From: Lachnospiraceae bacterium
Lineage (GTDB): Bacteria; Bacillota; Clostridia; Lachnospirales; Lachnospiraceae
Length of the DNA: 64,000 nt
Direction: 5' to 3'
Assembly (NCBI GenBank): GCA_021199655.1
Contig: JAJQHQ010000059.1
Span: 1-64,000 of the forward strand
The position numbers and the translations under genes are program-made. A model generated the notes under the pieces. That model saw only the letters and a list, made by a program, of their open reading frames with translations. It was not told where the DNA came from and did no database searches. Shown one piece after another: positions 1 through 64,000 of this stretch. Each line of letters starts with the position of its first letter. Within the stretch, counting starts at the first letter, position 1.

Positions 1-833
1 ATGAAAAAGAATGGGAAAAGGAAGCACAGGACACCATAATCCAGCTTAAAAATGTGCTTGGTGATGTTGCGAAGGATATTCAGCATGTGGGAAGCACGTC
101 TATCCCAATGATTAAGGCAAAACCGATTATTGATATCGCGGTAGCAGTGGATGATTTTAAGGACATACTTGCATTGGAACAGGAATTAAAATCAGCAGGC
201 TTTTATTACAGACCAAAGTATGACGAACTTGGAAAACAGCTATTGTTTGCATCGGGCAGTTATTATGAAGGCACAGGAGATCTGCAGACGCACTTTATTC
301 ATGTCGTTCATGCAGGTGGTATGGACTGGATCAATTATATAAATTTCCGGGATTATCTGAACCATGAGCCGTCTGTTGCGAAAGAGTATGAGCGCTTAAA
401 GCTTACACTTGCATCACAGGTGCCTGTTGACAGCGGCCGAAAAAAATATACCAGTGGGAAACATGATTTTATTGTCCGTACTTTAAGAAAAGCACTGGTT
501 AAATCTTTTCTGGGTAAAACGGTAAATATTAAGATAGACCGCCCGATGGGGAGCAGACACCCACGCCATCCGGAGATGATATATCCGGTTAATTACGGAT
601 TTATTCCGAATGTATATAGCGGTGATGGTGCAGAACTCGATGTGTATTTGCTTGGGGTGGATGTTCCGGTTCGAGAATACACAGCATCAATCATCGGCAT
701 CATCTATCGTGAAGATGATGTGGAGGATAAGCTTGTTGCAGCGCCGAATGGGATCCGATTCTCAAAGGAAGAAATTCAGACAGCGGTGAATTTTCAGGAG
801 CAATTTTTTAAGCAAACAATTGAGTTACTTTAG
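1..833 (+). CDS. GrpB (UPF0157)-like nucleotidyltransferase fused to a pyrophosphatase-like domain, 5' partial
   Basis: The reading frame is open back to the first base (frame starting at base 3), so the true start lies outside the window; the GTG at 54 is internal. The N-terminal ~150 residues carry the GrpB/UPF0157 signature DIQHVGSTSIP followed by KPIIDIAV, typical of the nucleotidyltransferase-fold GrpB family. The C-terminal ~100 residues (from about base 515) contain DRPMGSRHPRHPEMIYPVNY, then ELDVYLLGVD and a DDVEDKLVAAP segment, which match the beta-barrel of soluble inorganic pyrophosphatases. The biochemical role of such fusions is not established. It is the leftmost gene, separated from the next by a non-coding repeat. 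Family call is firm, function is not. Confidence 0.8.
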   Translation, partial: EKEWEKEAQDTIIQLKNVLGDVAKDIQHVGSTSIPMIKAKPIIDIAVAVDDFKDILALEQELKSAGFYYRPKYDELGKQLLFASGSYYEGTGDLQTHFIHVVHAGGMDWINYINFRDYLNHEPSVAKEYERLKLTLASQVPVDSGRKKYTSGKHDFIVRTLRKALVKSFLGKTVNIKIDRPMGSRHPRHPEMIYPVNYGFIPNVYSGDGAELDVYLLGVDVPVREYTASIIGIIYREDDVEDKLVAAPNGIRFSKEEIQTAVNFQEQFFKQTIELL

Positions 834-878
834 TATAATCAAACCCACAACGATGAATATAGTGCATTATCGCCCTCA

Positions 879-1108
879 GGGTATGTGCGTTCATTGTTGA
901 GTTTCCCTTGAGTTCGCCGTGTTATCAGTGAGCGAGTCAGAGACTCGCTCACTGTTCGGCTGTCGCCGAATATCAGAACATAAACAGTCAGCCCCTTACG
1001 CGCGAGCGCGACGTGTCTGTCTGTTTATGTTCTGCTGCACGGCTCGTAGCTTGCGCACATTGTATCAAAATTAGCAGGGCAATGGATGGTTAATGTGGCT
1101 GAGGCGTG
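879..1108. repeat. ~230-bp structured non-coding repeat, copy 1
   Basis: This fills most of the 384-bp gap between 833 and 1218. It is closely similar to 8915-9146 over its whole length and in the same orientation. It contains several strong inverted repeats: GCGAGTC-AGA-GACTCGC, TTCGGC-TGTC-GCCGAA, and a long stem whose arms are AGAACATAAACAG and CTGTTTATGTTCT around a GCGCGAGCGCG apex. In the other copy the first stem reads GCGAGCC-AGA-GGCTCGC, a T-A to C-G compensatory change, so the fold seems to be maintained. Small reading frames through it are not conserved in a coding-like way. It could be a small structured RNA, a MITE-like repeat or a recombination unit; I cannot assign a family. 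Confidence 0.75.
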
Positions 1109-1217
1109 ATTAGACAAAAATAAATCTACCAAAAATATTGAAATCTACCATCCTATATGATACAATACATTTACAGTGATAAATGGTTATGTTATGTGTT
1201 GTAAGGAAGGTCAAGGT

Positions 1218-2171
1218 ATGATACAGTACTTGCAAGAGAATCTGGGAATATCGGTAAAAGAGCGCGCGTGGGATTTAGAAGATAGGATTCCCTTATATTT
1301 GAAGAGTGGGCGGAATTATTCTATTCTTCAAATTGAATCTCTTGATTGTCTCTGTATACGAATTACGTCTGATGATTTCAAGATTTCTTCTTATCTGAAA
1401 CATTTGGATAAGTTGTCTGGATATTGGAATGATAATATCATTCTGGTCTTTCAGGAGTTGTCTTCTTATCAGAGAAAGATGCTCATTCAAAACAGAATTG
1501 CTTTTATTGTTCCGGAGTCACAAGTGTATATTCCTTTTCTTGGTATGGTATTCAAAGAAAGAACGGCTAGCCGGCGGAGTATTGTAGATGATAAGCTTTC
1601 AGCTACTGCTCAGCTGCTACTGCTCCTTGTAATTAAGAATAAAATAAGCAAAATACGTCAGGCTGATATTACGCACTTCATTCCAGCCTCCCCAATGACC
1701 ATTTCGAGAGCCGTAAATGAATTGATTCAGCTTAATCTGATGAATGAAAAAATAAATGGCCGAGAGCGCATATTACTGGTTGATTCATCTATGTTGGATT
1801 TATATCAGAAGTGTAAAACGTATTTAAAAAGTCCTGTTAGCAGAATAGTTTATGTAAAGGAAGACGATGTACCAGAAGAGCTTCCTTTAGCTGGAGAGAT
1901 TGCTCTTGCGGAATATAGCATGCTTAATCCGCCTAAAGTAAACTGCTACGCAATGTGGAAAAAGGATTTCAATAAATTGAAACTGGATACTGTAGATCCC
2001 AATTGGACGAGAGAACCATACGCAGAAATTCAATTGTGGATTTACGACCCGTTGCTGTTGGCTAATGGAAGATATATCAGTGAACTGCCGCTTGCTCTTT
2101 CCTTTGAGAATGAAACTGATGAAAGAGTAGAAGATGCAGTAGAAACTATGATGGAGAATTATAAATGGTAA
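1218..2171 (+). CDS. AbiEi-like antitoxin / transcriptional regulator of a type IV-like TA pair
   Basis: 317 residues from the ATG at 1218, chosen because AAGGAAGG sits 7-8 nt upstream; in-frame GTG 1176 and ATG 1194 lack a good site. The middle part (around residues 120-185) looks like a winged helix: a helical LLLLLVIKNKISKIRQADI stretch, then SPMTISRAVNELIQLNLM, as in MarR-like DNA-binding folds. Its stop overlaps the start of the downstream nucleotidyltransferase by 7 bp, the classic arrangement of AbiEi/AbiEii pairs. AbiEi-type antitoxins repress their own promoter and counteract the nucleotidyltransferase toxin without forming a stable complex. I infer the role mainly from the partner and gene order; sequence similarity to characterised AbiEi is not obvious by eye. 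Confidence 0.65.
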   Translation: MIQYLQENLGISVKERAWDLEDRIPLYLKSGRNYSILQIESLDCLCIRITSDDFKISSYLKHLDKLSGYWNDNIILVFQELSSYQRKMLIQNRIAFIVPESQVYIPFLGMVFKERTASRRSIVDDKLSATAQLLLLLVIKNKISKIRQADITHFIPASPMTISRAVNELIQLNLMNEKINGRERILLVDSSMLDLYQKCKTYLKSPVSRIVYVKEDDVPEELPLAGEIALAEYSMLNPPKVNCYAMWKKDFNKLKLDTVDPNWTREPYAEIQLWIYDPLLLANGRYISELPLALSFENETDERVEDAVETMMENYKW

Positions 2172-2920
2172 ATGGATTTGAGAAATTCAAGGAACATTTT
2201 GTTGGTTATGAAGATTGCTATACGATTATCGGTGGAACAGCCTGTGATATTCTGATGAATGACGCTTCGGTTGACTTTCGATTGACTAAAGATATCGACA
2301 TGATTCTTTTGATTGAGAACAGGTTTGAAGAATTTGCGGAGGTATTTTGGGAATTCATCAAAGCCGGAAATTATAAGTGCGGTTGGCGCAATTCTGAAAT
2401 ACCACATTTTTATAGGTTCACAGAGCCAATGTCAGGATATCCTGTTATGATTGAGTTGTTTTCAAAACGGCCGGACTTTCAATTAAATCATACAGACATA
2501 CATCTTACCCCTTTGCCGGTATCAGAAGAAATATCAAGTTTGTCCGCCATTATGTTGGATGACAATTATTACAATCTTATGTTGAAAGGGAAGAAAGTAA
2601 TAGGCGGTATTTCTGTTTTGGATACAGAATATCTTATTGTGTTCAAGATTAAGGCTTATCTGGATTTAAGACAAAAGAAAGCGAAAGGAGAGCATGTTAA
2701 TGATAAGGATCTGAAAAAACATAAGAATGATGTTTTCAGATTATTATCCATTGCAGATGGTACTTTTCGGATTACACTTCCTAGTACGGTTTATAATGAA
2801 GTGAATGATTTTATAAGTATAGTGAAGGCGGAACCTGTAAATCTAAAAAATCTTCATTTGGATGATTTTGCACCAGAAACGTATTATCGAATTTTGAGTA
2901 GTATTTACATATCAGAGTAG
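2165..2920 (+). CDS. AbiEii-like nucleotidyltransferase toxin
   Basis: 251 residues. The N-terminus carries a nucleotidyltransferase-fold signature: TIIGGTACDILM followed by RLTKDIDMILLIE, i.e. the GG-x(n)-DhD pattern that binds the metal and nucleotide. A further conserved part is YLIVFKIKAYLDL, typical of AbiEii/DUF1814 proteins, where the Lys is functionally important. The start codon lies inside the end of the upstream gene (7-bp overlap), implying translational coupling. AbiEii toxins transfer nucleotides to tRNA or other targets and cause reversible growth arrest or phage abortive infection. The gene sits in an accessory island full of gene fragments, in keeping with horizontal acquisition. 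Exact target unknown. Confidence 0.72.
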   Translation: MVNGFEKFKEHFVGYEDCYTIIGGTACDILMNDASVDFRLTKDIDMILLIENRFEEFAEVFWEFIKAGNYKCGWRNSEIPHFYRFTEPMSGYPVMIELFSKRPDFQLNHTDIHLTPLPVSEEISSLSAIMLDDNYYNLMLKGKKVIGGISVLDTEYLIVFKIKAYLDLRQKKAKGEHVNDKDLKKHKNDVFRLLSIADGTFRITLPSTVYNEVNDFISIVKAEPVNLKNLHLDDFAPETYYRILSSIYISE

Positions 2921-2951
2921 CGTGTGAGGTAAGAGAACAGGAAGGAATATT

Positions 2952-3578
2952 ATGAATCAGAAGGAAAGAATGCTTGCCGGTTTGCCTTACAAGGCATGGC
3001 TGGATGGTCTGAATGAAGAAAGAGTACTGTGTAAACAAAAAATATATGATTTCAATATGCTGCCGCCTGCAGAGCGGGAACGCGCACCCCAGATGCTCAA
3101 GGAACTGCTGGGAAAAACAGGCGAATACATTATGATAGAAGCACCCTTTCACTGCGATTATGGCTGGAATATAGAGGTTGGCGACAATTTTTTTGCCAAT
3201 TATAATTTTACAGTCTTAGACGTTGGAAAGGTTACGATTGGAGAAAATGCACAAATTGCTCCGAATGTTTCTATTTATACTGCCGGGCATCCCATTCATG
3301 CTGAAAGCCGCAATTCAGGATATGAGTATGGAATCCCTGTCACAATCGGGGATAATGTATGGATCGGCGGAGGGGCAATTATACTTCCAGGTGTGACAAT
3401 CGGTAATAATGTAGTGATTGGCGCGGGAAGTGTGGTTGGAAAAGATATTCCAGACAATATGATTGCTGCTGGAAATCCCTGCAGAGTTATCAGAGAAATT
3501 ACGGAGGATGATCGAAAATATTATTTCAAGAAACGAATGTTTGACGAAGAATCCTGGAAGGACATCCTTTCCTGCTGA
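2952..3578 (+). CDS. maa: Maltose/galactoside O-acetyltransferase (LbH hexapeptide family)
   Basis: 208 residues, ATG 2952 preceded by AGGAAGGA. It begins with the Maa N-terminal domain (KERMLAGLPYKAWLDGLNEER), then a left-handed beta-helix built of hexapeptide repeats such as VTIGENAQIAPNV and VTIGDNVWIGGGAIILPG, including the catalytic-site His region IYTAGHPIHAESR. Such enzymes transfer acetyl groups from acetyl-CoA to the 6-OH of maltose, glucose or galactosides in the cytosol, probably for detoxification. Length is slightly above the family norm (~185-205). The gene ends exactly where a decayed GNAT fragment begins, so its last codons may have been joined to foreign sequence by deletion: the final ~20 residues are less conserved. 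Confidence 0.88.
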   Translation: MNQKERMLAGLPYKAWLDGLNEERVLCKQKIYDFNMLPPAERERAPQMLKELLGKTGEYIMIEAPFHCDYGWNIEVGDNFFANYNFTVLDVGKVTIGENAQIAPNVSIYTAGHPIHAESRNSGYEYGIPVTIGDNVWIGGGAIILPGVTIGNNVVIGAGSVVGKDIPDNMIAAGNPCRVIREITEDDRKYYFKKRMFDEESWKDILSC

Positions 3579-3790
3579 CCGGTGCAAAAGATGCGGAAAC
3601 TTTGATCTTTTACAGGAAAGCCGGTTATAACAGTGCAGACAAGACGGCGTTTATTTGGTGGATTGACGGGAATTTATTTACATTTCAACGAATCATACCG
3701 GGCTGTATGAAAAATATGGATATAGTTTTTATCAGATGATGAACGACATGGGGGAGAGCCATCACGAGTTTACAAGAAGGAAATCATGTA
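3579..3790 (+). pseudogene. Fused remnants of two GNAT acetyltransferase genes
   Basis: Immediately after maa, one frame reads LTGAKDAETLIFYRKAGY...DKTAFIWWIDGN, the C-terminal end of a GNAT domain; it is almost the same as the remnant at 5527-5633. At about 3672 the frame changes and reads IYISTNHTGLYEKYGYSFYQMM, nearly identical to the C-terminus of the GNAT gene ending at 6550. There is no start codon or complete acetyl-CoA binding motif. This is debris left by deletions joining two acetyltransferase genes, not a functional gene. Confidence 0.75.
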
Positions 3791-3809
3791 ATGTTATGCA
3801 ACTTTTGGA

Positions 3810-3980
3810 ATGGAAGAAGGTATGACGCAGGCACAGCTTGCGGAGAAAATTGGCACGACCAGCCCTTATGTGAATCGGATTATTAAGAAGGGCGATACCG
3901 TGATAAACAAGACTTTCGTCAATATGGTGGAAGCGCTTGGGTATGATATTGAGATAAAATATGTGAAAAGAGAAGTCTGA
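3810..3980 (+). CDS. Small XRE-type helix-turn-helix protein
   Basis: 56 residues. The sequence MTQAQLAEKIGTTSPYVNRI is a textbook HTH_3/XRE helix-turn-helix, followed by a C-terminal part (VNMVEALGYDIEIKYVKRE) often seen in short Lachnospiraceae DNA-binding proteins. No strong ribosome binding site is visible before ATG 3810 and the usual first helix of the domain is missing, so it may be the 3' remnant of a longer gene or use another start. It ends 26 bp before the AlbA_2 gene and could regulate it. Function as a repressor is inferred from the fold only. Confidence 0.55.
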   Translation: MEEGMTQAQLAEKIGTTSPYVNRIIKKGDTVINKTFVNMVEALGYDIEIKYVKREV

Positions 3981-4006
3981 GTTTGGAAAGGATAGTGAGG
4001 GGTTAT

Positions 4007-5416
4007 ATGGCAGAACAAACATACTCACTTGGAGAAGAAACAGAGCAGATTGAGTTTAAGAAAAGCACCGGTGAATTAAAAGAAGCGGTGATTTCCATGG
4101 CGGCAATTCTGAATAAACATCAGAGCGGGAAGCTGTATTTTGGCGTGAAGAATGATGGTACTGTTATCGGTCAGGAGATTAACGATACAACTCTCCGAAC
4201 AATTAGCCAGGCTATTGGCAACCATCTGCGACCGGCGATTTATCCAAATATTAAGAAAGAACGCTATGGAGACCGGACAGTTGTGTTAGTTGAGTTTTCC
4301 GGAACTCAGCAGCCGTATCTTGCTCATAATATTCCGCGCATTCGTGTTGCGGATGAGGATCTTGTGATGGAGCAGCCTATGTATGAAGAAATGCTGCGTA
4401 AACGCGACAGCGTCAATTATTCATGGGAAAGCCAGAGGTCAAAATATACAATTGCGGATATTGACCAGACTGCGTTCAAGTCATATCTTAAAAAGGCAAA
4501 GAAAGTAGGCAGAATCAGTTTTGAGAACGAGGAACCAGCAGAGGTAATGACGAAGCTGGGGCTGGCAGAAAATGAGTATCTTTTGAATGCCGGTGCGGCG
4601 CTGTTTGTAAACTGTGGAATCAATGAACTCCAGATGGCAAAATTCGCGTCTGATGAACGACTTACCTTTACGGATATTCGCAGGTTTACCGGTTCTATTC
4701 TCGATCTGGCAGATAAAGCGGTTCAATATATTATCGACGCAATGGACTGGCGAGTAGAATTTGATGGAAGTCTGGAACGAAAAGAAATTCCGGAAATTCC
4801 TGTGGATGCCGCCAGAGAAGCAGTGATAAATGCCTTCGCGCACCGGTTGATAGAATCTGGCCAAAGCGTAGAAGTGGCAATATACCGCAGCTTTATTGAA
4901 ATCTATAGTCCGGGCAAGTTTCCTGACGGAGTAACACCGGAAATGTTCATCAGGGAAATCCGCAAGCCAATTCGCAGAAATCCACTGATTACGCGTACTT
5001 TATACTATTCCAAGGACATGGAGAGCTTTGCGACTGGTTTGAAGCGGATTCAGGATGCATGTGATGAGGCTGGGTGCAAGGTTGAGTACTATGGAGATGA
5101 ATATGGTTTCACTGTTCGCTTTTATCGTCATTGCGGTAAAGGTTGGGGAACAGATATGGGTGCCAAAACGACAGGTTCCAAAGTGCCAAATGTCACTTTG
5201 GATGTCACTTTGGGAGTCATTTTGGAAAATCCGGTTGAGGCATCTGTTTTTGAGTTGATTAGAGAAAATGCCTCCATAACAATTCCACAAATGGCAGAAA
5301 AGTTATCTATAAACAGAAGGACAGTTCAAAGGGCTATTAATTCTCTGAAGGAAAAGGGGATTATTGAGCGAAAAGGCGGTAAGCGTTACGGGTATTGGGA
5401 AGTAAAGGATTATTAA
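4007..5416 (+). CDS. AlbA_2/Schlafen-type ATP-binding protein with C-terminal winged helix
   Basis: 469 residues from ATG 4007 (GTGAGGGG lies 6 nt upstream; ATG-equivalent 3983 is less likely). Residues ~10-125 form an AlbA_2 (Schlafen AlbA-like) nucleic-acid-binding domain: EQIEFKKSTGELKEAVISMAA with SGKLYFGVKNDGTVIG. The central/late part has the HATPase_c_4 signature AAREAVINAFAHR and IEIYSPGKFPDG. The last ~60 residues (TIPQMAEKLSINRRTVQRAI) are a winged HTH. This is the common 'RNA-binding/ATP-binding, RecG-like' architecture seen as a putative transcription regulator in mobile and defence-rich regions. A hairpin terminator follows at 5443. The role remains unproven. Confidence 0.82.
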   Translation: MAEQTYSLGEETEQIEFKKSTGELKEAVISMAAILNKHQSGKLYFGVKNDGTVIGQEINDTTLRTISQAIGNHLRPAIYPNIKKERYGDRTVVLVEFSGTQQPYLAHNIPRIRVADEDLVMEQPMYEEMLRKRDSVNYSWESQRSKYTIADIDQTAFKSYLKKAKKVGRISFENEEPAEVMTKLGLAENEYLLNAGAALFVNCGINELQMAKFASDERLTFTDIRRFTGSILDLADKAVQYIIDAMDWRVEFDGSLERKEIPEIPVDAAREAVINAFAHRLIESGQSVEVAIYRSFIEIYSPGKFPDGVTPEMFIREIRKPIRRNPLITRTLYYSKDMESFATGLKRIQDACDEAGCKVEYYGDEYGFTVRFYRHCGKGWGTDMGAKTTGSKVPNVTLDVTLGVILENPVEASVFELIRENASITIPQMAEKLSINRRTVQRAINSLKEKGIIERKGGKRYGYWEVKDY

Positions 5417-5442
5417 GAAGAAAAGCTGTGTGTTTGTTGGTA

Positions 5443-5469
5443 AAAACTCACGCCAGTGGTGCGAGTTTT
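5443..5469 (+). terminator. Hairpin terminator after the AlbA_2 gene
   Basis: AAAACTC pairs with GAGTTTT around an inner CGCC/GGTG stem; A-rich before and T-rich after. It lies 27 bp behind the stop codon at 5416, and may end transcription in either direction. Confidence 0.6.
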
Positions 5470-5483
5470 GGGAAGGATAGTTT

Positions 5484-5633
5484 ATGATTCGGGAAGCGAA
5501 AAAGAGTGGAAAGTGTTATAAGATGATGTTGCTGAACGGTGTAAAAGATGCGGAAACTTTGAACTTTTACAGGAAAGCCAGTTATAACAGTACAGACAAA
5601 ACGGCGTTTATTCAGTGGATTGATGGAAATTAA
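5484..5633 (+). pseudogene. C-terminal remnant of a GNAT acetyltransferase
   Basis: A 49-codon frame that encodes only the end of a GNAT domain: MIREAKKSGKCYKMMLLNGV, then AETLNFYRKASYNSTDKTAF. The segment 5527-5633 is a near-duplicate of 3579-3673, so the two fragments form a direct repeat around the HTH/AlbA_2 pair. The acetyl-CoA pyrophosphate-binding loop is absent, so activity is not expected. Confidence 0.7.
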
Positions 5634-5669
5634 GCAGAAGAATAATCGAATTTTTATGGAGGAAATATA

Positions 5670-6068
5670 GTGAAACGAGAACTTGGAATAGCGCGTTGTG
5701 GACTGGCTTGTTGCTTATGTAGCGAGAATGTGAAATGCAAAGGATGTAAATTGGACGGATTTCCAGAACTTTCGTGGTGTAAAGATGCAGAATGGTGCGA
5801 AAACAGAAAATGTTCAATCGAAAAGAAACTAAACGGCTGCTATGAGTGTGAACCAGAAGGTTGTCGTAAGGGCTTGTACGCAGAAAAAATCAAAGCACGA
5901 GCATTTGCAGAGTTTGTACGAAGATACGGTCTTTCGGAGTTACTGGATTGTCTGGAATACAATGAGCAAGCAGGAGTTATATATCACCGAGAAGGAATAA
6001 TGGGTGATTATGATGATTTTGATGATATGGAAGAATTAATCCGCTTTATTAAAATGGGCAAACGCTAA
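5670..6068 (+). CDS. DUF3795-like cysteine-rich protein
   Basis: 132 residues from GTG 5670, with GGAGG 7 nt upstream. The N-terminal half contains many cysteines in the DUF3795 pattern: ARCGLACCLCSENVKCKGCK, then WCKDAEWCENRKC and GCYECEPEGC. The C-terminal half is acidic and helical, without cysteines. DUF3795 proteins probably bind metal (zinc or an Fe-S cluster) through these cysteines, but the function is unknown. It stands alone between GNAT genes in the island and shows no operon partner. Confidence 0.75.
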   Translation: MKRELGIARCGLACCLCSENVKCKGCKLDGFPELSWCKDAEWCENRKCSIEKKLNGCYECEPEGCRKGLYAEKIKARAFAEFVRRYGLSELLDCLEYNEQAGVIYHREGIMGDYDDFDDMEELIRFIKMGKR

Positions 6069-6097
6069 ATCGGAATTATTTTGAGGGAGTATTATAT

Positions 6098-6550
6098 ATA
6101 CAGATAATTGAGTATTATGATAGTGACAGACAAGACCATTGGCTTAATCAGATAAAAAAGAGTGACTGGGGAGCGGGGCAGTATCTTTATAAATTATTGT
6201 CTCAGAATCATTTTAAAGAGATGACAGGCAGCAGCTCAAAGGTAATAATGCTCGTGGATGGAGAAGAACTGGTATCATTTTGTACATATGCAGAAAAAGA
6301 CGATATTCCATCAACGACACTTACTCCATGGATTGGGTTTGTATATACCTTTCCGCAATACCGCGGGCATTGCTGCATGGGGATGTTGCTTGATGAAATA
6401 GAAAAGCAGGCGAAAAATGAGAATGTGCCTGCTATTTACATCTCAACGAATCATATCGGGCTGTATGAAAAATATGGATACAGTTTTTATCAGATGATGA
6501 AAGACATGGAAGGCGAGCCATCCAGAGTTTACAGGAAAGAACTTGTGTGA
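6098..6550 (+). CDS. GNAT family N-acetyltransferase with a non-standard or lost start codon
   Basis: The acetyltransferase signature is clear: WIGFVYTFPQYRGHCCMGML is the acetyl-CoA binding region and IYISTNHIGLYEKYGYSFYQ the conserved end. The first ATG-like codon in frame is a TTG at 6197, but family-like coding sequence continues upstream as IQIIEYYDSDRQDHWLNQIK and SDWGAGQYLYKLL. A good site GAGGGAG (6083-6089) points to an ATA codon at 6098 as the ancestral start. Either ATA is used, TTG makes a shortened protein, or the gene has lost its start. The domain itself is intact. Substrate unknown. Confidence 0.6.
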   Translation: MQIIEYYDSDRQDHWLNQIKKSDWGAGQYLYKLLSQNHFKEMTGSSSKVIMLVDGEELVSFCTYAEKDDIPSTTLTPWIGFVYTFPQYRGHCCMGMLLDEIEKQAKNENVPAIYISTNHIGLYEKYGYSFYQMMKDMEGEPSRVYRKELV

Positions 6551-6598
6551 AGCTATGCTGTAATTCAATCAGTTTCGCCGGAAGAGAGTGAGAAACAT

Positions 6599-7174
6599 AT
6601 GACGAGAATATATTTTGTGCGTCATGCACAGCCATTACATTCATGGAAGGACGATAGAACAAGACCACTGACGGAGGAAGGACATAGGGATACTTCGTCG
6701 GTTCTTGCTTATTTGAAGGAAAAGGAGATTGATGATTTCTATTGCAGTCCATATAGGAGAAGCCTGGATACAATAGCCAGCACGGCGGACTATTATCGTA
6801 AAAATATAATGGTAGATGAACGGCTAAGGGAAAGAGAAGCAGGTGAAGGCAGCAATTATGAGGGAATGTATTGGAAACGTTGGGAAAACCTTGACTACCA
6901 CGAAGAGGGTGGAGAATCCATCCTCATGGTTCAGAAACGAAATATTGAGGCTTTAAATGAAATTTTGGAGAAAAGTGTTGGGAAAAATATCGTTATTGGT
7001 ACACATGGGACAGCGCTCAGTTCGATTTTAAATTACTATGATAATAGTTTTTGCTGCGATGATTTCCTGCGTATCATTGACTGGATGCCGTATATTATCC
7101 GACTTGACTATGATGGGAGTCAGATTATTCAGATGGAAGAATGTTTTCATATCGAAAAAGATTATAAGGGATAA
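6599..7174 (+). CDS. Histidine phosphatase (phosphoglycerate mutase-like) family protein
   Basis: 191 residues, ATG 6599 after a GAAGAGAGTGAG site. The catalytic RHG-type motif is FVRHAQPLH near residue 8 with His as the phospho-acceptor; the second histidine is in VIGTHGTALSS. YCSPYRRSLDTIAST supplies the conserved Ser-Pro-x-x-Arg segment. Members hydrolyse phosphoesters from small metabolites such as alpha-ribazole phosphate or phosphosugars. RHA replaces the commoner RHG, which is tolerated in this superfamily. The neighbours do not indicate the substrate. Confidence 0.85.
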   Translation: MTRIYFVRHAQPLHSWKDDRTRPLTEEGHRDTSSVLAYLKEKEIDDFYCSPYRRSLDTIASTADYYRKNIMVDERLREREAGEGSNYEGMYWKRWENLDYHEEGGESILMVQKRNIEALNEILEKSVGKNIVIGTHGTALSSILNYYDNSFCCDDFLRIIDWMPYIIRLDYDGSQIIQMEECFHIEKDYKG

Positions 7175-7253
7175 TCAACCCTTGGACGATGTACACAGCG
7201 GGTGCAAGTGCCCAATTCGCGATTGGACAATATATGAAAGAGAGAAAGATTAT

Positions 7254-8090
7254 ATGAAACTGAAAATCGCATTGCTTCAGCTCCTTTCTGGGAAGAACCT
7301 TACGGAGCAGACTATGATTGGAAAGAAAGCCTGTGAGCAGGCTAAGACTATGGGTGCGCATATTGCGTTATTCCCGGAAATGTGGAGCAGCGGATATTAC
7401 ATCCCGCAGGATGAGAAAGCTGTAAATGAGTTGTCTATTCCTGCCAAAGACGATTTTGTACAGGGGTTTCGTACTCTAGCGGCTGACCTTGAGATGGCAA
7501 TAGGAATCACCTTTCTTGAAAAACACAAACCAAAGCCATTAAATTCCATACTTCTTTTTGACAGAAAAGGGAAGGAAGTGCTTCATTATTCCAAGGTACA
7601 CACCTGCGCATTTGATGCTGAGAAGATGCTGTCAGAGGGCGAGGGTTTTTACGTGGCGGATTTAGATGTTGGAGAAGATACAGTGAAGATCGGCTCCATG
7701 ATTTGCTTTGACAGAGAATTTCCAGAGAGTGCACGAATTCTGATGTTAAAGGGCGCGGAGGTTGTGTTAGCTCCCAATGCTTGTCCGATGGAAATCAACC
7801 GGCTCAGTACGCTTCGCGCCAGGGCTTATGAGAATATGATAGCTATTGCTACCTGCAATTATCCGGTTGGTCAGCCGGACTGTAACGGGCATTCCACCGT
7901 CTTTGATGGCGTCGCGTGGCTTCGTGATGAGCCGTGGGTACGGGATATGTGCATACTGGAAGCGCCGGAGGAAGAAGGCATTTATATTGCCAAGATTGAT
8001 ATGGATTTGCTGCGGGATTATCGCAAGCGTGAGGTGAACGGGAATAAATATCGTCATCCGGAAAAATATGGGGCGATAACGGAAGGATAA
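7254..8090 (+). CDS. Carbon-nitrogen hydrolase (nitrilase superfamily)
   Basis: 278 residues from ATG 7254, preceded by GAGAGAAAG; the upstream extension to 7038 overlaps the histidine phosphatase in another frame and is rejected. The catalytic triad is visible: Glu in ALFPEMWSSGYY, Lys in LHYSKVHTC and the nucleophilic Cys in GSMICFDREFPE. These enzymes hydrolyse amides (aliphatic amidases, N-carbamoyl amino acid or omega-amide hydrolases) in the cytosol. The protein is complete and of usual length. The substrate cannot be told from the sequence. Confidence 0.88.
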   Translation: MKLKIALLQLLSGKNLTEQTMIGKKACEQAKTMGAHIALFPEMWSSGYYIPQDEKAVNELSIPAKDDFVQGFRTLAADLEMAIGITFLEKHKPKPLNSILLFDRKGKEVLHYSKVHTCAFDAEKMLSEGEGFYVADLDVGEDTVKIGSMICFDREFPESARILMLKGAEVVLAPNACPMEINRLSTLRARAYENMIAIATCNYPVGQPDCNGHSTVFDGVAWLRDEPWVRDMCILEAPEEEGIYIAKIDMDLLRDYRKREVNGNKYRHPEKYGAITEG

Positions 8091-8110
8091 AAATAAGATG
8101 GAGTAAATGA

Positions 8111-8880
8111 ATGATGACAAATAACGAAGTACTTCAGGCAGCAATGCAGCAGTCTGCATGGGACATGAACTGCAATCCCGATGTTTTTCTCAAGGACGAA
8201 CCGGTACTGGTGACATCCGATATTGGGGAAAAGCGAAAAAATATTATAAAGAACCCATTGCATGCAACTTTATATCTTATGGAAGCAATATAGTTGCAGC
8301 AACGAAAACAGAGTATCGGGAAATCACGAAGGAGTATATTCATAAGTTTGATTTTTATCATTGCTTTGAGACTCCTAATTTGCATTGGCTTAATCAAAGG
8401 CTGGAACCATTGGGGCAGAAGGTGTGTTTTATGGCGGAGTATTGGCTGCCGGATTTACAAAAAATGCAGCGCATTTCCTGTGGCTATCAGCTTCGGGTAT
8501 TAACGCTGCCCGATTTTCAGAAATTATATACAGACGAATGGGGCAATGCGCTTTGTGAAGACAGGAAAGAATTGGATGTGTTAGGGGTAGGCGCATATGA
8601 CAATGGCATACTGATTGGTTTGGCTGGGTGTTCCGCGGATGCCGAGAATATGTGGCAGATTGGGGTAGATGTTCTTCCGGCTTACAGGAAGCAGGGGATT
8701 GCCGCTTCTTTAGTAAGCAATCTGGCAATGGAAACGATAGATAGAGGCAAGCTTCCTTTTTACTGCTGCGCATGGTCTAATATACGTTCGGCGAAAACAG
8801 CCATAAAAGCCGGTTTTTGTCCGGGATGGGTGGAAATGACTGTAAAGCCGGCAGAGGTTGTAGATGAAATGAATAAGTAA
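8111..8880 (+). pseudogene. GNAT acetyltransferase broken by a frameshift
   Basis: The first ~45 codons (from ATG 8111: TNNEVLQAAMQQSAWDMNCN) read in one frame and the rest (KKYYKEPIACNFISYGSNIV onwards) in another. The two join naturally at the A-run near 8239-8244, where loss or gain of one A would restore a single ~255-residue protein. The C-terminal GNAT domain is well kept: DVLPAYRKQGIAASLVSNLA and AWSNIRSAKTAIKAGF. Neither partial frame alone gives a whole protein, unless ribosomal or transcriptional slippage on the A-run occurs. A sequencing error is also possible. Confidence 0.7.
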
Positions 8881-8914
8881 GGGGCAGCTATTTGGAGGAG
8901 AATTATCGTTGAAA

Positions 8915-9146
8915 GGGTATGTGCGTTCATCGTTTAGCTTCCCTTGAGTTCGCCGTGCTATCAGTTCGCGAGCCAGAGGCTCGCTCACTGTTCGGCTGTT
9001 GCCGAATATCAGAACATAAACAATCAGCCCCTTACGCGCGAGCGCGACGTGTCTGTCTGTTTATGTTCTGCTGCACGGCTCGTAGCTTGCACACATTGTA
9101 TCAATATTAGCAGGGCAATGGATGATGAGTGTGGCTGAGGTGCGAT
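8915..9146. repeat. ~230-bp structured non-coding repeat, copy 2
   Basis: This is the second copy of the element at 879-1108, in the same orientation, and fills most of the 381-bp gap between 8880 and 9262. It keeps the TTCGGC/GCCGAA hairpin and the long AGAACATAAAC/GTTTATGTTCT stem. The first stem has changed from GCGAGTC/GACTCGC to GCGAGCC/GGCTCGC, which keeps pairing. Both copies are followed within ~40 bp by an AAATCTAC motif. The remaining bases 9147-9261 hold only the ribosome binding site of the next gene. Confidence 0.75.
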
Positions 9147-9261
9147 GGAAACGAGGAAATCTACAATCCATAATTTTTAATGCTGAATGCAAACAAATTG
9201 TCAGGGGACATCTGAGAAATACACCAAGTGGATAAAATAAAAAGATGGGAGACATGTTGAA

Positions 9262-10422
9262 ATGAAATCATTGAGCCAGAAAACAGACGGCTTTACGGAT
9301 TCTGTAATCCGCAGAATGACAAGGATATCCAATCAATACCAGGCGGTGAATCTGTCGCAGGGCTTTCCAGATTTTGATCCGCCAAAGGAGATCACGGACC
9401 GATTAAAGGAAATTGCGCCATACGGCCCGCACCAGTATGCGTTGACCTGGGGCGCACAGAACTTCAGGGAGGCGCTTGCCCGCAAGCAGGAGCATTTTTC
9501 CGGGATGCAGGTTGACCCGGATCAGGAGATTGTCGTCACCTGCGGGAGCACGGAAGCTATGATGGCTTCTATGCTTACCGTCTGCAATCCGGGAGATAAA
9601 GTGGTCGTTTTTTCACCTTTTTACGAGAATTACGGGGCGGATGCGATACTGTCCGGCGCTGAGCCCATCTATGTGCCGCTGAACCCGCCGGACTTTTGTT
9701 TTGATCCTGATGTGTTGGAAGCGGCAATGCGGCAGGAAGGCGTGAAAGCGCTGATCCTCTGCAATCCGTCCAATCCTTCCGGAAAAGTATTTACCAGAGA
9801 AGAACTGCAGATCATCGCGGAACTGGCTATCCGGTATGATATCTATGTGATAACGGATGAGGTCTATGAGCATATTTTGTACAAACCGAATACACATACC
9901 TATATGGCAGCTCTGCCCGGCATGAGAGAGCGAACGATCATCTGCAGCTCGCTGTCGAAGACGTATTCTATTACCGGCTGGCGGCTGGGGTATGTCATTG
10001 CGCCGCCCGAGATCACAGAGCGTGTAAAAAAGGTGCATGATTTCCTGACCGTTGGTGCCGCAGCGCCGTTGATGGAAGCGGTCATACCCGGACTGAATTT
10101 TGGGGATGAATATTACCTGGATCTTCAGGCACATTATACACGTTTAAAAGAGCTGTTTATCAATGGCCTGCGGGATATCGGTTTTTCCTTTGTGGAGCCT
10201 CAGGGCGCCTATTACGTCATGGTGGATATCAGTGAGTTCGGCTATGAGAATGATCAGGAGTTCTGTATAGATCTGGCAAGGAAAGTCGGCGTTGGAGCGG
10301 TTCCCGGCTCCAGCTTTTTCCGCGAGAATATTAACAGTTATATCCGCTTCCATTTCGCGAAAAAGGATGAAACGTTGTATGATGCGTTAAACAGGCTTGC
10401 TGACATACGGAAGAAAATGTGA
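9262..10422 (+). CDS. PLP-dependent aminotransferase, class I/II
   Basis: 386 residues, ATG 9262. Fold type I motifs: NLSQGFPDFDPP near the N-terminus, TCGSTEAMMASM for phosphate binding, NPSNPSGKVF, TDEVYEHI with the Asp that pairs with the pyridine nitrogen, and SSLSKTYSITGWRLGY with the PLP-binding Lys at residue 233 and its following Arg. The closest groups are the aspartate/kynurenine-aminotransferase-like enzymes of Firmicutes, which use 2-oxoglutarate and aspartate, methionine or aromatic amino acids. The start of the G+C-richer core region is here, right after the repeat. Donor substrate uncertain. Confidence 0.88.
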   Translation: MKSLSQKTDGFTDSVIRRMTRISNQYQAVNLSQGFPDFDPPKEITDRLKEIAPYGPHQYALTWGAQNFREALARKQEHFSGMQVDPDQEIVVTCGSTEAMMASMLTVCNPGDKVVVFSPFYENYGADAILSGAEPIYVPLNPPDFCFDPDVLEAAMRQEGVKALILCNPSNPSGKVFTREELQIIAELAIRYDIYVITDEVYEHILYKPNTHTYMAALPGMRERTIICSSLSKTYSITGWRLGYVIAPPEITERVKKVHDFLTVGAAAPLMEAVIPGLNFGDEYYLDLQAHYTRLKELFINGLRDIGFSFVEPQGAYYVMVDISEFGYENDQEFCIDLARKVGVGAVPGSSFFRENINSYIRFHFAKKDETLYDALNRLADIRKKM

Positions 10423-10528
10423 GACGCCTTTTGCATGAAACAATTTTTATATCATAAATCTGAAGCTTCCGGGCATACTAAGGGAAACACTTTTGAATTC
10501 AACCAGAATGCCAGGAGGAAATCGCAAG

Positions 10529-11887
10529 ATGGCAAAACCGCAGAAATTTTACTGGAAGCTTTGGCAGAATGTGGCCGGAATGAAGCAGGTGCTTCCGGTG
10601 GATGAGAGCTTCGATCTGATACAGAGGGACATCCGCATCGGCGGGCGGGATGCGTCCTTTTATTTTGTTGACGGAATGTTGAATGATGAGGCTTTATTGA
10701 AGATTCTGGATTCTATCCTCAAAATCACGCCGGAGGAGATGCCTGAGGATGCGGATCAGCTGATCAAAAAATTCCCCTATTCCGAGGTGGAAACCATCGA
10801 GGAATTTGACCAGGCGGTACGCATGGTGCTCTCAGGCATGACCGTAATGTTTGTGGACGGGTACTGTAAGGCGATACAGATTGACTGCCGGACCTATCCG
10901 GTGCGCAGCGTGGAAGAGCCGGATATGGACAAATCGCTGCGCGGTTCAAAGGATGGCTTCGTGGAGACGGTAGTGTTTGATACGGCACTGATCCGCAGGC
11001 GTATCCGTGATCCGAACCTGATCATGGAAATCGTGGAGGTCGGAACATCGTCCCGATCGGATGTGGTGCTCTGCTATATGAAGAATCTGATCGATCCGAA
11101 GCTGCTTGAGACAGTCCGTGAACGGATTCAGGCAATTGACACGCCGGATCTTTGCATGAACCAGCAAAGTCTGGCCGAAGCACTGATCGGTACGCGCTGG
11201 TACAATCCATTCCCGAAATTCAAGTTCACCGAACGTCCGGACACGGCGGCAGCCTGTATTATGGAAGGAAAGCTGACGATTCTTGTGGACAACGCACCGT
11301 CGGCGATGATCCTGCCGACGTCGATCTTCGATATGATTGAGGAAGCGAACGATTATTACTTTCCGGCATGGACCAGCCTGTACCTGAAAATTTCGCGGGT
11401 GCTGATTCTGATCGTGACGGTCTTCCTGACACCGGTCTACCTGCTTTTGATGCAGAATCCGCAGTGGGTGCCGCCTCTGTTTGATTTTGTGCTGATCCGC
11501 GACACGATCAACATTCCGCTGATTTGGCAGCTTTTAATTCTGGAACTGGCCATCGACGGTCTGCGTCTGGCGGCTTTGAACACGCCGAATATGCTGAGCA
11601 CGCCTTTGAGCATCTTTGCCGGGCTCGTGCTTGGGGAATTTGCCGTGACCTCCGGATGGTTCAACACCGAGGTGATGCTCTATATGGCATTTGTGGCTGT
11701 GGCAAACTACACGCAGCCGAACTTTGAACTTGGTTACGCGGTCAAGTTTATGAGAATGATGATCCTTATCCTGACGGCAGTTTTCGGCGTGTACGGCTTC
11801 ATTGCGGGCTGTATTATCCTGCTTTTGCTGCTCTGCACAAATAAAACATTGAGCGGACGGAATTATCTGAATGTGAAGCTGAATTAA
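10529..11887 (+). CDS. GerA-family spore germination membrane protein (SpoVAF/GerAA-like)
   Basis: 452 residues from ATG 10529, with an AGGAGG site upstream; the longer frame from 10493 has none. The N-terminal ~280 residues are cytosolic and the C-terminal part has about five membrane segments, including SRVLILIVTVFLTPVYLLLM and the GLVLGEFAVTSGWFNTEVML region typical of GerA proteins. No gerB- or gerC-like gene is adjacent, which fits SpoVAF-type stand-alone members rather than a complete nutrient receptor operon. It would act in the inner spore membrane during germination and be expressed in the forespore. Its presence agrees with spo0A at 38.8 kb. Confidence 0.85.
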   Translation: MAKPQKFYWKLWQNVAGMKQVLPVDESFDLIQRDIRIGGRDASFYFVDGMLNDEALLKILDSILKITPEEMPEDADQLIKKFPYSEVETIEEFDQAVRMVLSGMTVMFVDGYCKAIQIDCRTYPVRSVEEPDMDKSLRGSKDGFVETVVFDTALIRRRIRDPNLIMEIVEVGTSSRSDVVLCYMKNLIDPKLLETVRERIQAIDTPDLCMNQQSLAEALIGTRWYNPFPKFKFTERPDTAAACIMEGKLTILVDNAPSAMILPTSIFDMIEEANDYYFPAWTSLYLKISRVLILIVTVFLTPVYLLLMQNPQWVPPLFDFVLIRDTINIPLIWQLLILELAIDGLRLAALNTPNMLSTPLSIFAGLVLGEFAVTSGWFNTEVMLYMAFVAVANYTQPNFELGYAVKFMRMMILILTAVFGVYGFIAGCIILLLLLCTNKTLSGRNYLNVKLN

Positions 11888-11979
11888 ATCTGGGATCAAT
11901 GGTTCTGGCTGCTGTTTAGAATCAAATATAAAAGCTAAAAACAGCAGTCAGAAATTTGTGCAAAATGTCAAAAATGCTC

Positions 11980-12008
11980 TTGAAAAATGAGAAAAAATTG
12001 TGTATGAT
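11980..12008 (+). promoter_or_regulatory. Sigma-A-like promoter for the phosphoribosyltransferase-like gene
   Basis: TTGAAA (11980-11985), a 17-bp spacer and TATGAT (12003-12008), about 90 bp before the start codon at 12099. Confidence 0.55.
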
Positions 12009-12098
12009 AATTGCATGTTATTTGGCTCATGCAGGAACGGAAATATGGCATGAGAAACGGAATTGAATATTGATTATATATTTCAGGAGGGCAGGCTT

Positions 12099-12740
12099 AT
12101 GGAGAGCAGAGCGAACAGGATCGAGTCAAAATTAAACAGCAACGTTATTATCCGGACGATTCCGGGGCATTTTGCCACGAACCACTCCCACATTAACAAT
12201 TATGTGGATATGACAATCATGAAATGCAGAAAGAGTGAGGCAGCTGCGGCAGCTTCCGTACTGGCGAGAAAGTATACGAACACTACATATATTGATACGA
12301 TCATCTGCATGGACGGCTGCGAGGTGATCGGAGCGTATCTGGCTGACGACCTGACGGAGTCGGGCATCATGTCGCTGAACCGTCATCAGACGATGTATGT
12401 CGTTACGCCGGAGATGAATCCTGGCGGGCAGCTGATCTTCCGTGACAATATGCAGATGATGATCAAAGGCAAGCACTGCATCCTGCTTCTTGCTTCCGCG
12501 ACGACAGGCCGTACGATCGCGAGTGCAATCGAGTGTATTCACTATTATGGTGGCATTCTGGAAGGCATCTCAGCAATCTTCAGTGCAAGCCCGGAGGTGG
12601 AAGGCTATGAGATCAACAGTATTTTCCATGGCGAGGATATCGGTGATTACCAGACCTATGAGGTGGGCCATTGCCCGATGTGCGCGGCCGGGCAGAAGAT
12701 CGACGCAATCGTGAACAGCTTTGGTTATTCGAAGCTGTAA
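12099..12740 (+). CDS. Phosphoribosyltransferase-like protein (orotate PRTase-related)
   Basis: 213 residues from ATG 12099 (CAGGAGGG upstream; the extension from 12063 is dismissed). The overall pattern is that of PRTases: a hydrophobic strand IDTIICMDGCEVIGAYLADD and a later strand HCILLLASATTGRTIASAIE at the place of the PRPP-binding loop. However, the two acidic residues that normally precede the TTG of the loop are replaced (LASATTG), and a CPMC motif lies near the C-terminus. It may have lost transferase activity and act as a nucleotide- or PRPP-sensing protein, or use a different ligand. It has its own promoter and terminator, so it is monocistronic. Confidence 0.7.
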   Translation: MESRANRIESKLNSNVIIRTIPGHFATNHSHINNYVDMTIMKCRKSEAAAAASVLARKYTNTTYIDTIICMDGCEVIGAYLADDLTESGIMSLNRHQTMYVVTPEMNPGGQLIFRDNMQMMIKGKHCILLLASATTGRTIASAIECIHYYGGILEGISAIFSASPEVEGYEINSIFHGEDIGDYQTYEVGHCPMCAAGQKIDAIVNSFGYSKL

Positions 12741-12752
12741 TAGATAAAAAGT

Positions 12753-12782
12753 GGCGGGATGCTTTGTGCATCCCGCCTTTTT
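12753..12782 (+). terminator. Bidirectional intrinsic terminator
   Basis: A perfect 10-bp stem GGCGGGATGC/GCATCCCGCC with a 5-nt loop followed by six T; the other side is A-rich, so it also works for the convergent gene ending at 12791. Confidence 0.92.
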
Positions 12783-12790
12783 CGATATAA

Positions 12791-15700
12791 TCAGATTGCT
12801 TCCTTCTCCTTCCGCAGATTCTTCTGCGCGGTGGAGAGCATCAGCTTGATGCGGTTGAGCTGGTTGACCTCACTGGCACCCGGGTCGTAGTCGATGGCTA
12901 CGATGTTCGAGAGCGGATACTGGCGGCGCAGCTCCTTGATGACGCCCTTGCCGACGACGTGGTTCGGCAGGCAGGCAAACGGCTGCGTGCAGACGATGTT
13001 GTTGACGCCGGAATGGATCAGCTCGAGCATCTCGCCGGTCAGGAACCAGCCTTCACCGGTCTGATTGCCCAGAGAAACGATGTCTTTTGCCATCGAAGCG
13101 GTGTTCTGAATCTTTCCAGGCGGGTCAAAGTGGATACTCTTACGCAGTTCATCCGCGGAGGCGGCGCGCAGCTTCTCAAGAAAGGCGATGCCGATGTTCG
13201 CGAAGGTTGCAGTGCTCTTTTTCGTGCCAAGGTTCTGACTCTTAAAGTTCTGGTTGTAGAAGCAGTAGAGGAAGAAGTCCATCAGATCCGGCACAACAGC
13301 CTCAGCCCCTTCTTTTTCCAGAAGCTCCACCAGATAATTGTTGGCGGCGGGCATGAACTTGACCAGAATCTCGCCGACGACGCCGACTCTTGGTTTTACC
13401 TCGTCCGTGATCGGCAAATTGTCAAAGTCGCGGATGATCTCACGGCACATCTTTTTGTATTCACGGTAGGAAGGATTGCCGGATACAAATTCACAGCAGC
13501 GGTCTTCCCATTTTTTGAACAGTGCGTTTGCGGAACCCGGCTCTTTTTCGTAGGGTCGCATCCGGTACAGGCAGCGCATGAAAATATCGCCGAAGACGAG
13601 GGCGAACAGCGCTCTTTTCAGCATTTTGTAGCTGAGCGTAAAGCCCGGATTGCCTTCCAGACCGCTTAAGTTCAGCGAAATGACCGGAATCTGCTGCATA
13701 CCGGCTTTTTCCAGTGCACGGCGGATAAAGCCGACATAGTTCGACGCACGGCAGCCGCCGCCGGTCTGTGTCATGATGACAGCCGTGTGGTCGAGGTCGT
13801 ACTTGCCGGAGAGCAGTGCCTCCATGATCTGGCCGACTACCATCAGAGACGGGTAGCAGGCATCGTTGTTCACATAGCACAGGCCCATGTCGATCGCGTG
13901 GCGGTTATCATTCGGCAGCACCTCGATGTTGTAGCCGGAGGCATTCATCGCGGCAGAAATCATCCGAAAATGGATCGGCGACATCTGCGGGCAGAGGATC
14001 GTATAGTTTTTGCGCATCTCTTTCGTAAACTGCACACGCTCAATATTTGCCGGGACGATCGTTCTCGGCTCATCGTTCCGTTCTTTGCGGACACGGATCG
14101 CGGAGATCAGGGAGCGGACACGAATACGCGCGGCTCCGAGGTTGTTTACTTCGTCAATCTTCAGGCAGGTATAGATCTTGCCGGAGCGGGAGAGAATGTC
14201 GTTCACTTCATCTGTCGTCACCGCGTCCAGACCGCAGCCGAACGAATTCAGCTGGATCAGATCCAGATCCTCTCTGGTCTTTACGAAGTTTGCCGCGGCA
14301 TAGAGACGGCTGTGGTACATCCACTGATCAAGCACCTGCAGCGGCCGTTCGACCGGATTGAGGTTCGAGACGGAATCCTCCGTCAGCACGGCGATGCCGT
14401 AGGAGTTGATTAGCTCCGGGATGCCGTGGTTGATCTCAGAGTCAATGTGGTAGGGACGTCCGGCGAGAACGATGCCGTGGCGACCGGTCTCCTCCAGATA
14501 TTTCAGCGTTTCCTGACCTTTGTCATACATCGCCTGGCGTGTTTTTGCCATTTCTTCCCAGCCGGCTTTCGCGGCGGCAGTCACCTCCGCGGCAGGGATA
14601 TCCGGGAAAGCCTCTTTCAAACGGCTTGTTACAGTATCCAGATTGGTAAAGGCAATAAACGGGTTCTCAAAGCGCACATGTTCCGTGCGCAGACTTTCTA
14701 CATTATTTTTGATATTCTCCGCGTAGGAGGTCACGATCGGGCAGTTGTAATGGTTCGGCGCGTCCTCAAATTCCGTGCGCTCATAGGGGATGCACGGGTA
14801 GAAGATGTACTTGATGCCCTTTTTGATCAGCCATTCTACATGTCCGTGTGCGAGCTTTGCGGGATAGCATTCCGATTCGCTCGGGATGGACTCGATGCCC
14901 AGCTCGTAAATCTTACGGGTGGATGGCGGGGAGAGGATGACCCGGTACTTGAGCTCCGTGAAAAAACGGAACCAGAACGGGTAATTCTCATACATATTCA
15001 GCACGCGCGGGATGCCGACGATGCCGCGCTCCGCTTCGTCCTCCGGCAGGGGTTCGTAGGAGAAGAGCAGTTTGTTCTTATATTCGAACAGGTTTGGCAC
15101 ATGATCCTTGTTGCGCTCCTTGCCGATGCCGCGCTCGCAGCGGTTGCCGCTGATGAACTGGCGGCCGCCGGAAAAACGGTTGATCGTCAGACGGCACTGG
15201 TTCGTGCAGCCCTTGCATTTCGCGGTCGAGGTCGTGTACTCCAGCGCGTTGATGCGCTCGATGGAGAGCATGGTTGTGTGCGGGAAGTCCGGATCGGCAG
15301 CTGTTGTACTCATTACAGCGTCAGAATTAGAATGCGCCCGCTCATATTTCGCAACCTCGGCCTGATAACGCTCCCGTGCCACCAGAGCCGCTCCGAATGC
15401 ACCCATGATCCCGGCAATGTCGGGACGAATCGCTTCACAGTCGGCGATGCGCTCAAAACTCCGCAGAACGCCGTCGTTATAGAACGTGCCGCCCTGCACG
15501 ACAATGTGGCGCCCGAGCTGGGAAGCGTCCGATACCTTAATTACCTTATATAATGCGTTTTTAATAACCGAAAAGGCCAGACCGGCGGAGATATCGGAGA
15601 CCTCCGCGCCTTCCTTCTGTGCCTGCTTTACTTTCGAATTCATGAAAACGGTGCAGCGGGTACCCAGATCGATCGGGTGCTTCGCGAACAAAGCCGCCTT

Positions 15701-17272
15701 GGCGAAATCCTGTACCGTATAATTAAGTGATTTTGCGAAGGTTTCAATAAAGGAACCGCAGCCGGAGGAGCAGGCCTCATTGAGCTGCACGCTGTCCACG
15801 GTACCGTTTTTGATCTTGATGCACTTCATATCCTGACCGCCGATGTCGAGAATGCAGTCGACCTCCGGGTCAAAGAAGGAAGCAGCATAATAGTGCGAGA
15901 CAGTTTCCACCTCGCCCTCATCCAGCAGAAGAGCAGCCTTGATCAGCGCTTCGCCGTAGCCGGTCGAACAGGACCAGGTGATGTGCGCCGTGTCCGGCAG
16001 CAGGGAATAGATTTCCTGTACCGCCTGAATCGTGGTGCGCAGCGGGCTGCCGTTGTTGTTGCTGTAGAATGAGTACAGAAGCTTGCCGTCCTCGCTGACA
16101 AGAGCCGCCTTGGTCGTTGTCGATCCGGCGTCAATGCCGAGAAAACAGTCGCCGCTGTAGGAAGCAAGGTCGCCGGTCTTCACCTTATGATGGCTCTGGC
16201 GTTCAATAAAATCGTCATAATCCTGCTGCGAGGCAAACAGTGGCTCCATACGCGCTACTTCGAACTCCATGTGGATGTTGCCGGAGAGCTTATGAATGAG
16301 AGCGCCGAACGTAGTGACTTCACCGGTATCTCCGGCGGCAGCGGCTTCGGCTACAGCCTCACAGCTGCAATTAGCGCAGCCGTCGTCCATGACTTTTGTG
16401 TCAAAATGATATTTTTCAGAAATTTTCTCCATATCCGCGTTCAGAGCGGAGCCAATCGCCGCGAACAGATGCGAATTTTCCGGTGTGATCGCGTGCTCCT
16501 CGTCGAGATTCAGTGTGCGGATAAAGGCTTCGCGCAGCTCGGAGAGGAAATGAAGCGGTCCGCCGAGGAACGTGATGTGTCCACGGATCGGTTTTCCGCA
16601 GGCCAGACCGCTGATGGTCTGGTTTACCACGGCCTGGAAAATCGAAGCGGACAGATCCTCTTTGGTTGCGCCGTCATTGATCAGCGGCTGAATATCGGAT
16701 TTTGCGAACACGCCGCAGCGCGCCGCGATCGAATACAGAGATTTATAATTTTTTGCGTACTCATTTAAGCCTGCCGCGTCCGTCTGCAGCAGGGAGGCCA
16801 TCTGGTCGATAAAAGAGCCGGTGCCGCCCGCGCAGACGCCGTTCATGCGCTGCTCGACATTGCCGCCCTCAAAGTAAACAATCTTCGCGTCCTCGCCGCC
16901 GAGTTCAATCGCCACGTCGGTCTGCGGCACATAGTGCTCCAGAGAGGTCGCCACCGCGATCACCTCCTGCACAAAGGGAACATGCAGGTGATTGGCGAGC
17001 GTCAGTCCGCCCGAACCCGTGATGACCGGAGCTACAGTCAGGTCGCCGAGCTTTGCGGTCGCGTCCTTTAACAGCTCGGACAATGTCTCCTGAATATTGG
17101 CATAATGCCGCCGGTAATCAGAAAATAAAAGCTCTTTATCAGGGCTAAGCACCGCCACCTTGACTGTAGTGGAGCCGATGTCAATGCCCAAGGTATGTAA
17201 AGATATCGTTTGCTCTGCCCCGGAATCATTTCCTGGGACGAATTTTTTTGTGATATGATCTGCCATAAACAC
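12791..17272 (-). CDS. 2-hydroxyacyl-CoA dehydratase activase fusion (BadF/BadG/HgdC type, with HgdB-like part)
   Basis: 1493 residues from GTG 17272 (or ATG 17266). Two ATPase modules of the ASKHA/BcrAD_BadFG family occur in tandem: the first begins [15 protein letters not shown] and has cluster Cys in [12 protein letters not shown] and [13 protein letters not shown]; the second begins [16 protein letters not shown] with [13 protein letters not shown] and [11 protein letters not shown]. Next come a DUF2229-type Cys segment ([13 protein letters not shown]) and a long C-terminal region related to the dehydratase subunits ([20 protein letters not shown]). HgdC-type activases drive one electron by ATP hydrolysis into the dehydratase. 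Such ~1400-1500-residue fusions are common in Clostridia, but their substrate is unknown. An unusual hairpin lies between its ribosome binding site and start. Confidence 0.87.
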
Positions 17273-17297
17273 TGCGGTGAAAACCGCACCCTCCTTT
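17273..17297 (-). promoter_or_regulatory. Ribosome binding site separated from the start by a hairpin
   Basis: On the minus strand AAAGGAGGG (17297-17289) is followed by TGCGGT-TTTC-ACCGCA (17288-17273), a 6-bp stem with a 4-nt loop, and then directly by the GTG start at 17272. Unfolded, the site is too far from the start (16 nt); folded, they would be next to each other. This may be a structural spacer or a way to adjust translation. Confidence 0.5.
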
Positions 17298-17387
17298 GTA
17301 TCATAAGTGCCGTTATATAAATCGGCTGTTCATAGCTTATTTTGTAATACGGCGGCGCAGAACTGCCGCCAGTAAAGAACAGTCTGT

Positions 17388-17416
17388 ATTATAGTACAAA
17401 CACGGCAAAATAGCAA
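17388..17416 (-). promoter_or_regulatory. Sigma-A-like promoter for the activase gene
   Basis: On the minus strand TTGCTA (17416-17411), a 17-bp spacer and a perfect TATAAT (17393-17388). The transcript leader of about 110 nt contains a GGCGGC/GCCGCC hairpin at 17351-17370. Confidence 0.6.
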
Positions 17417-17507
17417 ATGCTACATTTCACCATTTGTTTTTGAAAAATGGAACGTATTTGTCCGGATTTATACAAATTTTATACAAACGTCTGCGACAAA
17501 AAACTGA

Positions 17508-17536
17508 TTGACTTTATCCGGGGGTAATATTATCAT
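17508..17536 (+). promoter_or_regulatory. Sigma-A-like promoter for tgt
   Basis: TTGACT (17508-17513), a 17-bp spacer and TATCAT (17531-17536), about 90 bp ahead of tgt. A CAGGC/GCCTG hairpin (17599-17612) precedes the ribosome binding site. The 17273-17628 interval thus carries divergent promoters and no gene. Confidence 0.6.
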
Positions 17537-17628
17537 AATTCATGTTTGTCCTGTCTGGGACGAGCTGAAAAGAATATGTTTTTTGATTTTGAGAAATACA
17601 GGCTTATGCCTGCTTTGGAGGATATTGA

Positions 17629-18759
17629 ATGTATAAAGTAATCAAAAGAGACCATCTCGCCAAGCGCGCGGTGTTTGAGACCGTACACGGGACGGTACAG
17701 ACGCCGGTGTTTATGAATGTCGGTACAGTGGCTGCGATCAAGGGTGCAGTGGCAACGACGGACTTGTATGAGATCGGCACACAGATTGAGTTGTCGAACA
17801 CCTACCATCTGCACGTGCGTCCTGGCGACGAAGTGGTAAAAAAGATGGGCGGCCTGCATAAGTTTATGAACTGGGAACGCCCGATTCTGACGGATTCCGG
17901 CGGGTTTCAGGTGTTTTCGCTTGCGAGTATGCGAAAAATAAAAGAGGAAGGTGTCACTTTCCAGTCTCATATTGACGGACGCAGAATCTTTATGGGACCG
18001 GAGGAGAGCATGCAGATCCAGTCCAACTTAGGCTCCACAGTCGCAATGGCGTTTGACGAGTGCCCGTCCAGCGTGGCGGATCGGGGGTACGTGCAGGCAT
18101 CCGTAGACCGCACAGCGCGCTGGCTGGTGCGTTGTAAGGAGGAGATGCAGCGGCTGAATGCGCTGCCCGACACGATCAATCCGCACCAGCTGCTGTTTGG
18201 AATCAATCAGGGAGCAATCTATGAGGATATCCGCATCGAACACGCGAAGCGGATCTCGGAGCTGGATCTGGACGGTTATGCGATCGGAGGGCTTGCGGTC
18301 GGCGAGACTCATGAGGAGATGTATCATATCCTGGATGAAGTGGTGCCGTATCTGCCGCAGGATAAGCCGACTTATCTGATGGGGGTCGGGACACCGGTCA
18401 ATATTCTGGAAGGCGTCGCACGAGGCGTGGACTTTTTTGACTGCGTATATCCCAGCCGGAACGGCCGCCATGGCCATGTATATACGAATGATGGCAAGCT
18501 GAACCTGTATAACGCCAAATACGAACTGGATCAGCGCCCGATCGAAGAAGGATGCGGCTGCCCGGCCTGCCAGCATTACAGCCGCGGCTACATTCGCCAT
18601 CTGCTGAAGGCAAAGGAGATGCTCGGCATGCGTCTCTGTGTGCTGCATAACCTGTATTATTACAACCATCTGATGGAAGAAATCCGGGAAGCCATTGAGC
18701 AGGAGCGGTACGAAGAATACAAAAAAGAGAAGATTGACCGCTATATGCAAAATGAATAA
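17629..18759 (+). CDS. tgt: tRNA-guanine transglycosylase
   Basis: 376 residues, ATG 17629 after GGAGG. It exchanges guanine 34 in GUN-anticodon tRNAs for preQ1 or queuine. Seen in the sequence: LTDSGGFQVFSL with the catalytic Asp, the substrate loop FGINQGAIYEDIR, GLAVGE, the DCVYPSRNGRHG region, and the zinc site CGCPACQHYSRGYIRH with a later His (LHNLYYYNHL). Length is normal for bacterial Tgt (~375). yajC follows after 231 bp, the usual tgt-yajC order in bacteria, so they may be co-transcribed. No queuosine synthesis genes are nearby. Confidence 0.96.
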   Translation: MYKVIKRDHLAKRAVFETVHGTVQTPVFMNVGTVAAIKGAVATTDLYEIGTQIELSNTYHLHVRPGDEVVKKMGGLHKFMNWERPILTDSGGFQVFSLASMRKIKEEGVTFQSHIDGRRIFMGPEESMQIQSNLGSTVAMAFDECPSSVADRGYVQASVDRTARWLVRCKEEMQRLNALPDTINPHQLLFGINQGAIYEDIRIEHAKRISELDLDGYAIGGLAVGETHEEMYHILDEVVPYLPQDKPTYLMGVGTPVNILEGVARGVDFFDCVYPSRNGRHGHVYTNDGKLNLYNAKYELDQRPIEEGCGCPACQHYSRGYIRHLLKAKEMLGMRLCVLHNLYYYNHLMEEIREAIEQERYEEYKKEKIDRYMQNE

Positions 18760-18990
18760 TTGTTCTGGATGTTCTGCATTTTCTTTTTGCTGTTGTTTGG
18801 AACTGTTGTAAAAAAATACTTGATTCAGCGCCAAGGATTGTGTATTATAGTATGCAGTCAAAAGCGGAAGCAGATAATAGCGGAGTCGTGCGAATTAAAA
18901 TCGCTGACGCGATGGATACGGCCTGCATACCATATCCGGAAACGGATGTGGGTTAATGTGCGGAAGCAGAAAATTCAGGAGGCACCTATT

Positions 18991-19317
18991 ATGATGTTAA
19001 ACTTATTAACCGAGACCACCGATACCGCATCGACCGGCAGCAGTATGATCGTGCTTGTCATTTATATTGTGGTGATCGGCGTGGCAATGTACTTTTTCGC
19101 GGTACGTCCGCAGAGAAAAGAGCAGAAGAGAATGCAGGCTCTGATCAACTCCGTGGAGGTCGGCGACACGATCGTTACGACAAGCGGATTCTATGGAGTG
19201 GTCATCGATCTTACGGATGAGGACTGCATCGTGGAATTTGGAAGCAACAAGAACTGCCGGATTCCGATGAAGAAGTCGGCGATCTCAGAAGTCGAGAAAG
19301 CGGGAGAAGCATCGTAA
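18991..19317 (+). CDS. yajC: Sec translocase accessory subunit YajC
   Basis: 108 residues from ATG 18991, chosen because AGGAGG lies 8 nt upstream; the longer frame from 18760 has no support. One N-terminal membrane helix (SMIVLVIYIVVIGVAMYFFA) is followed by the family signature RPQRKEQKRMQALINSVEVG and DTIVTTSGFYGVV. YajC associates with SecDF-YidC at the membrane. It is downstream of tgt as in most bacteria, although secDF is not in the window. The 231 bp between tgt and yajC show no other gene. A hairpin terminator follows. Confidence 0.93.
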   Translation: MMLNLLTETTDTASTGSSMIVLVIYIVVIGVAMYFFAVRPQRKEQKRMQALINSVEVGDTIVTTSGFYGVVIDLTDEDCIVEFGSNKNCRIPMKKSAISEVEKAGEAS

Positions 19318-19349
19318 TCGATTCACAAGGCATGACAATAAGCGCTGTG

Positions 19350-19376
19350 CGCCAGAATTGGCTGCATGGCGTTTTT
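19350..19376 (+). terminator. Intrinsic terminator after yajC
   Basis: Short stem CGCCA/TGGCG with an imperfect loop and a run of five T (19372-19376). Confidence 0.55.
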
Positions 19377-19395
19377 ATCATAGAAAAATCTATGG

Positions 19396-19424
19396 TTGAA
19401 AAAGCAGATAAAATCTACTATTAT
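19396..19424 (+). promoter_or_regulatory. Sigma-A-like promoter for leuB
   Basis: TTGAAA (19396-19401), a 17-bp spacer and TATTAT (19419-19424), only ~30 bp before the leuB start. With such a short leader there is no room for a T-box or leucine attenuator. Confidence 0.6.
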
Positions 19425-19455
19425 ATGTAATGATGCAAAAGACAGGAGGAACATC

Positions 19456-20538
19456 ATGACTTATAAAATAGCGGTGATTCCGGGCGACGGGATCGGTCCG
19501 GAGATCGTAAAGCAGGCGCAGCGAGTGCTGGATGCGGCAGCTGCAAAATATGGATTTGAGTTAGACTATACAGAGCTTCTGATGGGCGGCGCTTCGATTG
19601 ACGTGAACGGTGTACCGCTGACGGAAGAGACGATCGCAGCGGCAAAGGCAAGTGATGCGGTGCTGATGGGCTCGATCGGCGGCGATGCGAAGACGTCTCC
19701 CTGGTATCAGCTTCCTCCGAATCTTCGGCCGGAGGCGGGGCTCCTGGGGATTCGCAAGGCGCTGAACCTGTTCGCGAACCTTCGCCCTGCGTATTTATAT
19801 GATGAACTGAAAGCGGCCTGCCCGCTCTCAGATGAAGTGATCGGCGACGGATTTGATATGATGATCGTGCGGGAACTGACCGGCGGCCTGTATTTTGGCG
19901 AACGCCATACGGAAGTACAGGATGGACTTCGGACGGCGACCGATACGCTTGTATACAATGAAAATGAGATTCGCAGGATTGCGATCAAGGCTTTTGAGAT
20001 TGCCCGCAAGCGCCGGAAACAGGTGTGCAGCGTGGACAAGGCGAATGTACTGGATTCGTCCAGACTCTGGAGAACTGTGGTGGAGGAGGTCGCGAAGGAC
20101 TATCCGGATGTCACGCTTTCCCATATGCTTGTGGACAACTGCGCGATGCAGCTGGTGAAAGATCCGGCACAGTTTGATGTGATCCTTACTGAGAATATGT
20201 TTGGGGACATTCTTTCGGATGAGGCGAGCATGGTGACCGGCTCGATCGGGATGCTTTCCTCCGCTTCCCTGAATGAAACGAAGTTTGGTCTGTATGAGCC
20301 GAGTCATGGTTCCGCTCCGGATATCGCGGGGCAGGGCATTGCGAACCCGATCGCGACAATCCTTTCTGCGGCGATGCTTCTTCGCTATTCGCTGGATCAG
20401 GATGAAGCGGCGGACGCGATTGAGAACGCGGTAAAGCAGGTGTTGAAGGATGGGTATCGCACTGTTGACATTTATAGTGACGATTGCATAAAAGTTGGCA
20501 CGGAGAAGATGGGGGAACTGATCGCGGAGCGTGTATGA
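19456..20538 (+). CDS. leuB: 3-isopropylmalate dehydrogenase
   Basis: 360 residues from ATG 19456 (AGGAGGA upstream). It oxidatively decarboxylates 3-isopropylmalate with NAD+ in leucine synthesis. Seen: [11 protein letters not shown] at the N-terminus, [14 protein letters not shown], the [11 protein letters not shown] substrate loop, the [20 protein letters not shown] region with the catalytic Tyr, [11 protein letters not shown], and [15 protein letters not shown] with metal-binding Asp. Length is typical. leuA, leuC and leuD are not in the window. The gene opens a run leading to ilvD and ilvB, a branched-chain amino acid cluster. Confidence 0.95.
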
Positions 20539-20564
20539 CGCATAAAAGGCGAATGGGAGAAGTT

Positions 20565-20807
20565 ATGAAAAGTTGTGAGGATACGGATAAGCTGGAAAGG
20601 AAACTTAAGAGGGTGGAGCTGGTTTTGAATTTTGTTTTCATCCTTCTGTTGCTTTTTCTGCTTGATTTGTTCGAGAACCTGTTGTCAATGAATAAATTAT
20701 GGATGCAGCTGATCTTTGTGGCTCTTTATTCCATTATCTGGAGTAGGGCTTCCGGACTGATTATGTCTGCCATCCGGAACAGAATCGAGAATAGGACTGA
20801 AAATTAG
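20565..20807 (+). CDS. Small two-helix membrane protein of unknown function
   Basis: 80 residues from ATG 20565 (GGGAGAAG upstream); an earlier in-frame ATG at 20535 overlaps the leuB stop. It has a charged N-terminus (EDTDKLERKLKRVELV), a first hydrophobic helix (LNFVFILLLLFLLDLF) and a second (LWMQLIFVALYSIIWSRA), and a basic C-terminus. I do not recognise the family. It lies between leuB and ilvD and could belong to the same transcript. Confidence 0.6.
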   Translation: MKSCEDTDKLERKLKRVELVLNFVFILLLLFLLDLFENLLSMNKLWMQLIFVALYSIIWSRASGLIMSAIRNRIENRTEN

Positions 20808-20913
20808 CATTACATGAAGATATAGTTATAAGTTATAATTATATCTGATTTATATAACCGTATCTGGTTTACATAATTGTAGATGAATGAGCAAAGAGAG
20901 GAGATTTGTGAAA

Positions 20914-22587
20914 ATGAGAAGTGACGCGGTAAAAAAGGGCGTACAGCAGGCGCCGCACCGCTCCCTGTTCCACGCGCTGGGACTGTCGGAGGAGGAAATG
21001 AAGCGGCCGCTGGTCGGCATAGTGAATTCGTATAATGAAGTAGTTCCGGGGCATATGAACCTGGATAAGATCACCGAGGCGGTAAAGCTGGGCGTCTCGC
21101 TGGCGGGCGGCGTACCGAGAGAATTCCCGGCGATCGCGGTCTGCGACGGCATCGCGATGGGGCATGTCGGCATGAAGTATTCCCTTGTGACACGTGACCT
21201 GATCGCGGATTCTACTGAATGCATGGCAATGGCGCATCAGTTTGACGCGCTGGTCATGATCCCGAATTGCGATAAGAACGTGCCGGGTCTTCTGATGGCG
21301 GCGGCGCGTCTGAATATTCCAACGATTTTTGTCAGCGGCGGACCGATGATGGCAGGCCATCTGCACGGACGTAAGCGCAGTCTCTCGAGTATGTTTGAGG
21401 CGGTTGGCGCTCATGCCGCTGGAACAATGACGGATGAAGAGGTCGTGGAATACGAAAACAATGTATGTCCGACCTGCGGTTCCTGTTCCGGTATGTATAC
21501 CGCGAACAGCATGAACTGCCTGACCGAGGTGCTCGGCATGGGCTTAAAAGGGAACGGCACGATCCCGGCTGTCTATTCGGACCGTATTATTCTGGCCAAA
21601 CAGGCCGGTATGCAGGTCATGGAGCTTCTGAAGAACAATATCCGTCCGCGCGATATTATGACAGAGAAGGCGTTTATGAATGCCCTGACCGTGGATATGG
21701 CGCTCGGCTGTTCCACGAACAGCATGCTGCACCTGCCGGCAATTGCGCATGAGGCCGGCGTGGAGCTTAATGTGGATATCGCAAACGAGATCAGCGCCCG
21801 CACGCCGAATATCTGTCATCTTGCTCCGGCAGGTCCGACCTATATCGAGGATTTGAATGAGGCAGGCGGCGTCTACGCGGTGATGAATGAGCTGACAAAG
21901 AAGAACCTGCTGAATCTGGACTGCATGACAGTGACCGGAAAGACGGTGGGCGAGAACATAAAGAATTGCGTAAACCGCAATCCGGAGGTCATCCGTCCGC
22001 TGGAGAATCCTTACAGCGAGAACGGCGGTCTTGCCGTATTAAAGGGCAATCTGGCGCCGGAGGGCAGCGTGGTGAAGCGTTCCGCGGTCGCTCCGGAGAT
22101 GATGGTGCATGAAGGTCCGGCCCGTGTCTTTGACTGCGAGGAGGACGCAATCGCCGACATCCTTGGCGGGAAGATCAATCCGGGGGATGTGGTGGTCATT
22201 CGTTATGAGGGACCGAAGGGCGGCCCGGGTATGCGTGAGATGCTGAACCCCACCTCCGCGATCGCGGGTATGGGCTTAGGCTCGTCGGTAGCTTTGATCA
22301 CAGACGGCCGTTTCAGCGGAGCGTCCAGAGGTGCTTCCATCGGACATGTCTGCCCGGAGGCAGCAGTCGGCGGCACGATCGCTCTGGTAGAAGAGGGCGA
22401 TATCATTAAAGTCAATATTCCGGAATGCACGCTGACACTTGATGTCAGCGAGGAAGAGCTTGCGAAGCGCCGCGCTGCATGGCAGCCGAGAGAGCCGAAG
22501 GTCAACACCGGTTATCTGAAACGGTATGCGGCGCTGGTGACGAGCGCGAGCCGCGGAGCAGTGCTGGAAGTGCCGGAAAATGCATAA
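20914..22587 (+). CDS. ilvD: Dihydroxy-acid dehydratase
   Basis: 557 residues from ATG 20914 (AGAGAGGAG ~10 nt upstream; GTG 20908 also possible). It dehydrates 2,3-dihydroxy-isovalerate and -methylvalerate in valine and isoleucine synthesis using an Fe-S cluster. Visible: [20 protein letters not shown], the cluster Cys segments [14 protein letters not shown] and [18 protein letters not shown], and the C-terminal [12 protein letters not shown] and [17 protein letters not shown]. Length is normal. It is 100 bp upstream of ilvB. The Fe-S requirement links it to the suf operon in the same window. Confidence 0.97.
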
Positions 22588-22687
22588 TGACTGCCAGATG
22601 GTTTCCCTGTCAGGTTTCGCATGGCAATGATTTTATAAAAAGTATTTTAAATGATAGTATAGACAGAGACAGGAAGGAAAGATACGG

Positions 22688-24367
22688 ATGAAGTTAAATG
22701 GTTCCCAGATTGTGATTGAGTGTCTGAAAGAGCAGGGCGTGGATACGGTCTTTGGCTATCCGGGCGGCACGATCCTCAATGTTTATGATGAATTGTACAA
22801 GCACAGCGACGAGATCACACATATTTTGACGTCGCACGAACAGGGTGCGGCGCACGCGGCGGACGGCTATGCGCGTTCTACGGGAAAGGTAGGTGTCTGC
22901 ATGGCGACCTCCGGTCCGGGCGCGACGAACCTTGTGACCGGTATCGCGACCGCGTATATGGACTCGATCCCGATCGTAGCGATTACGGCCAATGTGGCGG
23001 TGCCGCTGCTTGGCAAGGACAGTTTTCAGGAGATTGACATTGCCGGCATCACAACGCCGATCACCAAACATAATTTTATCGTAAAGGATATTACAAAGCT
23101 GGCGGATACGATCCGCTGGGCATTCCGGATCGCGCAGGAAGGGCGCCCGGGTCCTGTGCTCGTGGATATTCCGAAGGATCTGACGTCGACAGTGACGGAT
23201 TTTGAGCCTCAGGTTCCGGAGAAACCGGAGCGCAGCACGGAATATATCAAAGAGGCAGATCTCGAGGCTGCGGTAAAGCTGATTAATGAGAGCGAGCGCC
23301 CGTTTGTTTTTGTGGGCGGCGGCGCGGTGCGCTCCGACGCGGCGGATGAACTGAAAAAATTCGCCGATATCGTACATGCACCGGTAGCAGATTCCCTGAT
23401 GGGCAAGGGCGCTTACGATGGACGAAGTGAGCTGTACTGCGGCATGCTCGGTATGCATGGCACAAAGACAGCGAACCTCGGCGTGAGCCAGTGTGACCTT
23501 CTGATTACCATCGGATCCCGCTTCAGTGACCGTGTGATCGGAAATGCCGCGACCTTTGCGAAGAACGCAAAGGTGATTCAGATCGATGTCGATCCGGCAG
23601 AGATCAATAAGAATATCCAGGTGGATGTCAGCATCATCGGCGATGTCCGTGAGGTGCTGAAACGTCTGAACGAGCGTGTCGAGGAACACCGGCACGACGA
23701 GTGGGACGACTCCATTAAAGCATTAAAGGAAAAATATCCGCTGAAATACAATGAAGAGGGTCTGACCGGACCGTATGTGATCGAGGAAATTTACCGTCAG
23801 ACCAACGGGGACGCGATCATCGTGACGGATGTCGGACAGCATCAGATGTGGGCGGCACAGTATTACAAATATTCGAGACCGCGCCAGCTGCTGTCTTCCG
23901 GCGGACTCGGTACGATGGGCTATGGCGTCGGTGCGGCGATTGGCGCAAAGGTGGGCAACCCGGATAAAACCATCATCAATATCGGCGGCGATGGCTGCTT
24001 CCGTATGAATATGAATGAAATCGCTACGGCGGCCCGCTACAATATCCCGATCATTGAAGTGGTGATCAACAATCATGTACTCGGTATGGTGCGTCAGTGG
24101 CAGACCCTGTTTTACGAGAAACGCTACTCAGCTACTGTACTGAACGACGGTGTGGATTTTGTAAAGGTGGCGGAGGCGCTGGGCGCTGTCGGTATCCGCG
24201 TGACCAGCAAAGAGGAATTTGCTCCGGCACTGCAGAAGGCGATGAGCCTTGGCCGTCCGGTGGTCATCGACTGCCAGATTGACAGCGATGACAAGGTATT
24301 CCCGATGGTAGCGCCGGGGGCTCCGATCGACACCGCGTTTGACGCGGATGATCTGGCAAAATCGTGA
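22688..24367 (+). CDS. ilvB: Acetolactate synthase, large (catalytic) subunit
   Basis: 559 residues, ATG 22688 with AGGAAGGAA upstream. It is TPP-dependent and makes acetolactate or acetohydroxybutyrate. Visible: the N-terminal [13 protein letters not shown], catalytic Glu in [17 protein letters not shown], the central FAD-type domain, and the TPP-binding [15 protein letters not shown] with [12 protein letters not shown]. All are as in IlvB/AlsS; the biosynthetic form is favoured by the ilvD neighbour. No small regulatory subunit gene (ilvN/ilvH) lies next to it. Confidence 0.95.
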
Positions 24368-24496
24368 GGAGCGAAAGCATTTGGATTCGCTTCGAAAGAA
24401 ATGACAGACGAGACGAAGCAATTTGAATGACATTTGAATCAGATATCATATATAAACTATGAGATATAAGTGATAAGGACTGTTTTTCGGAGAGCA

Positions 24497-24527
24497 GTGC
24501 CATTTAAGATCGCTTTGCGATGGGCAT
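24497..24527 (+). repeat. Short hairpin element, degenerate copy, in the serC leader
   Basis: GTGCCAT...GCTTTGCGATGGGCAT matches the stem-loop at 28131-28162 in order and spacing (GTGC-AT, an A-rich strand, TTGC/GCAA, ATGG-CAC) with several changes. Located 45-75 bp before serC. Confidence 0.4.
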
Positions 24528-24571
24528 ATCTCAGAAAAATAGCGAGTCCTGAAAGAGGAGGAAATGAAAAA

Positions 24572-25654
24572 ATGAGCAGAGTTTACAATTTTTCGGCAGG
24601 ACCGGCGGTTCTGCCGGAGGAGGTTCTGCAGAAGGTGCAGAATGAGATGATGGATTTCAACGGCTGCGGCATGTCCGTGATGGAGATGAGCCACCGTTCG
24701 AAGGTTTTTGATAACATCATTAATGAAGCGGAGCAGGATCTGCGCGATCTGATGGGGATTCCGGATAACTATAAGGTGCTGTTTATGCAGGGCGGCGCGA
24801 GCCTGCAGTTCGCGATGATCCCGATGAACCTGATGAAAAACCGGGTGGCGGACTATGTGATCACCGGCCAGTGGGCGAAGAAAGCGTGGCAGGAAGCACA
24901 GAAATACGGTACGGCGAACGCGGTGGCCTCAAGTGCGGATAAGACGTTTTCCTATATCCCGGACTGCAGCGATCTGCCGATCGACGACAATGCGGATTAT
25001 GTGTACATCTGCGAGAACAACACGATTTATGGGACAAAGTACAAAAAGCTGCCGAACACAAAGGGCAAGCTTCTGGTATCCGACGTTTCCTCCTGCTTTC
25101 TCTCGGAGCCGGTGAATGTAAGTGATTACGGCATCATTTACGGCGGCGTGCAGAAAAACATCGGTCCGGCCGGCATGGTGATCTCGATTGTCCGCGATGA
25201 TCTGATCACGGATGATGTGATGGAGTTTACGCCGACTATGATGAAGTTCAAGACACACGCCGACGCGGGCTCCCTTTACAATACGCCGAACTGCTGGTGC
25301 ATCTATGTGTGCGGCCAGGTCTTTAAATGGCTGAAGGCAATGGGCGGTCTTTCCGTGATGAAGGAACGCAACGAAAAGAAAGCAGCGGTTCTCTATGATT
25401 TCCTGGATAACAGTAAGATGTTCCACGGCACCGTAGTAAAAGAGGATCGTTCTTTGATGAATGTGCCATTTGTAACGGGTGACAAGGATCTGGATGCGAA
25501 GTTTGTCAAAGAGGCGGAAGCAGCCGGATTTGTGAACCTCAAAGGACACCGCACGGTCGGCGGTATGCGTGCCAGCATCTACAACGCAATGCCGCAGGAG
25601 GGTGTGGAGAAGCTTGTGGAGTTCATGAAGAGCTTTGAACTGGAAAATGCATAA
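24572..25654 (+). CDS. serC: Phosphoserine aminotransferase
   Basis: 360 residues from ATG 24572 (AGGAGGAAATG upstream; the frame from 24470 is not supported). It transaminates 3-phosphohydroxypyruvate with glutamate to form phosphoserine. Seen: the start YNFSAGPAVLPEEVL, MSVMEMSHRSKVF, LFMQGGASLQFAMIPMNL, DVSSCFLSEP and the PLP-Lys segment YGGVQKNIGPAGMVI. Length is as usual. It is 18 bp upstream of serA, forming the serC-serA-DUF1015 operon typical of Clostridia. Confidence 0.97.
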   Translation: MSRVYNFSAGPAVLPEEVLQKVQNEMMDFNGCGMSVMEMSHRSKVFDNIINEAEQDLRDLMGIPDNYKVLFMQGGASLQFAMIPMNLMKNRVADYVITGQWAKKAWQEAQKYGTANAVASSADKTFSYIPDCSDLPIDDNADYVYICENNTIYGTKYKKLPNTKGKLLVSDVSSCFLSEPVNVSDYGIIYGGVQKNIGPAGMVISIVRDDLITDDVMEFTPTMMKFKTHADAGSLYNTPNCWCIYVCGQVFKWLKAMGGLSVMKERNEKKAAVLYDFLDNSKMFHGTVVKEDRSLMNVPFVTGDKDLDAKFVKEAEAAGFVNLKGHRTVGGMRASIYNAMPQEGVEKLVEFMKSFELENA

Positions 25655-25672
25655 TAAAGAGGTTAATGACCA

Positions 25673-26836
25673 ATGTTTCAGTATAAATGTTTAAATCCGA
25701 TCGCGGCGGCAGGGCTTAACCAGCTGTCCGGTCAGTATGTGCAGGTGGAAAATTTAGATGAGGCGGAAGCCGTACTGGTGCGCAGCGCGAACATGCATGA
25801 TATGGAGCTGCCGGATACGCTGCAGGCAATTGCGCGTGCCGGAGCGGGTGTCAACAACATTCCGCTTGACCTCTGCGCACAGAAAGGAATCGTTGTATTT
25901 AACACGCCGGGTGCGAATGCAAACGGTGTAAAAGAGCTTGTGATCGCGGGTATGCTTCTGGCGGCGCGTGACATCGTCGGCGGTGTGAACTGGGTGGATG
26001 CCCAGTCAGAGAATCCGGATGTACAGAAGCAGGCGGAGAAAGAAAAGAAGCGATTTGCGGGTACAGAGCTGCGCGGCAAAAAGCTGGGAATTATCGGTCT
26101 GGGAGCGATCGGCGTTCAGGTGGCGAATGCAGCAACGCATCTGTGCATGGAGGTATATGGATATGATCCGTTTATCTCTGTTGATGCGGCATGGAATCTT
26201 TCGAGGACCATTCATCACGTCACAGATGTCGAGAAGATTTATGAACAGTGCGACTATATCACGATCCATGTGCCGCTGATGGATTCCACCCGCGGCATGA
26301 TCGATCAGGCGGCAATCGCGAAGATGAAGCCGAATACGGTGATCCTGAACTTTGCGAGAGACCTGCTTGTGGATGAAAAAGCGGTAGTTGCGGCTCTGGA
26401 AGATGGACATATTCACCGTTATGTTTCGGATTTCCCGAATCCGGTGACAGTCGGTAAAAAAGGCGTGATCATTACACCGCACCTTGGCGCTTCCACCGCG
26501 GAGGCGGAGGAAAACTGTGCGGTGATGGCGGCTACCGAGCTTCGGAATTTCCTGGAAAACGGCAACATCCGCAATTCCGTGAACTATCCAAACTGTGATA
26601 TGGGTGTGTGTACCCATGTGGCCCGTGTGGCGATCTATCATCGGAATGTGCCGAAGATGATCAGCTGCTTTACGGATGTCCTGGGTGATATGAATATTCA
26701 GAATATGAGTAATACCAGCCGCGGCGATTACGCCTATACACTGGTAGATCTGGACGCACCGGTTTCGGATAAGATCGTCAACGGCCTGAAATCCGTGAAC
26801 GACGTGATCCGGGTACGGGTGGTAAAGAACAGCTGA
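25673..26836 (+). CDS. serA: D-3-phosphoglycerate dehydrogenase with ACT domain
   Basis: 387 residues, ATG 25673. It catalyses the first step of serine synthesis. The NAD-binding motif is LGIIGLGAIGVQVANAA; the catalytic Arg/Glu/His set is carried by NFARDLLVDEKAV and the ITPHLGASTAEAEENCA segment. The C-terminal ~75 residues (from about RVAIYHRNVPKMISCF) are an ACT domain that probably senses serine. It is the short clostridial type, without the intervening ASB domain. It is tightly linked to serC and followed at 21 bp by a DUF1015 gene. Confidence 0.95.
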   Translation: MFQYKCLNPIAAAGLNQLSGQYVQVENLDEAEAVLVRSANMHDMELPDTLQAIARAGAGVNNIPLDLCAQKGIVVFNTPGANANGVKELVIAGMLLAARDIVGGVNWVDAQSENPDVQKQAEKEKKRFAGTELRGKKLGIIGLGAIGVQVANAATHLCMEVYGYDPFISVDAAWNLSRTIHHVTDVEKIYEQCDYITIHVPLMDSTRGMIDQAAIAKMKPNTVILNFARDLLVDEKAVVAALEDGHIHRYVSDFPNPVTVGKKGVIITPHLGASTAEAEENCAVMAATELRNFLENGNIRNSVNYPNCDMGVCTHVARVAIYHRNVPKMISCFTDVLGDMNIQNMSNTSRGDYAYTLVDLDAPVSDKIVNGLKSVNDVIRVRVVKNS

Positions 26837-26857
26837 ACAGTGATGGGAGAACAGGTT

Positions 26858-28099
26858 ATGGCAGAAATCGTTCCATTTTACGGAGTGCTTCCGGCAAAAG
26901 ATGTGGTATCCCGCGTAGCGGCGCTTCCCTATGATGTATATAGCAGGGAGGAGGCGGCCGTGGAAGCGGCAAAGGATTGCCTTTCTTTCTTAAATATCGA
27001 CCGGCCGGAGACACAGTTTGATCCTTCACAGGATATGTATGCGCCGGAGGTTTATGCGAAAGCGGATGAGATGTTGCGCTCGGAGATTGCTGAAGGTGTC
27101 TTTGTACAGGATGAGGAGAAGAATTACTATATTTATGAGCTGACCATGAATGGCCGCAGCCAGACCGGGCTGGTAGCCTGCGCTTCGATTGATGATTATA
27201 TTCATAATGTCATTAAGAAGCATGAAAACACCCGTGCGGACAAGGAAGAAGACCGGGTTCATCATGTGGACAGCTGCAGTGCCCAGACCGGGCCGATCTT
27301 TCTGGCTTATCATCGGGATGAACGGGTGGCCCGTGTGATCGCGGGAGCGAAAAAGCAGACACCGATCTTTGATTTTGTATCAGAGGATGGAATCGGGCAT
27401 CGCGGCTGGCGTGTGGACGACACCGCCGATGTCCTGGAAATCTGCGAGGCTTTCGCTGCGATTGACCGGATCTATATTGCGGACGGCCATCACCGCGCCG
27501 CGTCTGCGGTTCGTGTCGGACTGCAGCGCAGGGCAGAGCATCCGGATTATGACGGAACAGAAGAGTTTAACTATTTTCTTTCCGTACTGTTTCCGGATGA
27601 CGAGCTGCTGATCATGGATTACAACCGCGTGATAAAAGATCTGAATGGTCTGTCAGTCAGTGAATTTCTGGAGCAGGCAGGGAAAGTGTTTGAGCTCACG
27701 CCCCTCAGTGAGAGAAGAAAGCCGGAGCAAAAAGGCTCCATGACGATGTATCTCGACTCGCGGTGGTTTGATTTAAAGGTAAAAGAGCAGTTTTGCACCA
27801 CAGACCCGATTGAGGGTCTGGATGTATCTATCCTGCAGAATCACCTGATCGGACCGATTCTGGACATACAGGATCCAAAACGGAACCGCAGAATTGATTT
27901 TGTCGGCGGAATCCGGGGGCTTCAGGAGCTGGAACATCGTGTGGATGATGAAGGCTGGGCCGTGGCGTTTGCAATGTATCCGACGTCGATCGCGGAGCTT
28001 TTCGCGGTCGCTGACGCAGGACTGTTGATGCCGCCGAAGTCAACCTGGTTTGAGCCGAAGCTGCGCAGCGGACTGTTTCTGCATCTTTTCGAAAGATAG
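26858..28099 (+). CDS. DUF1015 family protein
   Basis: 413 residues from ATG 26858 (GGGAGAACAGG upstream). The family features are clear: N-terminal LPYDVYSREEAA, the HENTRADKEEDRVHH motif, IADGHHRAASA and the late YPTSIAELFAVADAGLLMPPKSTWFEPKL. DUF1015 proteins are often encoded with serA and serC, and the HHR and KHE motifs suggest an enzyme acting on phosphorylated or serine-related metabolites, possibly a serine kinase; biochemical proof for this gene is absent. The tight operon with serCA favours a role in serine metabolism. Confidence 0.9.
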   Translation: MAEIVPFYGVLPAKDVVSRVAALPYDVYSREEAAVEAAKDCLSFLNIDRPETQFDPSQDMYAPEVYAKADEMLRSEIAEGVFVQDEEKNYYIYELTMNGRSQTGLVACASIDDYIHNVIKKHENTRADKEEDRVHHVDSCSAQTGPIFLAYHRDERVARVIAGAKKQTPIFDFVSEDGIGHRGWRVDDTADVLEICEAFAAIDRIYIADGHHRAASAVRVGLQRRAEHPDYDGTEEFNYFLSVLFPDDELLIMDYNRVIKDLNGLSVSEFLEQAGKVFELTPLSERRKPEQKGSMTMYLDSRWFDLKVKEQFCTTDPIEGLDVSILQNHLIGPILDIQDPKRNRRIDFVGGIRGLQELEHRVDDEGWAVAFAMYPTSIAELFAVADAGLLMPPKSTWFEPKLRSGLFLHLFER

Positions 28100-28130
28100 G
28101 AAACGCACGCAGGACATATATCAAGGTGAG

Positions 28131-28224
28131 CCGTGCATGAAAATTGCTTCGCAATGGCACGGTGCCGTCCTCGATTTCCGATGGAAATCGGGACATTGCC
28201 TGCATTCTGCATAAGTTTATGCAG
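28131..28224 (+). promoter_or_regulatory. Structured leader before glgB with recurrent hairpin element
   Basis: Three hairpins occur in series: CCGTGC/GCACGG (28131-28162, apical TTGCTTCGCAA), a strong GTCC-CGATTTCC/GGAAATCG-GAC (28167-28194) and CTGCATAA/TTATGCAG (28207-28224) just before the ribosome binding site. A GCAGGACATAT..CAAGG sequence occurs both before (about 28109) and after (28221) the array, as if the block had been inserted and duplicated its target. The first and third hairpins have equivalents in the sufC leader. Confidence 0.5.
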
Positions 28225-28247
28225 GACATATCAAGGAGGAAATTCTC

Positions 28248-30824
28248 ATGAACGAAAAACTGTACGATCTTATGGACTGGGCAGGAATTGAGGCGCTTGT
28301 TTACTCCGAGGAGGACAACCCGCATCAGTATCTTGGAGCGCATCTGACAGACGACGGAATCCTGTTTCTGGCGTTTTTCCCGGATGCGAAGGAAGTATAT
28401 GTCCTGCCGGAAGGGAAAAAGAAACCGCTGGCAATGGTACAGGAGGATGAGGCAGGATACTTTGCTGTGCTGCTGAAAGGGAAGACCATACCATCCTATA
28501 CGTATCGGGTCGTTTATGAGGATGGGGATGAAGTCGTATATGGAGATCCGTATTCCTTTGAGCCACTGTTGACCGAGGCGGAGACCAAAAAGTTTAACGC
28601 GGGTATTTCCTATGATATTTATGAGAAACTCGGCGCACATCCGATGAACGTCGATGGAGTGGACGGCGTGTATTTTGCAGTGTGGGCGCCCTGTGCGATG
28701 CGCGTCAGCGTTGTCGGAGATTTTAACCGCTGGGATGGCCGTATGTATCCGATGCGCCGGCTCTGGGATTCCGGTATTTTTGAATTGTTTGTACCCGGTA
28801 TTTCAGTGGGTGCGCTTTATAAATATGAGATCAAGGCGAAGGGTGGTCTGACTTATTTAAAGGCCGATCCGTACGCGAATGCTTCCGAGCTTCGTCCGGG
28901 GACCGCTTCTGTCGTGGCTGATCTGGATCAGTTTACCTGGACGGATACCGAATGGCTCTGTCTGCGCGGCGCGAAGCAGGCAAAGGACGCGCCGATGGCC
29001 GTGCTCGAAGTGAATCTTGCAACATTCGACCGGCCTGCATCCGACGAAAACTCGTTGTCTGAGCAGATTACTGCATCCGACGAAAGCACGTTGTCTGAGC
29101 AGATTGCTGCATCCGGCGAAAGCACGTCGTCTGAGCAGATTGCTGCATCCGGCGAAGACACGGCGTCCGGACAGTCTGCGGAATTCTGCAATTACCGCGA
29201 ACTTGCTCCGAAGATTGCTGCTTACGCGAAAGAACTGGGTTACACGCATATTGAACTGATGCCGGTGATGGAGCATGTTTCCGATGAGTCGCTGGGCTAT
29301 GAAGTGACCGGATATTACGCGCCAACCGCTCGTTTTGGCACTCCGGAAGACTTCATGTATTTTATGAATTATATGCATGGCGAAGGAATTGGCGTGATCC
29401 TGGACTGGGTACCGTCCCAGTTCCCGCGTGACACGCATGGTCTCGCTGCTTTTGACGGTACATTTCTGTATGAGCATATGGATCCGCGAAAGGGCGTGCA
29501 CCCGAAGCATAACACGCTGCTCTACAATTACGGCCGTCCGGAGGTGTCTAATTTCCTGATCGCGAATGCCTTATTCTGGAAAGAAGTCTATCATGCGGAC
29601 GGACTGCGGATAGATTCTGTGGCTTCCATGCTGTATGCGGATTATGACCGCAGACCGGGAGAGTGGGTGCCGAACCTGTATGGCGGCAATGAAAATCTGG
29701 AAGCAATAGAGTTTTTCAAACATCTGAACTCTATTTTCAAAAAGCCGAAGGACGGTGCCATCCTGATTGCGGAGGATTCCTCCACATGGCCGAAGCTTAC
29801 CGTTCCGGTGGAAGATGGCGGTCTCGGATTTGATTACAAATGGAATACGGGATGGACGCATGATGTTATTGATTATATGCAGCTGGATCCGTATTTTCGC
29901 TCCCGTCATCATAATGATCTGACTCTCAGCATGATCTACGCTTACAGTGAGGATTTTATCGTCGGTTTTTCGCATGATAACATCGTGAACGGACAGGGCT
30001 CCATGTACAGTAAGATGCCCGGCAAGCCAAAGATGAAGTTTGCCAATCTTCGCGCGGCATACGGGTTTATGACTGCTCATCCCGGGAAAAAGCATCTGTT
30101 TATGGGTGAGGATGTCGGAGTCCCGGGTGAATGGAACTGCCGGAAAGCGTTTCCATGGGAACTGCTTGAAAAAGAAGAGCATCAGCAGATGAAAGCCTGT
30201 ATACAGGCACTGCTTGAACTGTATCGCTCTCATCCGGCTCTTTATCGGAACGACTATGATCCGGACGGCTTCGAGTGGATCGACAACCTGTCAGCGAATG
30301 AAAATACACTTGTTTTCCTCCGCCGTGACGGTGAACCGGTAGGGGACGCCGCCCATGCTGAAAACAGAGAATGTGCGGGTATCGCACAGGCATCGGAAGA
30401 ACTTCTGATCGTATGCAATTTTTCACCGCTTGCTTATGAAAAATACCGCATTGGCGTTCCGTATGCGGGGAAATATAAGGAAATCTTCAATAGCGACAGC
30501 GAAGGATTCGGCGGTTCCGGTAAGGTCAATCCACGTGTGAAAGCCTCAAAGCCGGTATCCTGTGATGACCGGGAGAATTCGATCGAGATCCAGATGCCGC
30601 CGATGGGAATTGCGGTATTCAAATGTGAGAAGGTCGAAGTGAAAAAGAAGTCCGCGGATTTGAAGGCTGCTGCAAAAACGGATACGGCGAAGAAAAAAGA
30701 AGGAGCGAAGGCTTCTGTAAAAGCTGCTGCTGATAAAAAAACGAAAGCAGAGCAGAAAAGCGGTTTCACAAAAAAAACAAAGCCTGTTACAAAGGAAAAG
30801 AACACGGCAAAATCAAATAAATGA
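28248..30824 (+). CDS. glgB: 1,4-alpha-glucan branching enzyme with an internal repeat insertion
   Basis: 858 residues, ATG 28248 with AAGGAGGAAA. It introduces alpha-1,6 branches into glycogen. Two N-terminal beta-sandwich parts (the second a CBM48: VWAPCAMRVSVVGDFNRWDG) precede the GH13 barrel. Active-site segments are HADGLRIDSVASML (nucleophile Asp), ILIAEDSSTWP (acid Glu) and VGFSHDNIVNG (His-Asp). The usual YEVHLGSW at the start of the barrel is replaced by LEVNLATF followed by four 12-residue Ser/Glu repeats (residues 264-311). The last ~60 residues are a Lys/Ala-rich tail, possibly glycogen or nucleic-acid binding. Usual GlgB length is 630-750. glgA lies nearby at 32.1 kb. Confidence 0.93.
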   Translation: MNEKLYDLMDWAGIEALVYSEEDNPHQYLGAHLTDDGILFLAFFPDAKEVYVLPEGKKKPLAMVQEDEAGYFAVLLKGKTIPSYTYRVVYEDGDEVVYGDPYSFEPLLTEAETKKFNAGISYDIYEKLGAHPMNVDGVDGVYFAVWAPCAMRVSVVGDFNRWDGRMYPMRRLWDSGIFELFVPGISVGALYKYEIKAKGGLTYLKADPYANASELRPGTASVVADLDQFTWTDTEWLCLRGAKQAKDAPMAVLEVNLATFDRPASDENSLSEQITASDESTLSEQIAASGESTSSEQIAASGEDTASGQSAEFCNYRELAPKIAAYAKELGYTHIELMPVMEHVSDESLGYEVTGYYAPTARFGTPEDFMYFMNYMHGEGIGVILDWVPSQFPRDTHGLAAFDGTFLYEHMDPRKGVHPKHNTLLYNYGRPEVSNFLIANALFWKEVYHADGLRIDSVASMLYADYDRRPGEWVPNLYGGNENLEAIEFFKHLNSIFKKPKDGAILIAEDSSTWPKLTVPVEDGGLGFDYKWNTGWTHDVIDYMQLDPYFRSRHHNDLTLSMIYAYSEDFIVGFSHDNIVNGQGSMYSKMPGKPKMKFANLRAAYGFMTAHPGKKHLFMGEDVGVPGEWNCRKAFPWELLEKEEHQQMKACIQALLELYRSHPALYRNDYDPDGFEWIDNLSANENTLVFLRRDGEPVGDAAHAENRECAGIAQASEELLIVCNFSPLAYEKYRIGVPYAGKYKEIFNSDSEGFGGSGKVNPRVKASKPVSCDDRENSIEIQMPPMGIAVFKCEKVEVKKKSADLKAAAKTDTAKKKEGAKASVKAAADKKTKAEQKSGFTKKTKPVTKEKNTAKSNK
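29037..29180 (+). repeat. Four 36-bp tandem repeats inside glgB
   Basis: Four units of 36 bp encode ASDENSLSEQIT, ASDESTLSEQIA, ASGESTSSEQIA and ASGEDTASGQSA. The frame is kept. It falls between the CBM48 and catalytic domain, where other branching enzymes have no such linker. Confidence 0.9.
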
Positions 30825-30838
30825 TTGATATCGCAGCA

Positions 30839-30868
30839 CGTACCTCACCTGCTCAGGCGAGGTACGTA
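30839..30868 (+). terminator. Strong hairpin after glgB
   Basis: ACGTACCTC-A-CCTG pairs with CAGG-C-GAGGTACGT (13 bp with one mismatch, 2-nt loop). No T-run follows, so it may be a factor-dependent terminator or a 3'-end stabiliser. An outer GATATCGC/GCGGATATC pairing extends it. Confidence 0.55.
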
Positions 30869-30916
30869 CGAAAAGCGGATATCACAGGAAAAGTATATCT
30901 TATATGGAGGACCTAA

Positions 30917-31456
30917 GTGGATAACGAGAATCTCAAAATAAAGCAGAGTAAAACACCGGATCCGTCTTCCGTAAACGCAGTGAATGCGCAGAAGACGGAG
31001 CACAGTCATACACATACGCATACCCTGCCGGACGGGACAACCGCAGAGCATTCTCATGCGGCCCATGAGCATTCTCATGCTGCCGGGGACGGAGCAGCAG
31101 AACATGTTCATACGCATGCTGCCGGAGACGGAGCGGCGGAACACGTTCATACGCATACGCTGGAAGACGGTACTGCGGCGCATGGTCACACACACACGCA
31201 CGAGAACACGAAGGCGGTTCTCAATCGTCTCTCACGTGCGATCGGTCATCTGGAGTCCGTCAAGCGCATGGTGGAGGACGGACGTGACTGCAGTGAGGTG
31301 CTGATCCAGCTTTCTGCAGTGAAGTCTGCGATCAACAATACCGGCAAGATTATCCTTCAGGACCATATTGAGCACTGTCTCGTGGACGCAATCCAGTCCG
31401 GTGACATGAAGGAGATTGATGAACTGAATAAAGCAATCGGGCAGTTCATCAAGTAA
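30917..31456 (+). CDS. CsoR/RcnR-family metal-sensing repressor with His-rich N-terminal extension
   Basis: 179 residues from GTG 30917 (GGAGG 7 nt upstream). The C-terminal ~90 residues are a DUF156/CsoR domain: KAVLNRLSRAIGHLESVKRM, then DCSEVLIQLSAVKSAINN and LQDHIEHCLVDA. The Cys (DC), His and Cys (H-x3-C) match the Cu(I) triad of CsoR. The first ~90 residues hold about 20 His in HTHTHT, EHSHAAHEHSH and two copies of AAGDGAAEHVHTH, with a 39-bp tandem duplication; such tracts bind Ni, Zn or Cu. Typical CsoR has 85-120 residues. No efflux gene is adjacent, so the metal and target are unknown; autoregulation is likely. Confidence 0.85.
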   Translation: MDNENLKIKQSKTPDPSSVNAVNAQKTEHSHTHTHTLPDGTTAEHSHAAHEHSHAAGDGAAEHVHTHAAGDGAAEHVHTHTLEDGTAAHGHTHTHENTKAVLNRLSRAIGHLESVKRMVEDGRDCSEVLIQLSAVKSAINNTGKIILQDHIEHCLVDAIQSGDMKEIDELNKAIGQFIK

Positions 31457-31514
31457 AGGCTTTGCACTCCCCGAGGAGCACTCATAAAAAGTTTTGCAAA
31501 ATGAAAAAAAATAC

Positions 31515-31543
31515 TTGCCAAATTCGCAGAAGTTTTATATAAT
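31515..31543 (+). promoter_or_regulatory. Sigma-A promoter for tRNA-Thr
   Basis: TTGCCA (31515-31520), a 17-bp spacer and perfect TATAAT (31538-31543); the tRNA starts ~40 bp downstream. Confidence 0.75.
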
Positions 31544-31583
31544 AGCGGAGTCGGTTCGAGATGACCGAGGTAAAATTCTATAT

Positions 31584-31656
<73 letters not shown>

Positions 31657-31661
31657 GAATG

Positions 31662-31689
31662 AAAAGCCTTGCAGATGTAAGGCTTTTTT
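31662..31689 (+). terminator. Intrinsic terminator after tRNA-Thr
   Basis: AAAAGCCTT/AAGGCTTTT stem with an 8-nt loop and a T-run. Confidence 0.9.
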
Positions 31690-31819
31690 ATTTTTATTTT
31701 AATCGCGTCTTTACATTTCCCATCTTTTGCCCTATAATTTTAAGTGATAGTTTCCTGCGGTGTGCAGACGGACTTTGGCACGCTGTTATCTAAATAAAAT
31801 TATTAAGGAGGACGTACCT

Positions 31820-32077
31820 GTGGCACGTGAAAGAAGATCTAAAAAAGAAGTGATTGCAGCTAAGATGGATCAGATTGATGAGAAGATCAATGGTTATGCG
31901 ACAAAGATAGCTGACCTGCAGAATCAGAAGGAAGAACTCGAGAGTCAGCTTGCGGAGCTTTCAGCAGCGGAAAAGAAAGCTGAGGAAGAAGCACAGGTCA
32001 AAGAGCTGATGAAGATTATGAAAGAAAAGAATATTTCAGCCGGTGAACTGAAAGCGATGGTTGAGAATAAAAATTGA
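31820..32077 (+). CDS. Small coiled-coil protein
   Basis: 85 residues from GTG 31820, with AAGGAGG 8 nt upstream; the longer frame from 31760 is not supported. After a basic start (ARERRSKKEVIAAKMDQIDE) it is highly charged and helical, with heptad-like hydrophobic spacing (KIADLQNQKEELESQLAEL) and many Ala/Glu. The C-terminus (MKEKNISAGELKAMVENK) resembles a short helical hairpin. No enzymatic motif. Similar small proteins of Lachnospiraceae are uncharacterised. It precedes glgA by 65 bp and could share its transcript. Confidence 0.75.
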   Translation: MARERRSKKEVIAAKMDQIDEKINGYATKIADLQNQKEELESQLAELSAAEKKAEEEAQVKELMKIMKEKNISAGELKAMVENKN

Positions 32078-32142
32078 CTGAGGGGAAAATCTGACCAGAG
32101 ATACATGGCAGCAGTTTTCCGACCTTTTGGAGGGTTTAATTT

Positions 32143-33588
32143 ATGAAGAACATTTTGTTTGTTACGTCTGAGGCGACTCCTTTTATCAAGACGGGCGGCC
32201 TCGCGGATGTGGCCGGTTCTCTTCCCAAGTGTTTCAATAAAGAAGAGTTTGACTGCCGGGTGATTCTCCCGAAGTACCAGTGTATGGCAGAAGAGTGGAA
32301 GAACAAGCTGGAATATGTCACACATTTTTATATGAATCTGTCTTGGAGATCGCAGTATGTGGGTATCCTGCATATGGAGCTGGATGGTGTTCATTTTTAT
32401 TTCATTGACAATGAATACTATTTTTCAGGAGCGAAGCCCTATGGAAATATTTATCAGGACATCGAGAAGTTCGCGTTTTTCTCCAAGGCGGCGCTCTCAG
32501 CGCTTCCGTCGATCGGCTTCCGGCCGGACATTATACATTGCCATGACTGGCAGACCGGTCTGATTCCGGTGATGCTCAAAGATCGTTTTCAGGATGGAGA
32601 CTTTTACCGCGGGATCAAGTCGGTGATCACGATTCACAATCTGAAATTCCAGGGGGTCTGGGATGTGAAGACTGTGCGTGATATCACAGGACTTCCGGCA
32701 TACTATTTTACTCCGGATAAGCTGGAAGCATATGGCGATGCGAACTATCTGAAGGGTGGCATCGTCTACGCGGACGCAATCACGACGGTGAGCGATACCT
32801 ATGCCGAGGAGATCAAGCAGCCGTTCTATGGTGAGCGCCTGGATGGTTTGATGCGCGCGCGCGCGAATGATCTGCGCGGCATCGTGAATGGCATTGACTA
32901 TGATGTGTGGAATCCGGAGACGGATCCGCTGATTGAGCATCATTATACCGCTAAGAATTTCCGTAAGGAAAAGATTAAGAATAAGAGAGCGCTGCAGCGT
33001 GAGCTTGGCCTGCAGCAGAATGACTCCGCGTTCATGATCGGGATCGTATCCCGGCTGACGGATCAGAAGGGGTTTGATCTGATCGCACATATGATGGATG
33101 AGATGTGCCAGAATGATCTGCAGATTGTTGTGCTTGGCACAGGTGAGGAAAAGTATGAGAATATGTTCCGTCACTTTGCGTGGAAATATCAGGGCAAGGT
33201 GTCTGCGAATATTTTCTATTCTGAGGCGCTCTCACATAAGATTTACGCATCCTGCGACGCGTTTCTGATGCCTTCGCTGTTTGAGCCGTGCGGACTTTCT
33301 CAGATCATCAGTCTGCGGTACGGTACAGTGCCGATCGTGCGTGAGACGGGCGGCCTGAAGGACACGGTAGAGCCGTACAATGAATATGAGAGCACCGGTA
33401 CCGGCTTCAGTTTCGCAAATTACAACGCGCATGAGATGTATTTCACTATCCAGCACGCGATGGATCTTTATCATAACAGGAAGCGCGAGTGGAACAAGAT
33501 GATCGACCGCGGCATGGCGGTGGATTTCTCATGGAACAGCTCCGCGAGAAAGTATGAGGAGATGTACAACTGGCTTCTTGGGTGCTGA
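32143..33588 (+). CDS. glgA: Glycogen synthase (ADP-glucose type)
   Basis: 481 residues, ATG 32143 with GGAGG upstream. It extends alpha-1,4 glucan from ADP-glucose (GT5, GT-B fold). Visible: VTSEATPFIKTGGLADVAGS with the Lys-Thr-Gly-Gly ADP-glucose motif, HCHDWQTGLIPVML, RGIVNGIDYDVWNPETD, IGIVSRLTDQKGFDLI, and the C-terminal LMPSLFEPCGLSQIISLRYG with TGGLKDTVEPY. Length is standard. The glgB gene is 1.3 kb upstream; glgC, glgD and glgP are not in the window. Confidence 0.97.
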   Translation: MKNILFVTSEATPFIKTGGLADVAGSLPKCFNKEEFDCRVILPKYQCMAEEWKNKLEYVTHFYMNLSWRSQYVGILHMELDGVHFYFIDNEYYFSGAKPYGNIYQDIEKFAFFSKAALSALPSIGFRPDIIHCHDWQTGLIPVMLKDRFQDGDFYRGIKSVITIHNLKFQGVWDVKTVRDITGLPAYYFTPDKLEAYGDANYLKGGIVYADAITTVSDTYAEEIKQPFYGERLDGLMRARANDLRGIVNGIDYDVWNPETDPLIEHHYTAKNFRKEKIKNKRALQRELGLQQNDSAFMIGIVSRLTDQKGFDLIAHMMDEMCQNDLQIVVLGTGEEKYENMFRHFAWKYQGKVSANIFYSEALSHKIYASCDAFLMPSLFEPCGLSQIISLRYGTVPIVRETGGLKDTVEPYNEYESTGTGFSFANYNAHEMYFTIQHAMDLYHNRKREWNKMIDRGMAVDFSWNSSARKYEEMYNWLLGC

Positions 33589-33613
33589 AACTGTGAAGGT
33601 ATTAAACAGCTGC

Positions 33614-33659
33614 AATAAGGCGGGGAAATTCAGGCTGCACGCCGGAAGCCCCGCTTATT
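33614..33659 (+). terminator. Bidirectional terminator between glgA and the araC-type gene
   Basis: AATAAG-CGGGG pairs with CCCCG-CTTATT (one bulged G), long loop. A/T-rich on both sides, between convergent genes. Confidence 0.65.
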
Positions 33660-33660
33660 T

Positions 33661-34578
33661 CTATTTGTGATCAATTTCCCTGAAGGAACGGTATCCTTCG
33701 CGGTACGCTGCCGGTGTCGTGCCGGTGCTTGCCTTGAAAAGATTGATGAAATGCGTGATGCTGTCGATACCAACCCTGGAGGCAACCTCGTGGATGCGCA
33801 GGTTCGTGGTCTCAAGCAGGGTTCGTGCGTGTGTCAGACGGACACTGTTTAAATATTTTATCGGGGTCATCCCATAATACTGTGCGAAATCACGGCAGAG
33901 CCGGTATCGGCTTACAGAAAATGATGCGGCCAGATCAGTCACGGTATGCTCATGCTGATAGTCCGTGTCAAACAGCTCCTTGATTTTCATTAGATATGGA
34001 GGGGCGGCTTTCCCTTCGGAGTGCTTTTCATAGAGGGTGAGGAGGAGATCAGAGAGAATATTCGTCAGAAGACGGTTTTCCTCAAACGCGTGGTGCGGCG
34101 ATGTCACCAGCCCAAGCTCGGTCAGACGACGGATATTGTCGGCCAGCTGCGTACTCTCCGGGCAGGTGAATACAGGAAAACTGATCTTACAGATTTCCTC
34201 ATAATAAATGTCTGCAGATTCTCCGGAGAAAAATACGAGCCGGATGCCCCATTTTGCGGTGGTCGGACGAAGACGGAGATAATCCTGGCAGTCCCATAAA
34301 AGAAGGCTGCCTTCGGCAAGTGCCTCCTGGTCGCCCTCGGCCTGCACCATCCCTTCGCCTTTTACGGTGTACAGCAAAAGATAGCTGTTTACGTCCTGAA
34401 AAGCGAACGAGTCGGGCTGACTTAGCGTGCGCAGTCCGCCCGCACAGGGATAGAGAAGATGATTCTGCAGGTCAGGCAGGGATGTGTAGAAATCCGGCAT
34501 AAAATCAGCAATGGTGCCGTCAGAATAATCCATCAGGGCGACTTCCAGGGAGGAAGGGAACAGCTCGGTAATCTGCAT
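33661..34578 (-). CDS. AraC-family transcriptional regulator
   Basis: 305 residues, start at 34578 with GGAGA upstream. An N-terminal cupin-like sensing domain (residues ~20-160) with SYLLLYTVKGEGMVQAEGD is followed by two C-terminal HTH motifs: HTVTDLAASFSVSRYRLCRD and LRIHEVASRVGIDSITHFIN, then FKASTGTTPAAYREG. Such proteins control sugar or stress genes on binding a small effector. It is divergent from the M24 peptidase gene and has its own strong promoter; autoregulation or control of the peptidase is possible. Confidence 0.92.
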   Translation of the reverse strand: MQITELFPSSLEVALMDYSDGTIADFMPDFYTSLPDLQNHLLYPCAGGLRTLSQPDSFAFQDVNSYLLLYTVKGEGMVQAEGDQEALAEGSLLLWDCQDYLRLRPTTAKWGIRLVFFSGESADIYYEEICKISFPVFTCPESTQLADNIRRLTELGLVTSPHHAFEENRLLTNILSDLLLTLYEKHSEGKAAPPYLMKIKELFDTDYQHEHTVTDLAASFSVSRYRLCRDFAQYYGMTPIKYLNSVRLTHARTLLETTNLRIHEVASRVGIDSITHFINLFKASTGTTPAAYREGYRSFREIDHK

Positions 34579-34610
34579 GGTGAGGTTCTCCGTTTCTTTT
34601 TATGATACTA

Positions 34611-34639
34611 ATTTTAATTTTGATAACAAAGAATGTCAA
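34611..34639 (-). promoter_or_regulatory. Promoter of the araC-type gene
   Basis: On the minus strand consensus TTGACA (34639-34634), a 17-bp spacer and TAAAAT (34616-34611), ~30 bp before the start codon. Confidence 0.65.
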
Positions 34640-34704
34640 CCGGATATCAGTGAAAAACAGGCGACTGTTCCGGATAGACAACTGATCATTCAGGAGGAAC
34701 AGCA

Positions 34705-36495
34705 ATGATTCAGGATCGTATTACGGCGCTTCGTGCGCGCATGGAAGAAGAAAAGGTGGATGCATATCTTGTACCGACCGATGATTTTCATGCGTCAGAG
34801 TATGTAGGTGACTATTTTAAATGCAGGAAATATATAACGGGATTTACCGGGTCCGCCGGGACCGCGGTGATCACAAAAGATCAGGCCGGACTCTGGACGG
34901 ACGGGCGTTATTTTATTCAGGCGGCAAAGCAGCTGAAAGGAAGCGGTGTGACCCTCTATAAAATGGGAGAGCCGGATGTGCCGACCGTACATGAGTTTCT
35001 CGAACGCACACTGAAGGAAGGACAATGTCTTGGATATGACGGCCGCACGGTCAGTACAAGGGAAGCTTCGGAACTGGCGGAAATTCTGAAAAAGAAAGGT
35101 GCTGTACAAAACGGCAGACTCGATCTGGTGGGGGATATCTGGAAGGATCGGCCGGAGCTCTCCTGTGAGCCGGTAATGGAACTGGAAGAAAAGTGGACCG
35201 GTGAATCCCGTGCCTCGAAGCTTGCACGTATCCGGTCATTCATGCGGGAGCAGGGGGCAGATTACTTTCTGCTGGCGTCGCTGGACGACATCGCCTGGCT
35301 TTTGAACATCCGCGGCGGCGATATTGCCTGCTGTCCGGTAGTGCTTTCCTATCTTGTGATGACAGCGGATGAGGTGCTGCTTTTTGCTAATGAAAAAGCG
35401 TTTCCGGCGGCGGTGAAGAAGACGCTGGAGGCAGATGGCGTCAGATTTTGGCCTTATGATGCGGTCTATGCGTTTGTTTCAGAACTCCCGGCGGGGAAAA
35501 CAATCCTGCTGTGTCGGGACAAGGTGAACAGCCGCCTGACGGCTTCGGTTCCGGATGGAGTTTCTGTGCTCGATTGTGATAACCCGACGCTGCGTCTAAA
35601 GGCTGTCAAAAACCCGACAGAGGTAAAAAATGAGCGGATTGCACACATCAAAGACGGGGTGGCGCTGACCAGATTTATTTACTGGTTGAAAAAGAATGTC
35701 GGAAAGCTGCCGATGACAGAGTTAAGTACGGAAGAGAAGCTGTATTCTCTGCGTTCGGAACAGGAGCATTTTATGGGGAACAGCTTTGACCCGATCATTT
35801 CCTATGGCGCTCATGCCGCGATTGTTCACTACAGCGCTGCGCCGGGGACAGATATTCCGATTGAGCCGCACGGACTTCTTCTTGCGGACACGGGCGGACA
35901 TTATCTGGAAGGGACGACCGATGTGACGCGTACGATCGCCATGGGACCGCTTACGGATGAGGAAAAACGGATATTTACCGCGGTGCTTTGCGGACATCTG
36001 AATCTTGCCGCCGCAAAATTTAAGTCCGGGACGACCGGCCTTGGACTTGACTATCTGGCTCGGGCTCCGCTCTGGGAGATGGGAAAAGACTTTAACCACG
36101 GCACCGGTCATGGTGTGGGATATTTTCTGAATGTGCATGAAGGACCGAACAGCTTCCACTTCAGGAGTACGCCGTCACGCAGGGCGGACACGGTCTTCGA
36201 GGAAGGAATGATCACCTCTGATGAGCCGGGATATTATGAGGAGGGAAAATTCGGCGTCCGGCATGAAAATCTGATCGTGTGCGTGAAGGATCAGGAGACG
36301 GAATACGGCACCTTCCTTCGTTTCGAGCATCTCACGATGGTGCCGTTTGACATTGATGCCATCGTGCCCGAACAGATGACGGAGCGTGAGCGTGCCCTGT
36401 TGAATGCGTATCACGCGCAGGTTTTTGAGACCATTTCGCCGTATCTGAATGAAGAGGAAAGAGCGTGGCTTGAAGAAGCAACGAAGAAGATCTGA
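34705..36495 (+). CDS. M24B aminopeptidase P (Xaa-Pro aminopeptidase)
   Basis: 596 residues, ATG 34705 after AGGAGGAA. It has the three-domain form of the long (eukaryote-type) aminopeptidase P: two creatinase-like N-terminal domains starting DRITALRARMEEEKVDAYLV, then the pita-bread domain. Metal ligands are in LLLADTGGHYLEGTTDVTRT (two Asp), GTGHGVGYFLNVHEGP (His), ITSDEPGYYEEGKFGVRHEN (Glu) and LRFEHLTMVPFD (Glu). It removes an N-terminal residue before proline; cytosolic, no signal peptide. Length is normal for this subfamily (~595). A terminator follows. Confidence 0.95.
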   Translation: MIQDRITALRARMEEEKVDAYLVPTDDFHASEYVGDYFKCRKYITGFTGSAGTAVITKDQAGLWTDGRYFIQAAKQLKGSGVTLYKMGEPDVPTVHEFLERTLKEGQCLGYDGRTVSTREASELAEILKKKGAVQNGRLDLVGDIWKDRPELSCEPVMELEEKWTGESRASKLARIRSFMREQGADYFLLASLDDIAWLLNIRGGDIACCPVVLSYLVMTADEVLLFANEKAFPAAVKKTLEADGVRFWPYDAVYAFVSELPAGKTILLCRDKVNSRLTASVPDGVSVLDCDNPTLRLKAVKNPTEVKNERIAHIKDGVALTRFIYWLKKNVGKLPMTELSTEEKLYSLRSEQEHFMGNSFDPIISYGAHAAIVHYSAAPGTDIPIEPHGLLLADTGGHYLEGTTDVTRTIAMGPLTDEEKRIFTAVLCGHLNLAAAKFKSGTTGLGLDYLARAPLWEMGKDFNHGTGHGVGYFLNVHEGPNSFHFRSTPSRRADTVFEEGMITSDEPGYYEEGKFGVRHENLIVCVKDQETEYGTFLRFEHLTMVPFDIDAIVPEQMTERERALLNAYHAQVFETISPYLNEEERAWLEEATKKI

Positions 36496-36511
36496 AATTG
36501 AGCAAAAAAAG

Positions 36512-36544
36512 GAACGCCCTTCCATGTCGGAGGGGCGTTCTTTT
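36512..36544 (+). terminator. Intrinsic terminator after the M24 peptidase
   Basis: GAACGCCC/GGGCGTTC stem with TTTT after and A-run before. Confidence 0.88.
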
Positions 36545-36634
36545 GTCACTGTTCAGTACCTTCACTCAATATATGTTTTCATACGTACTTCGCAGCAAGT
36601 GAGAAGTACTGTCCTGAATAGTTATGTTCTTTCA

Positions 36635-37405
36635 TCATTCTGCTTTATTCTTATAATAAATATACATCAGTCCCTTTAGAAGCAGCGCATCATCGAGCTG
36701 AATTTCGTGGACGCAATGCGGGATGATCTTCGGAGCCAGCCCGCCGGTGGCGATCACGGTCGTTTTTTCGCCCAGATCCTGTTCTATGCGGTCAATCATC
36801 CCGTCGATGCAGGCTGCGTTGCCGTGAATCACACCGCTTTTCATGCATTCAGCGGTATTTTTGCCGATCAGACGCTTCGGGGCATCCAGACTGATGCGCA
36901 CCAGCTGCGAGGTACGGCTGACAAGAGAATCCAGCGACACGCGAATGCCGGGCATGATCATGCCGCCGATGTAGTTCTTTTTCGCATCAATGACAGAGAT
37001 TGTCGTTGCGGTACCCATGTCGATGACGATCAGGGGCGCCTCATGTTCTGTGATGGCGGCGACTGCGTTTACGATCAGGTCGCTGCCGACCTGTGCCGGG
37101 TTGTCCATCAGGATGTTCAGCCCCGTTTTGACGCCGGGACCAACGACCATCGGTTCAATGCCGACAATCTTTTGCACCGCCTCCCGAAACAGATTGGTCA
37201 GAGGAGGCACTACCGAGGAAATGATCGCGCCGGCGATCTCTTTCCGGTCAATCTGATAAAGCTCCAGCACATTTTTGATGCTGATCGCGTATTCAAGCAC
37301 CGTGCGTGACGGTGCCGTAGAGAGCCGCTCTACAAAGAGAATGCTCTGGTCACGGCAGCAGCCGAGCACCGTATTGGTATTTCCAATGTCTATTGCCAGA
37401 ATCAT
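36635..37405 (-). CDS. coaX: Type III pantothenate kinase
   Basis: 256 residues, start 37405 with GGGGAGG upstream. It phosphorylates pantothenate, the first step of CoA synthesis; ASKHA fold. Visible: AIDIGNTNTVLGCC (phosphate 1), VIDMGTATTISVID with the catalytic Asp region, GGMIMPGIRVSLDSL and VIATGGLAPKI (adenosine). Length is typical. It lies 24 bp downstream of the pantothenate transporter on the same strand, so uptake and activation are coupled. The 90-bp gap to 36544 holds only a small imperfect hairpin (36585-36609). Confidence 0.95.
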   Translation of the reverse strand: MILAIDIGNTNTVLGCCRDQSILFVERLSTAPSRTVLEYAISIKNVLELYQIDRKEIAGAIISSVVPPLTNLFREAVQKIVGIEPMVVGPGVKTGLNILMDNPAQVGSDLIVNAVAAITEHEAPLIVIDMGTATTISVIDAKKNYIGGMIMPGIRVSLDSLVSRTSQLVRISLDAPKRLIGKNTAECMKSGVIHGNAACIDGMIDRIEQDLGEKTTVIATGGLAPKIIPHCVHEIQLDDALLLKGLMYIYYKNKAE

Positions 37406-37428
37406 GGCAGAACCTCCCCGATTGATTA

Positions 37429-38064
37429 TTAAGCCTGGGCTTTACGCTGTACAGGTGCCGGCACAAAATGCGCTTTATACAATGCAATGCCGACGGCGCC
37501 TGTCAGGATTGTCGACGAAATCATTTCGCATACCGCGTTTACTCCTACAAATCCGCAGATGAAGACGAGAACATTTTTCCCGCCCATCAGGCTCTGCATG
37601 TATTCTGTCCGGCCGAACAGAAACACGAGCGCGCTCATGAAAAAGAGGGTGTTCAGAAAAGCGGAGCAGAAGCCGGTGACAAAGCAGGCAGCGGAGGTGT
37701 TGCTGACCTTTCTGACTCCCCGGAAAATATACCCCAGGAGCAGTCCGTCAAGAAGCCTCGGCACGAAGCGCTGGATAAATGTCAGTATTGGGCTGATATC
37801 AAAGAGAATGACACCCATCGCGCTGGTTCCTCCGACGCCGATACACTGAAGGAAGCTGGTGAGTCCGAACACAGATCCGGTGACGGCACCGCCGACCGGG
37901 CCTAAGGTGATGGCGGCGATCGCGACAGGAATCACGTTGAACGTGATCGCCAGCGGTCCGATATTCAGATAACCGAGCGGGGTGTAGGCCATGAGAAGCA
38001 AAATAGCGGTCATAAGGCCAAGAATGACGAGCTGCGAGGTGTTAAAGCTTTTGTTGGTATTCAT
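37429..38064 (-). CDS. panT: ECF transporter S component, probably for pantothenate
   Basis: 211 residues, start 38064 with AAGGAGG upstream. It has about six membrane segments: LVILGLMTAILLLMAYTPLG, ITFNVIPVAIAAITLGPVGG, a central GVILFDISPIL segment, RLLDGLLLGYIF and two more at the end. The first segment is the Ala/Leu-rich helix by which S components contact EcfT. The specific assignment comes from its operon with coaX; such pairs are widespread in Firmicutes. The energising ECF genes are elsewhere. Its leader contains a long 15-bp tandem repeat. Confidence 0.85.
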   Translation of the reverse strand: MNTNKSFNTSQLVILGLMTAILLLMAYTPLGYLNIGPLAITFNVIPVAIAAITLGPVGGAVTGSVFGLTSFLQCIGVGGTSAMGVILFDISPILTFIQRFVPRLLDGLLLGYIFRGVRKVSNTSAACFVTGFCSAFLNTLFFMSALVFLFGRTEYMQSLMGGKNVLVFICGFVGVNAVCEMISSTILTGAVGIALYKAHFVPAPVQRKAQA

Positions 38065-38096
38065 TTTGAATGTCCTCCTTGTTATTATTCCCTGTT

Positions 38097-38216
38097 CGAA
38101 AGCACAGATATCGAAAGCACAGATATCAAAAGCACAGATATCGAAAGCACAGATATCGAAAGCACAGATATCAAAAGCACAGATATCGAAAGCATAGATA
38201 TCAAAAGCACAGATAT
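38097..38216. repeat. Eight 15-bp tandem repeats upstream of panT
   Basis: Eight units of consensus (C)(G/A)AAAGCACAGATAT without spacers, with alternating CGAAAG and CAAAAG forms, plus a partial ninth unit. Each junction forms a GATATC palindrome or near-palindrome. It begins 33 bp ahead of the panT start, in its leader or promoter region. Confidence 0.95.
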
Positions 38217-38564
38217 TAAAAGCCGGAGATGACTGACCTGCTGATGTAGCATTCCTTACAGAAAAACCTCAACGCTACCCTCCGGATATCGGTAGGATGT
38301 GAATCAGTTATCTGAGGAAAACAGGCAATGGCAGATCATGTCAGCTTCCCGGGGTGTGCAGATCCTGTTTTTTCGATGCGGGATACAATACATTTACCGC
38401 GACAGTATACCACAGGACCTGTTCCGGACACAAGGGAAAAAAATTTTTACTTTTTTTGATATTTTTTTCCAAAACCTGTAACAAATCGACATCTCAATCG
38501 TTTTTATATAATGTCAATCGTGTAGAAATGACGCAGACTGGTGCCGGATGCTGCCGGATCGGGT
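38217..38564. other. Non-coding interval between panT and spo0A
   Basis: No convincing gene: the frames here lack ribosome binding sites and family features. It holds an imperfect CTACC-CTCCGGATATC-GGTAG hairpin near 38273-38294 and an A/T-rich stretch around 38440-38480. It probably carries the panT promoter on the minus strand, which I could not fix. Confidence 0.5.
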
Positions 38565-38607
38565 CGAACGGAATTTCTTGCGAATCCTGTCGTACGGAAG
38601 ATATAAT
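38565..38607 (+). promoter_or_regulatory. spo0A promoter with 0A-box-like sites
   Basis: TTGCGA (38578-38583), 18-bp spacer and TATAAT (38602-38607). A GTCGAA lies just before the -35 (38563-38568) and TGTCGTA in the spacer (38588-38594); both resemble the Spo0A box TGTCGAA. A third, TGTCGAT, is on the minus strand near 38486-38492. Autoregulation is known for Bacillus spo0A; here it is inferred. Confidence 0.45.
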
Positions 38608-38755
38608 GACGATATCAGGTAACTGTTCAGCAGCTTTGCAGTTACGATATCAAATCAGAACCGAATGACTTCGGAAGCGCAGGAAAGGGTTGGATCCGGC
38701 AGATAGACGGTGCCGGTCAGAACACAATCCGGGAGGAAAGAGAGGAGTATAAGCA

Positions 38756-39595
38756 ATGAACAAGCTGAATGTGGCGATTGCGGATGACAATGACAGGATG
38801 GTGCAGATGCTGGATCATATTGTCAGCAGCGATGAGGAACTGGAAGTAGTCGGCAAAGCGGGAAATGGGGAGGATCTGATCGAAATTATCAGAGATAAAA
38901 AACCGGATGTCGTACTTCTTGACATTATTATGCCGAAACTGGACGGACTGGCAGTGATGGAGCGTGTGAACAGGGAAACGACGGGGAAGAAACCGGCGTT
39001 TATTGTGGTATCTGCTGTCAGTCAGGAAAAAACAACCGAGGATGCGTTCGACCTTGGAGCCGAATATTATATTCTGAAGCCGTTTGACAACGATACTCTG
39101 GTAAACCGGATCAAGCGGGTGCGTACACGTACGGAGCACATGGCGGCGCAGATCCGGAAGCTGACGCCCTCGGAAAACCGGAAGGAATACATGGAACGCA
39201 ATCTGGAAAGTGATGTGACCGGTATCATTCATGAGGTTGGCGTTCCGGCACATATCAAAGGGTATCAGTATCTGCGTGATGCGATCATGATGTCGGTCAC
39301 GGACGCGGAAATGCTCAATTCGATTACCAAGGTTCTCTATCCTACGATCGCGAAACGGCACCAGACGACTCCGAGCCGGGTCGAGAGGGCAATCCGGCAC
39401 GCGATCGAGGTCGCCTGGAGCAGGGGTAAGGTGGATACGATCGAGGAACTTTTCGGCTATACGGTGAACAACGGCAAAGGAAAACCGACCAATTCCGAGT
39501 TTATAGCGCTGATCACGGACAAGATCCGTCTTGATTATAAAAAAAGCAAAAACAGGGAAGTTAACTCTTGCCAGAATGACATACCGGGTATATAA
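38756..39595 (+). CDS. spo0A: Sporulation master response regulator Spo0A
   Basis: 279 residues, ATG 38756 after GAGAGGAG. The receiver domain has the acidic pocket NVAIADDND, phospho-acceptor Asp56 in VVLLDIIMP, the Thr/Ser-switch region and Lys in YYILKPFD. The C-terminal effector domain bears the Spo0A-specific helices: [40 protein letters not shown] and [20 protein letters not shown]. It is controlled by phosphorylation from orphan histidine kinases in Clostridia. spoIVB, which usually precedes it, is not present. The stop codon overlaps the -10 box of the next promoter. Confidence 0.98.
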
Positions 39596-39596
39596 T
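39568..39596 (+). promoter_or_regulatory. Promoter of the suf operon, overlapping the end of spo0A
   Basis: TTGCCA (39568-39573), a 17-bp spacer and TATAAT (39591-39596). The -10 box covers the spo0A stop codon. Confidence 0.65.
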
Positions 39597-39608
39597 ACAC
39601 TCCGATAT

Positions 39609-39625
39609 CCGAGTAAAATACTCGG
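39609..39625. promoter_or_regulatory. Dyad directly downstream of the suf promoter
   Basis: Perfect CCGAGTA-AAA-TACTCGG at the predicted transcription start region: a candidate operator for an Fe-S-responsive repressor or an RNA hairpin. Confidence 0.5.
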
Positions 39626-39636
39626 AATTATGGAAA

Positions 39637-39700
39637 GCCGCGCATGAGAATTACTGCGCAATGGCGCGGCCTTCGTCCTGCATAAAATTCATTGCAGGAC
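39637..39700 (+). promoter_or_regulatory. Recurrent two-hairpin leader element before sufC
   Basis: Hairpin 1 (39637-39670) has arms GCCGCGC/GCGCGGC and an interior like that of 28131-28162. Hairpin 2 (39675-39700) is GTCCTGCA/TGCAGGAC, followed by AGGAGGAA, as before glgB. Between the two copies one stem pair changes from T-A to C-G. Confidence 0.55.
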
Positions 39701-39718
39701 AGATTTAGGAGGAACGGC

Positions 39719-40465
39719 ATGTCTGAAAAATTATTACAGGTAAAGAATTTATCTGTCAGAGTAGAGGAAAAAGAAATTTTGCACGGGATCAACCTCGAGA
39801 TCGGCAAGGGCGAGACCCATGTGCTGATGGGACCGAACGGTGCCGGAAAATCCACCCTTGGCTATGCGCTGATGGGGAATCCCGGCTATCAGGTGACAGG
39901 CGGGCAGATTCTGTTTGATGGAAACGATTTGAATGAGGTATCTGTGTCAGACCGCGCGAAAGCCGGATTGTTTCTGTCATTTCAGAATCCGCTCGAAGTG
40001 CCCGGCATTACGCTCAGCAACTTTATCCGCAGCGCGCTGGAGCAGCGCACCGGGGAGCGCATCCGCCTGTGGGACTTCCGGAAAGAGCTTGAAGCGAAGA
40101 TGGAGATCCTGCAGATGGACAAGTCATATGCCAAACGTGATCTGAACGTCGGCTTTTCCGGAGGCGAGAAGAAGAAAGCAGAGATCTTACAGCTCCTGAT
40201 GATGAAGCCGCAGCTGGCGATCCTGGATGAGACGGATTCCGGACTGGATGTGGACGCGGTACGTACCGTATCCCGCGGTGTGGAAGAGTACCAGAAGGAT
40301 AAGGATGGTTCTTTGCTGATCATTACGCACAGCACCCGGATTCTGGAGTCTCTGCATGTGGATGTCACGCATGTGCTTGCGAACGGACGGATCGTGGCTG
40401 AGGGCGATGGTTCCCTTGTGGATGAGATCAATGAGAATGGTTTTGAGCGATTCGAGCAGGGATGA
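39719..40465 (+). CDS. sufC: Fe-S cluster assembly ATPase SufC
   Basis: 248 residues from ATG 39719 (AGGAGGAA upstream). An ABC-type ATPase with Walker A MGPNGAGKSTL, Q-loop FLSFQNPLEVPG, signature GFSGGEKKKAEILQLL and Walker B LAILDETDSGLD. It binds SufB and SufD and powers the scaffold that builds Fe-S clusters. First gene of sufC-B-D-S-U, the Firmicute-like order. Confidence 0.97.
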   Translation: MSEKLLQVKNLSVRVEEKEILHGINLEIGKGETHVLMGPNGAGKSTLGYALMGNPGYQVTGGQILFDGNDLNEVSVSDRAKAGLFLSFQNPLEVPGITLSNFIRSALEQRTGERIRLWDFRKELEAKMEILQMDKSYAKRDLNVGFSGGEKKKAEILQLLMMKPQLAILDETDSGLDVDAVRTVSRGVEEYQKDKDGSLLIITHSTRILESLHVDVTHVLANGRIVAEGDGSLVDEINENGFERFEQG

Positions 40466-40588
40466 TATACGGCCATGAGGTTTAGGACCGCGCATACAGA
40501 GTCATGTTTTGCACGATGCGGGGCCTGCGCTCGCGGTTGCTGACGGGATCCGTGGATCGTGGATAAATGATTTAAGGAGCAGCAGAGG

Positions 40589-41995
40589 ATGAAAGAAAAG
40601 ACCTGGGTTGAGGACGTCAACCGCAGTATTTATGATATTAAAAATGAAGAAAAAGATGTATACCGCCTGCAGGCAGGGCTGACGCCGGAGATTGTTTCAC
40701 AGATTTCCGATGAAAAGCATGACCCGGACTGGATGCGGGAATTCCGGCAGAAGTCTCTGGAGATTTACAATGAGATTCCGGTCCCGGACTGGGGGCCGTC
40801 TATTGAAGGCCTGAACATGGACAAGATCGCGACCTATGTGCGGACCAATACGAATATGAAGGCGAACTGGGATGACGTGCCCGAGGATATCAAAAAGACT
40901 TTTGATCTGCTCGGCATCCCGCAGGCAGAGCGTGAATCGCTGGCCGGCGTCGGCGCACAGTATGACTCCGAACTGGTCTATCACAACGTCAAGGCGGAGG
41001 TTGCGGCGCAGGGTGTGGTTTACACCGATATGGAAAGCGCACTGACCGGTGAATACGCCGATATGGTAAAAAGTCATTTTATGAAGCTGGTGCCGCCGCG
41101 TGATCATAAGTTTGCGGCGCTGCATGGGGCAGTCTGGTCCGGCGGATCATTTGTTTATGTGCCGCCCGGCGTGAAGGTGGATATTCCGCTGCAGTCGTAT
41201 TTCCGGCTGAATGCTCCGGGAGCGGGGCAGTTTGAGCACACACTTATCATTGTGGATGAGGGAGCGGACCTGCACTTCATCGAAGGATGTTCAGCTCCGA
41301 AATACAATGTAGCGAATCTGCACGCAGGCTGTGTGGAGCTCTTTGTCGGAAAAAATGCCCGGCTGCGCTATTCGACGATCGAGAACTGGTCCAAGAACAT
41401 GTACAACCTGAATACCAAGCGGGCAAGGGTAGAAGCCGGAGGAAAGATCGAATGGGTATCCGGTTCTTTTGGTTCCCATGTTTCTTATCTGTACCCCATG
41501 AGCGTCCTTGCCGGAGACGGAGCGAGGGCGGAGTTTACCGGTGTGACCTTTGCCGGGAAAGGCCAGAATCTGGATACCGGCGCGAAGATGGTGCATCTGG
41601 CGCCAAATACTTCTTCCTATATGAATACGCGTTCTATTTCAAAAGGCGGCGGCATCAGCACTTTCCGGAGTTCGGTGACGGTCATGCCCAAAGCGAAGCA
41701 CAGCAAATCCTCGGTGTCCTGTCAGTCGCTGATGCTGGATCGGATTTCCCGTTCGGACACGGTGCCGGCGATGGATATCCGCACAAGCGACGCGGATATC
41801 GGACATGAGGCTAAGATCGGGCGTATCAGTGACGATGCGGTCTTTTACCTGATGAGCCGCGGCATCCCGGAGGACGAGGCGAGAGCGCTGATCGTCAGCG
41901 GTTTTGCGGACAATGTTTCCAAGGAGCTTCCGGTCGAGTATGCGGTGGAGATGAACAATCTGATCCGTTTGGAGATGAAGGGAAGCATCGGGTAA
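40589..41995 (+). CDS. sufB: Fe-S cluster scaffold SufB
   Basis: 468 residues, ATG 40589 (AAGGAG upstream). It carries family features: the N-terminal WMREFRQKSLEIYNEIPVPDWGP, the beta-helix core GAVWSGGSFVYVPPGVKVD, VEGCSAP-like FIEGCSAPKYN with a conserved Cys, and the C-terminal SRGIPEDEARALIVSGFA. It forms the SufBC2D complex on which clusters are assembled. The 123-bp gap from sufC shows a CCGCGCAT/ATGCGGGG imperfect hairpin. Confidence 0.97.
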   Translation: MKEKTWVEDVNRSIYDIKNEEKDVYRLQAGLTPEIVSQISDEKHDPDWMREFRQKSLEIYNEIPVPDWGPSIEGLNMDKIATYVRTNTNMKANWDDVPEDIKKTFDLLGIPQAERESLAGVGAQYDSELVYHNVKAEVAAQGVVYTDMESALTGEYADMVKSHFMKLVPPRDHKFAALHGAVWSGGSFVYVPPGVKVDIPLQSYFRLNAPGAGQFEHTLIIVDEGADLHFIEGCSAPKYNVANLHAGCVELFVGKNARLRYSTIENWSKNMYNLNTKRARVEAGGKIEWVSGSFGSHVSYLYPMSVLAGDGARAEFTGVTFAGKGQNLDTGAKMVHLAPNTSSYMNTRSISKGGGISTFRSSVTVMPKAKHSKSSVSCQSLMLDRISRSDTVPAMDIRTSDADIGHEAKIGRISDDAVFYLMSRGIPEDEARALIVSGFADNVSKELPVEYAVEMNNLIRLEMKGSIG

Positions 41996-42018
41996 GGAGT
42001 ATTCAAAGGAGAATTGAG

Positions 42019-43218
42019 ATGGAAATGGATATGACGATCAACCGGCTGCCTGCCCCGACCTGGAACTGGCTGCATGTAAATGAGGCCACCGTAAAAGGCG
42101 TGCCTGCCTTACAGGCTGGGAAGATGGAGGACGAGACGCCGGAAACAATAGAAAAACAAGTGGTAAGCTGCGCAGTCTGGAATTGTGACAGCAAAAAACA
42201 GCCTGATGCTGGTACTTTGTCTGCAGAGCTTCTTCAAATTCCGGGCGGTATGGGTGCGGATATGGATCAGCTGATGGCACAGAATCCGACGGATCTTCAT
42301 ACCTGGACGATTGCGGCCGGTGTGAAAGAGAGCGAGCCGGTGCGCCTGCACTTTACGTATGAGCCGGATGCCCCGGCGCAGAACCTTATCGGCATTAATG
42401 CGGAGGAAGGCAGCGAGATCACGGTGATCATGGACTTTCGCGGGACAGATTCTGCTCATGGAAAGTTAACAGACGGTGAGACGAATGGCTTTAAGCCGGG
42501 CAACACAGCAGATGATGATCAGGCTGTCTATGATGAATCTGAGAATTTGAAACAACGCGGTCTTGCCGCAATCCAGACGAAGATTTCCGCCAAAAAGGGA
42601 GCAAAGGTTCATCTGGTACAGATCCAGCGTCTGCCGGAGAACTTTACGTTTCTTAATGACGTCGGCACGGACTGTGGGGAAGATGCTCTTATTGACACGG
42701 TACAGGTTGTGCTTGGCGGCGGAGATACCTATATGGGAATGCGCACGGATCTCGGTGCGAAAGCAGGTTCCCTTGAGAGTAAAGTCGGCTATCTGCTTGA
42801 TAAAAAAGAAAAACTGGATCTGAATTATCTGGCTTATCATACCGGTGCGAAGACCACCAGCCGCATGGACGTGTCCGGCGTGCTGCGCGGCGAATCGCAG
42901 AAGCTGTTCCGGGGCACGATTGACTTCCGCAATGGTTCTGTGGGCGCGAAGGGCGATGAAAAAGAGGATGTGCTTCTCTTTTCGGACAACGTCATCAACC
43001 GCACGGTTCCGCTGATCCTCTGCGAGGAGGAGGATGTGGAAGGCAATCACGGCGCTACCATCGGAAAATTGGATGAAGCACTTTTGTTCTACCTGTCCTC
43101 ACGCGGCATTGCCGAGGAAGAGATCTACGAGATGATGGCCCGGGCGCGGATCGATGCCATCTGCAGCGGGATTGCGGACGAAAAGACGCAGGAGCTTGTG
43201 CAGGGGTATCTTGTTTAA
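42019..43218 (+). CDS. sufD: Fe-S cluster assembly protein SufD
   Basis: 399 residues, ATG 42019 after GGAGA. It is a paralogue of SufB with more divergence at the N-terminus (TINRLPAPTWNWLHVNEATV). The core repeats SRMDVSGVLRGESQKLFRGT and the C-terminal HGATIGKLDEALLFYLSSRG and EEEIYEMMARARID are diagnostic. It completes the SufBC2D complex. Starts 24 bp behind sufB. Confidence 0.95.
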   Translation: MEMDMTINRLPAPTWNWLHVNEATVKGVPALQAGKMEDETPETIEKQVVSCAVWNCDSKKQPDAGTLSAELLQIPGGMGADMDQLMAQNPTDLHTWTIAAGVKESEPVRLHFTYEPDAPAQNLIGINAEEGSEITVIMDFRGTDSAHGKLTDGETNGFKPGNTADDDQAVYDESENLKQRGLAAIQTKISAKKGAKVHLVQIQRLPENFTFLNDVGTDCGEDALIDTVQVVLGGGDTYMGMRTDLGAKAGSLESKVGYLLDKKEKLDLNYLAYHTGAKTTSRMDVSGVLRGESQKLFRGTIDFRNGSVGAKGDEKEDVLLFSDNVINRTVPLILCEEEDVEGNHGATIGKLDEALLFYLSSRGIAEEEIYEMMARARIDAICSGIADEKTQELVQGYLV

Positions 43219-43323
43219 TTATATTTTTTTTGAGAAAAAGTAATCACAATAGATGATGCCAACGGATTTCTCCGCACTTTGTGCTTCGAACCTGACATCA
43301 TACAAATGAAGGGAAAACCATCC

Positions 43324-44562
43324 ATGGCGACAGCAACGGAAAAATGGAATATAGAGGACATCCGCAGGGATTTTCCCCTGCTTCAAAACACGGATTATGC
43401 GTATCTGGACAATGCAGCAACTTCGCAGAAGCCTGTGCAGGTGCTGGACGCAGTCCGCGACTTTTATGAAAAAAAGAACGCGAACCCGTTTCGCGGTCTG
43501 TATCCGTTAAGCGAGGAAGCTACGGAGGCTTATGAGGATGCGCGTAAAACAGTGAAAGACTTTATTCACGCAGCAAGTACGGAGGAGATCATTTTCACGC
43601 GGAACGCTTCGGAAAGCCTGAATCTGGTGGCGTATAGTCTAGGAAGCATTTTGTTCCAGCCGGGAGATGAGGTTGTGGTGAGTATCGCGGAGCATCACAG
43701 CAACATGCTTCCGTGGCGGCAGGCAGCAGAACGTGCGGGTGCAAAAGTGGTCTATCTGGAATGCGCGGACGACGGAACCTTTACAGAGGAAATGCTCTGC
43801 TCCGTGCTGACTGAGCGCACACGGCTGGTCGCAATAACACAGGTCTCCAACGTCTTCGGACGGGAAAATGACATCCATCGGTTTGCCGAAGTCTGTCATG
43901 AGCGGGGGATCGTGATCGTAGCGGACGGTGCGCAGAGTGTGCCGCACATGGCGGTTGACGTACAGAAGCTGGATGTCGATTTCCTTGCGTTTTCGGGTCA
44001 CAAGATGCTCGCTCCCGATGGGATTGGCGTTTTATATGCGAAAAAGAAATGGTTGAAAAAGATGCCGCCGTTTTTAAGCGGCGGGGAGATGATCGAGTCC
44101 GTTACCCGTGATAAGGTGATCTACGCGGAGCTTCCGCACAAATTTGAAGCCGGCACAGTAAACGCGGGCGGAGCCGTCGGACTGGCCGAGGCCATCCGCT
44201 ACATGCAGCGGCTTGGATTTGACTGGATCGAAGAGCGGGAACAGGCGTTGACCGCATTTGCTTATGAACGTATGAAAGAGATTCCGAGCGTGCATATCAT
44301 TGGAAGTGAAAATCCTGCAGACCACCACGGCATCCTCACATTTACGGTGGATGGCGTTCACCCGCATGATGTTTCTGAAATTTTAAGCGCATCGAAGATC
44401 GCGGTGCGCGCCGGACATCATTGCGCACAGCCGCTGATGCAGCAGCTGAAGGTCGGCTCCACGACCAGAGCCAGTCTGATGTTTTACAATACGGAAGAAG
44501 AAATCCTGCGTTTCACGGAAGCGCTGGGACAGGTAAGGAGGGTCATGGGATATGGAGAATAG
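43324..44562 (+). CDS. sufS: Cysteine desulfurase SufS
   Basis: 412 residues from ATG 43324 (AAGGGAA upstream). It takes sulfur from cysteine and hands it to SufU. Motifs: YLDNAATSQKP, the AEHHSNMLPW segment, DGAQSVPHMAVD, the PLP-Lys in AFSGHKMLAPDGIGVLY and the active Cys in RAGHHCAQPLM. It overlaps sufU by 11 bp, so translation is coupled. The leader has a GATGATG/CATCAT imperfect hairpin. Confidence 0.97.
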   Translation: MATATEKWNIEDIRRDFPLLQNTDYAYLDNAATSQKPVQVLDAVRDFYEKKNANPFRGLYPLSEEATEAYEDARKTVKDFIHAASTEEIIFTRNASESLNLVAYSLGSILFQPGDEVVVSIAEHHSNMLPWRQAAERAGAKVVYLECADDGTFTEEMLCSVLTERTRLVAITQVSNVFGRENDIHRFAEVCHERGIVIVADGAQSVPHMAVDVQKLDVDFLAFSGHKMLAPDGIGVLYAKKKWLKKMPPFLSGGEMIESVTRDKVIYAELPHKFEAGTVNAGGAVGLAEAIRYMQRLGFDWIEEREQALTAFAYERMKEIPSVHIIGSENPADHHGILTFTVDGVHPHDVSEILSASKIAVRAGHHCAQPLMQQLKVGSTTRASLMFYNTEEEILRFTEALGQVRRVMGYGE

Positions 44563-44974
44563 GACCTTTTACAACGAGATTCTGATCGATCACAATCAGC
44601 ATCCCGGTCATAAGCATGAGCTGGAGGGCGCTAATCTGGTGCTCGAGGGCGTCAATCCGAGCTGCGGGGACGACATTTTCCTGCATCTGAAGGTGGAAGA
44701 CGGCAAGATCGTGGATGGTTCCTTTGTCGGCGACGGCTGTGCCATTTCCCAGGCTTCCGCGGATATGATGCTCGATCTGGTCATCGGAAAATCCACTGAG
44801 GAGGCAAAACGTCTCGCTGGTATCTTCAAACGGATGATACACGGCGAGATCAGTGAGGAAGAACTCGACGAGCTGGAGGAAGCCGGAGCTCTGCAGGATA
44901 TTGCTCATATGCCGGCGCGTGTGAAATGCGCGATGCTTGGCTGGCGTACGATGAATGAGATGCTGGAAGAGTAA
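44552..44974 (+). CDS. sufU: Sulfur-transfer protein SufU
   Basis: 140 residues, ATG 44552. It is the zinc-bound sulfur acceptor of SufS in Firmicutes, related to IscU. The three conserved Cys are in NPSCGDDIFLHL, GDGCAISQASADMM and RVKCAMLGW, with Asp in the first. The insertion typical of SufU is present between the second and third. It ends the operon; no clear terminator before the convergent lysR-type gene. Confidence 0.96.
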   Translation: MENRTFYNEILIDHNQHPGHKHELEGANLVLEGVNPSCGDDIFLHLKVEDGKIVDGSFVGDGCAISQASADMMLDLVIGKSTEEAKRLAGIFKRMIHGEISEEELDELEEAGALQDIAHMPARVKCAMLGWRTMNEMLEE

Positions 44975-45000
44975 TTTACTGTAAAAGCGTCGTCAATGGC

Positions 45001-45912
45001 CTATGCAGGTAGAACGTTTTTTTCATACCCTTTCAGCAGCTCCAGATACTGCTCGCCGAGCAGGCTTAAGGGCATGCCTTTCCGCTTGATGTAGCCGATA
45101 TTCATCGTATCGTCGGTATCGAGCGGTATTGCCATATACTGCTCACCGTTCAGCTTTTCACAGATGATGCCGGAGCAGAGCGTGTAGCCGTTCAGTCCGA
45201 CCATCAGATTCAGCATGGTTGCGCGGTCGTCCGCTTTGATGATCTGGCTGTACTCACAGGTGCTTAAGACCTCTTCTGCAAAATAAAAGGAATTTTTTTC
45301 GCCCTGCTCAAAGGACAGACAGGGGTAGGGCTTTAACTCGTCAAAAGAAATCCGCTCTTTATTTGCCAGCGGGTGCGACTGGCTTAAGTAGACAGAGATG
45401 CCGCATTGAAACAGGAAGGAATACTCGACCTCATTTTCCTGGAAAATCTTCCGCAGGGCTTTCTCATTGAACTCGTTCAAATACAGCACACCGATCTCAC
45501 TGCGGTAATTCCGTACGTTCTCGATCACTTCTCCGGTCTTTGTCTCATGGATCGCGAATTCATATTCATCCATGCCGAATTTTTTGGCCAGTTCGATAAA
45601 CGCTTCCACTGCAAAGGAATAGTGCTGGGTGGAAACACTGAACGTTTTTTTCATTTCTTTTCCCGCGTAGCGCTCCTCAATCATTCGCTGAAGCTCGGAC
45701 ATCTGTCTGGCATAGCGCAGGAATTCCGTACCTTCCGGTGTGACCATAATTCCCCGGTTGGAGCGGATAAACAGCTCGATATGGAGCTCGTCCTCCAGAT
45801 CCCGGATCGCCGCTGAGAGCGCCGGCTGCGAGACATAGAGCGCGGCTGCTGCCTTATTCATAGATTTCATATCCGCGATTGTAACTGCGTAGAGAAGCTG
45901 TGTAAGTGTCAT
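45001..45912 (-). CDS. LysR-family transcriptional regulator
   Basis: 303 residues from ATG 45912 (GTGAGG 9 nt upstream; GTG 45927 possible). N-terminal wHTH: TLTQLLYAVTIADMKSMNKA and ALYVSQPALSAAIRDLEDEL, then SNRGIMVTPEGTEFL. The C-terminal ~210 residues are a periplasmic-binding-like effector domain. The effector is unknown. It is divergent from the HTH gene of the large operon and convergent with sufU, so it might control either side or itself. Confidence 0.92.
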   Translation of the reverse strand: MTLTQLLYAVTIADMKSMNKAAAALYVSQPALSAAIRDLEDELHIELFIRSNRGIMVTPEGTEFLRYARQMSELQRMIEERYAGKEMKKTFSVSTQHYSFAVEAFIELAKKFGMDEYEFAIHETKTGEVIENVRNYRSEIGVLYLNEFNEKALRKIFQENEVEYSFLFQCGISVYLSQSHPLANKERISFDELKPYPCLSFEQGEKNSFYFAEEVLSTCEYSQIIKADDRATMLNLMVGLNGYTLCSGIICEKLNGEQYMAIPLDTDDTMNIGYIKRKGMPLSLLGEQYLELLKGYEKNVLPA

Positions 45913-45938
45913 ATCCTGTGGCCTCACTTTCTGAAAGG

Positions 45939-45967
45939 ATTATAATCCCTTCGATCATATGATTCAA
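45939..45967 (-). promoter_or_regulatory. Promoter of the lysR-type gene
   Basis: On the minus strand TTGAAT (45967-45962), a 17-bp spacer and TATAAT (45944-45939), ~25 bp upstream of the start. Confidence 0.6.
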
Positions 45968-45997
45968 GTGACAAAAGGGGGTCAGAAAACAATATTG

Positions 45998-46051
45998 CGT
46001 CACAAAAAGTGTGGCAAAACAAATTGAAAAACTGTCACACTTTCCGTCACA
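45998..46051. promoter_or_regulatory. Large inverted repeat in the lysR/HTH intergenic region, candidate operator
   Basis: CGTCACAAAAAGTGTGGCA (45998-46016) and TGTCACACTTTCCGTCACA (46033-46051) are imperfect inverse copies (core AAAGTGTG / CACACTTT, GTCAC at the outer edges) separated by 16 bp. A further GTGACAAAA half-site is at 45968. It lies just upstream of the HTH operon, with TAAAAT (46057) and CATAAT (46066) as -10 candidates. Confidence 0.55.
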
Positions 46052-46118
46052 TCTGGTAAAATACCCATAATCTGCTAAAATGTAACAATTAGGGCATAGC
46101 ATTGAGGGAGAAAAGAGT

Positions 46119-47645
46119 ATGTCTAAATTTTCCATGTATTTAAAAGAACTTCTGGATCAGCGGGGCGAGCCAATCGCCAGAATTGCGAAGAACGCCGGTC
46201 TGGAGCGCACATCCATCCATAAAGCATTAAAAGATGAACGTATTTTACCGTATACGTCATTGAATCAGCTGACCAGATATCTGCAGCTGACACTTTCCCA
46301 GACGCGTGAACTGAACCAGTATTATGAAATGCTGCTGCAGGGGGAAGAGATTTTTCTGATACAGGAGGATATCTGCGATCTGCTTTCAGGTTTATCACAG
46401 CTGTCATTTTATTCGGAAGCAGACAATCAAGCGCCTGAGCAGACCCCAATCGCGGAGCGATTTTTTCATGGGGTCTGCGACTTGTCGCCGAGCGTACGCG
46501 AGGTGGCGCTTCCACTTGACACGGCAATTTCTGTACAACCGGGGCTGGTATACGGAAAAATGCAGGTAGAGAAAATGATACACTTGCTTTTGCGGAAAGA
46601 AACGGTATCTGAAAATGCGGAATTTTATCTGTCGATTCCCAGCGGGGAGACTATGGTGCAGGAAGCGCTTTTTCATCTTTGGAGTGACGGGAGAGTATTT
46701 TCCGTGCATCAAATGGTAGCATTTTTGCCACAGCATTTTGGGAAAGAAACAACGATCTTTAATCTGAAGATTTTGCGCGCGGTGATACCGATGGCACTGA
46801 TTTCTCAGGGGCGGTATCATCCATATTATTATTTTGAGAGCAATGCGGATTCCGTCTCCGTGGATCCGTTCCCCTATTACATTATCACTCCTGAATATGT
46901 TTTACGACTGGATGAAAAAATGTCGACAGCTCAGCTTTTGTCTGATGAAAATATAGTGGAATTATATCGGACACATTATGTTCAGCTGATGCGGGAATGT
47001 CAGCCATTAACATCTTATAGCAATGATCTGGCTGAGGTTCTGGAAGCTTATATGATGAGCACGGACGAGACCGGATATTATACGATCATGACGCAGCCTT
47101 GTCTGGGACATTACTATACGAGAAAACTGATGGAACTTCAGTTTCGTGAGGATATCCCGGATCGGGACAAAATGATAGAACTGAGTGACCGGCGTTTTGA
47201 CCGGCTGCGGCGTTTAGACCGGAACTATTATACTGTTTTTACGGAGCAGGGAATCCGTCAGTTCGCTGAAAATGGTGTAGCAGCAGATCTTCCGCCTGAT
47301 CTGGTGAAACCGGGTTCGCCCCAATTGCGCCTGGAATTGCTTGGGCAGCTGCGTAAAGACATCGCTTCCGGCGTGATTACCGGATGTATCACTGACGCGA
47401 GCCGGCTGGATATACCCGATTATCTGACCCTGACAGCGGATCCACAGTTTGGCCTGCATATTTACGCGATCATCGGATTTCCTGCGGGTCCCTATACCTG
47501 CAATCTGCATATTCAGGAATCCAGCATCGGCCAGAGCTTTTGTTCCTTTATTAAGTCATTACCGGGCAGTAAATTTGTATACCCTCAGGAAAAGACTCTG
47601 TCGATTTTAGATGAGCTGATCGCTCAGCTTGAAATGGAGACGTAA
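46119..47645 (+). CDS. HTH (XRE-like) regulatory protein, first gene of the signalling operon
   Basis: 508 residues, ATG 46119 after GAGGGAGA. The first ~70 residues form a lambda-repressor-like HTH: MYLKELLDQRGEPIARIAKN, then GLERTSIHKALKDERIL. The remaining ~430 residues have no motif I recognise: alternating helices and strands, no membrane segments, no repeats. This C-terminal part may be a ligand sensor. Position at the head of the operon, with a large inverted repeat upstream, suggests it autoregulates the cluster. Only 3 bp separate it from the next gene. Confidence 0.75.
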   Translation: MSKFSMYLKELLDQRGEPIARIAKNAGLERTSIHKALKDERILPYTSLNQLTRYLQLTLSQTRELNQYYEMLLQGEEIFLIQEDICDLLSGLSQLSFYSEADNQAPEQTPIAERFFHGVCDLSPSVREVALPLDTAISVQPGLVYGKMQVEKMIHLLLRKETVSENAEFYLSIPSGETMVQEALFHLWSDGRVFSVHQMVAFLPQHFGKETTIFNLKILRAVIPMALISQGRYHPYYYFESNADSVSVDPFPYYIITPEYVLRLDEKMSTAQLLSDENIVELYRTHYVQLMRECQPLTSYSNDLAEVLEAYMMSTDETGYYTIMTQPCLGHYYTRKLMELQFREDIPDRDKMIELSDRRFDRLRRLDRNYYTVFTEQGIRQFAENGVAADLPPDLVKPGSPQLRLELLGQLRKDIASGVITGCITDASRLDIPDYLTLTADPQFGLHIYAIIGFPAGPYTCNLHIQESSIGQSFCSFIKSLPGSKFVYPQEKTLSILDELIAQLEMET

Positions 47646-47648
47646 ATT

Positions 47649-49091
47649 ATGCAGACTTTTATGTTGATTGGTATTGGCATCATTGAGATTCTGTTTATAT
47701 TGATCATGATTCTGCTGGGACGTATGGCTTCTTTTACCAGGCCTCTGGTTTCCTGGGGGACACCGATTCCTCTTCTTCTGACTCTGGTATCTCTGCTTTT
47801 TTGGCATGAACAGATGACTAAATCGGTTTATCATCCGGTTTATCATCCATTCATATTGGAGGCTGGGATGCTTACAATGATCCTGGCGGTATGTGGAGGC
47901 ATCCTGGCAATCGTTTGTGCGTTTTTTGTCAGCCGGATTGCTTATGCCGGAACAGCTCTGTTGGGATTGACCGGCTGCTGTGCAGTCGCACTCAGGTTCT
48001 GCGTGCTGGGGTATGCAAAGCCCGGAGGAATGATCGGGTACGGCTGTTATTTTCTTACACTGGCGTTTGGATGTATGGGCATGACCATGAAAAAATCAGT
48101 CAGAACGAATGATAAAAGTGAAAAAGGAGAGGACGAGATGGAAGTTTCAGAAAAGGATTACATCAAAATAATATGGACGGTAACAGAAGGGCTTCTGGCT
48201 CTTTTGCTGTGTGTTACGCCGATGATGAGCTTCGGAGCGTATGGTTATACATATCATATCAGCTATCTTACCCTGCTTGGTTCCATTCTTTCTGTGGGTT
48301 CTGTAACCGGCCTGAGTATGCTCGGAGAGGATGGCGTCGGACTATGTATTTTCTATACCATTGTCATCACAGCTATTATTGTTTGCTGCGTAGTGATGGC
48401 GGTGAATGTGTGGAAAGGCCGGGGAAGAATCCTGTACCTGATTGGGAACGGGCTGGCTTTCATACTGGTGATTTTTGTACTGGTTGCGGTCAGAGCCTGG
48501 ACCAGCAACGGACTGATTTCCGATTCCGGTATCCTGAGAATGGGAATCGGATATTGGTTTTCATTGCTTCTGTCTGTGGCCGGATTTGCGTTTGGAGTTT
48601 TGAATTTTCTGAATAAGAGCGGCTATGAGAGAGATGCGGGTGTGCCAATCCGGCTGAAAATGCCATGGGGAAATACTACGCGTCATGTGGATAAAGAAAG
48701 GAAAATGTCAGGGACTGCCTCCGCGGACAGTTGGGAGGAAACAGATGCGGAAGAGAGAATGTACAGGACTTATCGGAAACCGGATACCGGTTATACGGAG
48801 ACTCGTCATGTGAAAAAGCCAGCCTGGGAAGATGCACCAGAGTCTTCGACAATGAATTCGGCCAAGACGAGATCCGGTACATCCGGATATCGAAGCGACA
48901 AAAAAGACAGTTGGTCTGATCACTATGCTTCTTTTGAAAATTCGGATTCCGGAAGAGTATCAGGAGCGGATGCAGAAGAAAAAATTCCCTCTGTTAAGGT
49001 AAAATACAATATCAGAAATCATGGGGAAGCGCAGACTGATTCGGATGAGGACGGATCCGGATTCTTTTACAGGGATGATGATCTGGCCTGA
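47649..49091 (+). CDS. Polytopic membrane protein with long cytosolic tail
   Basis: 480 residues, ATG 47649. About ten hydrophobic segments in two halves of five (FMLIGIGIIEILFILIMILL to YGCYFLTLAFGCMGMTM; then IWTVTEGLLALLLCVTPMMS to WFSLLLSVAGFAFGVL), joined by a charged loop. The last ~150 residues are hydrophilic and rich in Ser, Thr, Asp and Lys (e.g. YRTYRKPDTGYTETRHVKKP), a plausible target for the kinase encoded downstream. No known transporter motif. Possibly a membrane channel or platform of the system. Confidence 0.7.
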   Translation: MQTFMLIGIGIIEILFILIMILLGRMASFTRPLVSWGTPIPLLLTLVSLLFWHEQMTKSVYHPVYHPFILEAGMLTMILAVCGGILAIVCAFFVSRIAYAGTALLGLTGCCAVALRFCVLGYAKPGGMIGYGCYFLTLAFGCMGMTMKKSVRTNDKSEKGEDEMEVSEKDYIKIIWTVTEGLLALLLCVTPMMSFGAYGYTYHISYLTLLGSILSVGSVTGLSMLGEDGVGLCIFYTIVITAIIVCCVVMAVNVWKGRGRILYLIGNGLAFILVIFVLVAVRAWTSNGLISDSGILRMGIGYWFSLLLSVAGFAFGVLNFLNKSGYERDAGVPIRLKMPWGNTTRHVDKERKMSGTASADSWEETDAEERMYRTYRKPDTGYTETRHVKKPAWEDAPESSTMNSAKTRSGTSGYRSDKKDSWSDHYASFENSDSGRVSGADAEEKIPSVKVKYNIRNHGEAQTDSDEDGSGFFYRDDDLA

Positions 49092-49111
49092 TTCCGGGGG
49101 AGTGATACATT

Positions 49112-49558
49112 ATGGATTATTATACTTATCAGAATATAATTATCGGAATAATCGTATTTTTGGTTTTACTCCTGATTTTTTTAATGGTGATATATTGCAA
49201 AAAAAAGAAAGAGGACGAGCGGGATGCTGAAAAATCGGGAGAGACCGAAGATGATTCCTGGCATATGGATCCCTTTGCCGGTCCTGTTCACGAAGAGAAA
49301 AAAGCGGAGGGCAAAACAGAAGAAAAAGAATCCTCAGGTGTCAAAGTGAAATTTGGCCGGGGCTACGGCGAAGGATCCGGTTCGAATGATAATAAAAGGA
49401 AAGAAAGCGGAGCAGTAAAAGAGACAGAGGAATTATATCGTCTGGAAAAAGAAGAGGACAGAATATCCTGCCCCGGCTGTGGAGTGGAAAATCCGACGGA
49501 AAACAGGAACTGCATGTTGTGTGGAAGGATACTTCCGAGACCTTCAAAAAGTAAATAG
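49112..49558 (+). CDS. Membrane-anchored C-terminal zinc-ribbon protein
   Basis: 148 residues, ATG 49112. An N-terminal helix (IIIGIIVFLVLLLIFLMVIY) is followed by a highly charged linker and a C-terminal zinc ribbon: ISCPGCGVENPTENRNCMLC, i.e. C-x2-C-x10-C-x2-C. It is the mirror image of the next protein, in which the ribbon is N-terminal. Such ribbons mediate protein contacts in signalling modules. Part of the same operon (20 bp gap). Confidence 0.75.
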   Translation: MDYYTYQNIIIGIIVFLVLLLIFLMVIYCKKKKEDERDAEKSGETEDDSWHMDPFAGPVHEEKKAEGKTEEKESSGVKVKFGRGYGEGSGSNDNKRKESGAVKETEELYRLEKEEDRISCPGCGVENPTENRNCMLCGRILPRPSKSK

Positions 49559-49572
49559 TGAGGGAGAAAAAG

Positions 49573-50226
49573 ATGTTTTGTAAATACTGCGGAAGAAAGA
49601 TCAAAGAAACAGATACGAAATGTCCATACTGCGGCGGAAAACGGGCGCCGATGCAGGCTGCGATCGAAATAAAAGAATTGCTCGGCGAAAAAAAACCTGC
49701 TATGTCTGAAAAACCGGGACGGGAACAACAGGAGCACGGTGACTCTTCAAACTGGGAAAATGTGGAAATAATGCCGGAATCTGAGGAAGAAAGACCCAAA
49801 ACAAAGGAGTTGCAGAAGCGGGTAAGAAGACTGGAGCGATACGCCCATTTGCAATTTCGGATTTTAGGAGTTTTTGCTTTACTTTTGCTGCTGCTGTTTC
49901 TGGCTGTCATCATATCCGGAGCACTGATCAACGGAAAAATCCGTAAGCTGGACGTCGACGCTCTGGAGCAGAGAATCGAACTTCAGGAAGAAGCAATGCA
50001 AAAGATGCAGAGTTCCGTAATGAAGTTAGAAGAGGATGCTGAGCTGGCTGTTTCCAGTAATTCCGGATCGGATTCAGATAAAGACGAGTCTGAAGCCGAA
50101 AGTGAGACAGAGACCGAAAACGAGACAGAGAGCGAAAGCGAAACAGAGACCGAAAGCGAAACAGAAACCGAAAGTAACACGGGAACTCAAGATCGAGACA
50201 AAAACCCGAACAGGAAAGATGCCTGA
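49573..50226 (+). CDS. N-terminal zinc-ribbon protein with one membrane helix and acidic tail
   Basis: 217 residues from ATG 49573 (GAGGGAGA upstream). Starts with MFCKYCGRKIKETDTKCPYC (C-x2-C-x11-C-x2-C), then a charged region, a membrane helix (LGVFALLLLLLFLAVIISGA), a short coiled coil (LEQRIELQEEAMQKMQSSVM) and an acidic tail of ESET/ETES repeats. With the ribbon inside, the coiled coil and tail lie outside. Function unknown; zinc-ribbon domains also go with TerY-P-type kinases. Confidence 0.75.
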   Translation: MFCKYCGRKIKETDTKCPYCGGKRAPMQAAIEIKELLGEKKPAMSEKPGREQQEHGDSSNWENVEIMPESEEERPKTKELQKRVRRLERYAHLQFRILGVFALLLLLLFLAVIISGALINGKIRKLDVDALEQRIELQEEAMQKMQSSVMKLEEDAELAVSSNSGSDSDKDESEAESETETENETESESETETESETETESNTGTQDRDKNPNRKDA

Positions 50227-50271
50227 GGCACAACCACGTCGGTTAATATGGCTAAGGAGAAGCAATTCTTT

Positions 50272-51225
50272 ATGCTGCGAAATAAAAAAGAATCAGAGGA
50301 AGGTCTGTTTCTGGATTATCTGGGAACGATCGTGAATGTTTACAGTGAAAAGCTGGAAGGAAAGGGTGAGGACGCGTTTGTAAGCCTCGCGGTGGAAAAT
50401 GGAGCTATGATCGGATGTCTGGATGGGTGCGGCGGAATCGGCTCCAGAAGATATGCTGCTTTTGATTCGCATACAGGCGCTTATGTGGCATCCAGAGTCG
50501 CGGCTCAGGCGGCATCAGAATGGTTCCTGACCGGTATGGAATGGGGAGCGCTTTCTTCCCTGTCTGAAAAAGCGCTTGCAGCACTGATTCAAAAGGCACT
50601 GCAGGCCTGTAAGGGGATGGAACCGGTATCTTCCGGCTTAAAAGGAGCACTGACCAGAGATTTTCCTACTACGTTGACTCTTGCACTGGCAGATCTGACT
50701 TCTGTGTTTTTCTACTGGGCAGGAGATTCCAGAGGATATTTGCTTGACAAAAACGGACTTCATCAGATGACCGCGGATGATGTTGAACAGCAGGATGCCA
50801 TGCTAAATCTTCTGGACGACAGTCCGCTTAAGAACGTGGTTTCGGCATCAAAAAGCTTCGTTATCCATAAACGGAAAATCACCCTGCAGAATCCGGGTAT
50901 TCTTCTCACCTGCACGGACGGCTGTTTTGGATATCTGAATTCTCCGATGGCTTTTGAGTGGATGTTACTGGATACCATGCAGCTTGCAAAGTCACCGTCT
51001 GAATGGGAAAAGCTTTTAAAGGAAAGAATGACCGCTGTTGCAGGCGATGATTTCACACTGCTTGCGATGGTGCTTGGATATTCGGATTTTCTTCATATGA
51101 AGCAGGATTTTGGCGACAGATATGCGAAAATGACATCCGGATTTCGGCAGGCCGATAGTGACAGGGCACGGATGGCATGGTGGAGTGAATATAAAACAGA
51201 ATATGAAAAATATAAACAACTGTGA
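50272..51225 (+). CDS. PP2C-like Ser/Thr protein phosphatase
   Basis: 317 residues from ATG 50272 (AAGGAG 12 nt upstream); ATG 50248 is an alternative eight codons earlier but has no site. PPM/PP2C motifs in order: GEDAFVSLAVENGAMIGCLD with metal Asp and GCGG, TTLTLALADLTSVFFYWAGD then SRGYLLD, HQMTADDVEQQ, LLTCTDGCFGYL and AGDDFTLLAMVLG. Both metal-binding Asp sites are kept. It should dephosphorylate the targets of the kinase next door. Cytosolic. Similar phosphatases accompany TerY-type vWA and kinase genes. Confidence 0.88.
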   Translation: MLRNKKESEEGLFLDYLGTIVNVYSEKLEGKGEDAFVSLAVENGAMIGCLDGCGGIGSRRYAAFDSHTGAYVASRVAAQAASEWFLTGMEWGALSSLSEKALAALIQKALQACKGMEPVSSGLKGALTRDFPTTLTLALADLTSVFFYWAGDSRGYLLDKNGLHQMTADDVEQQDAMLNLLDDSPLKNVVSASKSFVIHKRKITLQNPGILLTCTDGCFGYLNSPMAFEWMLLDTMQLAKSPSEWEKLLKERMTAVAGDDFTLLAMVLGYSDFLHMKQDFGDRYAKMTSGFRQADSDRARMAWWSEYKTEYEKYKQL

Positions 51226-51282
51226 TAATGCGAGACAGCTGCTTATGTGAGACAGCGAAAGAAGAGACGGAGAGGGTCCGAA

Positions 51283-52323
51283 ATGGCGGAATTCATTAAC
51301 GGATATAAGCTGGATGCACCGCTGAAAACAGATAACAGCGGATTTTCAAAATGGGGATTTGCCAGCTTAAACGCAAAGAAATATTTTATTAAGGAATTTT
51401 TAAGCCCGGTCTATCCGGCGGACGCAAAGCTGCTCGGTGAGGAACTGACGCAGAAAAGGAAGGCATCCTGCGAAAAATATGTCACTGAAAAACGGCTGCT
51501 GTTTGCTGCAATCAATAAAGCTTCCGACGGCAATATTGTCCACATCGAGCACTTTTTCCGCTATGGAAGCAAATATTACATAGTGATGGAAAAAGTGGAA
51601 GCAGTCAGCAGGCTGGATGTCCTCGCCCTGCCATTGGAGGGAAAGATTTTTATCTGTATGATTCTGGCACACGCGGTATCTGGCCTTCACCAGGCAGGGC
51701 TGGTACATGCGGATCTGAAGCTGGATAATGTGATCTTTTATAAGACGAAAGACGATAAAATCGGAGCAAAGATCATTGATCTGGATACCTGCTTCTGGGA
51801 AACATTTCCGCCGAAGTCGGAAGAAGAAATTACCGGAGATCAGATCTATATGGCGCCGGAGACATTCCTGCTGCTTGCCGAAGAGGAAGGAACTCTGACG
51901 CGAAAAATAGATGTTTACGCGATGGGAATCATTTTTCACCAGATTCTGACCGGATCCTTACCGGGATTTGATACTGATCAATATCAGTATCCTTATGAAG
52001 CGCTCCTGAATGGGGAAAAACTGAGAATCGACAGCTGCTACGGCAGATGGATATCAGAGCTGATCAACAGCATGCTGCAGCGGGGACCAGATGACCGAAT
52101 CAGTATGGAGATCGTGTGTACACAGCTTCGTATCCTGTACCGAAAACTGAGCGGCTTGCCGGATGAGGATTTTTCTTACTCCGGAGACATTCCCTATGCG
52201 AAGAAGGATTCCCGTTCAGAGAAAGATTCCCGTTCAGAAAAGGCGTTCCGTTCCGAGGACGCGTCCGGGAAACACAAGACAGACAATTCGTTCTTCCGCT
52301 ATGCCGGAGAGGATGACCTGTAA
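51283..52323 (+). CDS. Ser/Thr protein kinase-like protein
   Basis: 346 residues from ATG 51283 (GGAGAGGG upstream). Kinase-fold motifs: YFIKEFLSP with the ATP-binding Lys, the hinge KYYIVMEKVE, catalytic loop LVHADLKLDNVIF (HxD-LK-xxN), metal-binding DLD in AKIIDLDTCFW, the APE motif in YMAPETFLL and DVYAMGIIFHQILTG. The HRD Arg is replaced by Ala, DFG by DLD and no glycine-rich loop is obvious, as in other divergent bacterial kinases; activity is probable. The C-terminus has DSRSEK repeats (52204-52257) that could be autophosphorylated. No membrane helix. Confidence 0.87.
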   Translation: MAEFINGYKLDAPLKTDNSGFSKWGFASLNAKKYFIKEFLSPVYPADAKLLGEELTQKRKASCEKYVTEKRLLFAAINKASDGNIVHIEHFFRYGSKYYIVMEKVEAVSRLDVLALPLEGKIFICMILAHAVSGLHQAGLVHADLKLDNVIFYKTKDDKIGAKIIDLDTCFWETFPPKSEEEITGDQIYMAPETFLLLAEEEGTLTRKIDVYAMGIIFHQILTGSLPGFDTDQYQYPYEALLNGEKLRIDSCYGRWISELINSMLQRGPDDRISMEIVCTQLRILYRKLSGLPDEDFSYSGDIPYAKKDSRSEKDSRSEKAFRSEDASGKHKTDNSFFRYAGEDDL

Positions 52324-52355
52324 TAGAGAAACAGACAAAAGAGGAGGAATTAAAA

Positions 52356-53042
52356 ATGCAGACAGAATTTAAAATGACCTACAATGTGGACATGGTGTTT
52401 TGTATCGATGCGACAGGAAGTATGTCTCCGGTAATTGATCTGGTCAAAAAGAACGCGCTGAACTTTTACAATGATGTGCAGACCGTCATGAGAAAAAAAG
52501 GGAAGGTAATCAACTCTCTGCGCGTTCGTGCGATTGCGTTCCGGGATTATCTTGCAGATGGAGATGACGCCATGCTGCTGACAAATTTTTTTGATCTTCC
52601 CGATCAGGCTGATGATTTTTCGAGATGCATTAAAAGCATCCGCGCAACAGGCGGCGGGGATGAGCCGGAGGATGGTCTGGAAGCACTTGGCTATGCGATC
52701 AAATCGAAGTGGAATATGGAAGCAAAGAAAAAACGTCAGATCATCGTCGTGTGGACGGATGCTTCTACTCATGAAATCGGGTACGGACGTTCTGAAAAGA
52801 ACTATCCTCAAAAGATGGCCCGGGATTTTTCGGAGCTGACAAGCTGGTGGGGGAATAATCAGATGGAAGGTTTTATAGATCAGGCTGCAAAACGATTGAT
52901 CCTCTTTGCGCCGGAAGCCCCATACTGGTCGCAGGTGGCGGATAACTGGGATAATGTGATTCATTGCCCGTCTCAGGCGGGGAAAGGCGTAGCCGAACTG
53001 GACTATAATCAGATCATCGATACGATCTCAAATACGATCTAA
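52356..53042 (+). CDS. TerY-like vWA domain protein
   Basis: 228 residues, ATG 52356 after GAGGAGG. A single von Willebrand A domain: VDMVFCIDATGSMSPVID provides the MIDAS D-x-T-x-S (Asp18, Thr20, Ser22), RAIAFRDYLADGD the Thr-equivalent region, and ATGGGDEPEDGLEALGYAI the later Asp; QIIVVWTDASTHE is the fourth strand. It binds a divalent cation and probably protein partners. The vWA-PP2C-kinase neighbourhood is that of the TerY-P triad. 129 bp separate it from the FHA genes with nothing of note. Confidence 0.88.
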   Translation: MQTEFKMTYNVDMVFCIDATGSMSPVIDLVKKNALNFYNDVQTVMRKKGKVINSLRVRAIAFRDYLADGDDAMLLTNFFDLPDQADDFSRCIKSIRATGGGDEPEDGLEALGYAIKSKWNMEAKKKRQIIVVWTDASTHEIGYGRSEKNYPQKMARDFSELTSWWGNNQMEGFIDQAAKRLILFAPEAPYWSQVADNWDNVIHCPSQAGKGVAELDYNQIIDTISNTI

Positions 53043-53171
53043 TGCCGGATAAGGAAGCTTTTACTTCGTGTGCAGGGCCTATACTCAGAGAATGCCGGTT
53101 TTCAGAAGAAAACTGCGTATTTGGATGCAGCGCAGAGCATTTGTCACTATTCTGCAGGAGGAGCGAACAGG

Positions 53172-55124
53172 ATGAACAGAGAAAACTATGGGATGATAAC
53201 CGGCCTCACCGGTGAATACGCCGGACGCAGACTGCGTCTGCACGCGGGTGAAACAGTATGGTTTGGCAGTGATTCCCGCAATGATGCGGTTTTAAGAGGA
53301 GAAAACATTTCCCCTCTGCACTGCGGGATTTCCTGCGACCCGGAAAATAACTGCTTCTGGGTGGCATGCGAGTCTGAATTCGGTGTCCTTGTGGATGGTG
53401 AAAAACGGATGCGAAAAGGCACGGAAATCCGTATGCCTTCCGGCACGCAAATTCAACTTGGCAGTTATCTTTTTGAACTCTCCTGCGCAGGGGTGGCGCA
53501 GGAGAGCAAATATCAAGGGAATGATGCTGGAAACGGTTTTTACAAAGATGTTTCGGGCGTTTCCCCTGAATTTCCGCGTCGAATATCGCATTTTTCTTCT
53601 AAATATATTGGGATTGGCGGGGCTGTTCTGGCTGTCCTTTTGGCTATTGGTGTGTGGACAGTTGTATTTTTTCCCGGTGGCAGTTTAAAGAATGAAAGCA
53701 CAGAATCTGTTTCCGCAGATGCTGACCGCTTGATATCATCGGGGGAGGAAGATGAGGACAGCTTAAATAACGGCCTGGAGGCAGTTGACGAGAATACGGA
53801 TGGTAATGATGCAGAAGAAGTGGATTCTGCGGACAGCCTCGCCAGTGACAATTCCGCTGATCAGGGGTTGATTTCATCAGATGTGGAAAGTACGGATTAT
53901 CCGCCCGGGAATCCTCTTGAATTTGAAGACAGTGAATTAAAAGAGTGTGTCCTGGTACAGAACGGCTATTCGACAGCAGCGGAACCGACAGATCTGCTCT
54001 GCGAGTCGATTACGGAGCTGGATGCTTCTGAATATGAATTGACTACTCTGGCGGATCTGAGCTACTTTCCAAATCTGGAAATTCTTACAATAGATAATTC
54101 CGGTGAGGATATTGATCTCAAAGGGATTAATAAAGCCACAAAGCTGAAAAAGCTGACTTTGAAAAATTGCTATATGAACGATATCGAACGTCTCGCTGAG
54201 CTGACAGACCTGGAATACCTCGATCTTTCTACTTCATATTTAGGGAGAGGCAATGGTATACGTGATTATTCACCGCTTACGAATTTAAAAAAATTGAAGT
54301 ATCTGGATCTGAGCTGGAACACCGAAGCGAGTTTTATCGGGCATAGCGCAGTGGATGGTGAATTTCTCAACAGCCTGACTTCTCTGGAAGAACTGAACAT
54401 CTACAGGATGAAAATAACAGATTATTCTCTGTCAGCCCTTTCCTGCTTGAAACGGTTGAAGATCAGTGACTGTGACCTGACAGAAATACTTCAGCAGATG
54501 GACACAAGCGGCGCTTTATCAGAACTCGTTTATCTGGAAGCAGATGTTCATGTGGATATGACAGATGAATGTGAGATGAACTATCTCTCCAGGGCAGCAA
54601 ATCTTGAGACAGCCTTTCTTGAGATTGACCAGCTGACAACTTTGGAGGGCTTTGCCAGTCTGCAGAATCTGAAAACACTGCATTTGACAAATGGTTATTA
54701 TCTGTCTCTTGCGGAATGGGATAACATTGGAAAGCTGGTAAATCTGGAAGAGCTTACATTTAACTTAAGTGCGAACAGGAACGAAAGCACGCAGCAGGCA
54801 GATGATTATCGGTTTATAAATAATCTGGTGAATCTGAAAAGATTAAGTATTTATGTTTATGACGGAATGGCTGTCAGCTCTTTTGAAAATCTGAAGAAAC
54901 TTGAAGAATTGCATGTCAAAGGGGACAATTACAGCAGGTATGTAATTGATATTTCCGGTATTGAGAATCTGACGTCTTTGCAGGAATTTGGCGTTTATTA
55001 TGTTAATGTGAAAAGTACAGCGCCTCTGGATGATCTGGATACTCTCTCTGTAGTGGAATACGGATTAGGAAGCGATTTTTATTTTGATGAGGATGGCGCA
55101 TGGGCAAGGGGAATAATGTACTGA
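53172..55124 (+). CDS. FHA domain - membrane helix - leucine-rich repeat protein
   Basis: 650 residues from ATG 53172 (GGAGGA upstream). Residues ~8-105 are an FHA phosphothreonine-binding domain (TVWFGSDSRNDAVLRGENIS, then PLHCGISC). A membrane helix follows at ~146-168 (GIGGAVLAVLLAIGVWTVVF), then an acidic, low-complexity stalk and from ~290 an ectodomain of bacterial LRRs (LTDLEYLDLSTSYLG, LKKLKYLDLSW, LTSLEELNIYRM). Topology: FHA inside, LRR outside. It would couple recognition outside to kinase/phosphatase activity inside. The FHA part is almost the same as in the next gene. Confidence 0.85.
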   Translation: MNRENYGMITGLTGEYAGRRLRLHAGETVWFGSDSRNDAVLRGENISPLHCGISCDPENNCFWVACESEFGVLVDGEKRMRKGTEIRMPSGTQIQLGSYLFELSCAGVAQESKYQGNDAGNGFYKDVSGVSPEFPRRISHFSSKYIGIGGAVLAVLLAIGVWTVVFFPGGSLKNESTESVSADADRLISSGEEDEDSLNNGLEAVDENTDGNDAEEVDSADSLASDNSADQGLISSDVESTDYPPGNPLEFEDSELKECVLVQNGYSTAAEPTDLLCESITELDASEYELTTLADLSYFPNLEILTIDNSGEDIDLKGINKATKLKKLTLKNCYMNDIERLAELTDLEYLDLSTSYLGRGNGIRDYSPLTNLKKLKYLDLSWNTEASFIGHSAVDGEFLNSLTSLEELNIYRMKITDYSLSALSCLKRLKISDCDLTEILQQMDTSGALSELVYLEADVHVDMTDECEMNYLSRAANLETAFLEIDQLTTLEGFASLQNLKTLHLTNGYYLSLAEWDNIGKLVNLEELTFNLSANRNESTQQADDYRFINNLVNLKRLSIYVYDGMAVSSFENLKKLEELHVKGDNYSRYVIDISGIENLTSLQEFGVYYVNVKSTAPLDDLDTLSVVEYGLGSDFYFDEDGAWARGIMY

Positions 55125-55146
55125 TATTGTGCGGAGGAAAATGGAT

Positions 55147-56427
55147 ATGAAACAGGAGCAATATGGAGTGGTCACTGGTCTTACCGGTGAATATGCGGGG
55201 CGCAGGCTGCGTATGAACGCTAATGAGACACTATGGTTTGGCAGCGATTCCCGCAATAATGCAGTTTTAAGAGGGGAAAACATTTCCCCTCTGCATTGCG
55301 GAATTTCCTGCGACCCGGAAAATAACTGCTTCTGGGTGGCGTGTGAGTCTGAATTCGGTGTCCTTGTGGATGGAGTAAAACGGCTGCGAAAAGGTACTGA
55401 GGTCCGTTTGCCTTCCGGCACGCAGATTCAACTTGGCAGTTATCTTTTTAAACTCTCCTGCGCAGGGGCTGTGCAGGAAAGCGGTGATCACGAAAATAGC
55501 ACAAGGAGAGATTTTTATAGAGACAGTTCGAAAAACAGAAGATATGAGGTATCCGAACCGGAACCTGGGTATTCAGAGACAGAATCGGGAAAAACTCATA
55601 TTACTTCAAAACATATTGGTATTTGCTGCGCTGCTGCGGTGGCCCTTATGTTTATTTGTGTGACCGCGGCTGTCATGGTCAATAATGGCAGATCAGATAA
55701 TGAGAATACCGAATATATATACGTTGAAACAGAGCTTTCGGAGACATCCGGGGAGGTAACTGTAAACAGCCAGGATGATAGTTTGGAGACTTCCAATGAG
55801 AATAATAATAAAGAGATAGAGATTGTCGGGGACGATATTGCGACTGCTACTGGTTCTATTATGCTTGACGGAGGCGAAACAGTATCTATTGCTTTGGATT
55901 CCAACGGATTCTCGGAGGGCAGTCAGATAACATATTATTATAATAGTGATGACGAATATTATACAATTTACAGATACTCTGACTATTCGTTGTATCGTGA
56001 TGACTATACCTGGGTGTCGTTTCAGAAAACGGATGGGGTAGTTGATTACAGGCTTAGATATGAAATCTACGATTGTGACATGACGGATGAGAAACTTGCA
56101 AATGAATTAGCAAGTTATGATCTTTTTCATCAAGATGATTTGGTAATGGGAGATATTTGTACTTTTAAATGGAATAGTGTTAGCTATAAGTATTTTACAG
56201 CTACTCATCTCTTTGATCGGGTGTACAATGACGATGATTTTTGTTGCGACGCGCATTATTGCGTATATATTGTCTGGTGGGAACAGGAGGGTAATATTGT
56301 TTCCGCGTCCTTGAATCTCTGTATTGAGACAGAACTGGGGGGAAGCGTTAGCTGGCCTGAGCCTGGCATAGATTTGCTTATTTATTTGATTGGAGCTGTT
56401 GAAGGCAGTGAATTCTATAGCGGTTGA
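55147..56427 (+). CDS. FHA domain - membrane helix - unknown ectodomain protein
   Basis: 426 residues from ATG 55147 (GGAGG 9 nt upstream). The FHA domain (residues ~6-105) is nearly identical in DNA and protein to that of the previous gene (TLWFGSDSRNNAVLRGENIS). A membrane helix (~156-180, GICCAAAVALMFICVTAAVM) is followed by a Ser/Glu/Asn-rich stalk and a ~150-residue ectodomain rich in Tyr and Asp (YYNSDDEYYTIYRYSDYSLY) that is unlike the LRR. The ectodomain DNA is visibly more A+T-rich. Probably a second receptor with different specificity. Confidence 0.8.
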   Translation: MKQEQYGVVTGLTGEYAGRRLRMNANETLWFGSDSRNNAVLRGENISPLHCGISCDPENNCFWVACESEFGVLVDGVKRLRKGTEVRLPSGTQIQLGSYLFKLSCAGAVQESGDHENSTRRDFYRDSSKNRRYEVSEPEPGYSETESGKTHITSKHIGICCAAAVALMFICVTAAVMVNNGRSDNENTEYIYVETELSETSGEVTVNSQDDSLETSNENNNKEIEIVGDDIATATGSIMLDGGETVSIALDSNGFSEGSQITYYYNSDDEYYTIYRYSDYSLYRDDYTWVSFQKTDGVVDYRLRYEIYDCDMTDEKLANELASYDLFHQDDLVMGDICTFKWNSVSYKYFTATHLFDRVYNDDDFCCDAHYCVYIVWWEQEGNIVSASLNLCIETELGGSVSWPEPGIDLLIYLIGAVEGSEFYSG

Positions 56428-56473
56428 ATGAATATAAAGGTATATTTTATTCCTGCCTGGAGGACAAGAATTT

Positions 56474-59400
56474 ATGTGTGGAAAGAGAAGATTTTATGGC
56501 ATAGCTATTACAGTCGGAACGGTGTGTCTGCTGGCGGCTATCGTAATCAACCTGTACAGGAATGACACTGGTTTGTTTCAATCTGCGGCTTCCTCTTTGT
56601 CTGATGAAGCAACTTCTTCTTTTGTCCTTTTAGCGGATGTATCATATGAAAACACGGTTCTTAATAATCAGGATGCAATGCAGGCAGCGGAAGATCTGGG
56701 TCTATGTAAATCAGCTTCTGATTTGGCAGTATACAATACGACACAGATGCACGGAGAGACTTTTTATCAGTTGCAGCAGATTTATGAAGGAATTGATGTG
56801 TATGGTCATTCTGTCAGTGTTTTGACGGATGAAAATGGAAATATTACAGCGGCCAGTGGAAATTATGTATCTGTTTCAGACATTGACACTGTGCCTTCCT
56901 TATCCTTGGCGGAAGCTGCGGATATCGTATATGCAGATATAGAGAAGACTCTCGGCCTTGATGCAGCGGACCAACTCAGTCTCAGCGATGAGGCTGATTG
57001 CGAATCTGTGATTTTTCTGGATGAATATGAGGAACCGCATCTGACTTATGAAATGCGTCTCCTGGTGGACGGGATGGAGTATGGCACTGCGCTGGTGGAT
57101 GCAGACACGGGCATTCTACTGGAGATGTCGATTATATCTGAACCGGACTTTAGCTCGTACGAGTTTGATACACATGTTTTTGGAAACGCAGTCGTATCTT
57201 TGTCTAAAAACAATACCGACAGTACATATTATATTTTTTCTGATGAACAGAGAAATCTTGTACTTTATGATGCCCTGAAATCAAAAGTAGACTATGAATA
57301 CGACAGTTCTACAGGCAGTGTAAATGTATTCTTTGAAGATAATCCAAATGCGTCTGTCTTGCCTGCTAAAACAAATGATCTTGAGAATGTTAAGTTATCC
57401 TGGACATATGCTTATGCTGGAGCAACACTGACATACGATTATTTTATGGATGTCTTGGGCAGAGATGGTTTTGATGGCTATGGAGGCTCTACGTATATTA
57501 TATGTAATACAGTAAACTCTTTTTCTTTTCTGGAGTCATTGCAGACAAATGCCAGTTCTGTTTTATTGTCAAATGCTTCAGTGCTTTGCTTTGAATGCTC
57601 CAGCAACTTAGCAGGTCTTAATATTGTATCTCACGAGTATTCACACAGCGTTGAAAAATCTATTACATTAAAATCAGCTTCAGAAACTAGTGAAGAGTAT
57701 AAAGCGGTCAGAGAGTCGATCGCCGATATTTTTGCAGAAATGGTAGAAGCCTGGATCACGGGAGAGGATCCGGACTGGATTTATTCTGGCAACAATCGAA
57801 AGCTTTATAACAGTGGGGCCATATTTTCTGACGCGGTCTATGACTATAATAAGTATGGAGGTCTGAACCCTACTCGTGATGAGCATTCGTACAGCACAAT
57901 TTCTTCTTACGCCATGTATTTAATATGGAATTCGTGGCGCAGCGACGGCATGGATGTAGAGACAGCCATGACAGCCATGTCAGAACTTCTTTACCGGGCT
58001 CTGTTTCTTATCCCTGACAATGCGTCCTTTCAGGACTTTGCTTATGTGCTATATACCAGCGGTATGGTGATGGAGATTTCCGGAGAAATAACTCATTCGG
58101 AACTTCAGGCGATTCTGGATGCGTTTAATTCAGTAAATGTAAAAGTGTCGGTGTACGGGCTGAAAGAATACGAATATAATGATTGGGACAGCTTTTATTA
58201 CGATTGTCTGACAGAAGCGGCGTATGCGGTTATATCTGTGGATGGTACAACCATTCAGAATGCTGACGCTCAGGAGCTGGCTGTCCTTTTTATGCTTCCG
58301 CATATAAATGAAAAATTCCCCAGTTATACATATGATGACACATTGGGGGGATTCAGGCTGTCTTCCAGGGAACTGTCTGATCTTTTCTGCAGCATTTACG
58401 GAGACTACAGCCTGTGGAATGAGAGTAATCTGGATTCTCTGACCTATTACAAATGTCTGGACGATGGCTCTTATCTTGTTCCTGTTTCAGAGGAAGATAC
58501 AGCTGTAGCAGCCGGATGGGAATTGAATATTACGGATTATGATCGATTGAAGTCCATAATTACAATGAGTGGAACATTGGTGAGCCCGAAAAGCGAAGGC
58601 AGTGCTTTGTATAATATTGAATTAGAATTTGAGCGAAATGTTTCCGGTGATTTTTTCTTTCGCGGCAGCTATGCTCTTGTCAGTCTGACAGTAGAGCGGG
58701 AGGGTTCCGCGCTGGGAATCTGTTCCGGTGAGATTTATGACGCGGAAACTGGCGCACCCATTCAAAATGCCTGTGTGAGCTTCTATGTTTACGATTCCTG
58801 GCTGCCTGATGAGCTCTATTCGGAAATTCAGAATTCTGTTTTCAGTGATGAGGATGGCTTTTTTTCCTTTGGCGATGATTATGAACCGGGATTCTATAAA
58901 ATTACCTGTCAGGCTGATGGATATCAGGACTATACCGGCTCGATTAAGGTCATAGCGAACAGCGGTAAGAATGGTGTTGACATCTATGCATTGAATGAAA
59001 TTTATATGAATCCTTCTTTTGACACAGATACTATAGAATCATTTGATACAGAGACAGAGACTGAATCACCTGCAACAGAGGCGGATGTGATACAGTTTGG
59101 CAGTGAAGACACCGGCGACTCTTTCGGGGAACAGATTGCCACACTGGCTGCGCAGTATGGCGTGATTGCTACCGGAACAGATTCCTATGATAGTTTATTG
59201 GAAAATATCGACAATACGGCGGAGACATTTTCCTCTTCACGGATCAGTGGTCTGCTGTGCGCGGATATCTATGATTATGACATGGATGGTACGGATGAGT
59301 TGATGGTACTGCGTGTGGATCCTGGAGACTTCTCGGCTGGCGACCTGGATTATGCCAGCACGAATCTTTATGTCTCCATCTATGAAAGTACGGAGAGCGG

Positions 59401-60136
59401 AGTGGTTTTGGCTGCTGAAAAACAGCTGACGCTTACCTGCGGTCTGGGATGGGGCAATACTTCCAATGTGTTCAGTTTGTTCCGCTATATTTCTCAGACC
59501 GGAGATGATTTAGAAGATGACCCGCCTCAGGTTAATCTGGGTTTTGATTATTACTGCAATCTGTCAGGGGCTGATCTTACGTTCGGCCTGATCGCATTAA
59601 CATATGATGGTGCGAATCTGCTTCTTGCTGACGGCCTTGAATGTATGGAGGATGCGGATGAGAATTATGCGGCTATGTATGTGGCATCAGATGAGGGAGC
59701 GCTGACGAATCTGACCGGCAGAATGTATCGAAACGAAGAGAATGGCTGGAGCACGAATGATCGTAATAATGGAGATGGCTTTTACGGATTTGATGGTGAC
59801 TTTACAGATTATGAGGCATGTTTCGATCAGCTGCTGCGAGTCCGTTTTGACCTGTGGGATGAGCTGGCCTTCCGGTCCATGTTTGGAGAACTGAATGTTT
59901 CATCCGTTTCCGGGCTGGCATATGTTATCGGTCTGTCACCGGCGGAACTTTACGACGATAGTTCCATCACCGAGCTGTGTACAATCCAGGCTCCCTGGTA
60001 TCAGGGCGGAATTACGCTGACGTGTGAGGATGATGGTGGGCTGCTGGATTCTTACAGAGGCAATGCAGATACGAATTCAGTTGAGACAGATTCGGATGAG
60101 ACAATCATCGTATTGAGTGCCACGATAGACGGATGA
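56474..60136 (+). CDS. Secreted thermolysin-like (M4) metalloprotease with Cna-B-like and C-terminal domains
   Basis: 1220 residues, ATG 56474 after GGAGGAC. Signal peptide or anchor: GIAITVGTVCLLAAIVINLY. Next are FTP/PepSY-like propeptide parts (~60-220; YQLQQIYEGIDVYGHSVSVL), then a metalloprotease domain with NIVSHEYSHSVEKS (zinc ligands His387 and His391, base Glu388) and the third ligand Glu414 in RESIADIFAEM; DEHSYSTISSYAMYLIW is the substrate-side His. From ~755 a Cna-B/carboxypeptidase-regulatory-like fold (GEIYDAETGAPIQNACVSFY) and a C-terminal domain with YDYDMDGTDELMVLRVD. Far longer than usual M4 enzymes. Co-operonic with a subtilase sharing these modules. Confidence 0.87.
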   Translation: MCGKRRFYGIAITVGTVCLLAAIVINLYRNDTGLFQSAASSLSDEATSSFVLLADVSYENTVLNNQDAMQAAEDLGLCKSASDLAVYNTTQMHGETFYQLQQIYEGIDVYGHSVSVLTDENGNITAASGNYVSVSDIDTVPSLSLAEAADIVYADIEKTLGLDAADQLSLSDEADCESVIFLDEYEEPHLTYEMRLLVDGMEYGTALVDADTGILLEMSIISEPDFSSYEFDTHVFGNAVVSLSKNNTDSTYYIFSDEQRNLVLYDALKSKVDYEYDSSTGSVNVFFEDNPNASVLPAKTNDLENVKLSWTYAYAGATLTYDYFMDVLGRDGFDGYGGSTYIICNTVNSFSFLESLQTNASSVLLSNASVLCFECSSNLAGLNIVSHEYSHSVEKSITLKSASETSEEYKAVRESIADIFAEMVEAWITGEDPDWIYSGNNRKLYNSGAIFSDAVYDYNKYGGLNPTRDEHSYSTISSYAMYLIWNSWRSDGMDVETAMTAMSELLYRALFLIPDNASFQDFAYVLYTSGMVMEISGEITHSELQAILDAFNSVNVKVSVYGLKEYEYNDWDSFYYDCLTEAAYAVISVDGTTIQNADAQELAVLFMLPHINEKFPSYTYDDTLGGFRLSSRELSDLFCSIYGDYSLWNESNLDSLTYYKCLDDGSYLVPVSEEDTAVAAGWELNITDYDRLKSIITMSGTLVSPKSEGSALYNIELEFERNVSGDFFFRGSYALVSLTVEREGSALGICSGEIYDAETGAPIQNACVSFYVYDSWLPDELYSEIQNSVFSDEDGFFSFGDDYEPGFYKITCQADGYQDYTGSIKVIANSGKNGVDIYALNEIYMNPSFDTDTIESFDTETETESPATEADVIQFGSEDTGDSFGEQIATLAAQYGVIATGTDSYDSLLENIDNTAETFSSSRISGLLCADIYDYDMDGTDELMVLRVDPGDFSAGDLDYASTNLYVSIYESTESGVVLAAEKQLTLTCGLGWGNTSNVFSLFRYISQTGDDLEDDPPQVNLGFDYYCNLSGADLTFGLIALTYDGANLLLADGLECMEDADENYAAMYVASDEGALTNLTGRMYRNEENGWSTNDRNNGDGFYGFDGDFTDYEACFDQLLRVRFDLWDELAFRSMFGELNVSSVSGLAYVIGLSPAELYDDSSITELCTIQAPWYQGGITLTCEDDGGLLDSYRGNADTNSVETDSDETIIVLSATIDG

Positions 60137-60187
60137 TTTTGTAGCTGCATGTTTTGCATAAAGGAAGCAATTTTGGAGGAAGCAATC

Positions 60188-63001
60188 GTGAAAAGGAAAG
60201 CATATGGTATGGCAGTGCTGCTGCTTGCAATAATTCTGGTTGGGGCGATTAGTCTTGAATTGCTGGGGCTGGCACCATGGGAAGCATTAACAGGAGGAGA
60301 TTCTCTGCCTGTTCCTGAAGAGTATGCGGATCAGATCACGGTTTATGAAAATGGGGATTTTGTTTATACTTATACAGAAGACCATATTGCTTTGGATACG
60401 GATGAATGGGTGATTTACGTTGATGAACTGGTTGATGTATTTCTGACAGAGGAATTATCTGGTGCTGAGAAACAGGAGCTGGCGGCTCAGGTAAACGGTA
60501 CGATCGTTACCGATATTTCTGGAATTGTGAATATGATGCAGATTCTGGTAGATGTGACGGATTATGCTGGTATATGTGAATATGCGGATATTCTGAATGA
60601 AAATGAGATTGTACGGAGTGCCTCGTTTGATGTGCCTTTTTATAATGAAGATATGTCAGTATATTCCGATAATAATCCATGGTCTGATACAGGAGAGGAG
60701 GAAGATCGAGGAAATGAAGAGAACCCAAATGGAAATGACTGGTGGGCTGAAGCGATAGGGGCGTATACTGCCTGGAGCTATGAAGATTATTTTACATCTG
60801 ATGTTGTGGCTGGTGTGCTTGATGGAGTTGTGAACACAGAACATGAGGATTTAAGTTCGTGTATTCAATTAATTAACTATACTCCTGGGAAATATAGTGA
60901 TCATGGAACTATGGTTGCCGGGATTATTGGTGCTACTGATAACAATGTGGGAATCCGAGGTATTGCAAGTAGTACAAATTACAATCTGACGATTTATGCT
61001 ATTGATCAGACTGGTAATTCTGATACCTCAATATCAGTGGACGATAAATATAATCTATATAGTTATACAGTAAATAGCGGTTCTTTTTTTGAGTCAATAA
61101 AGACTTTTCTGGAAAAAGATGTTAAAGTCATAAATATGTCTTTTGGATATTCTCATCCATTTACAGAAAGTAAGTATAAAGAATTGGTTAAAAGTCAGGA
61201 TTCGTCTATAAAAAAATTTATTGACAAGAATGTTGCTTATAATACCTATTTAGAGATTGTAGAAAATGCTGCAGATTCTATATCAGAATTATGTATTGAT
61301 TTAATGATTGATTTATTAGATATGGGGCAAGATTTTCTGATAGTAGAGGCAGCTGGAAATGGCTGGAATAACGGTGGGGAAGGACATGATTCAACATATT
61401 GCACAGGATACTTTACCGGTATACGAAAGGATTTATTTTCTGATGAAAATATGGACTACTATAATGCGGTTAATGAACATATTTTGATTGTGGGATGTGT
61501 AGAAAACTATACAGACGATGATGGAAACTATAGAATGTACACATATTCGAATTTTGGGGAAAATGTTGATATTTGTGCTCCTGGATATAACATTTATCAT
61601 TTGAGTGGAGACGGGTATATCACTGATCTTGGAGGAACATCCGCCGCTGCACCAATGGTAACCGGAGCCGCAGCTTTGCTGTGGTCTATTGAACCATCGC
61701 TGACAGCATCCGAAGTTCGAGGTTATCTTCTGTCAGAGCATAATTCAATTCATGCTGTTTCAGTTTATTCAGAGGATATGTATCCAATGCTCAATGTTGG
61801 TGCGGCGGTGGAAGCTCTTCTGGAAGATATCGAAAATCTGGGAACCTGTTCCGGTAATGTGTATGATTCCCTGACAGAGGAGCCGGTTGAGGGTGCTGTA
61901 GTGACGATCACAAATGTCCGGGAGTATAATACGTTTGAACGCATCTGGAATTATATTAAGAATGCTTTTGACCACGATTCTCTGGAAACCAGAGAGATTG
62001 AAATATCTACAACAACAGATGAATACGGGTGGTATCTTTTGGATGAAAATATATCAGCGGGAGAGTATGAGCTCACCGTTGAAGCAGATGGATATTATAC
62101 TTATTCGGAAACGACGACCGTCAAGCCGAATGGAGCTCTTGACTCAACGGTTTATTATGTCGATACAATCTATCTGGTTCCGCTAAGCGAGAGCAGCAGT
62201 ATTCCTGTGATCCGGGAGAGGGAAACGGAAGCAGAGGCTGAACCGTCGGCAGCAGAGGCAGATGAGACCGCTTCCATGTACGCCGCCTATCTTGAAGTGA
62301 TCGAGTCCTACGAGTCTCAGTACGGAGCAGGTTCTTACTATATCTGGGATCAGACCGATTATTACACTTATTATAAGGTCTCTGGTGTGTACCTGATCGA
62401 ACTGCTGGATTTCGATGGAGACGGGCAGGAGGAACTGATGCTCTGTGTGCTGGATCCGGATTCCAGTGCTCCGGTCTATGGCGCTTCTGTATTTGCCGAT
62501 GTATGGGCCTACAAAGATGGAGAAGCTGTTCTGGTCTATTCGCCGGAGCTTCAGGCTGATGAGTCGTACGATATGCTACACGATGGAGGTGTCTGGTATG
62601 AGGAAGGTGTTTGCATGAATATTATAGCCGCGAGTGAAATACAGATATATTTTGCATACACCAGCTATAACGGGAAAATTTATATGATGCAGGGCTTGTG
62701 GGGCGGCGTCACTAATGAGTACTATTACGGATATGAGGACGGAGAGTTTCATCTGGTGCATACCAGTGTTGAAGACGAAGATACCCGTACCTGTTATGTT
62801 GACGGCGAAGCTGTATCCGATTCGGAATGGCAGGAACAGCGGGAATTGTGGAATGCGGGAATGGTCCAGTACCATCTGCTATCCGTTGATGATACAAGTG
62901 AGCTGCAGGGAATGCTGTCAATAGCGGAAGAGACAAAATCATTTATCCGAGCTAATGCAGGAGATGAAGAAGAAACTGAATTAATGGTAGTAATACAGTA
63001 G
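60188..63001 (+). CDS. Secreted subtilisin-like (S8) serine protease with Cna-B-like and C-terminal domains
   Basis: 937 residues from GTG 60188 (GGAGGA upstream; the frame from 60149 is not supported). N-terminal signal/anchor: GMAVLLLAIILVGAISLELL. Catalytic residues: Asp212 (VVAGVLDGVVNTEHEDLS), His239 (YSDHGTMVAGIIGA), oxyanion Asn391 (EAAGNGWNN) and Ser485 (GGTSAAAPMVTGAAAL). A Cna-B-like fold follows (GNVYDSLTEEPVEGAVVTIT), then a C-terminal domain with LLDFDGDGQEELMLCVLDPD as in the M4 protein. The catalytic part (about 60840-61800) is more A+T-rich than the flanks. Last gene of the operon. Confidence 0.9.
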   Translation: MKRKAYGMAVLLLAIILVGAISLELLGLAPWEALTGGDSLPVPEEYADQITVYENGDFVYTYTEDHIALDTDEWVIYVDELVDVFLTEELSGAEKQELAAQVNGTIVTDISGIVNMMQILVDVTDYAGICEYADILNENEIVRSASFDVPFYNEDMSVYSDNNPWSDTGEEEDRGNEENPNGNDWWAEAIGAYTAWSYEDYFTSDVVAGVLDGVVNTEHEDLSSCIQLINYTPGKYSDHGTMVAGIIGATDNNVGIRGIASSTNYNLTIYAIDQTGNSDTSISVDDKYNLYSYTVNSGSFFESIKTFLEKDVKVINMSFGYSHPFTESKYKELVKSQDSSIKKFIDKNVAYNTYLEIVENAADSISELCIDLMIDLLDMGQDFLIVEAAGNGWNNGGEGHDSTYCTGYFTGIRKDLFSDENMDYYNAVNEHILIVGCVENYTDDDGNYRMYTYSNFGENVDICAPGYNIYHLSGDGYITDLGGTSAAAPMVTGAAALLWSIEPSLTASEVRGYLLSEHNSIHAVSVYSEDMYPMLNVGAAVEALLEDIENLGTCSGNVYDSLTEEPVEGAVVTITNVREYNTFERIWNYIKNAFDHDSLETREIEISTTTDEYGWYLLDENISAGEYELTVEADGYYTYSETTTVKPNGALDSTVYYVDTIYLVPLSESSSIPVIRERETEAEAEPSAAEADETASMYAAYLEVIESYESQYGAGSYYIWDQTDYYTYYKVSGVYLIELLDFDGDGQEELMLCVLDPDSSAPVYGASVFADVWAYKDGEAVLVYSPELQADESYDMLHDGGVWYEEGVCMNIIAASEIQIYFAYTSYNGKIYMMQGLWGGVTNEYYYGYEDGEFHLVHTSVEDEDTRTCYVDGEAVSDSEWQEQRELWNAGMVQYHLLSVDDTSELQGMLSIAEETKSFIRANAGDEEETELMVVIQ

Positions 63002-63021
63002 AAAGCGGCAAAACTGATAAG

Positions 63022-63055
63022 CGCCCCTGCGGCATCCTGACGGATGGCAGGGGCG
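63022..63055. terminator. Strong hairpin between convergent genes
   Basis: CGCCCCTGC/GCAGGGGCG with an inner CATCC/GGATG stem. Ends the large operon; it has only a weak T-tail. Confidence 0.75.
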
Positions 63056-63067
63056 TTAAGCCGTATT

Positions 63068-64000
63068 TTAATACCAGACTTCTTTTTCCATAACGACCTC
63101 GCATTGCTTTTTATAGCAGGCAATGCCGTATTTGAGAATTTTATGCATATCATCCTCTTTCAGTTCAGCGGTATAATTGTTTTTATTAATCTGGTCCAGA
63201 GCTTCCTTACATGCTGCGTTCAGATTCCCGCCTTCCGCATATTTCACCTCGATGATAATACCGATGCCTTCCTCTTCGATTTCAATCTGAATGTCATAGA
63301 ATCCGTCGCCCGCTTCTCCATTTGAGCTGACGCCCCAGTCGCTTTTATAGAACATAATTCCAAGGATCAGGCCGTGATAAAAGTTTTCCTTAAATTCTTT
63401 TCTGACAGCGGTATCGCGGATACTGATCGTCTTTCCCATACACTTTGTGAACACCCGCTCGACATCGGTTGTATCACCATTCTTCAGTGCAGCGCAGAAT
63501 TCGGTCACTAAAGTGCCGTCTTCTGCCACTTTTTCTTCAAATAAGTCCAGAATAAATTCGCTGAAGATTTCTCGGACTTCGTTGTTTGGAATTTTAAGAC
63601 GAACCAGATTTCACGTACTTCCGCATCAGTAAAGCCGAACTGTTCGTCACATTCCGCGTCCAGAAGGGAGTATATTTTCAGATTGTTCAATCCGGTAAAG
63701 ATACTTTCTTTTGAAACCCTGAGGCAGCCTGTCATTACCGAAAAAAACAGGCTGTCGTTCGTTTTTAAAGCGGCATCTAACATATTTCGGATCAGAACGA
63801 TCATCTTGTCATAGTAGCCGTGTTCATTCGCTTTTGCCAGAGGCACGTCGTATTCATCAATCAGAATGATCACTTTCCGGCCATAATGTTTTTCCAAAAG
63901 CCGGGATAAGGTATTCAGACTGCCGGTGATTGTAGACTCGGACATGGCAAAGGTGCTTTGTAATGTGTCGTCGACTTTAATAAGCTGACGATAATTGCAT
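63068..64000 (-). pseudogene. Decayed DUF1703-type AAA-ATPase / PD-(D/E)XK nuclease gene, partial
   Basis: Read on the minus strand the frame is open from the window edge (RQLIKVDDTLQSTFAMSEST) through KVIILIDEYDVPLAKA (Walker B-like) to FGFTDAEVREI near 63610. Then it jumps to VRLKIPNNEVREIFSEFILD in another frame, and ends with the nuclease part DIQIEIEEEGIGIIIEVKYA (PD-(D/E)XK Glu-x-Lys). The ~130 residues normally found between these blocks are missing, and the deletion, perhaps at the EVREI repeat, put the two parts out of frame. Such genes are abundant in gut Firmicutes and Bacteroidetes. The 5' end is outside the window. Confidence 0.8.

Follow-up and report, generated by a model that had tools for sequence, protein, structure and literature searches.

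A candidate membrane-tethered kinase/phosphatase switch with a shared C-terminal tail in a Lachnospiraceae bacterium

The TerY-P triad of vWA, PP2C and kinase genes is known in association with CoCoNuT and further restriction systems, and its kinase carries a fused C-terminal zinc ribbon or, in an antiphage variant, an OB fold (PMC11090510). A kinase-PP2C-vWA trio has also been described beside GAP1-N2 systems (PMC7159879). In the type VI pathway, a PpkA-PppA-Fha phospho-switch controls an envelope machine (PMC3953482), and in two other proteins, CbbO and NorD, a cytosolic vWA presumably takes hold of its target at an acidic residue, the MIDAS of CbbO acting with Asp82 of Rubisco (PMC5385338) and that of NorD with acidic NorB residues (PMC9976466). 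E. coli has YegI (kinase), PphC (PP2C) and YegL (vWA) encoded in one neighbourhood. Such triads recur in bacteria, but to our knowledge there is no account of how their kinase, phosphatase and vWA cooperate and choose their partners.

Comparison of the locus with described systems

The window (the whole stretch of DNA analysed, 64,000 nucleotides from contig JAJQHQ010000059.1 of a gut Lachnospiraceae bacterium) also has vWA, PP2C and kinase genes side by side, within a block of eleven (Table 1). The preliminary description had likened this block to TerY-P, but the absence of a zinc ribbon fused to the kinase takes it out of that group; nor does the kinase have a C-terminal OB fold, and its C-terminal tail contains no CxxC pairs and no further Pfam domain. 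The zinc ribbons sit instead in separate membrane proteins, and a putative docking tail is common to the kinase and its partners. No Ter or restriction gene was detected by Pfam among the eleven, the vWA has no PADLOC or NCBIfam match at E 0.1 (a comparison with profiles, not directly with TerY sequences) and the PP2C has no PADLOC match at the same threshold. In the PADLOC scan, which covered nine of the eleven proteins (g01 to g09), the kinase gave unspecific matches to numerous kinase models (best mad6, E 3e-24), g04 and g08 had one weak match each and the remaining six had none. The suggestion of a role in defence against phages or competitors found no supporting evidence.

The type VI pathway shares with the locus a kinase, a PP2C, an FHA protein and membrane partners. 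It differs in that the FHA domains here are devoid of the phosphothreonine-binding arginine, in that the host belongs to the Lachnospiraceae, and in that the vWA, fused to PpkA in the type VI pathway, is here a separate protein. No T6SS structural gene was detected by Pfam among the eleven, and the NCBIfam TagH model matches the FHA parts far under its cut-off. The likeness to YegI-PphC-YegL does not extend to specific homology: hhalign gave probabilities of 38% over 31 columns for YegL and 0.8% for PphC, while YegI reached 90%, as a kinase. The inner-ring protein SctD/YscD resembles g08 and g09 in having a cytosolic FHA without the full set of phosphothreonine residues, a single TM and a large outer domain, and Pfam Yop-YscD_cpl matches both below its cut-off; their outer domains differ from those of SctD/YscD, and no secretion apparatus gene was seen among the eleven. 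As for CbbO and NorD, no MoxR AAA+ partner is present among the eleven, and the ligand proposed here would be the C-terminal tail of the kinase and of membrane proteins.

Layout of the island and its conserved core

All eleven genes lie on the plus strand, as first reported, every ORF being recovered at its coordinates. The intergenic gaps are, in order, 3, 20, -1, 21, 21, 32, 27, 4, 46 and 12 bp, a range of -1 to 46 bp that replaces the 3-129 bp given initially. None of the 15 listed terminator-like sites on the plus strand falls in these gaps, in agreement with the absence of internal terminators first noted; over both strands, there are 20 such sites versus 13.6 +/- 3.8 in shuffles. The block belongs to an island missing at the same site in two congeners (G205 and G208), in which both flanks are collinear: blastn matches of C75:40001-83900 to L145 and L146 stop at 45943/45952 and restart at 64085/64087. 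The end regions of the island have no common direct or inverted repeat of at least 10 bp. The eleven-gene block was probably gained horizontally.

Table 1. Features of the locus (block of eleven genes, 46,119-63,001), with window coordinates
Feature	Description	Coordinates	Strand	Basis or remark
g01	putative HTH-type protein (weak), 508 aa	46119..47645	+	Pfam HTH_26 E 0.076, below cut-off
g02 (M)	polytopic membrane protein, long Thr/Ser-rich C-terminal region	47649..49091	+	ends GFFYRDDDLA
g03 (z1)	single N-terminal TM, C-terminal zinc ribbon CPGCGVEN...CMLCG	49112..49558	+	Pfam sub-threshold
g04 (z2)	N-terminal zinc ribbon followed by one TM; C-terminal part predicted to lie outside	49558..50226	+	Pfam sub-threshold
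g05	PP2C phosphatase	50248..51225	+	PF13672 E 4e-9
g06	Ser/Thr kinase, disordered C-terminal extension ending FFRYAGEDDL	51247..52323	+	PF00069 E 4e-24
g07	vWA protein	52356..53042	+	PF25106 and PF00362 Integrin_beta above cut-off
g08	non-canonical FHA - TM - LRR ectodomain	53070..55124	+	Pfam FHA 34.5 bits, LRR_4 E 5.5e-18
g09	non-canonical FHA - TM - unknown ectodomain	55129..56427	+	FHA 37.5 bits
g10	M4 protease (putative)	56474..60136	+	FTP propeptide over Pfam cut-off
g11	membrane-anchored S8 subtilase (putative protease)	60149..63001	+	PF00082 E 1e-28
Broken gene (apparently)	two short overlapping ORFs, AAA-ATPase_like and PDDEXK_9, in island	63068..63945	-	
Island	18.1 kb in total; extends to ~64084 of the contig, 84 bases beyond the window end	45944..64000		

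The window was compared with 70 related loci (71 in all; grouped by 85% identity of the vWA they give 46 clusters, so that the loci are related to one another). The triad first recognized in the window proved real. The vWA, PP2C and kinase are all present in 67 of the 71 loci, in the order vWA-PP2C-kinase in 52, PP2C-kinase-vWA in 14 and vWA-kinase-PP2C in one. By contrast, an FHA gene was found in the triad operon of only four of the 71 (the window, L022, L023 and L014, by a local FHA profile), that of L014 belonging to an ABC ATPase, and an S8 gene in six, which largely removes the idea of one conserved triad-FHA-protease system. Judged from these sequence comparisons, what recurs is vWA-PP2C-kinase, often accompanied by zinc-ribbon membrane proteins, rather than a triad to which FHA and proteases belong; this core is independent of the FHA, LRR and protease genes because most triad loci are devoid of them. 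These genes are best described as clade-specific accessories, and the eleven-gene set as an elaboration, particular to one lineage, built on another conserved core. The gene order M-z1-z2-PP2C-kinase-vWA is found again in L013/L023 and L021, and in L022 without a called z1, and because of this recurrence the arrangement appears to be more than chance.

The initial calls of PP2C, Ser/Thr kinase, vWA, FHA with LRR, FHA and S8 all exceed the Pfam cut-off. The HTH call for g01 is left very weak, and the profile of this protein has members in the window and L022 only. For the two zinc-ribbon membrane proteins, the CxxC pairs are present in g03 and g04 despite their sub-threshold matches, and z1-type ORFs recur next to the triad in related loci. 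In the PP2C, the acidic residues of GED, DGCGG, GDSR, TDG and GDD are conserved (invariant columns of alignment A3). The AlphaFold model of the kinase, whose nearest folds are DCLK1 and CaMKII, has a kinase domain mostly above 90 pLDDT, with residues 303-339 and 345-347 below 50.

A shared C-terminal tail and its candidate receptors

Many triad kinases and partner proteins of the same operons end in a common form, [FWY]Fxx(A)GDL-COOH. In the window, it is carried by the kinase and by g02, whose homologues end in FFHTDTDDLA (L013/L023), FFHADNDDLD (L021) and FFHHDDELS (L022). Its bearers include membrane proteins with LRRs and proteins with zinc ribbons, besides a TIR-kinase and a TetR regulator. 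Among 68 kinases, the tail is present in 37 of the 42 that adjoin z1/z2-type genes versus 2 of the 26 others (Fisher 2e-11); five z1/z2-adjacent kinases are thus scored tail-less, one of which is split (L022) and two of which (L081, L085) have a weak look-alike. Among 310 accessory ORFs of the operons, 25 reached a tail score of at least 9 (24 if the split L022 kinase fragment is left out); so did none of the 640 remaining ORFs in these loci and 2 of 4750 8-mers taken from internal positions, with a regex and a profile that were built after the tails had been seen, for which leave-one-out scoring and new loci are a partial remedy. Of six additional loci outside the 70, three have a complete z1/z2 arrangement, and there the kinases (3/3) and two accessory ORFs score at least 9, but no other ORF among the 63 selected; the three more distant ones (L131-L133) show no tail. 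Hand-listed tailed accessory proteins have TMs in 19 of 29 cases, and in all 19 the K+R count is higher beyond the last TM than ahead of it, which places the tail in the cytosol. Among the matches listed in the searchable literature on triads, zinc ribbons, TerY, LRR and MIDAS/vWA/MoxR, which leaves many subscription papers outside, there is no description of the tail or of FHA-TM-S8 proteins, although no search paired FHA with S8.

With slightly better than even confidence, we propose a membrane-tethered kinase/phosphatase switch with the tail as docking plug and with outward modules coupled through cytosolic adaptors. As the comparison shows, kinase, PP2C and vWA form the core, with z1, z2 and the polytopic g02 beside it. 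The tail would bind a common receptor, either the metal site of the vWA or the scaffolds with zinc ribbons, and binding would bring the kinase to its membrane partners, which it would phosphorylate and the PP2C would reset.

The identity of the receptor can be suggested tentatively. The vWA is one possibility, though less likely than not, its intracellular integrin-like MIDAS binding the aspartate of GDL/DDL, so that kinase and partners would compete for or share it. The g07 model is closest to integrin chains (TM 0.57-0.66), its PDB sequence match is integrin beta-8 (E 0.005), in line with the Integrin_beta profile, and the MIDAS residues D18xT20xS22 and D135 are invariant in 23 of 23 aligned sequences (A2); CbbO and NorD offer precedents for a MIDAS acting with an acidic residue. 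Of the 39 kinases matched by the regex, 33 have Asp just ahead of the terminal hydrophobic residue, and so do all 29 accessory tails listed, a set picked by an Asp-favouring profile, but it is replaced by Glu in three, Asn in two and Ser in one of the 39 kinases. Moreover, 24 kinases without tail or z1/z2 neighbours sit in loci that retain a vWA, and three tail-less, z1/z2-less loci in A2 retain the MIDAS. It is slightly less likely that the cytosolic zinc-ribbon parts of z1/z2 are the receptor, anchoring kinase and partners at the membrane while the vWA does something else. The co-occurrence of tail and z1/z2 genes points this way, as does the L084 kinase, for which a TM is predicted and which has no tail; against it, some soluble zinc-ribbon proteins carry the tail themselves (L032, L045, L050), the tail-less L131 and L132 have z1-profile ORFs below E 1e-8, and the co-occurrence may stem from common ancestry. 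A broader and still doubtful proposal is that of a receptor-kinase-like Clostridia family, in which the vWA reads the 'GDL' plug, plug bearers are wired to one kinase/phosphatase pair and, here, the switch also drives membrane-anchored proteases through non-canonical FHA domains.

Outward-facing modules and their apparent link to the switch

The FHA segments of g08 and g09 share 87.5% DNA identity across 321 bp, and the protein match is limited to residues 35-244 of g08 and 7-227 of g09; on these alignments, g09 is a tandem duplicate of g08 with another outer domain. For the putative M4 protease, FTP stands above the cut-off and the motifs HEYSH and ESIAD are present, read by eye, while the two catalytic-domain models fall slightly under gathering (22.0 vs 24.4 and 21.2 vs 22.4). 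The S8 catalytic motifs D, HGT, N and GTSA are present in g11, and residues 747-984 of g10 align with 564-802 of g11 (E 1e-12).

An envelope-spanning link to proteolysis, as first suggested, is strengthened by the FHA-TM-S8 proteins encoded in the close relatives L013/L023 and L022. In the family search with S8, the other three genomes matched have an FHA or a zinc ribbon ahead of the TM. ZnR-TM-S8 proteins occur in L081, L100 and L101, where the zinc ribbons, below the Pfam cut-off or not seen by Pfam, are called from CxxC pairs; ZnR-TM-LRR proteins occur in L049 and L082, and an LRR-TM-tail protein in L035. The S8 family can stand alone, because L100 and L101 have no triad gene in the examined DNA (5.2 and 19 kb). 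From these gene and domain arrangements, the link between the switch and the FHA/LRR/protease modules looks real.

The membrane-tethered switch would be extended outwards by LRR, unknown, S8 and M4 modules, joined to the complex by small cytosolic adaptors: in the window these would be the FHA domains, probably phosphate-independent, and elsewhere zinc ribbons, a fragment of a kinase N-lobe or simply the tail. In the tentatively favoured direction, the extracellular LRR and other domains would signal inward that the surface has been contacted or damaged, and the regulated output to the outside would be the membrane-anchored proteases.

The preliminary description had instead proposed that the kinase phosphorylates and the FHA reads phosphothreonine, a scheme for which the type VI pathway is the model. 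The kinase, PP2C, vWA and FHA genes are adjacent, and the Agrobacterium Fha binds phosphothreonine of the membrane protein TssL; single R30A or S46A changes in it merely lowered Hcp secretion, although the double change abolished it (PMC3953482), and the window FHAs are missing just the arginine of this pair. This reading is nonetheless improbable: phosphothreonine reading is doubtful because the phosphate-binding arginine is serine in all five FHA domains of the window clade, in which SRxH is disrupted and there is no NGT loop, the second phosphate-contacting serine is kept only in the two window domains and lost in the other three, and most triad operons have no FHA. SctD FHA domains without the full residue set are considered phospho-independent, although one study reported phosphopeptide binding (PMC4045390). 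It is equally unlikely that chance put the triad operon on one island with a surface-protease operon to which it has no relation, as the absence of FHA/protease genes from most triad loci and the S8 relative in L101 without a nearby triad gene might suggest, since FHA-TM-S8 lies immediately after the vWA in L022 and second after it in L023, an S8 (the match spanning half of the domain) follows the vWA in L021, ZnR-TM-S8 comes after the kinase in L081, and S8 was found in 6 of 315 triad-operon accessory ORFs versus 0 of 666 other ORFs of the same loci, four of the six being from one clade.

If this model is right, joining outward LRR and protease domains to a membrane-tethered switch would give gut Clostridia a bacterial counterpart of receptor kinases and of surface signalling gated by proteases.

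An eleven-gene block with a narrow distribution

The source genome (3.98-Mb, 98.6% complete), of which the window is contig C75, carries all eleven same-strand ORFs (g01 to g11) reported in the preliminary description, and no plus-strand terminator-like site falls inside a gap; the gaps themselves, given as 3-129 bp, measure -1 to 46 bp. As for the domain calls, PP2C (g05), kinase (g06), vWA (g07), FHA with LRR (g08), FHA (g09) and the S8 subtilase (g11) were above the Pfam cut-offs, the M4 protease (g10) was just below with its catalytic motifs visible, and the zinc ribbons of g03 (z1) and g04 (z2) and the HTH of g01 stayed sub-threshold. GC makes up 44.5% of the block and 49.4% of window bases 1-45,000.

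In a blastn comparison, two congeners (G205 and G208) match the contig on both sides of the block, with ~30 bp (G205) and ~510 bp (G208) between the flanking matches, so that 18.1 kb were either inserted here or lost there. No shared repeats of at least 10 bp were found at the island ends. Counting the own genome, the vWA was detected in a single one of 47 genus genomes, and thus in no congener; it was found in 5 of 200 family genomes at E 1e-10 (own genome included, two being only distantly similar) and in 14 of 391 class genomes at E 1e-40 (own genome counted). The block is rare and was probably gained horizontally.

Positions of the block and of features in related or compared loci
Feature	Sequence	Positions	Strand
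Eleven-gene block	C75	46,119-63,001	+
End of upstream congener matches	C75	45,943/45,952	
Start of downstream congener matches	C75	64,085/64,087	
g10 (M4) and g11 (S8)	C75	56474-63001	+
NB-ARC/AAA-TPR protein	L021	3591-5666	
Double-FHA ATPase	L014 (contig of L089)	3627-5156	
TIR-kinase	L029	8520-9932	
Second FHA/kinase cluster	L016 (own genome C20)	24001-43811	
Locus with an FHA ORF among several unassigned genes	L018 (own genome C29)	12000-30000	

Related triads and their shared C-terminal tail

A three-sequence vWA alignment, run against genome contigs, found 70 loci, and 71 were analysed (the found loci and the window, duplicates removed). In the relatives, TMs and ORFs were called crudely and with no start-site evidence, and some ORFs will be wrong. 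The vWA (V), PP2C (P) and kinase (K) share a strand within 8 kb in 67/71 loci, in the order VPK (52), PKV (14) or VKP (1). Because an FHA gene, counted by a local FHA profile, occurs in 4/71 operons and S8 genes in 6/71, the eleven-gene unit, formerly proposed as a system, is not the conserved thing. Among the 68 kinase-bearing loci, 42 have at least one zinc-ribbon ORF of z1 or z2 type (relatives of g03 and g04) within 8 kb; these ORFs are absent from a 16-locus cluster (L055 to L086). In L021, the gene just upstream of the g02 relative, and facing the same way, encodes a STAND-like NB-ARC/AAA-TPR protein. In L014, an ABC-transporter-like ATPase whose two FHA domains have the canonical residues adjoins the triad, together with a permease-like ORF and with a second kinase and PP2C-like ORF.

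Searching with the vWA gave 18 plasmid records, 2 with 80% query coverage, and 5 phage records, 1 with 80%. More distant triads are carried by one plasmid of Herpetosiphon (vWA identity 46%; PP2C recognized by motifs only, Pfam being silent) and one of Calothrix (vWA identity 39%; kinase and PP2C-like gene in reversed order). The long match from the phage collection, MT836186.1 (labelled Bacteriophage sp.), has the P-K-V order and the kinase end of a Faecalibacterium locus (L047), and its DNA is probably chromosomal.

In many loci the kinase ends in a motif of the [FWY]Fxx(A)GDL kind, such as WFKPAGDL or FFRYAGEDDL, and the listing of C-termini showed that such an end can recur on other products of the operon. 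The second tailed protein of the window is the polytopic membrane protein g02 (GFFYRDDDLA), with like ends in its relatives in L023, L021 and L022. By a leave-one-out profile scored over 8-mers, the tail is present on 37/42 kinases with a z1/z2-type gene within 8 kb versus 2/26 without; a stricter regular expression combined with a looser zinc-ribbon test gave 36/43 versus 0/20. At score 9, the tail was found on 25/310 accessory operon ORFs (24 without a split-kinase fragment, spanning 19 loci), versus 0/640 other ORFs of the same loci, and in 2/4750 internal 8-mers. Tails resemble each other only slightly more within a locus than between loci (4.03 versus 3.62 matches of 8).

The class search yielded six loci beyond the 70, spread over five genomes. 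Where the full z1/z2 arrangement is present (three of the six), 3/3 kinases and 2 accessory ORFs score at least 9, among 63 selected ORFs, and one further ORF (in L130) scores 8.1. The remaining three (L131-L133) have kinases of greater divergence and showed no tail, yet L131 and L132 hold z1-profile ORFs (1e-10 and 2e-9); the tail therefore marks one triad branch and not all triads with zinc-ribbon neighbours. A pattern search of the own genome for a further tail partner hit 9 sites. Of the 8 that could be read, one besides g02, the candidate L139, is followed by an in-frame stop.

Upstream of the tail, an LKSTMR-like motif occurs in 9/41 tailed accessory ORFs and 2/42 tailed kinases, and in 0/27 untailed kinases and 0/846 other ORFs, counts that use a looser tail expression and a motif expression made after the motif had been seen. 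A PP2C segment, LKGSLxRxF, present in most loci (in g05 near LKGALTRDFPTT), resembles this motif; the likeness could be mimicry or coincidence.

Tail carriers and candidate receptors

One locus alone (L035) has six tailed accessory ORFs; its BspA-type LRR protein has a second TM ahead of its tail, and a TetR-type regulator is tailed there as well. In L078, a second kinase is tailed. Beside the L029 triad, a TIR-kinase ends in the tail-like GFSRASDLD, its TIR domain scoring 27.8 bits, just under the cut-off of 28. Twenty-nine tailed accessory proteins were listed by a score of at least 5, after two had been dropped; TMs are predicted in 19/29, and in all 19 the basic residues after the last TM outnumber those before it, which places the tail in the cytosol. 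We infer that the tail may be a docking plug acting in trans.

Its receptor could be the vWA, which would hold the tail Asp through its MIDAS. The 50 matches that Foldseek lists for the vWA model are all to integrins, with TM of 0.57-0.66 and 12-19% sequence identity, and going by the titles mainly to beta-subunit chains; a profile search of PDB sequences led to integrin beta-8 (E 0.005), and g07 is above the Pfam cut-off for Integrin_beta. An Asp precedes the terminal hydrophobic residue in 33/39 kinases caught by the regular expression (Glu in 3, Asn in 2, Ser in 1). Precedents are provided by CbbO, a cytosolic vWA protein gripping Asp82 of Rubisco (PMC5385338), and by NorD, whose vWA grips an acidic residue of NorB as proposed by the authors (PMC9976466). 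The MIDAS residues are invariant in 23 aligned sequences, but these include tail-less loci, and binding of the tail by the zinc-ribbon scaffolds thus stays a serious alternative to the vWA. An intramolecular clamp was rejected, as a weak negative, because in the AlphaFold model the kinase is well folded and its tail disordered, with no cis docking.

FHA domains, proteases and exchangeable parts

The five FHA domains of the window's clade were aligned with five found in other parts of the own genome and with two L014 domains. In the clade, the Arg of the GR motif is replaced by Ser (it is Lys in one comparison domain, L017), the NGT loop is missing, and SRxH reads SPLH or xPYH; the two window domains lose the Arg only, and the other three lose both this Arg and the phosphate-contacting Ser. 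These losses in all five domains make phosphothreonine reading, the role first ascribed to them, unlikely. In Agrobacterium, changing both of the corresponding residues abolished Hcp secretion and changing either alone merely reduced it (PMC3953482); SctD-type FHA domains without the full residue set are phospho-independent per most studies (PMC4045390). The other FHA-like match here is the SctD Pfam family (Yop-YscD_cpl). Elsewhere in the own genome, three FHA domains of a second, unrelated FHA/kinase cluster (L016) keep the GR Arg, and L018 has an FHA ORF with a zinc-ribbon-like N-terminus.

Downstream of the vWA, FHA-TM-S8 proteins are encoded in L022 (FHA 21.6 bits, Pfam cut-off 20.7) and L023 (19.5 for the whole protein, 23.7 for an N-terminal piece); the other L023 protein joins FHA, recognized by the local profile and a sub-cut-off Yop-YscD_cpl match only, through a TM to a propeller-like DUF5050. 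Near a contig end, L021 encodes a segment resembling a kinase N-lobe, with a TM and half of an S8 domain; the segment, in which Pfam recognizes nothing, is 34% identical to an L016 kinase N-lobe (E 8e-8). Zinc ribbon-TM-S8 proteins, with ribbons taken as CxxC pairs and below the Pfam cut-off (L081, L100) or without a Pfam match (L101), occur in L081, L100 and L101. The last two loci come from the two remaining genomes, out of 397 of the family, in which a close S8 relative was found, and their fetched DNA showed no triad gene. LRR outer domains, whose enrichment is weak (6/315 versus 3/666, P 0.03), are paired with FHA in g08, with a zinc ribbon in L082 (a Pfam call) and L049 (from CxxC pairs), and with the tail in L035. 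Within the window, g08 and g09 are 87.5% identical in a 321-bp FHA segment and differ in their outer domains; judged from their sequences, they are a recent duplication with domain exchange. These parallel swaps argue for one kind of system whose adaptor and outer domain are distinct parts that can be exchanged. Despite unrelated catalytic domains, the two proteases g10 and g11 align (25% identity, E 1e-12) in a carboxypeptidase-regulatory-like domain and in the region after it, which has D-x-D-G motifs.

The content of the block resembles TerY-P, but the window kinase does not have the kinase-zinc-ribbon fusion that PMC11090510 gives for it. By profile alignments the triad is not a member of YegI-PphC-YegL, nor is the system a T6SS phosphorylation pathway; in PADLOC, run on 9 of the 11 proteins, the matches to the kinase were generic, and two hits besides were weak. 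We file the block as a variant of the vWA-PP2C-kinase kind, membrane-tethered and with a tail code.
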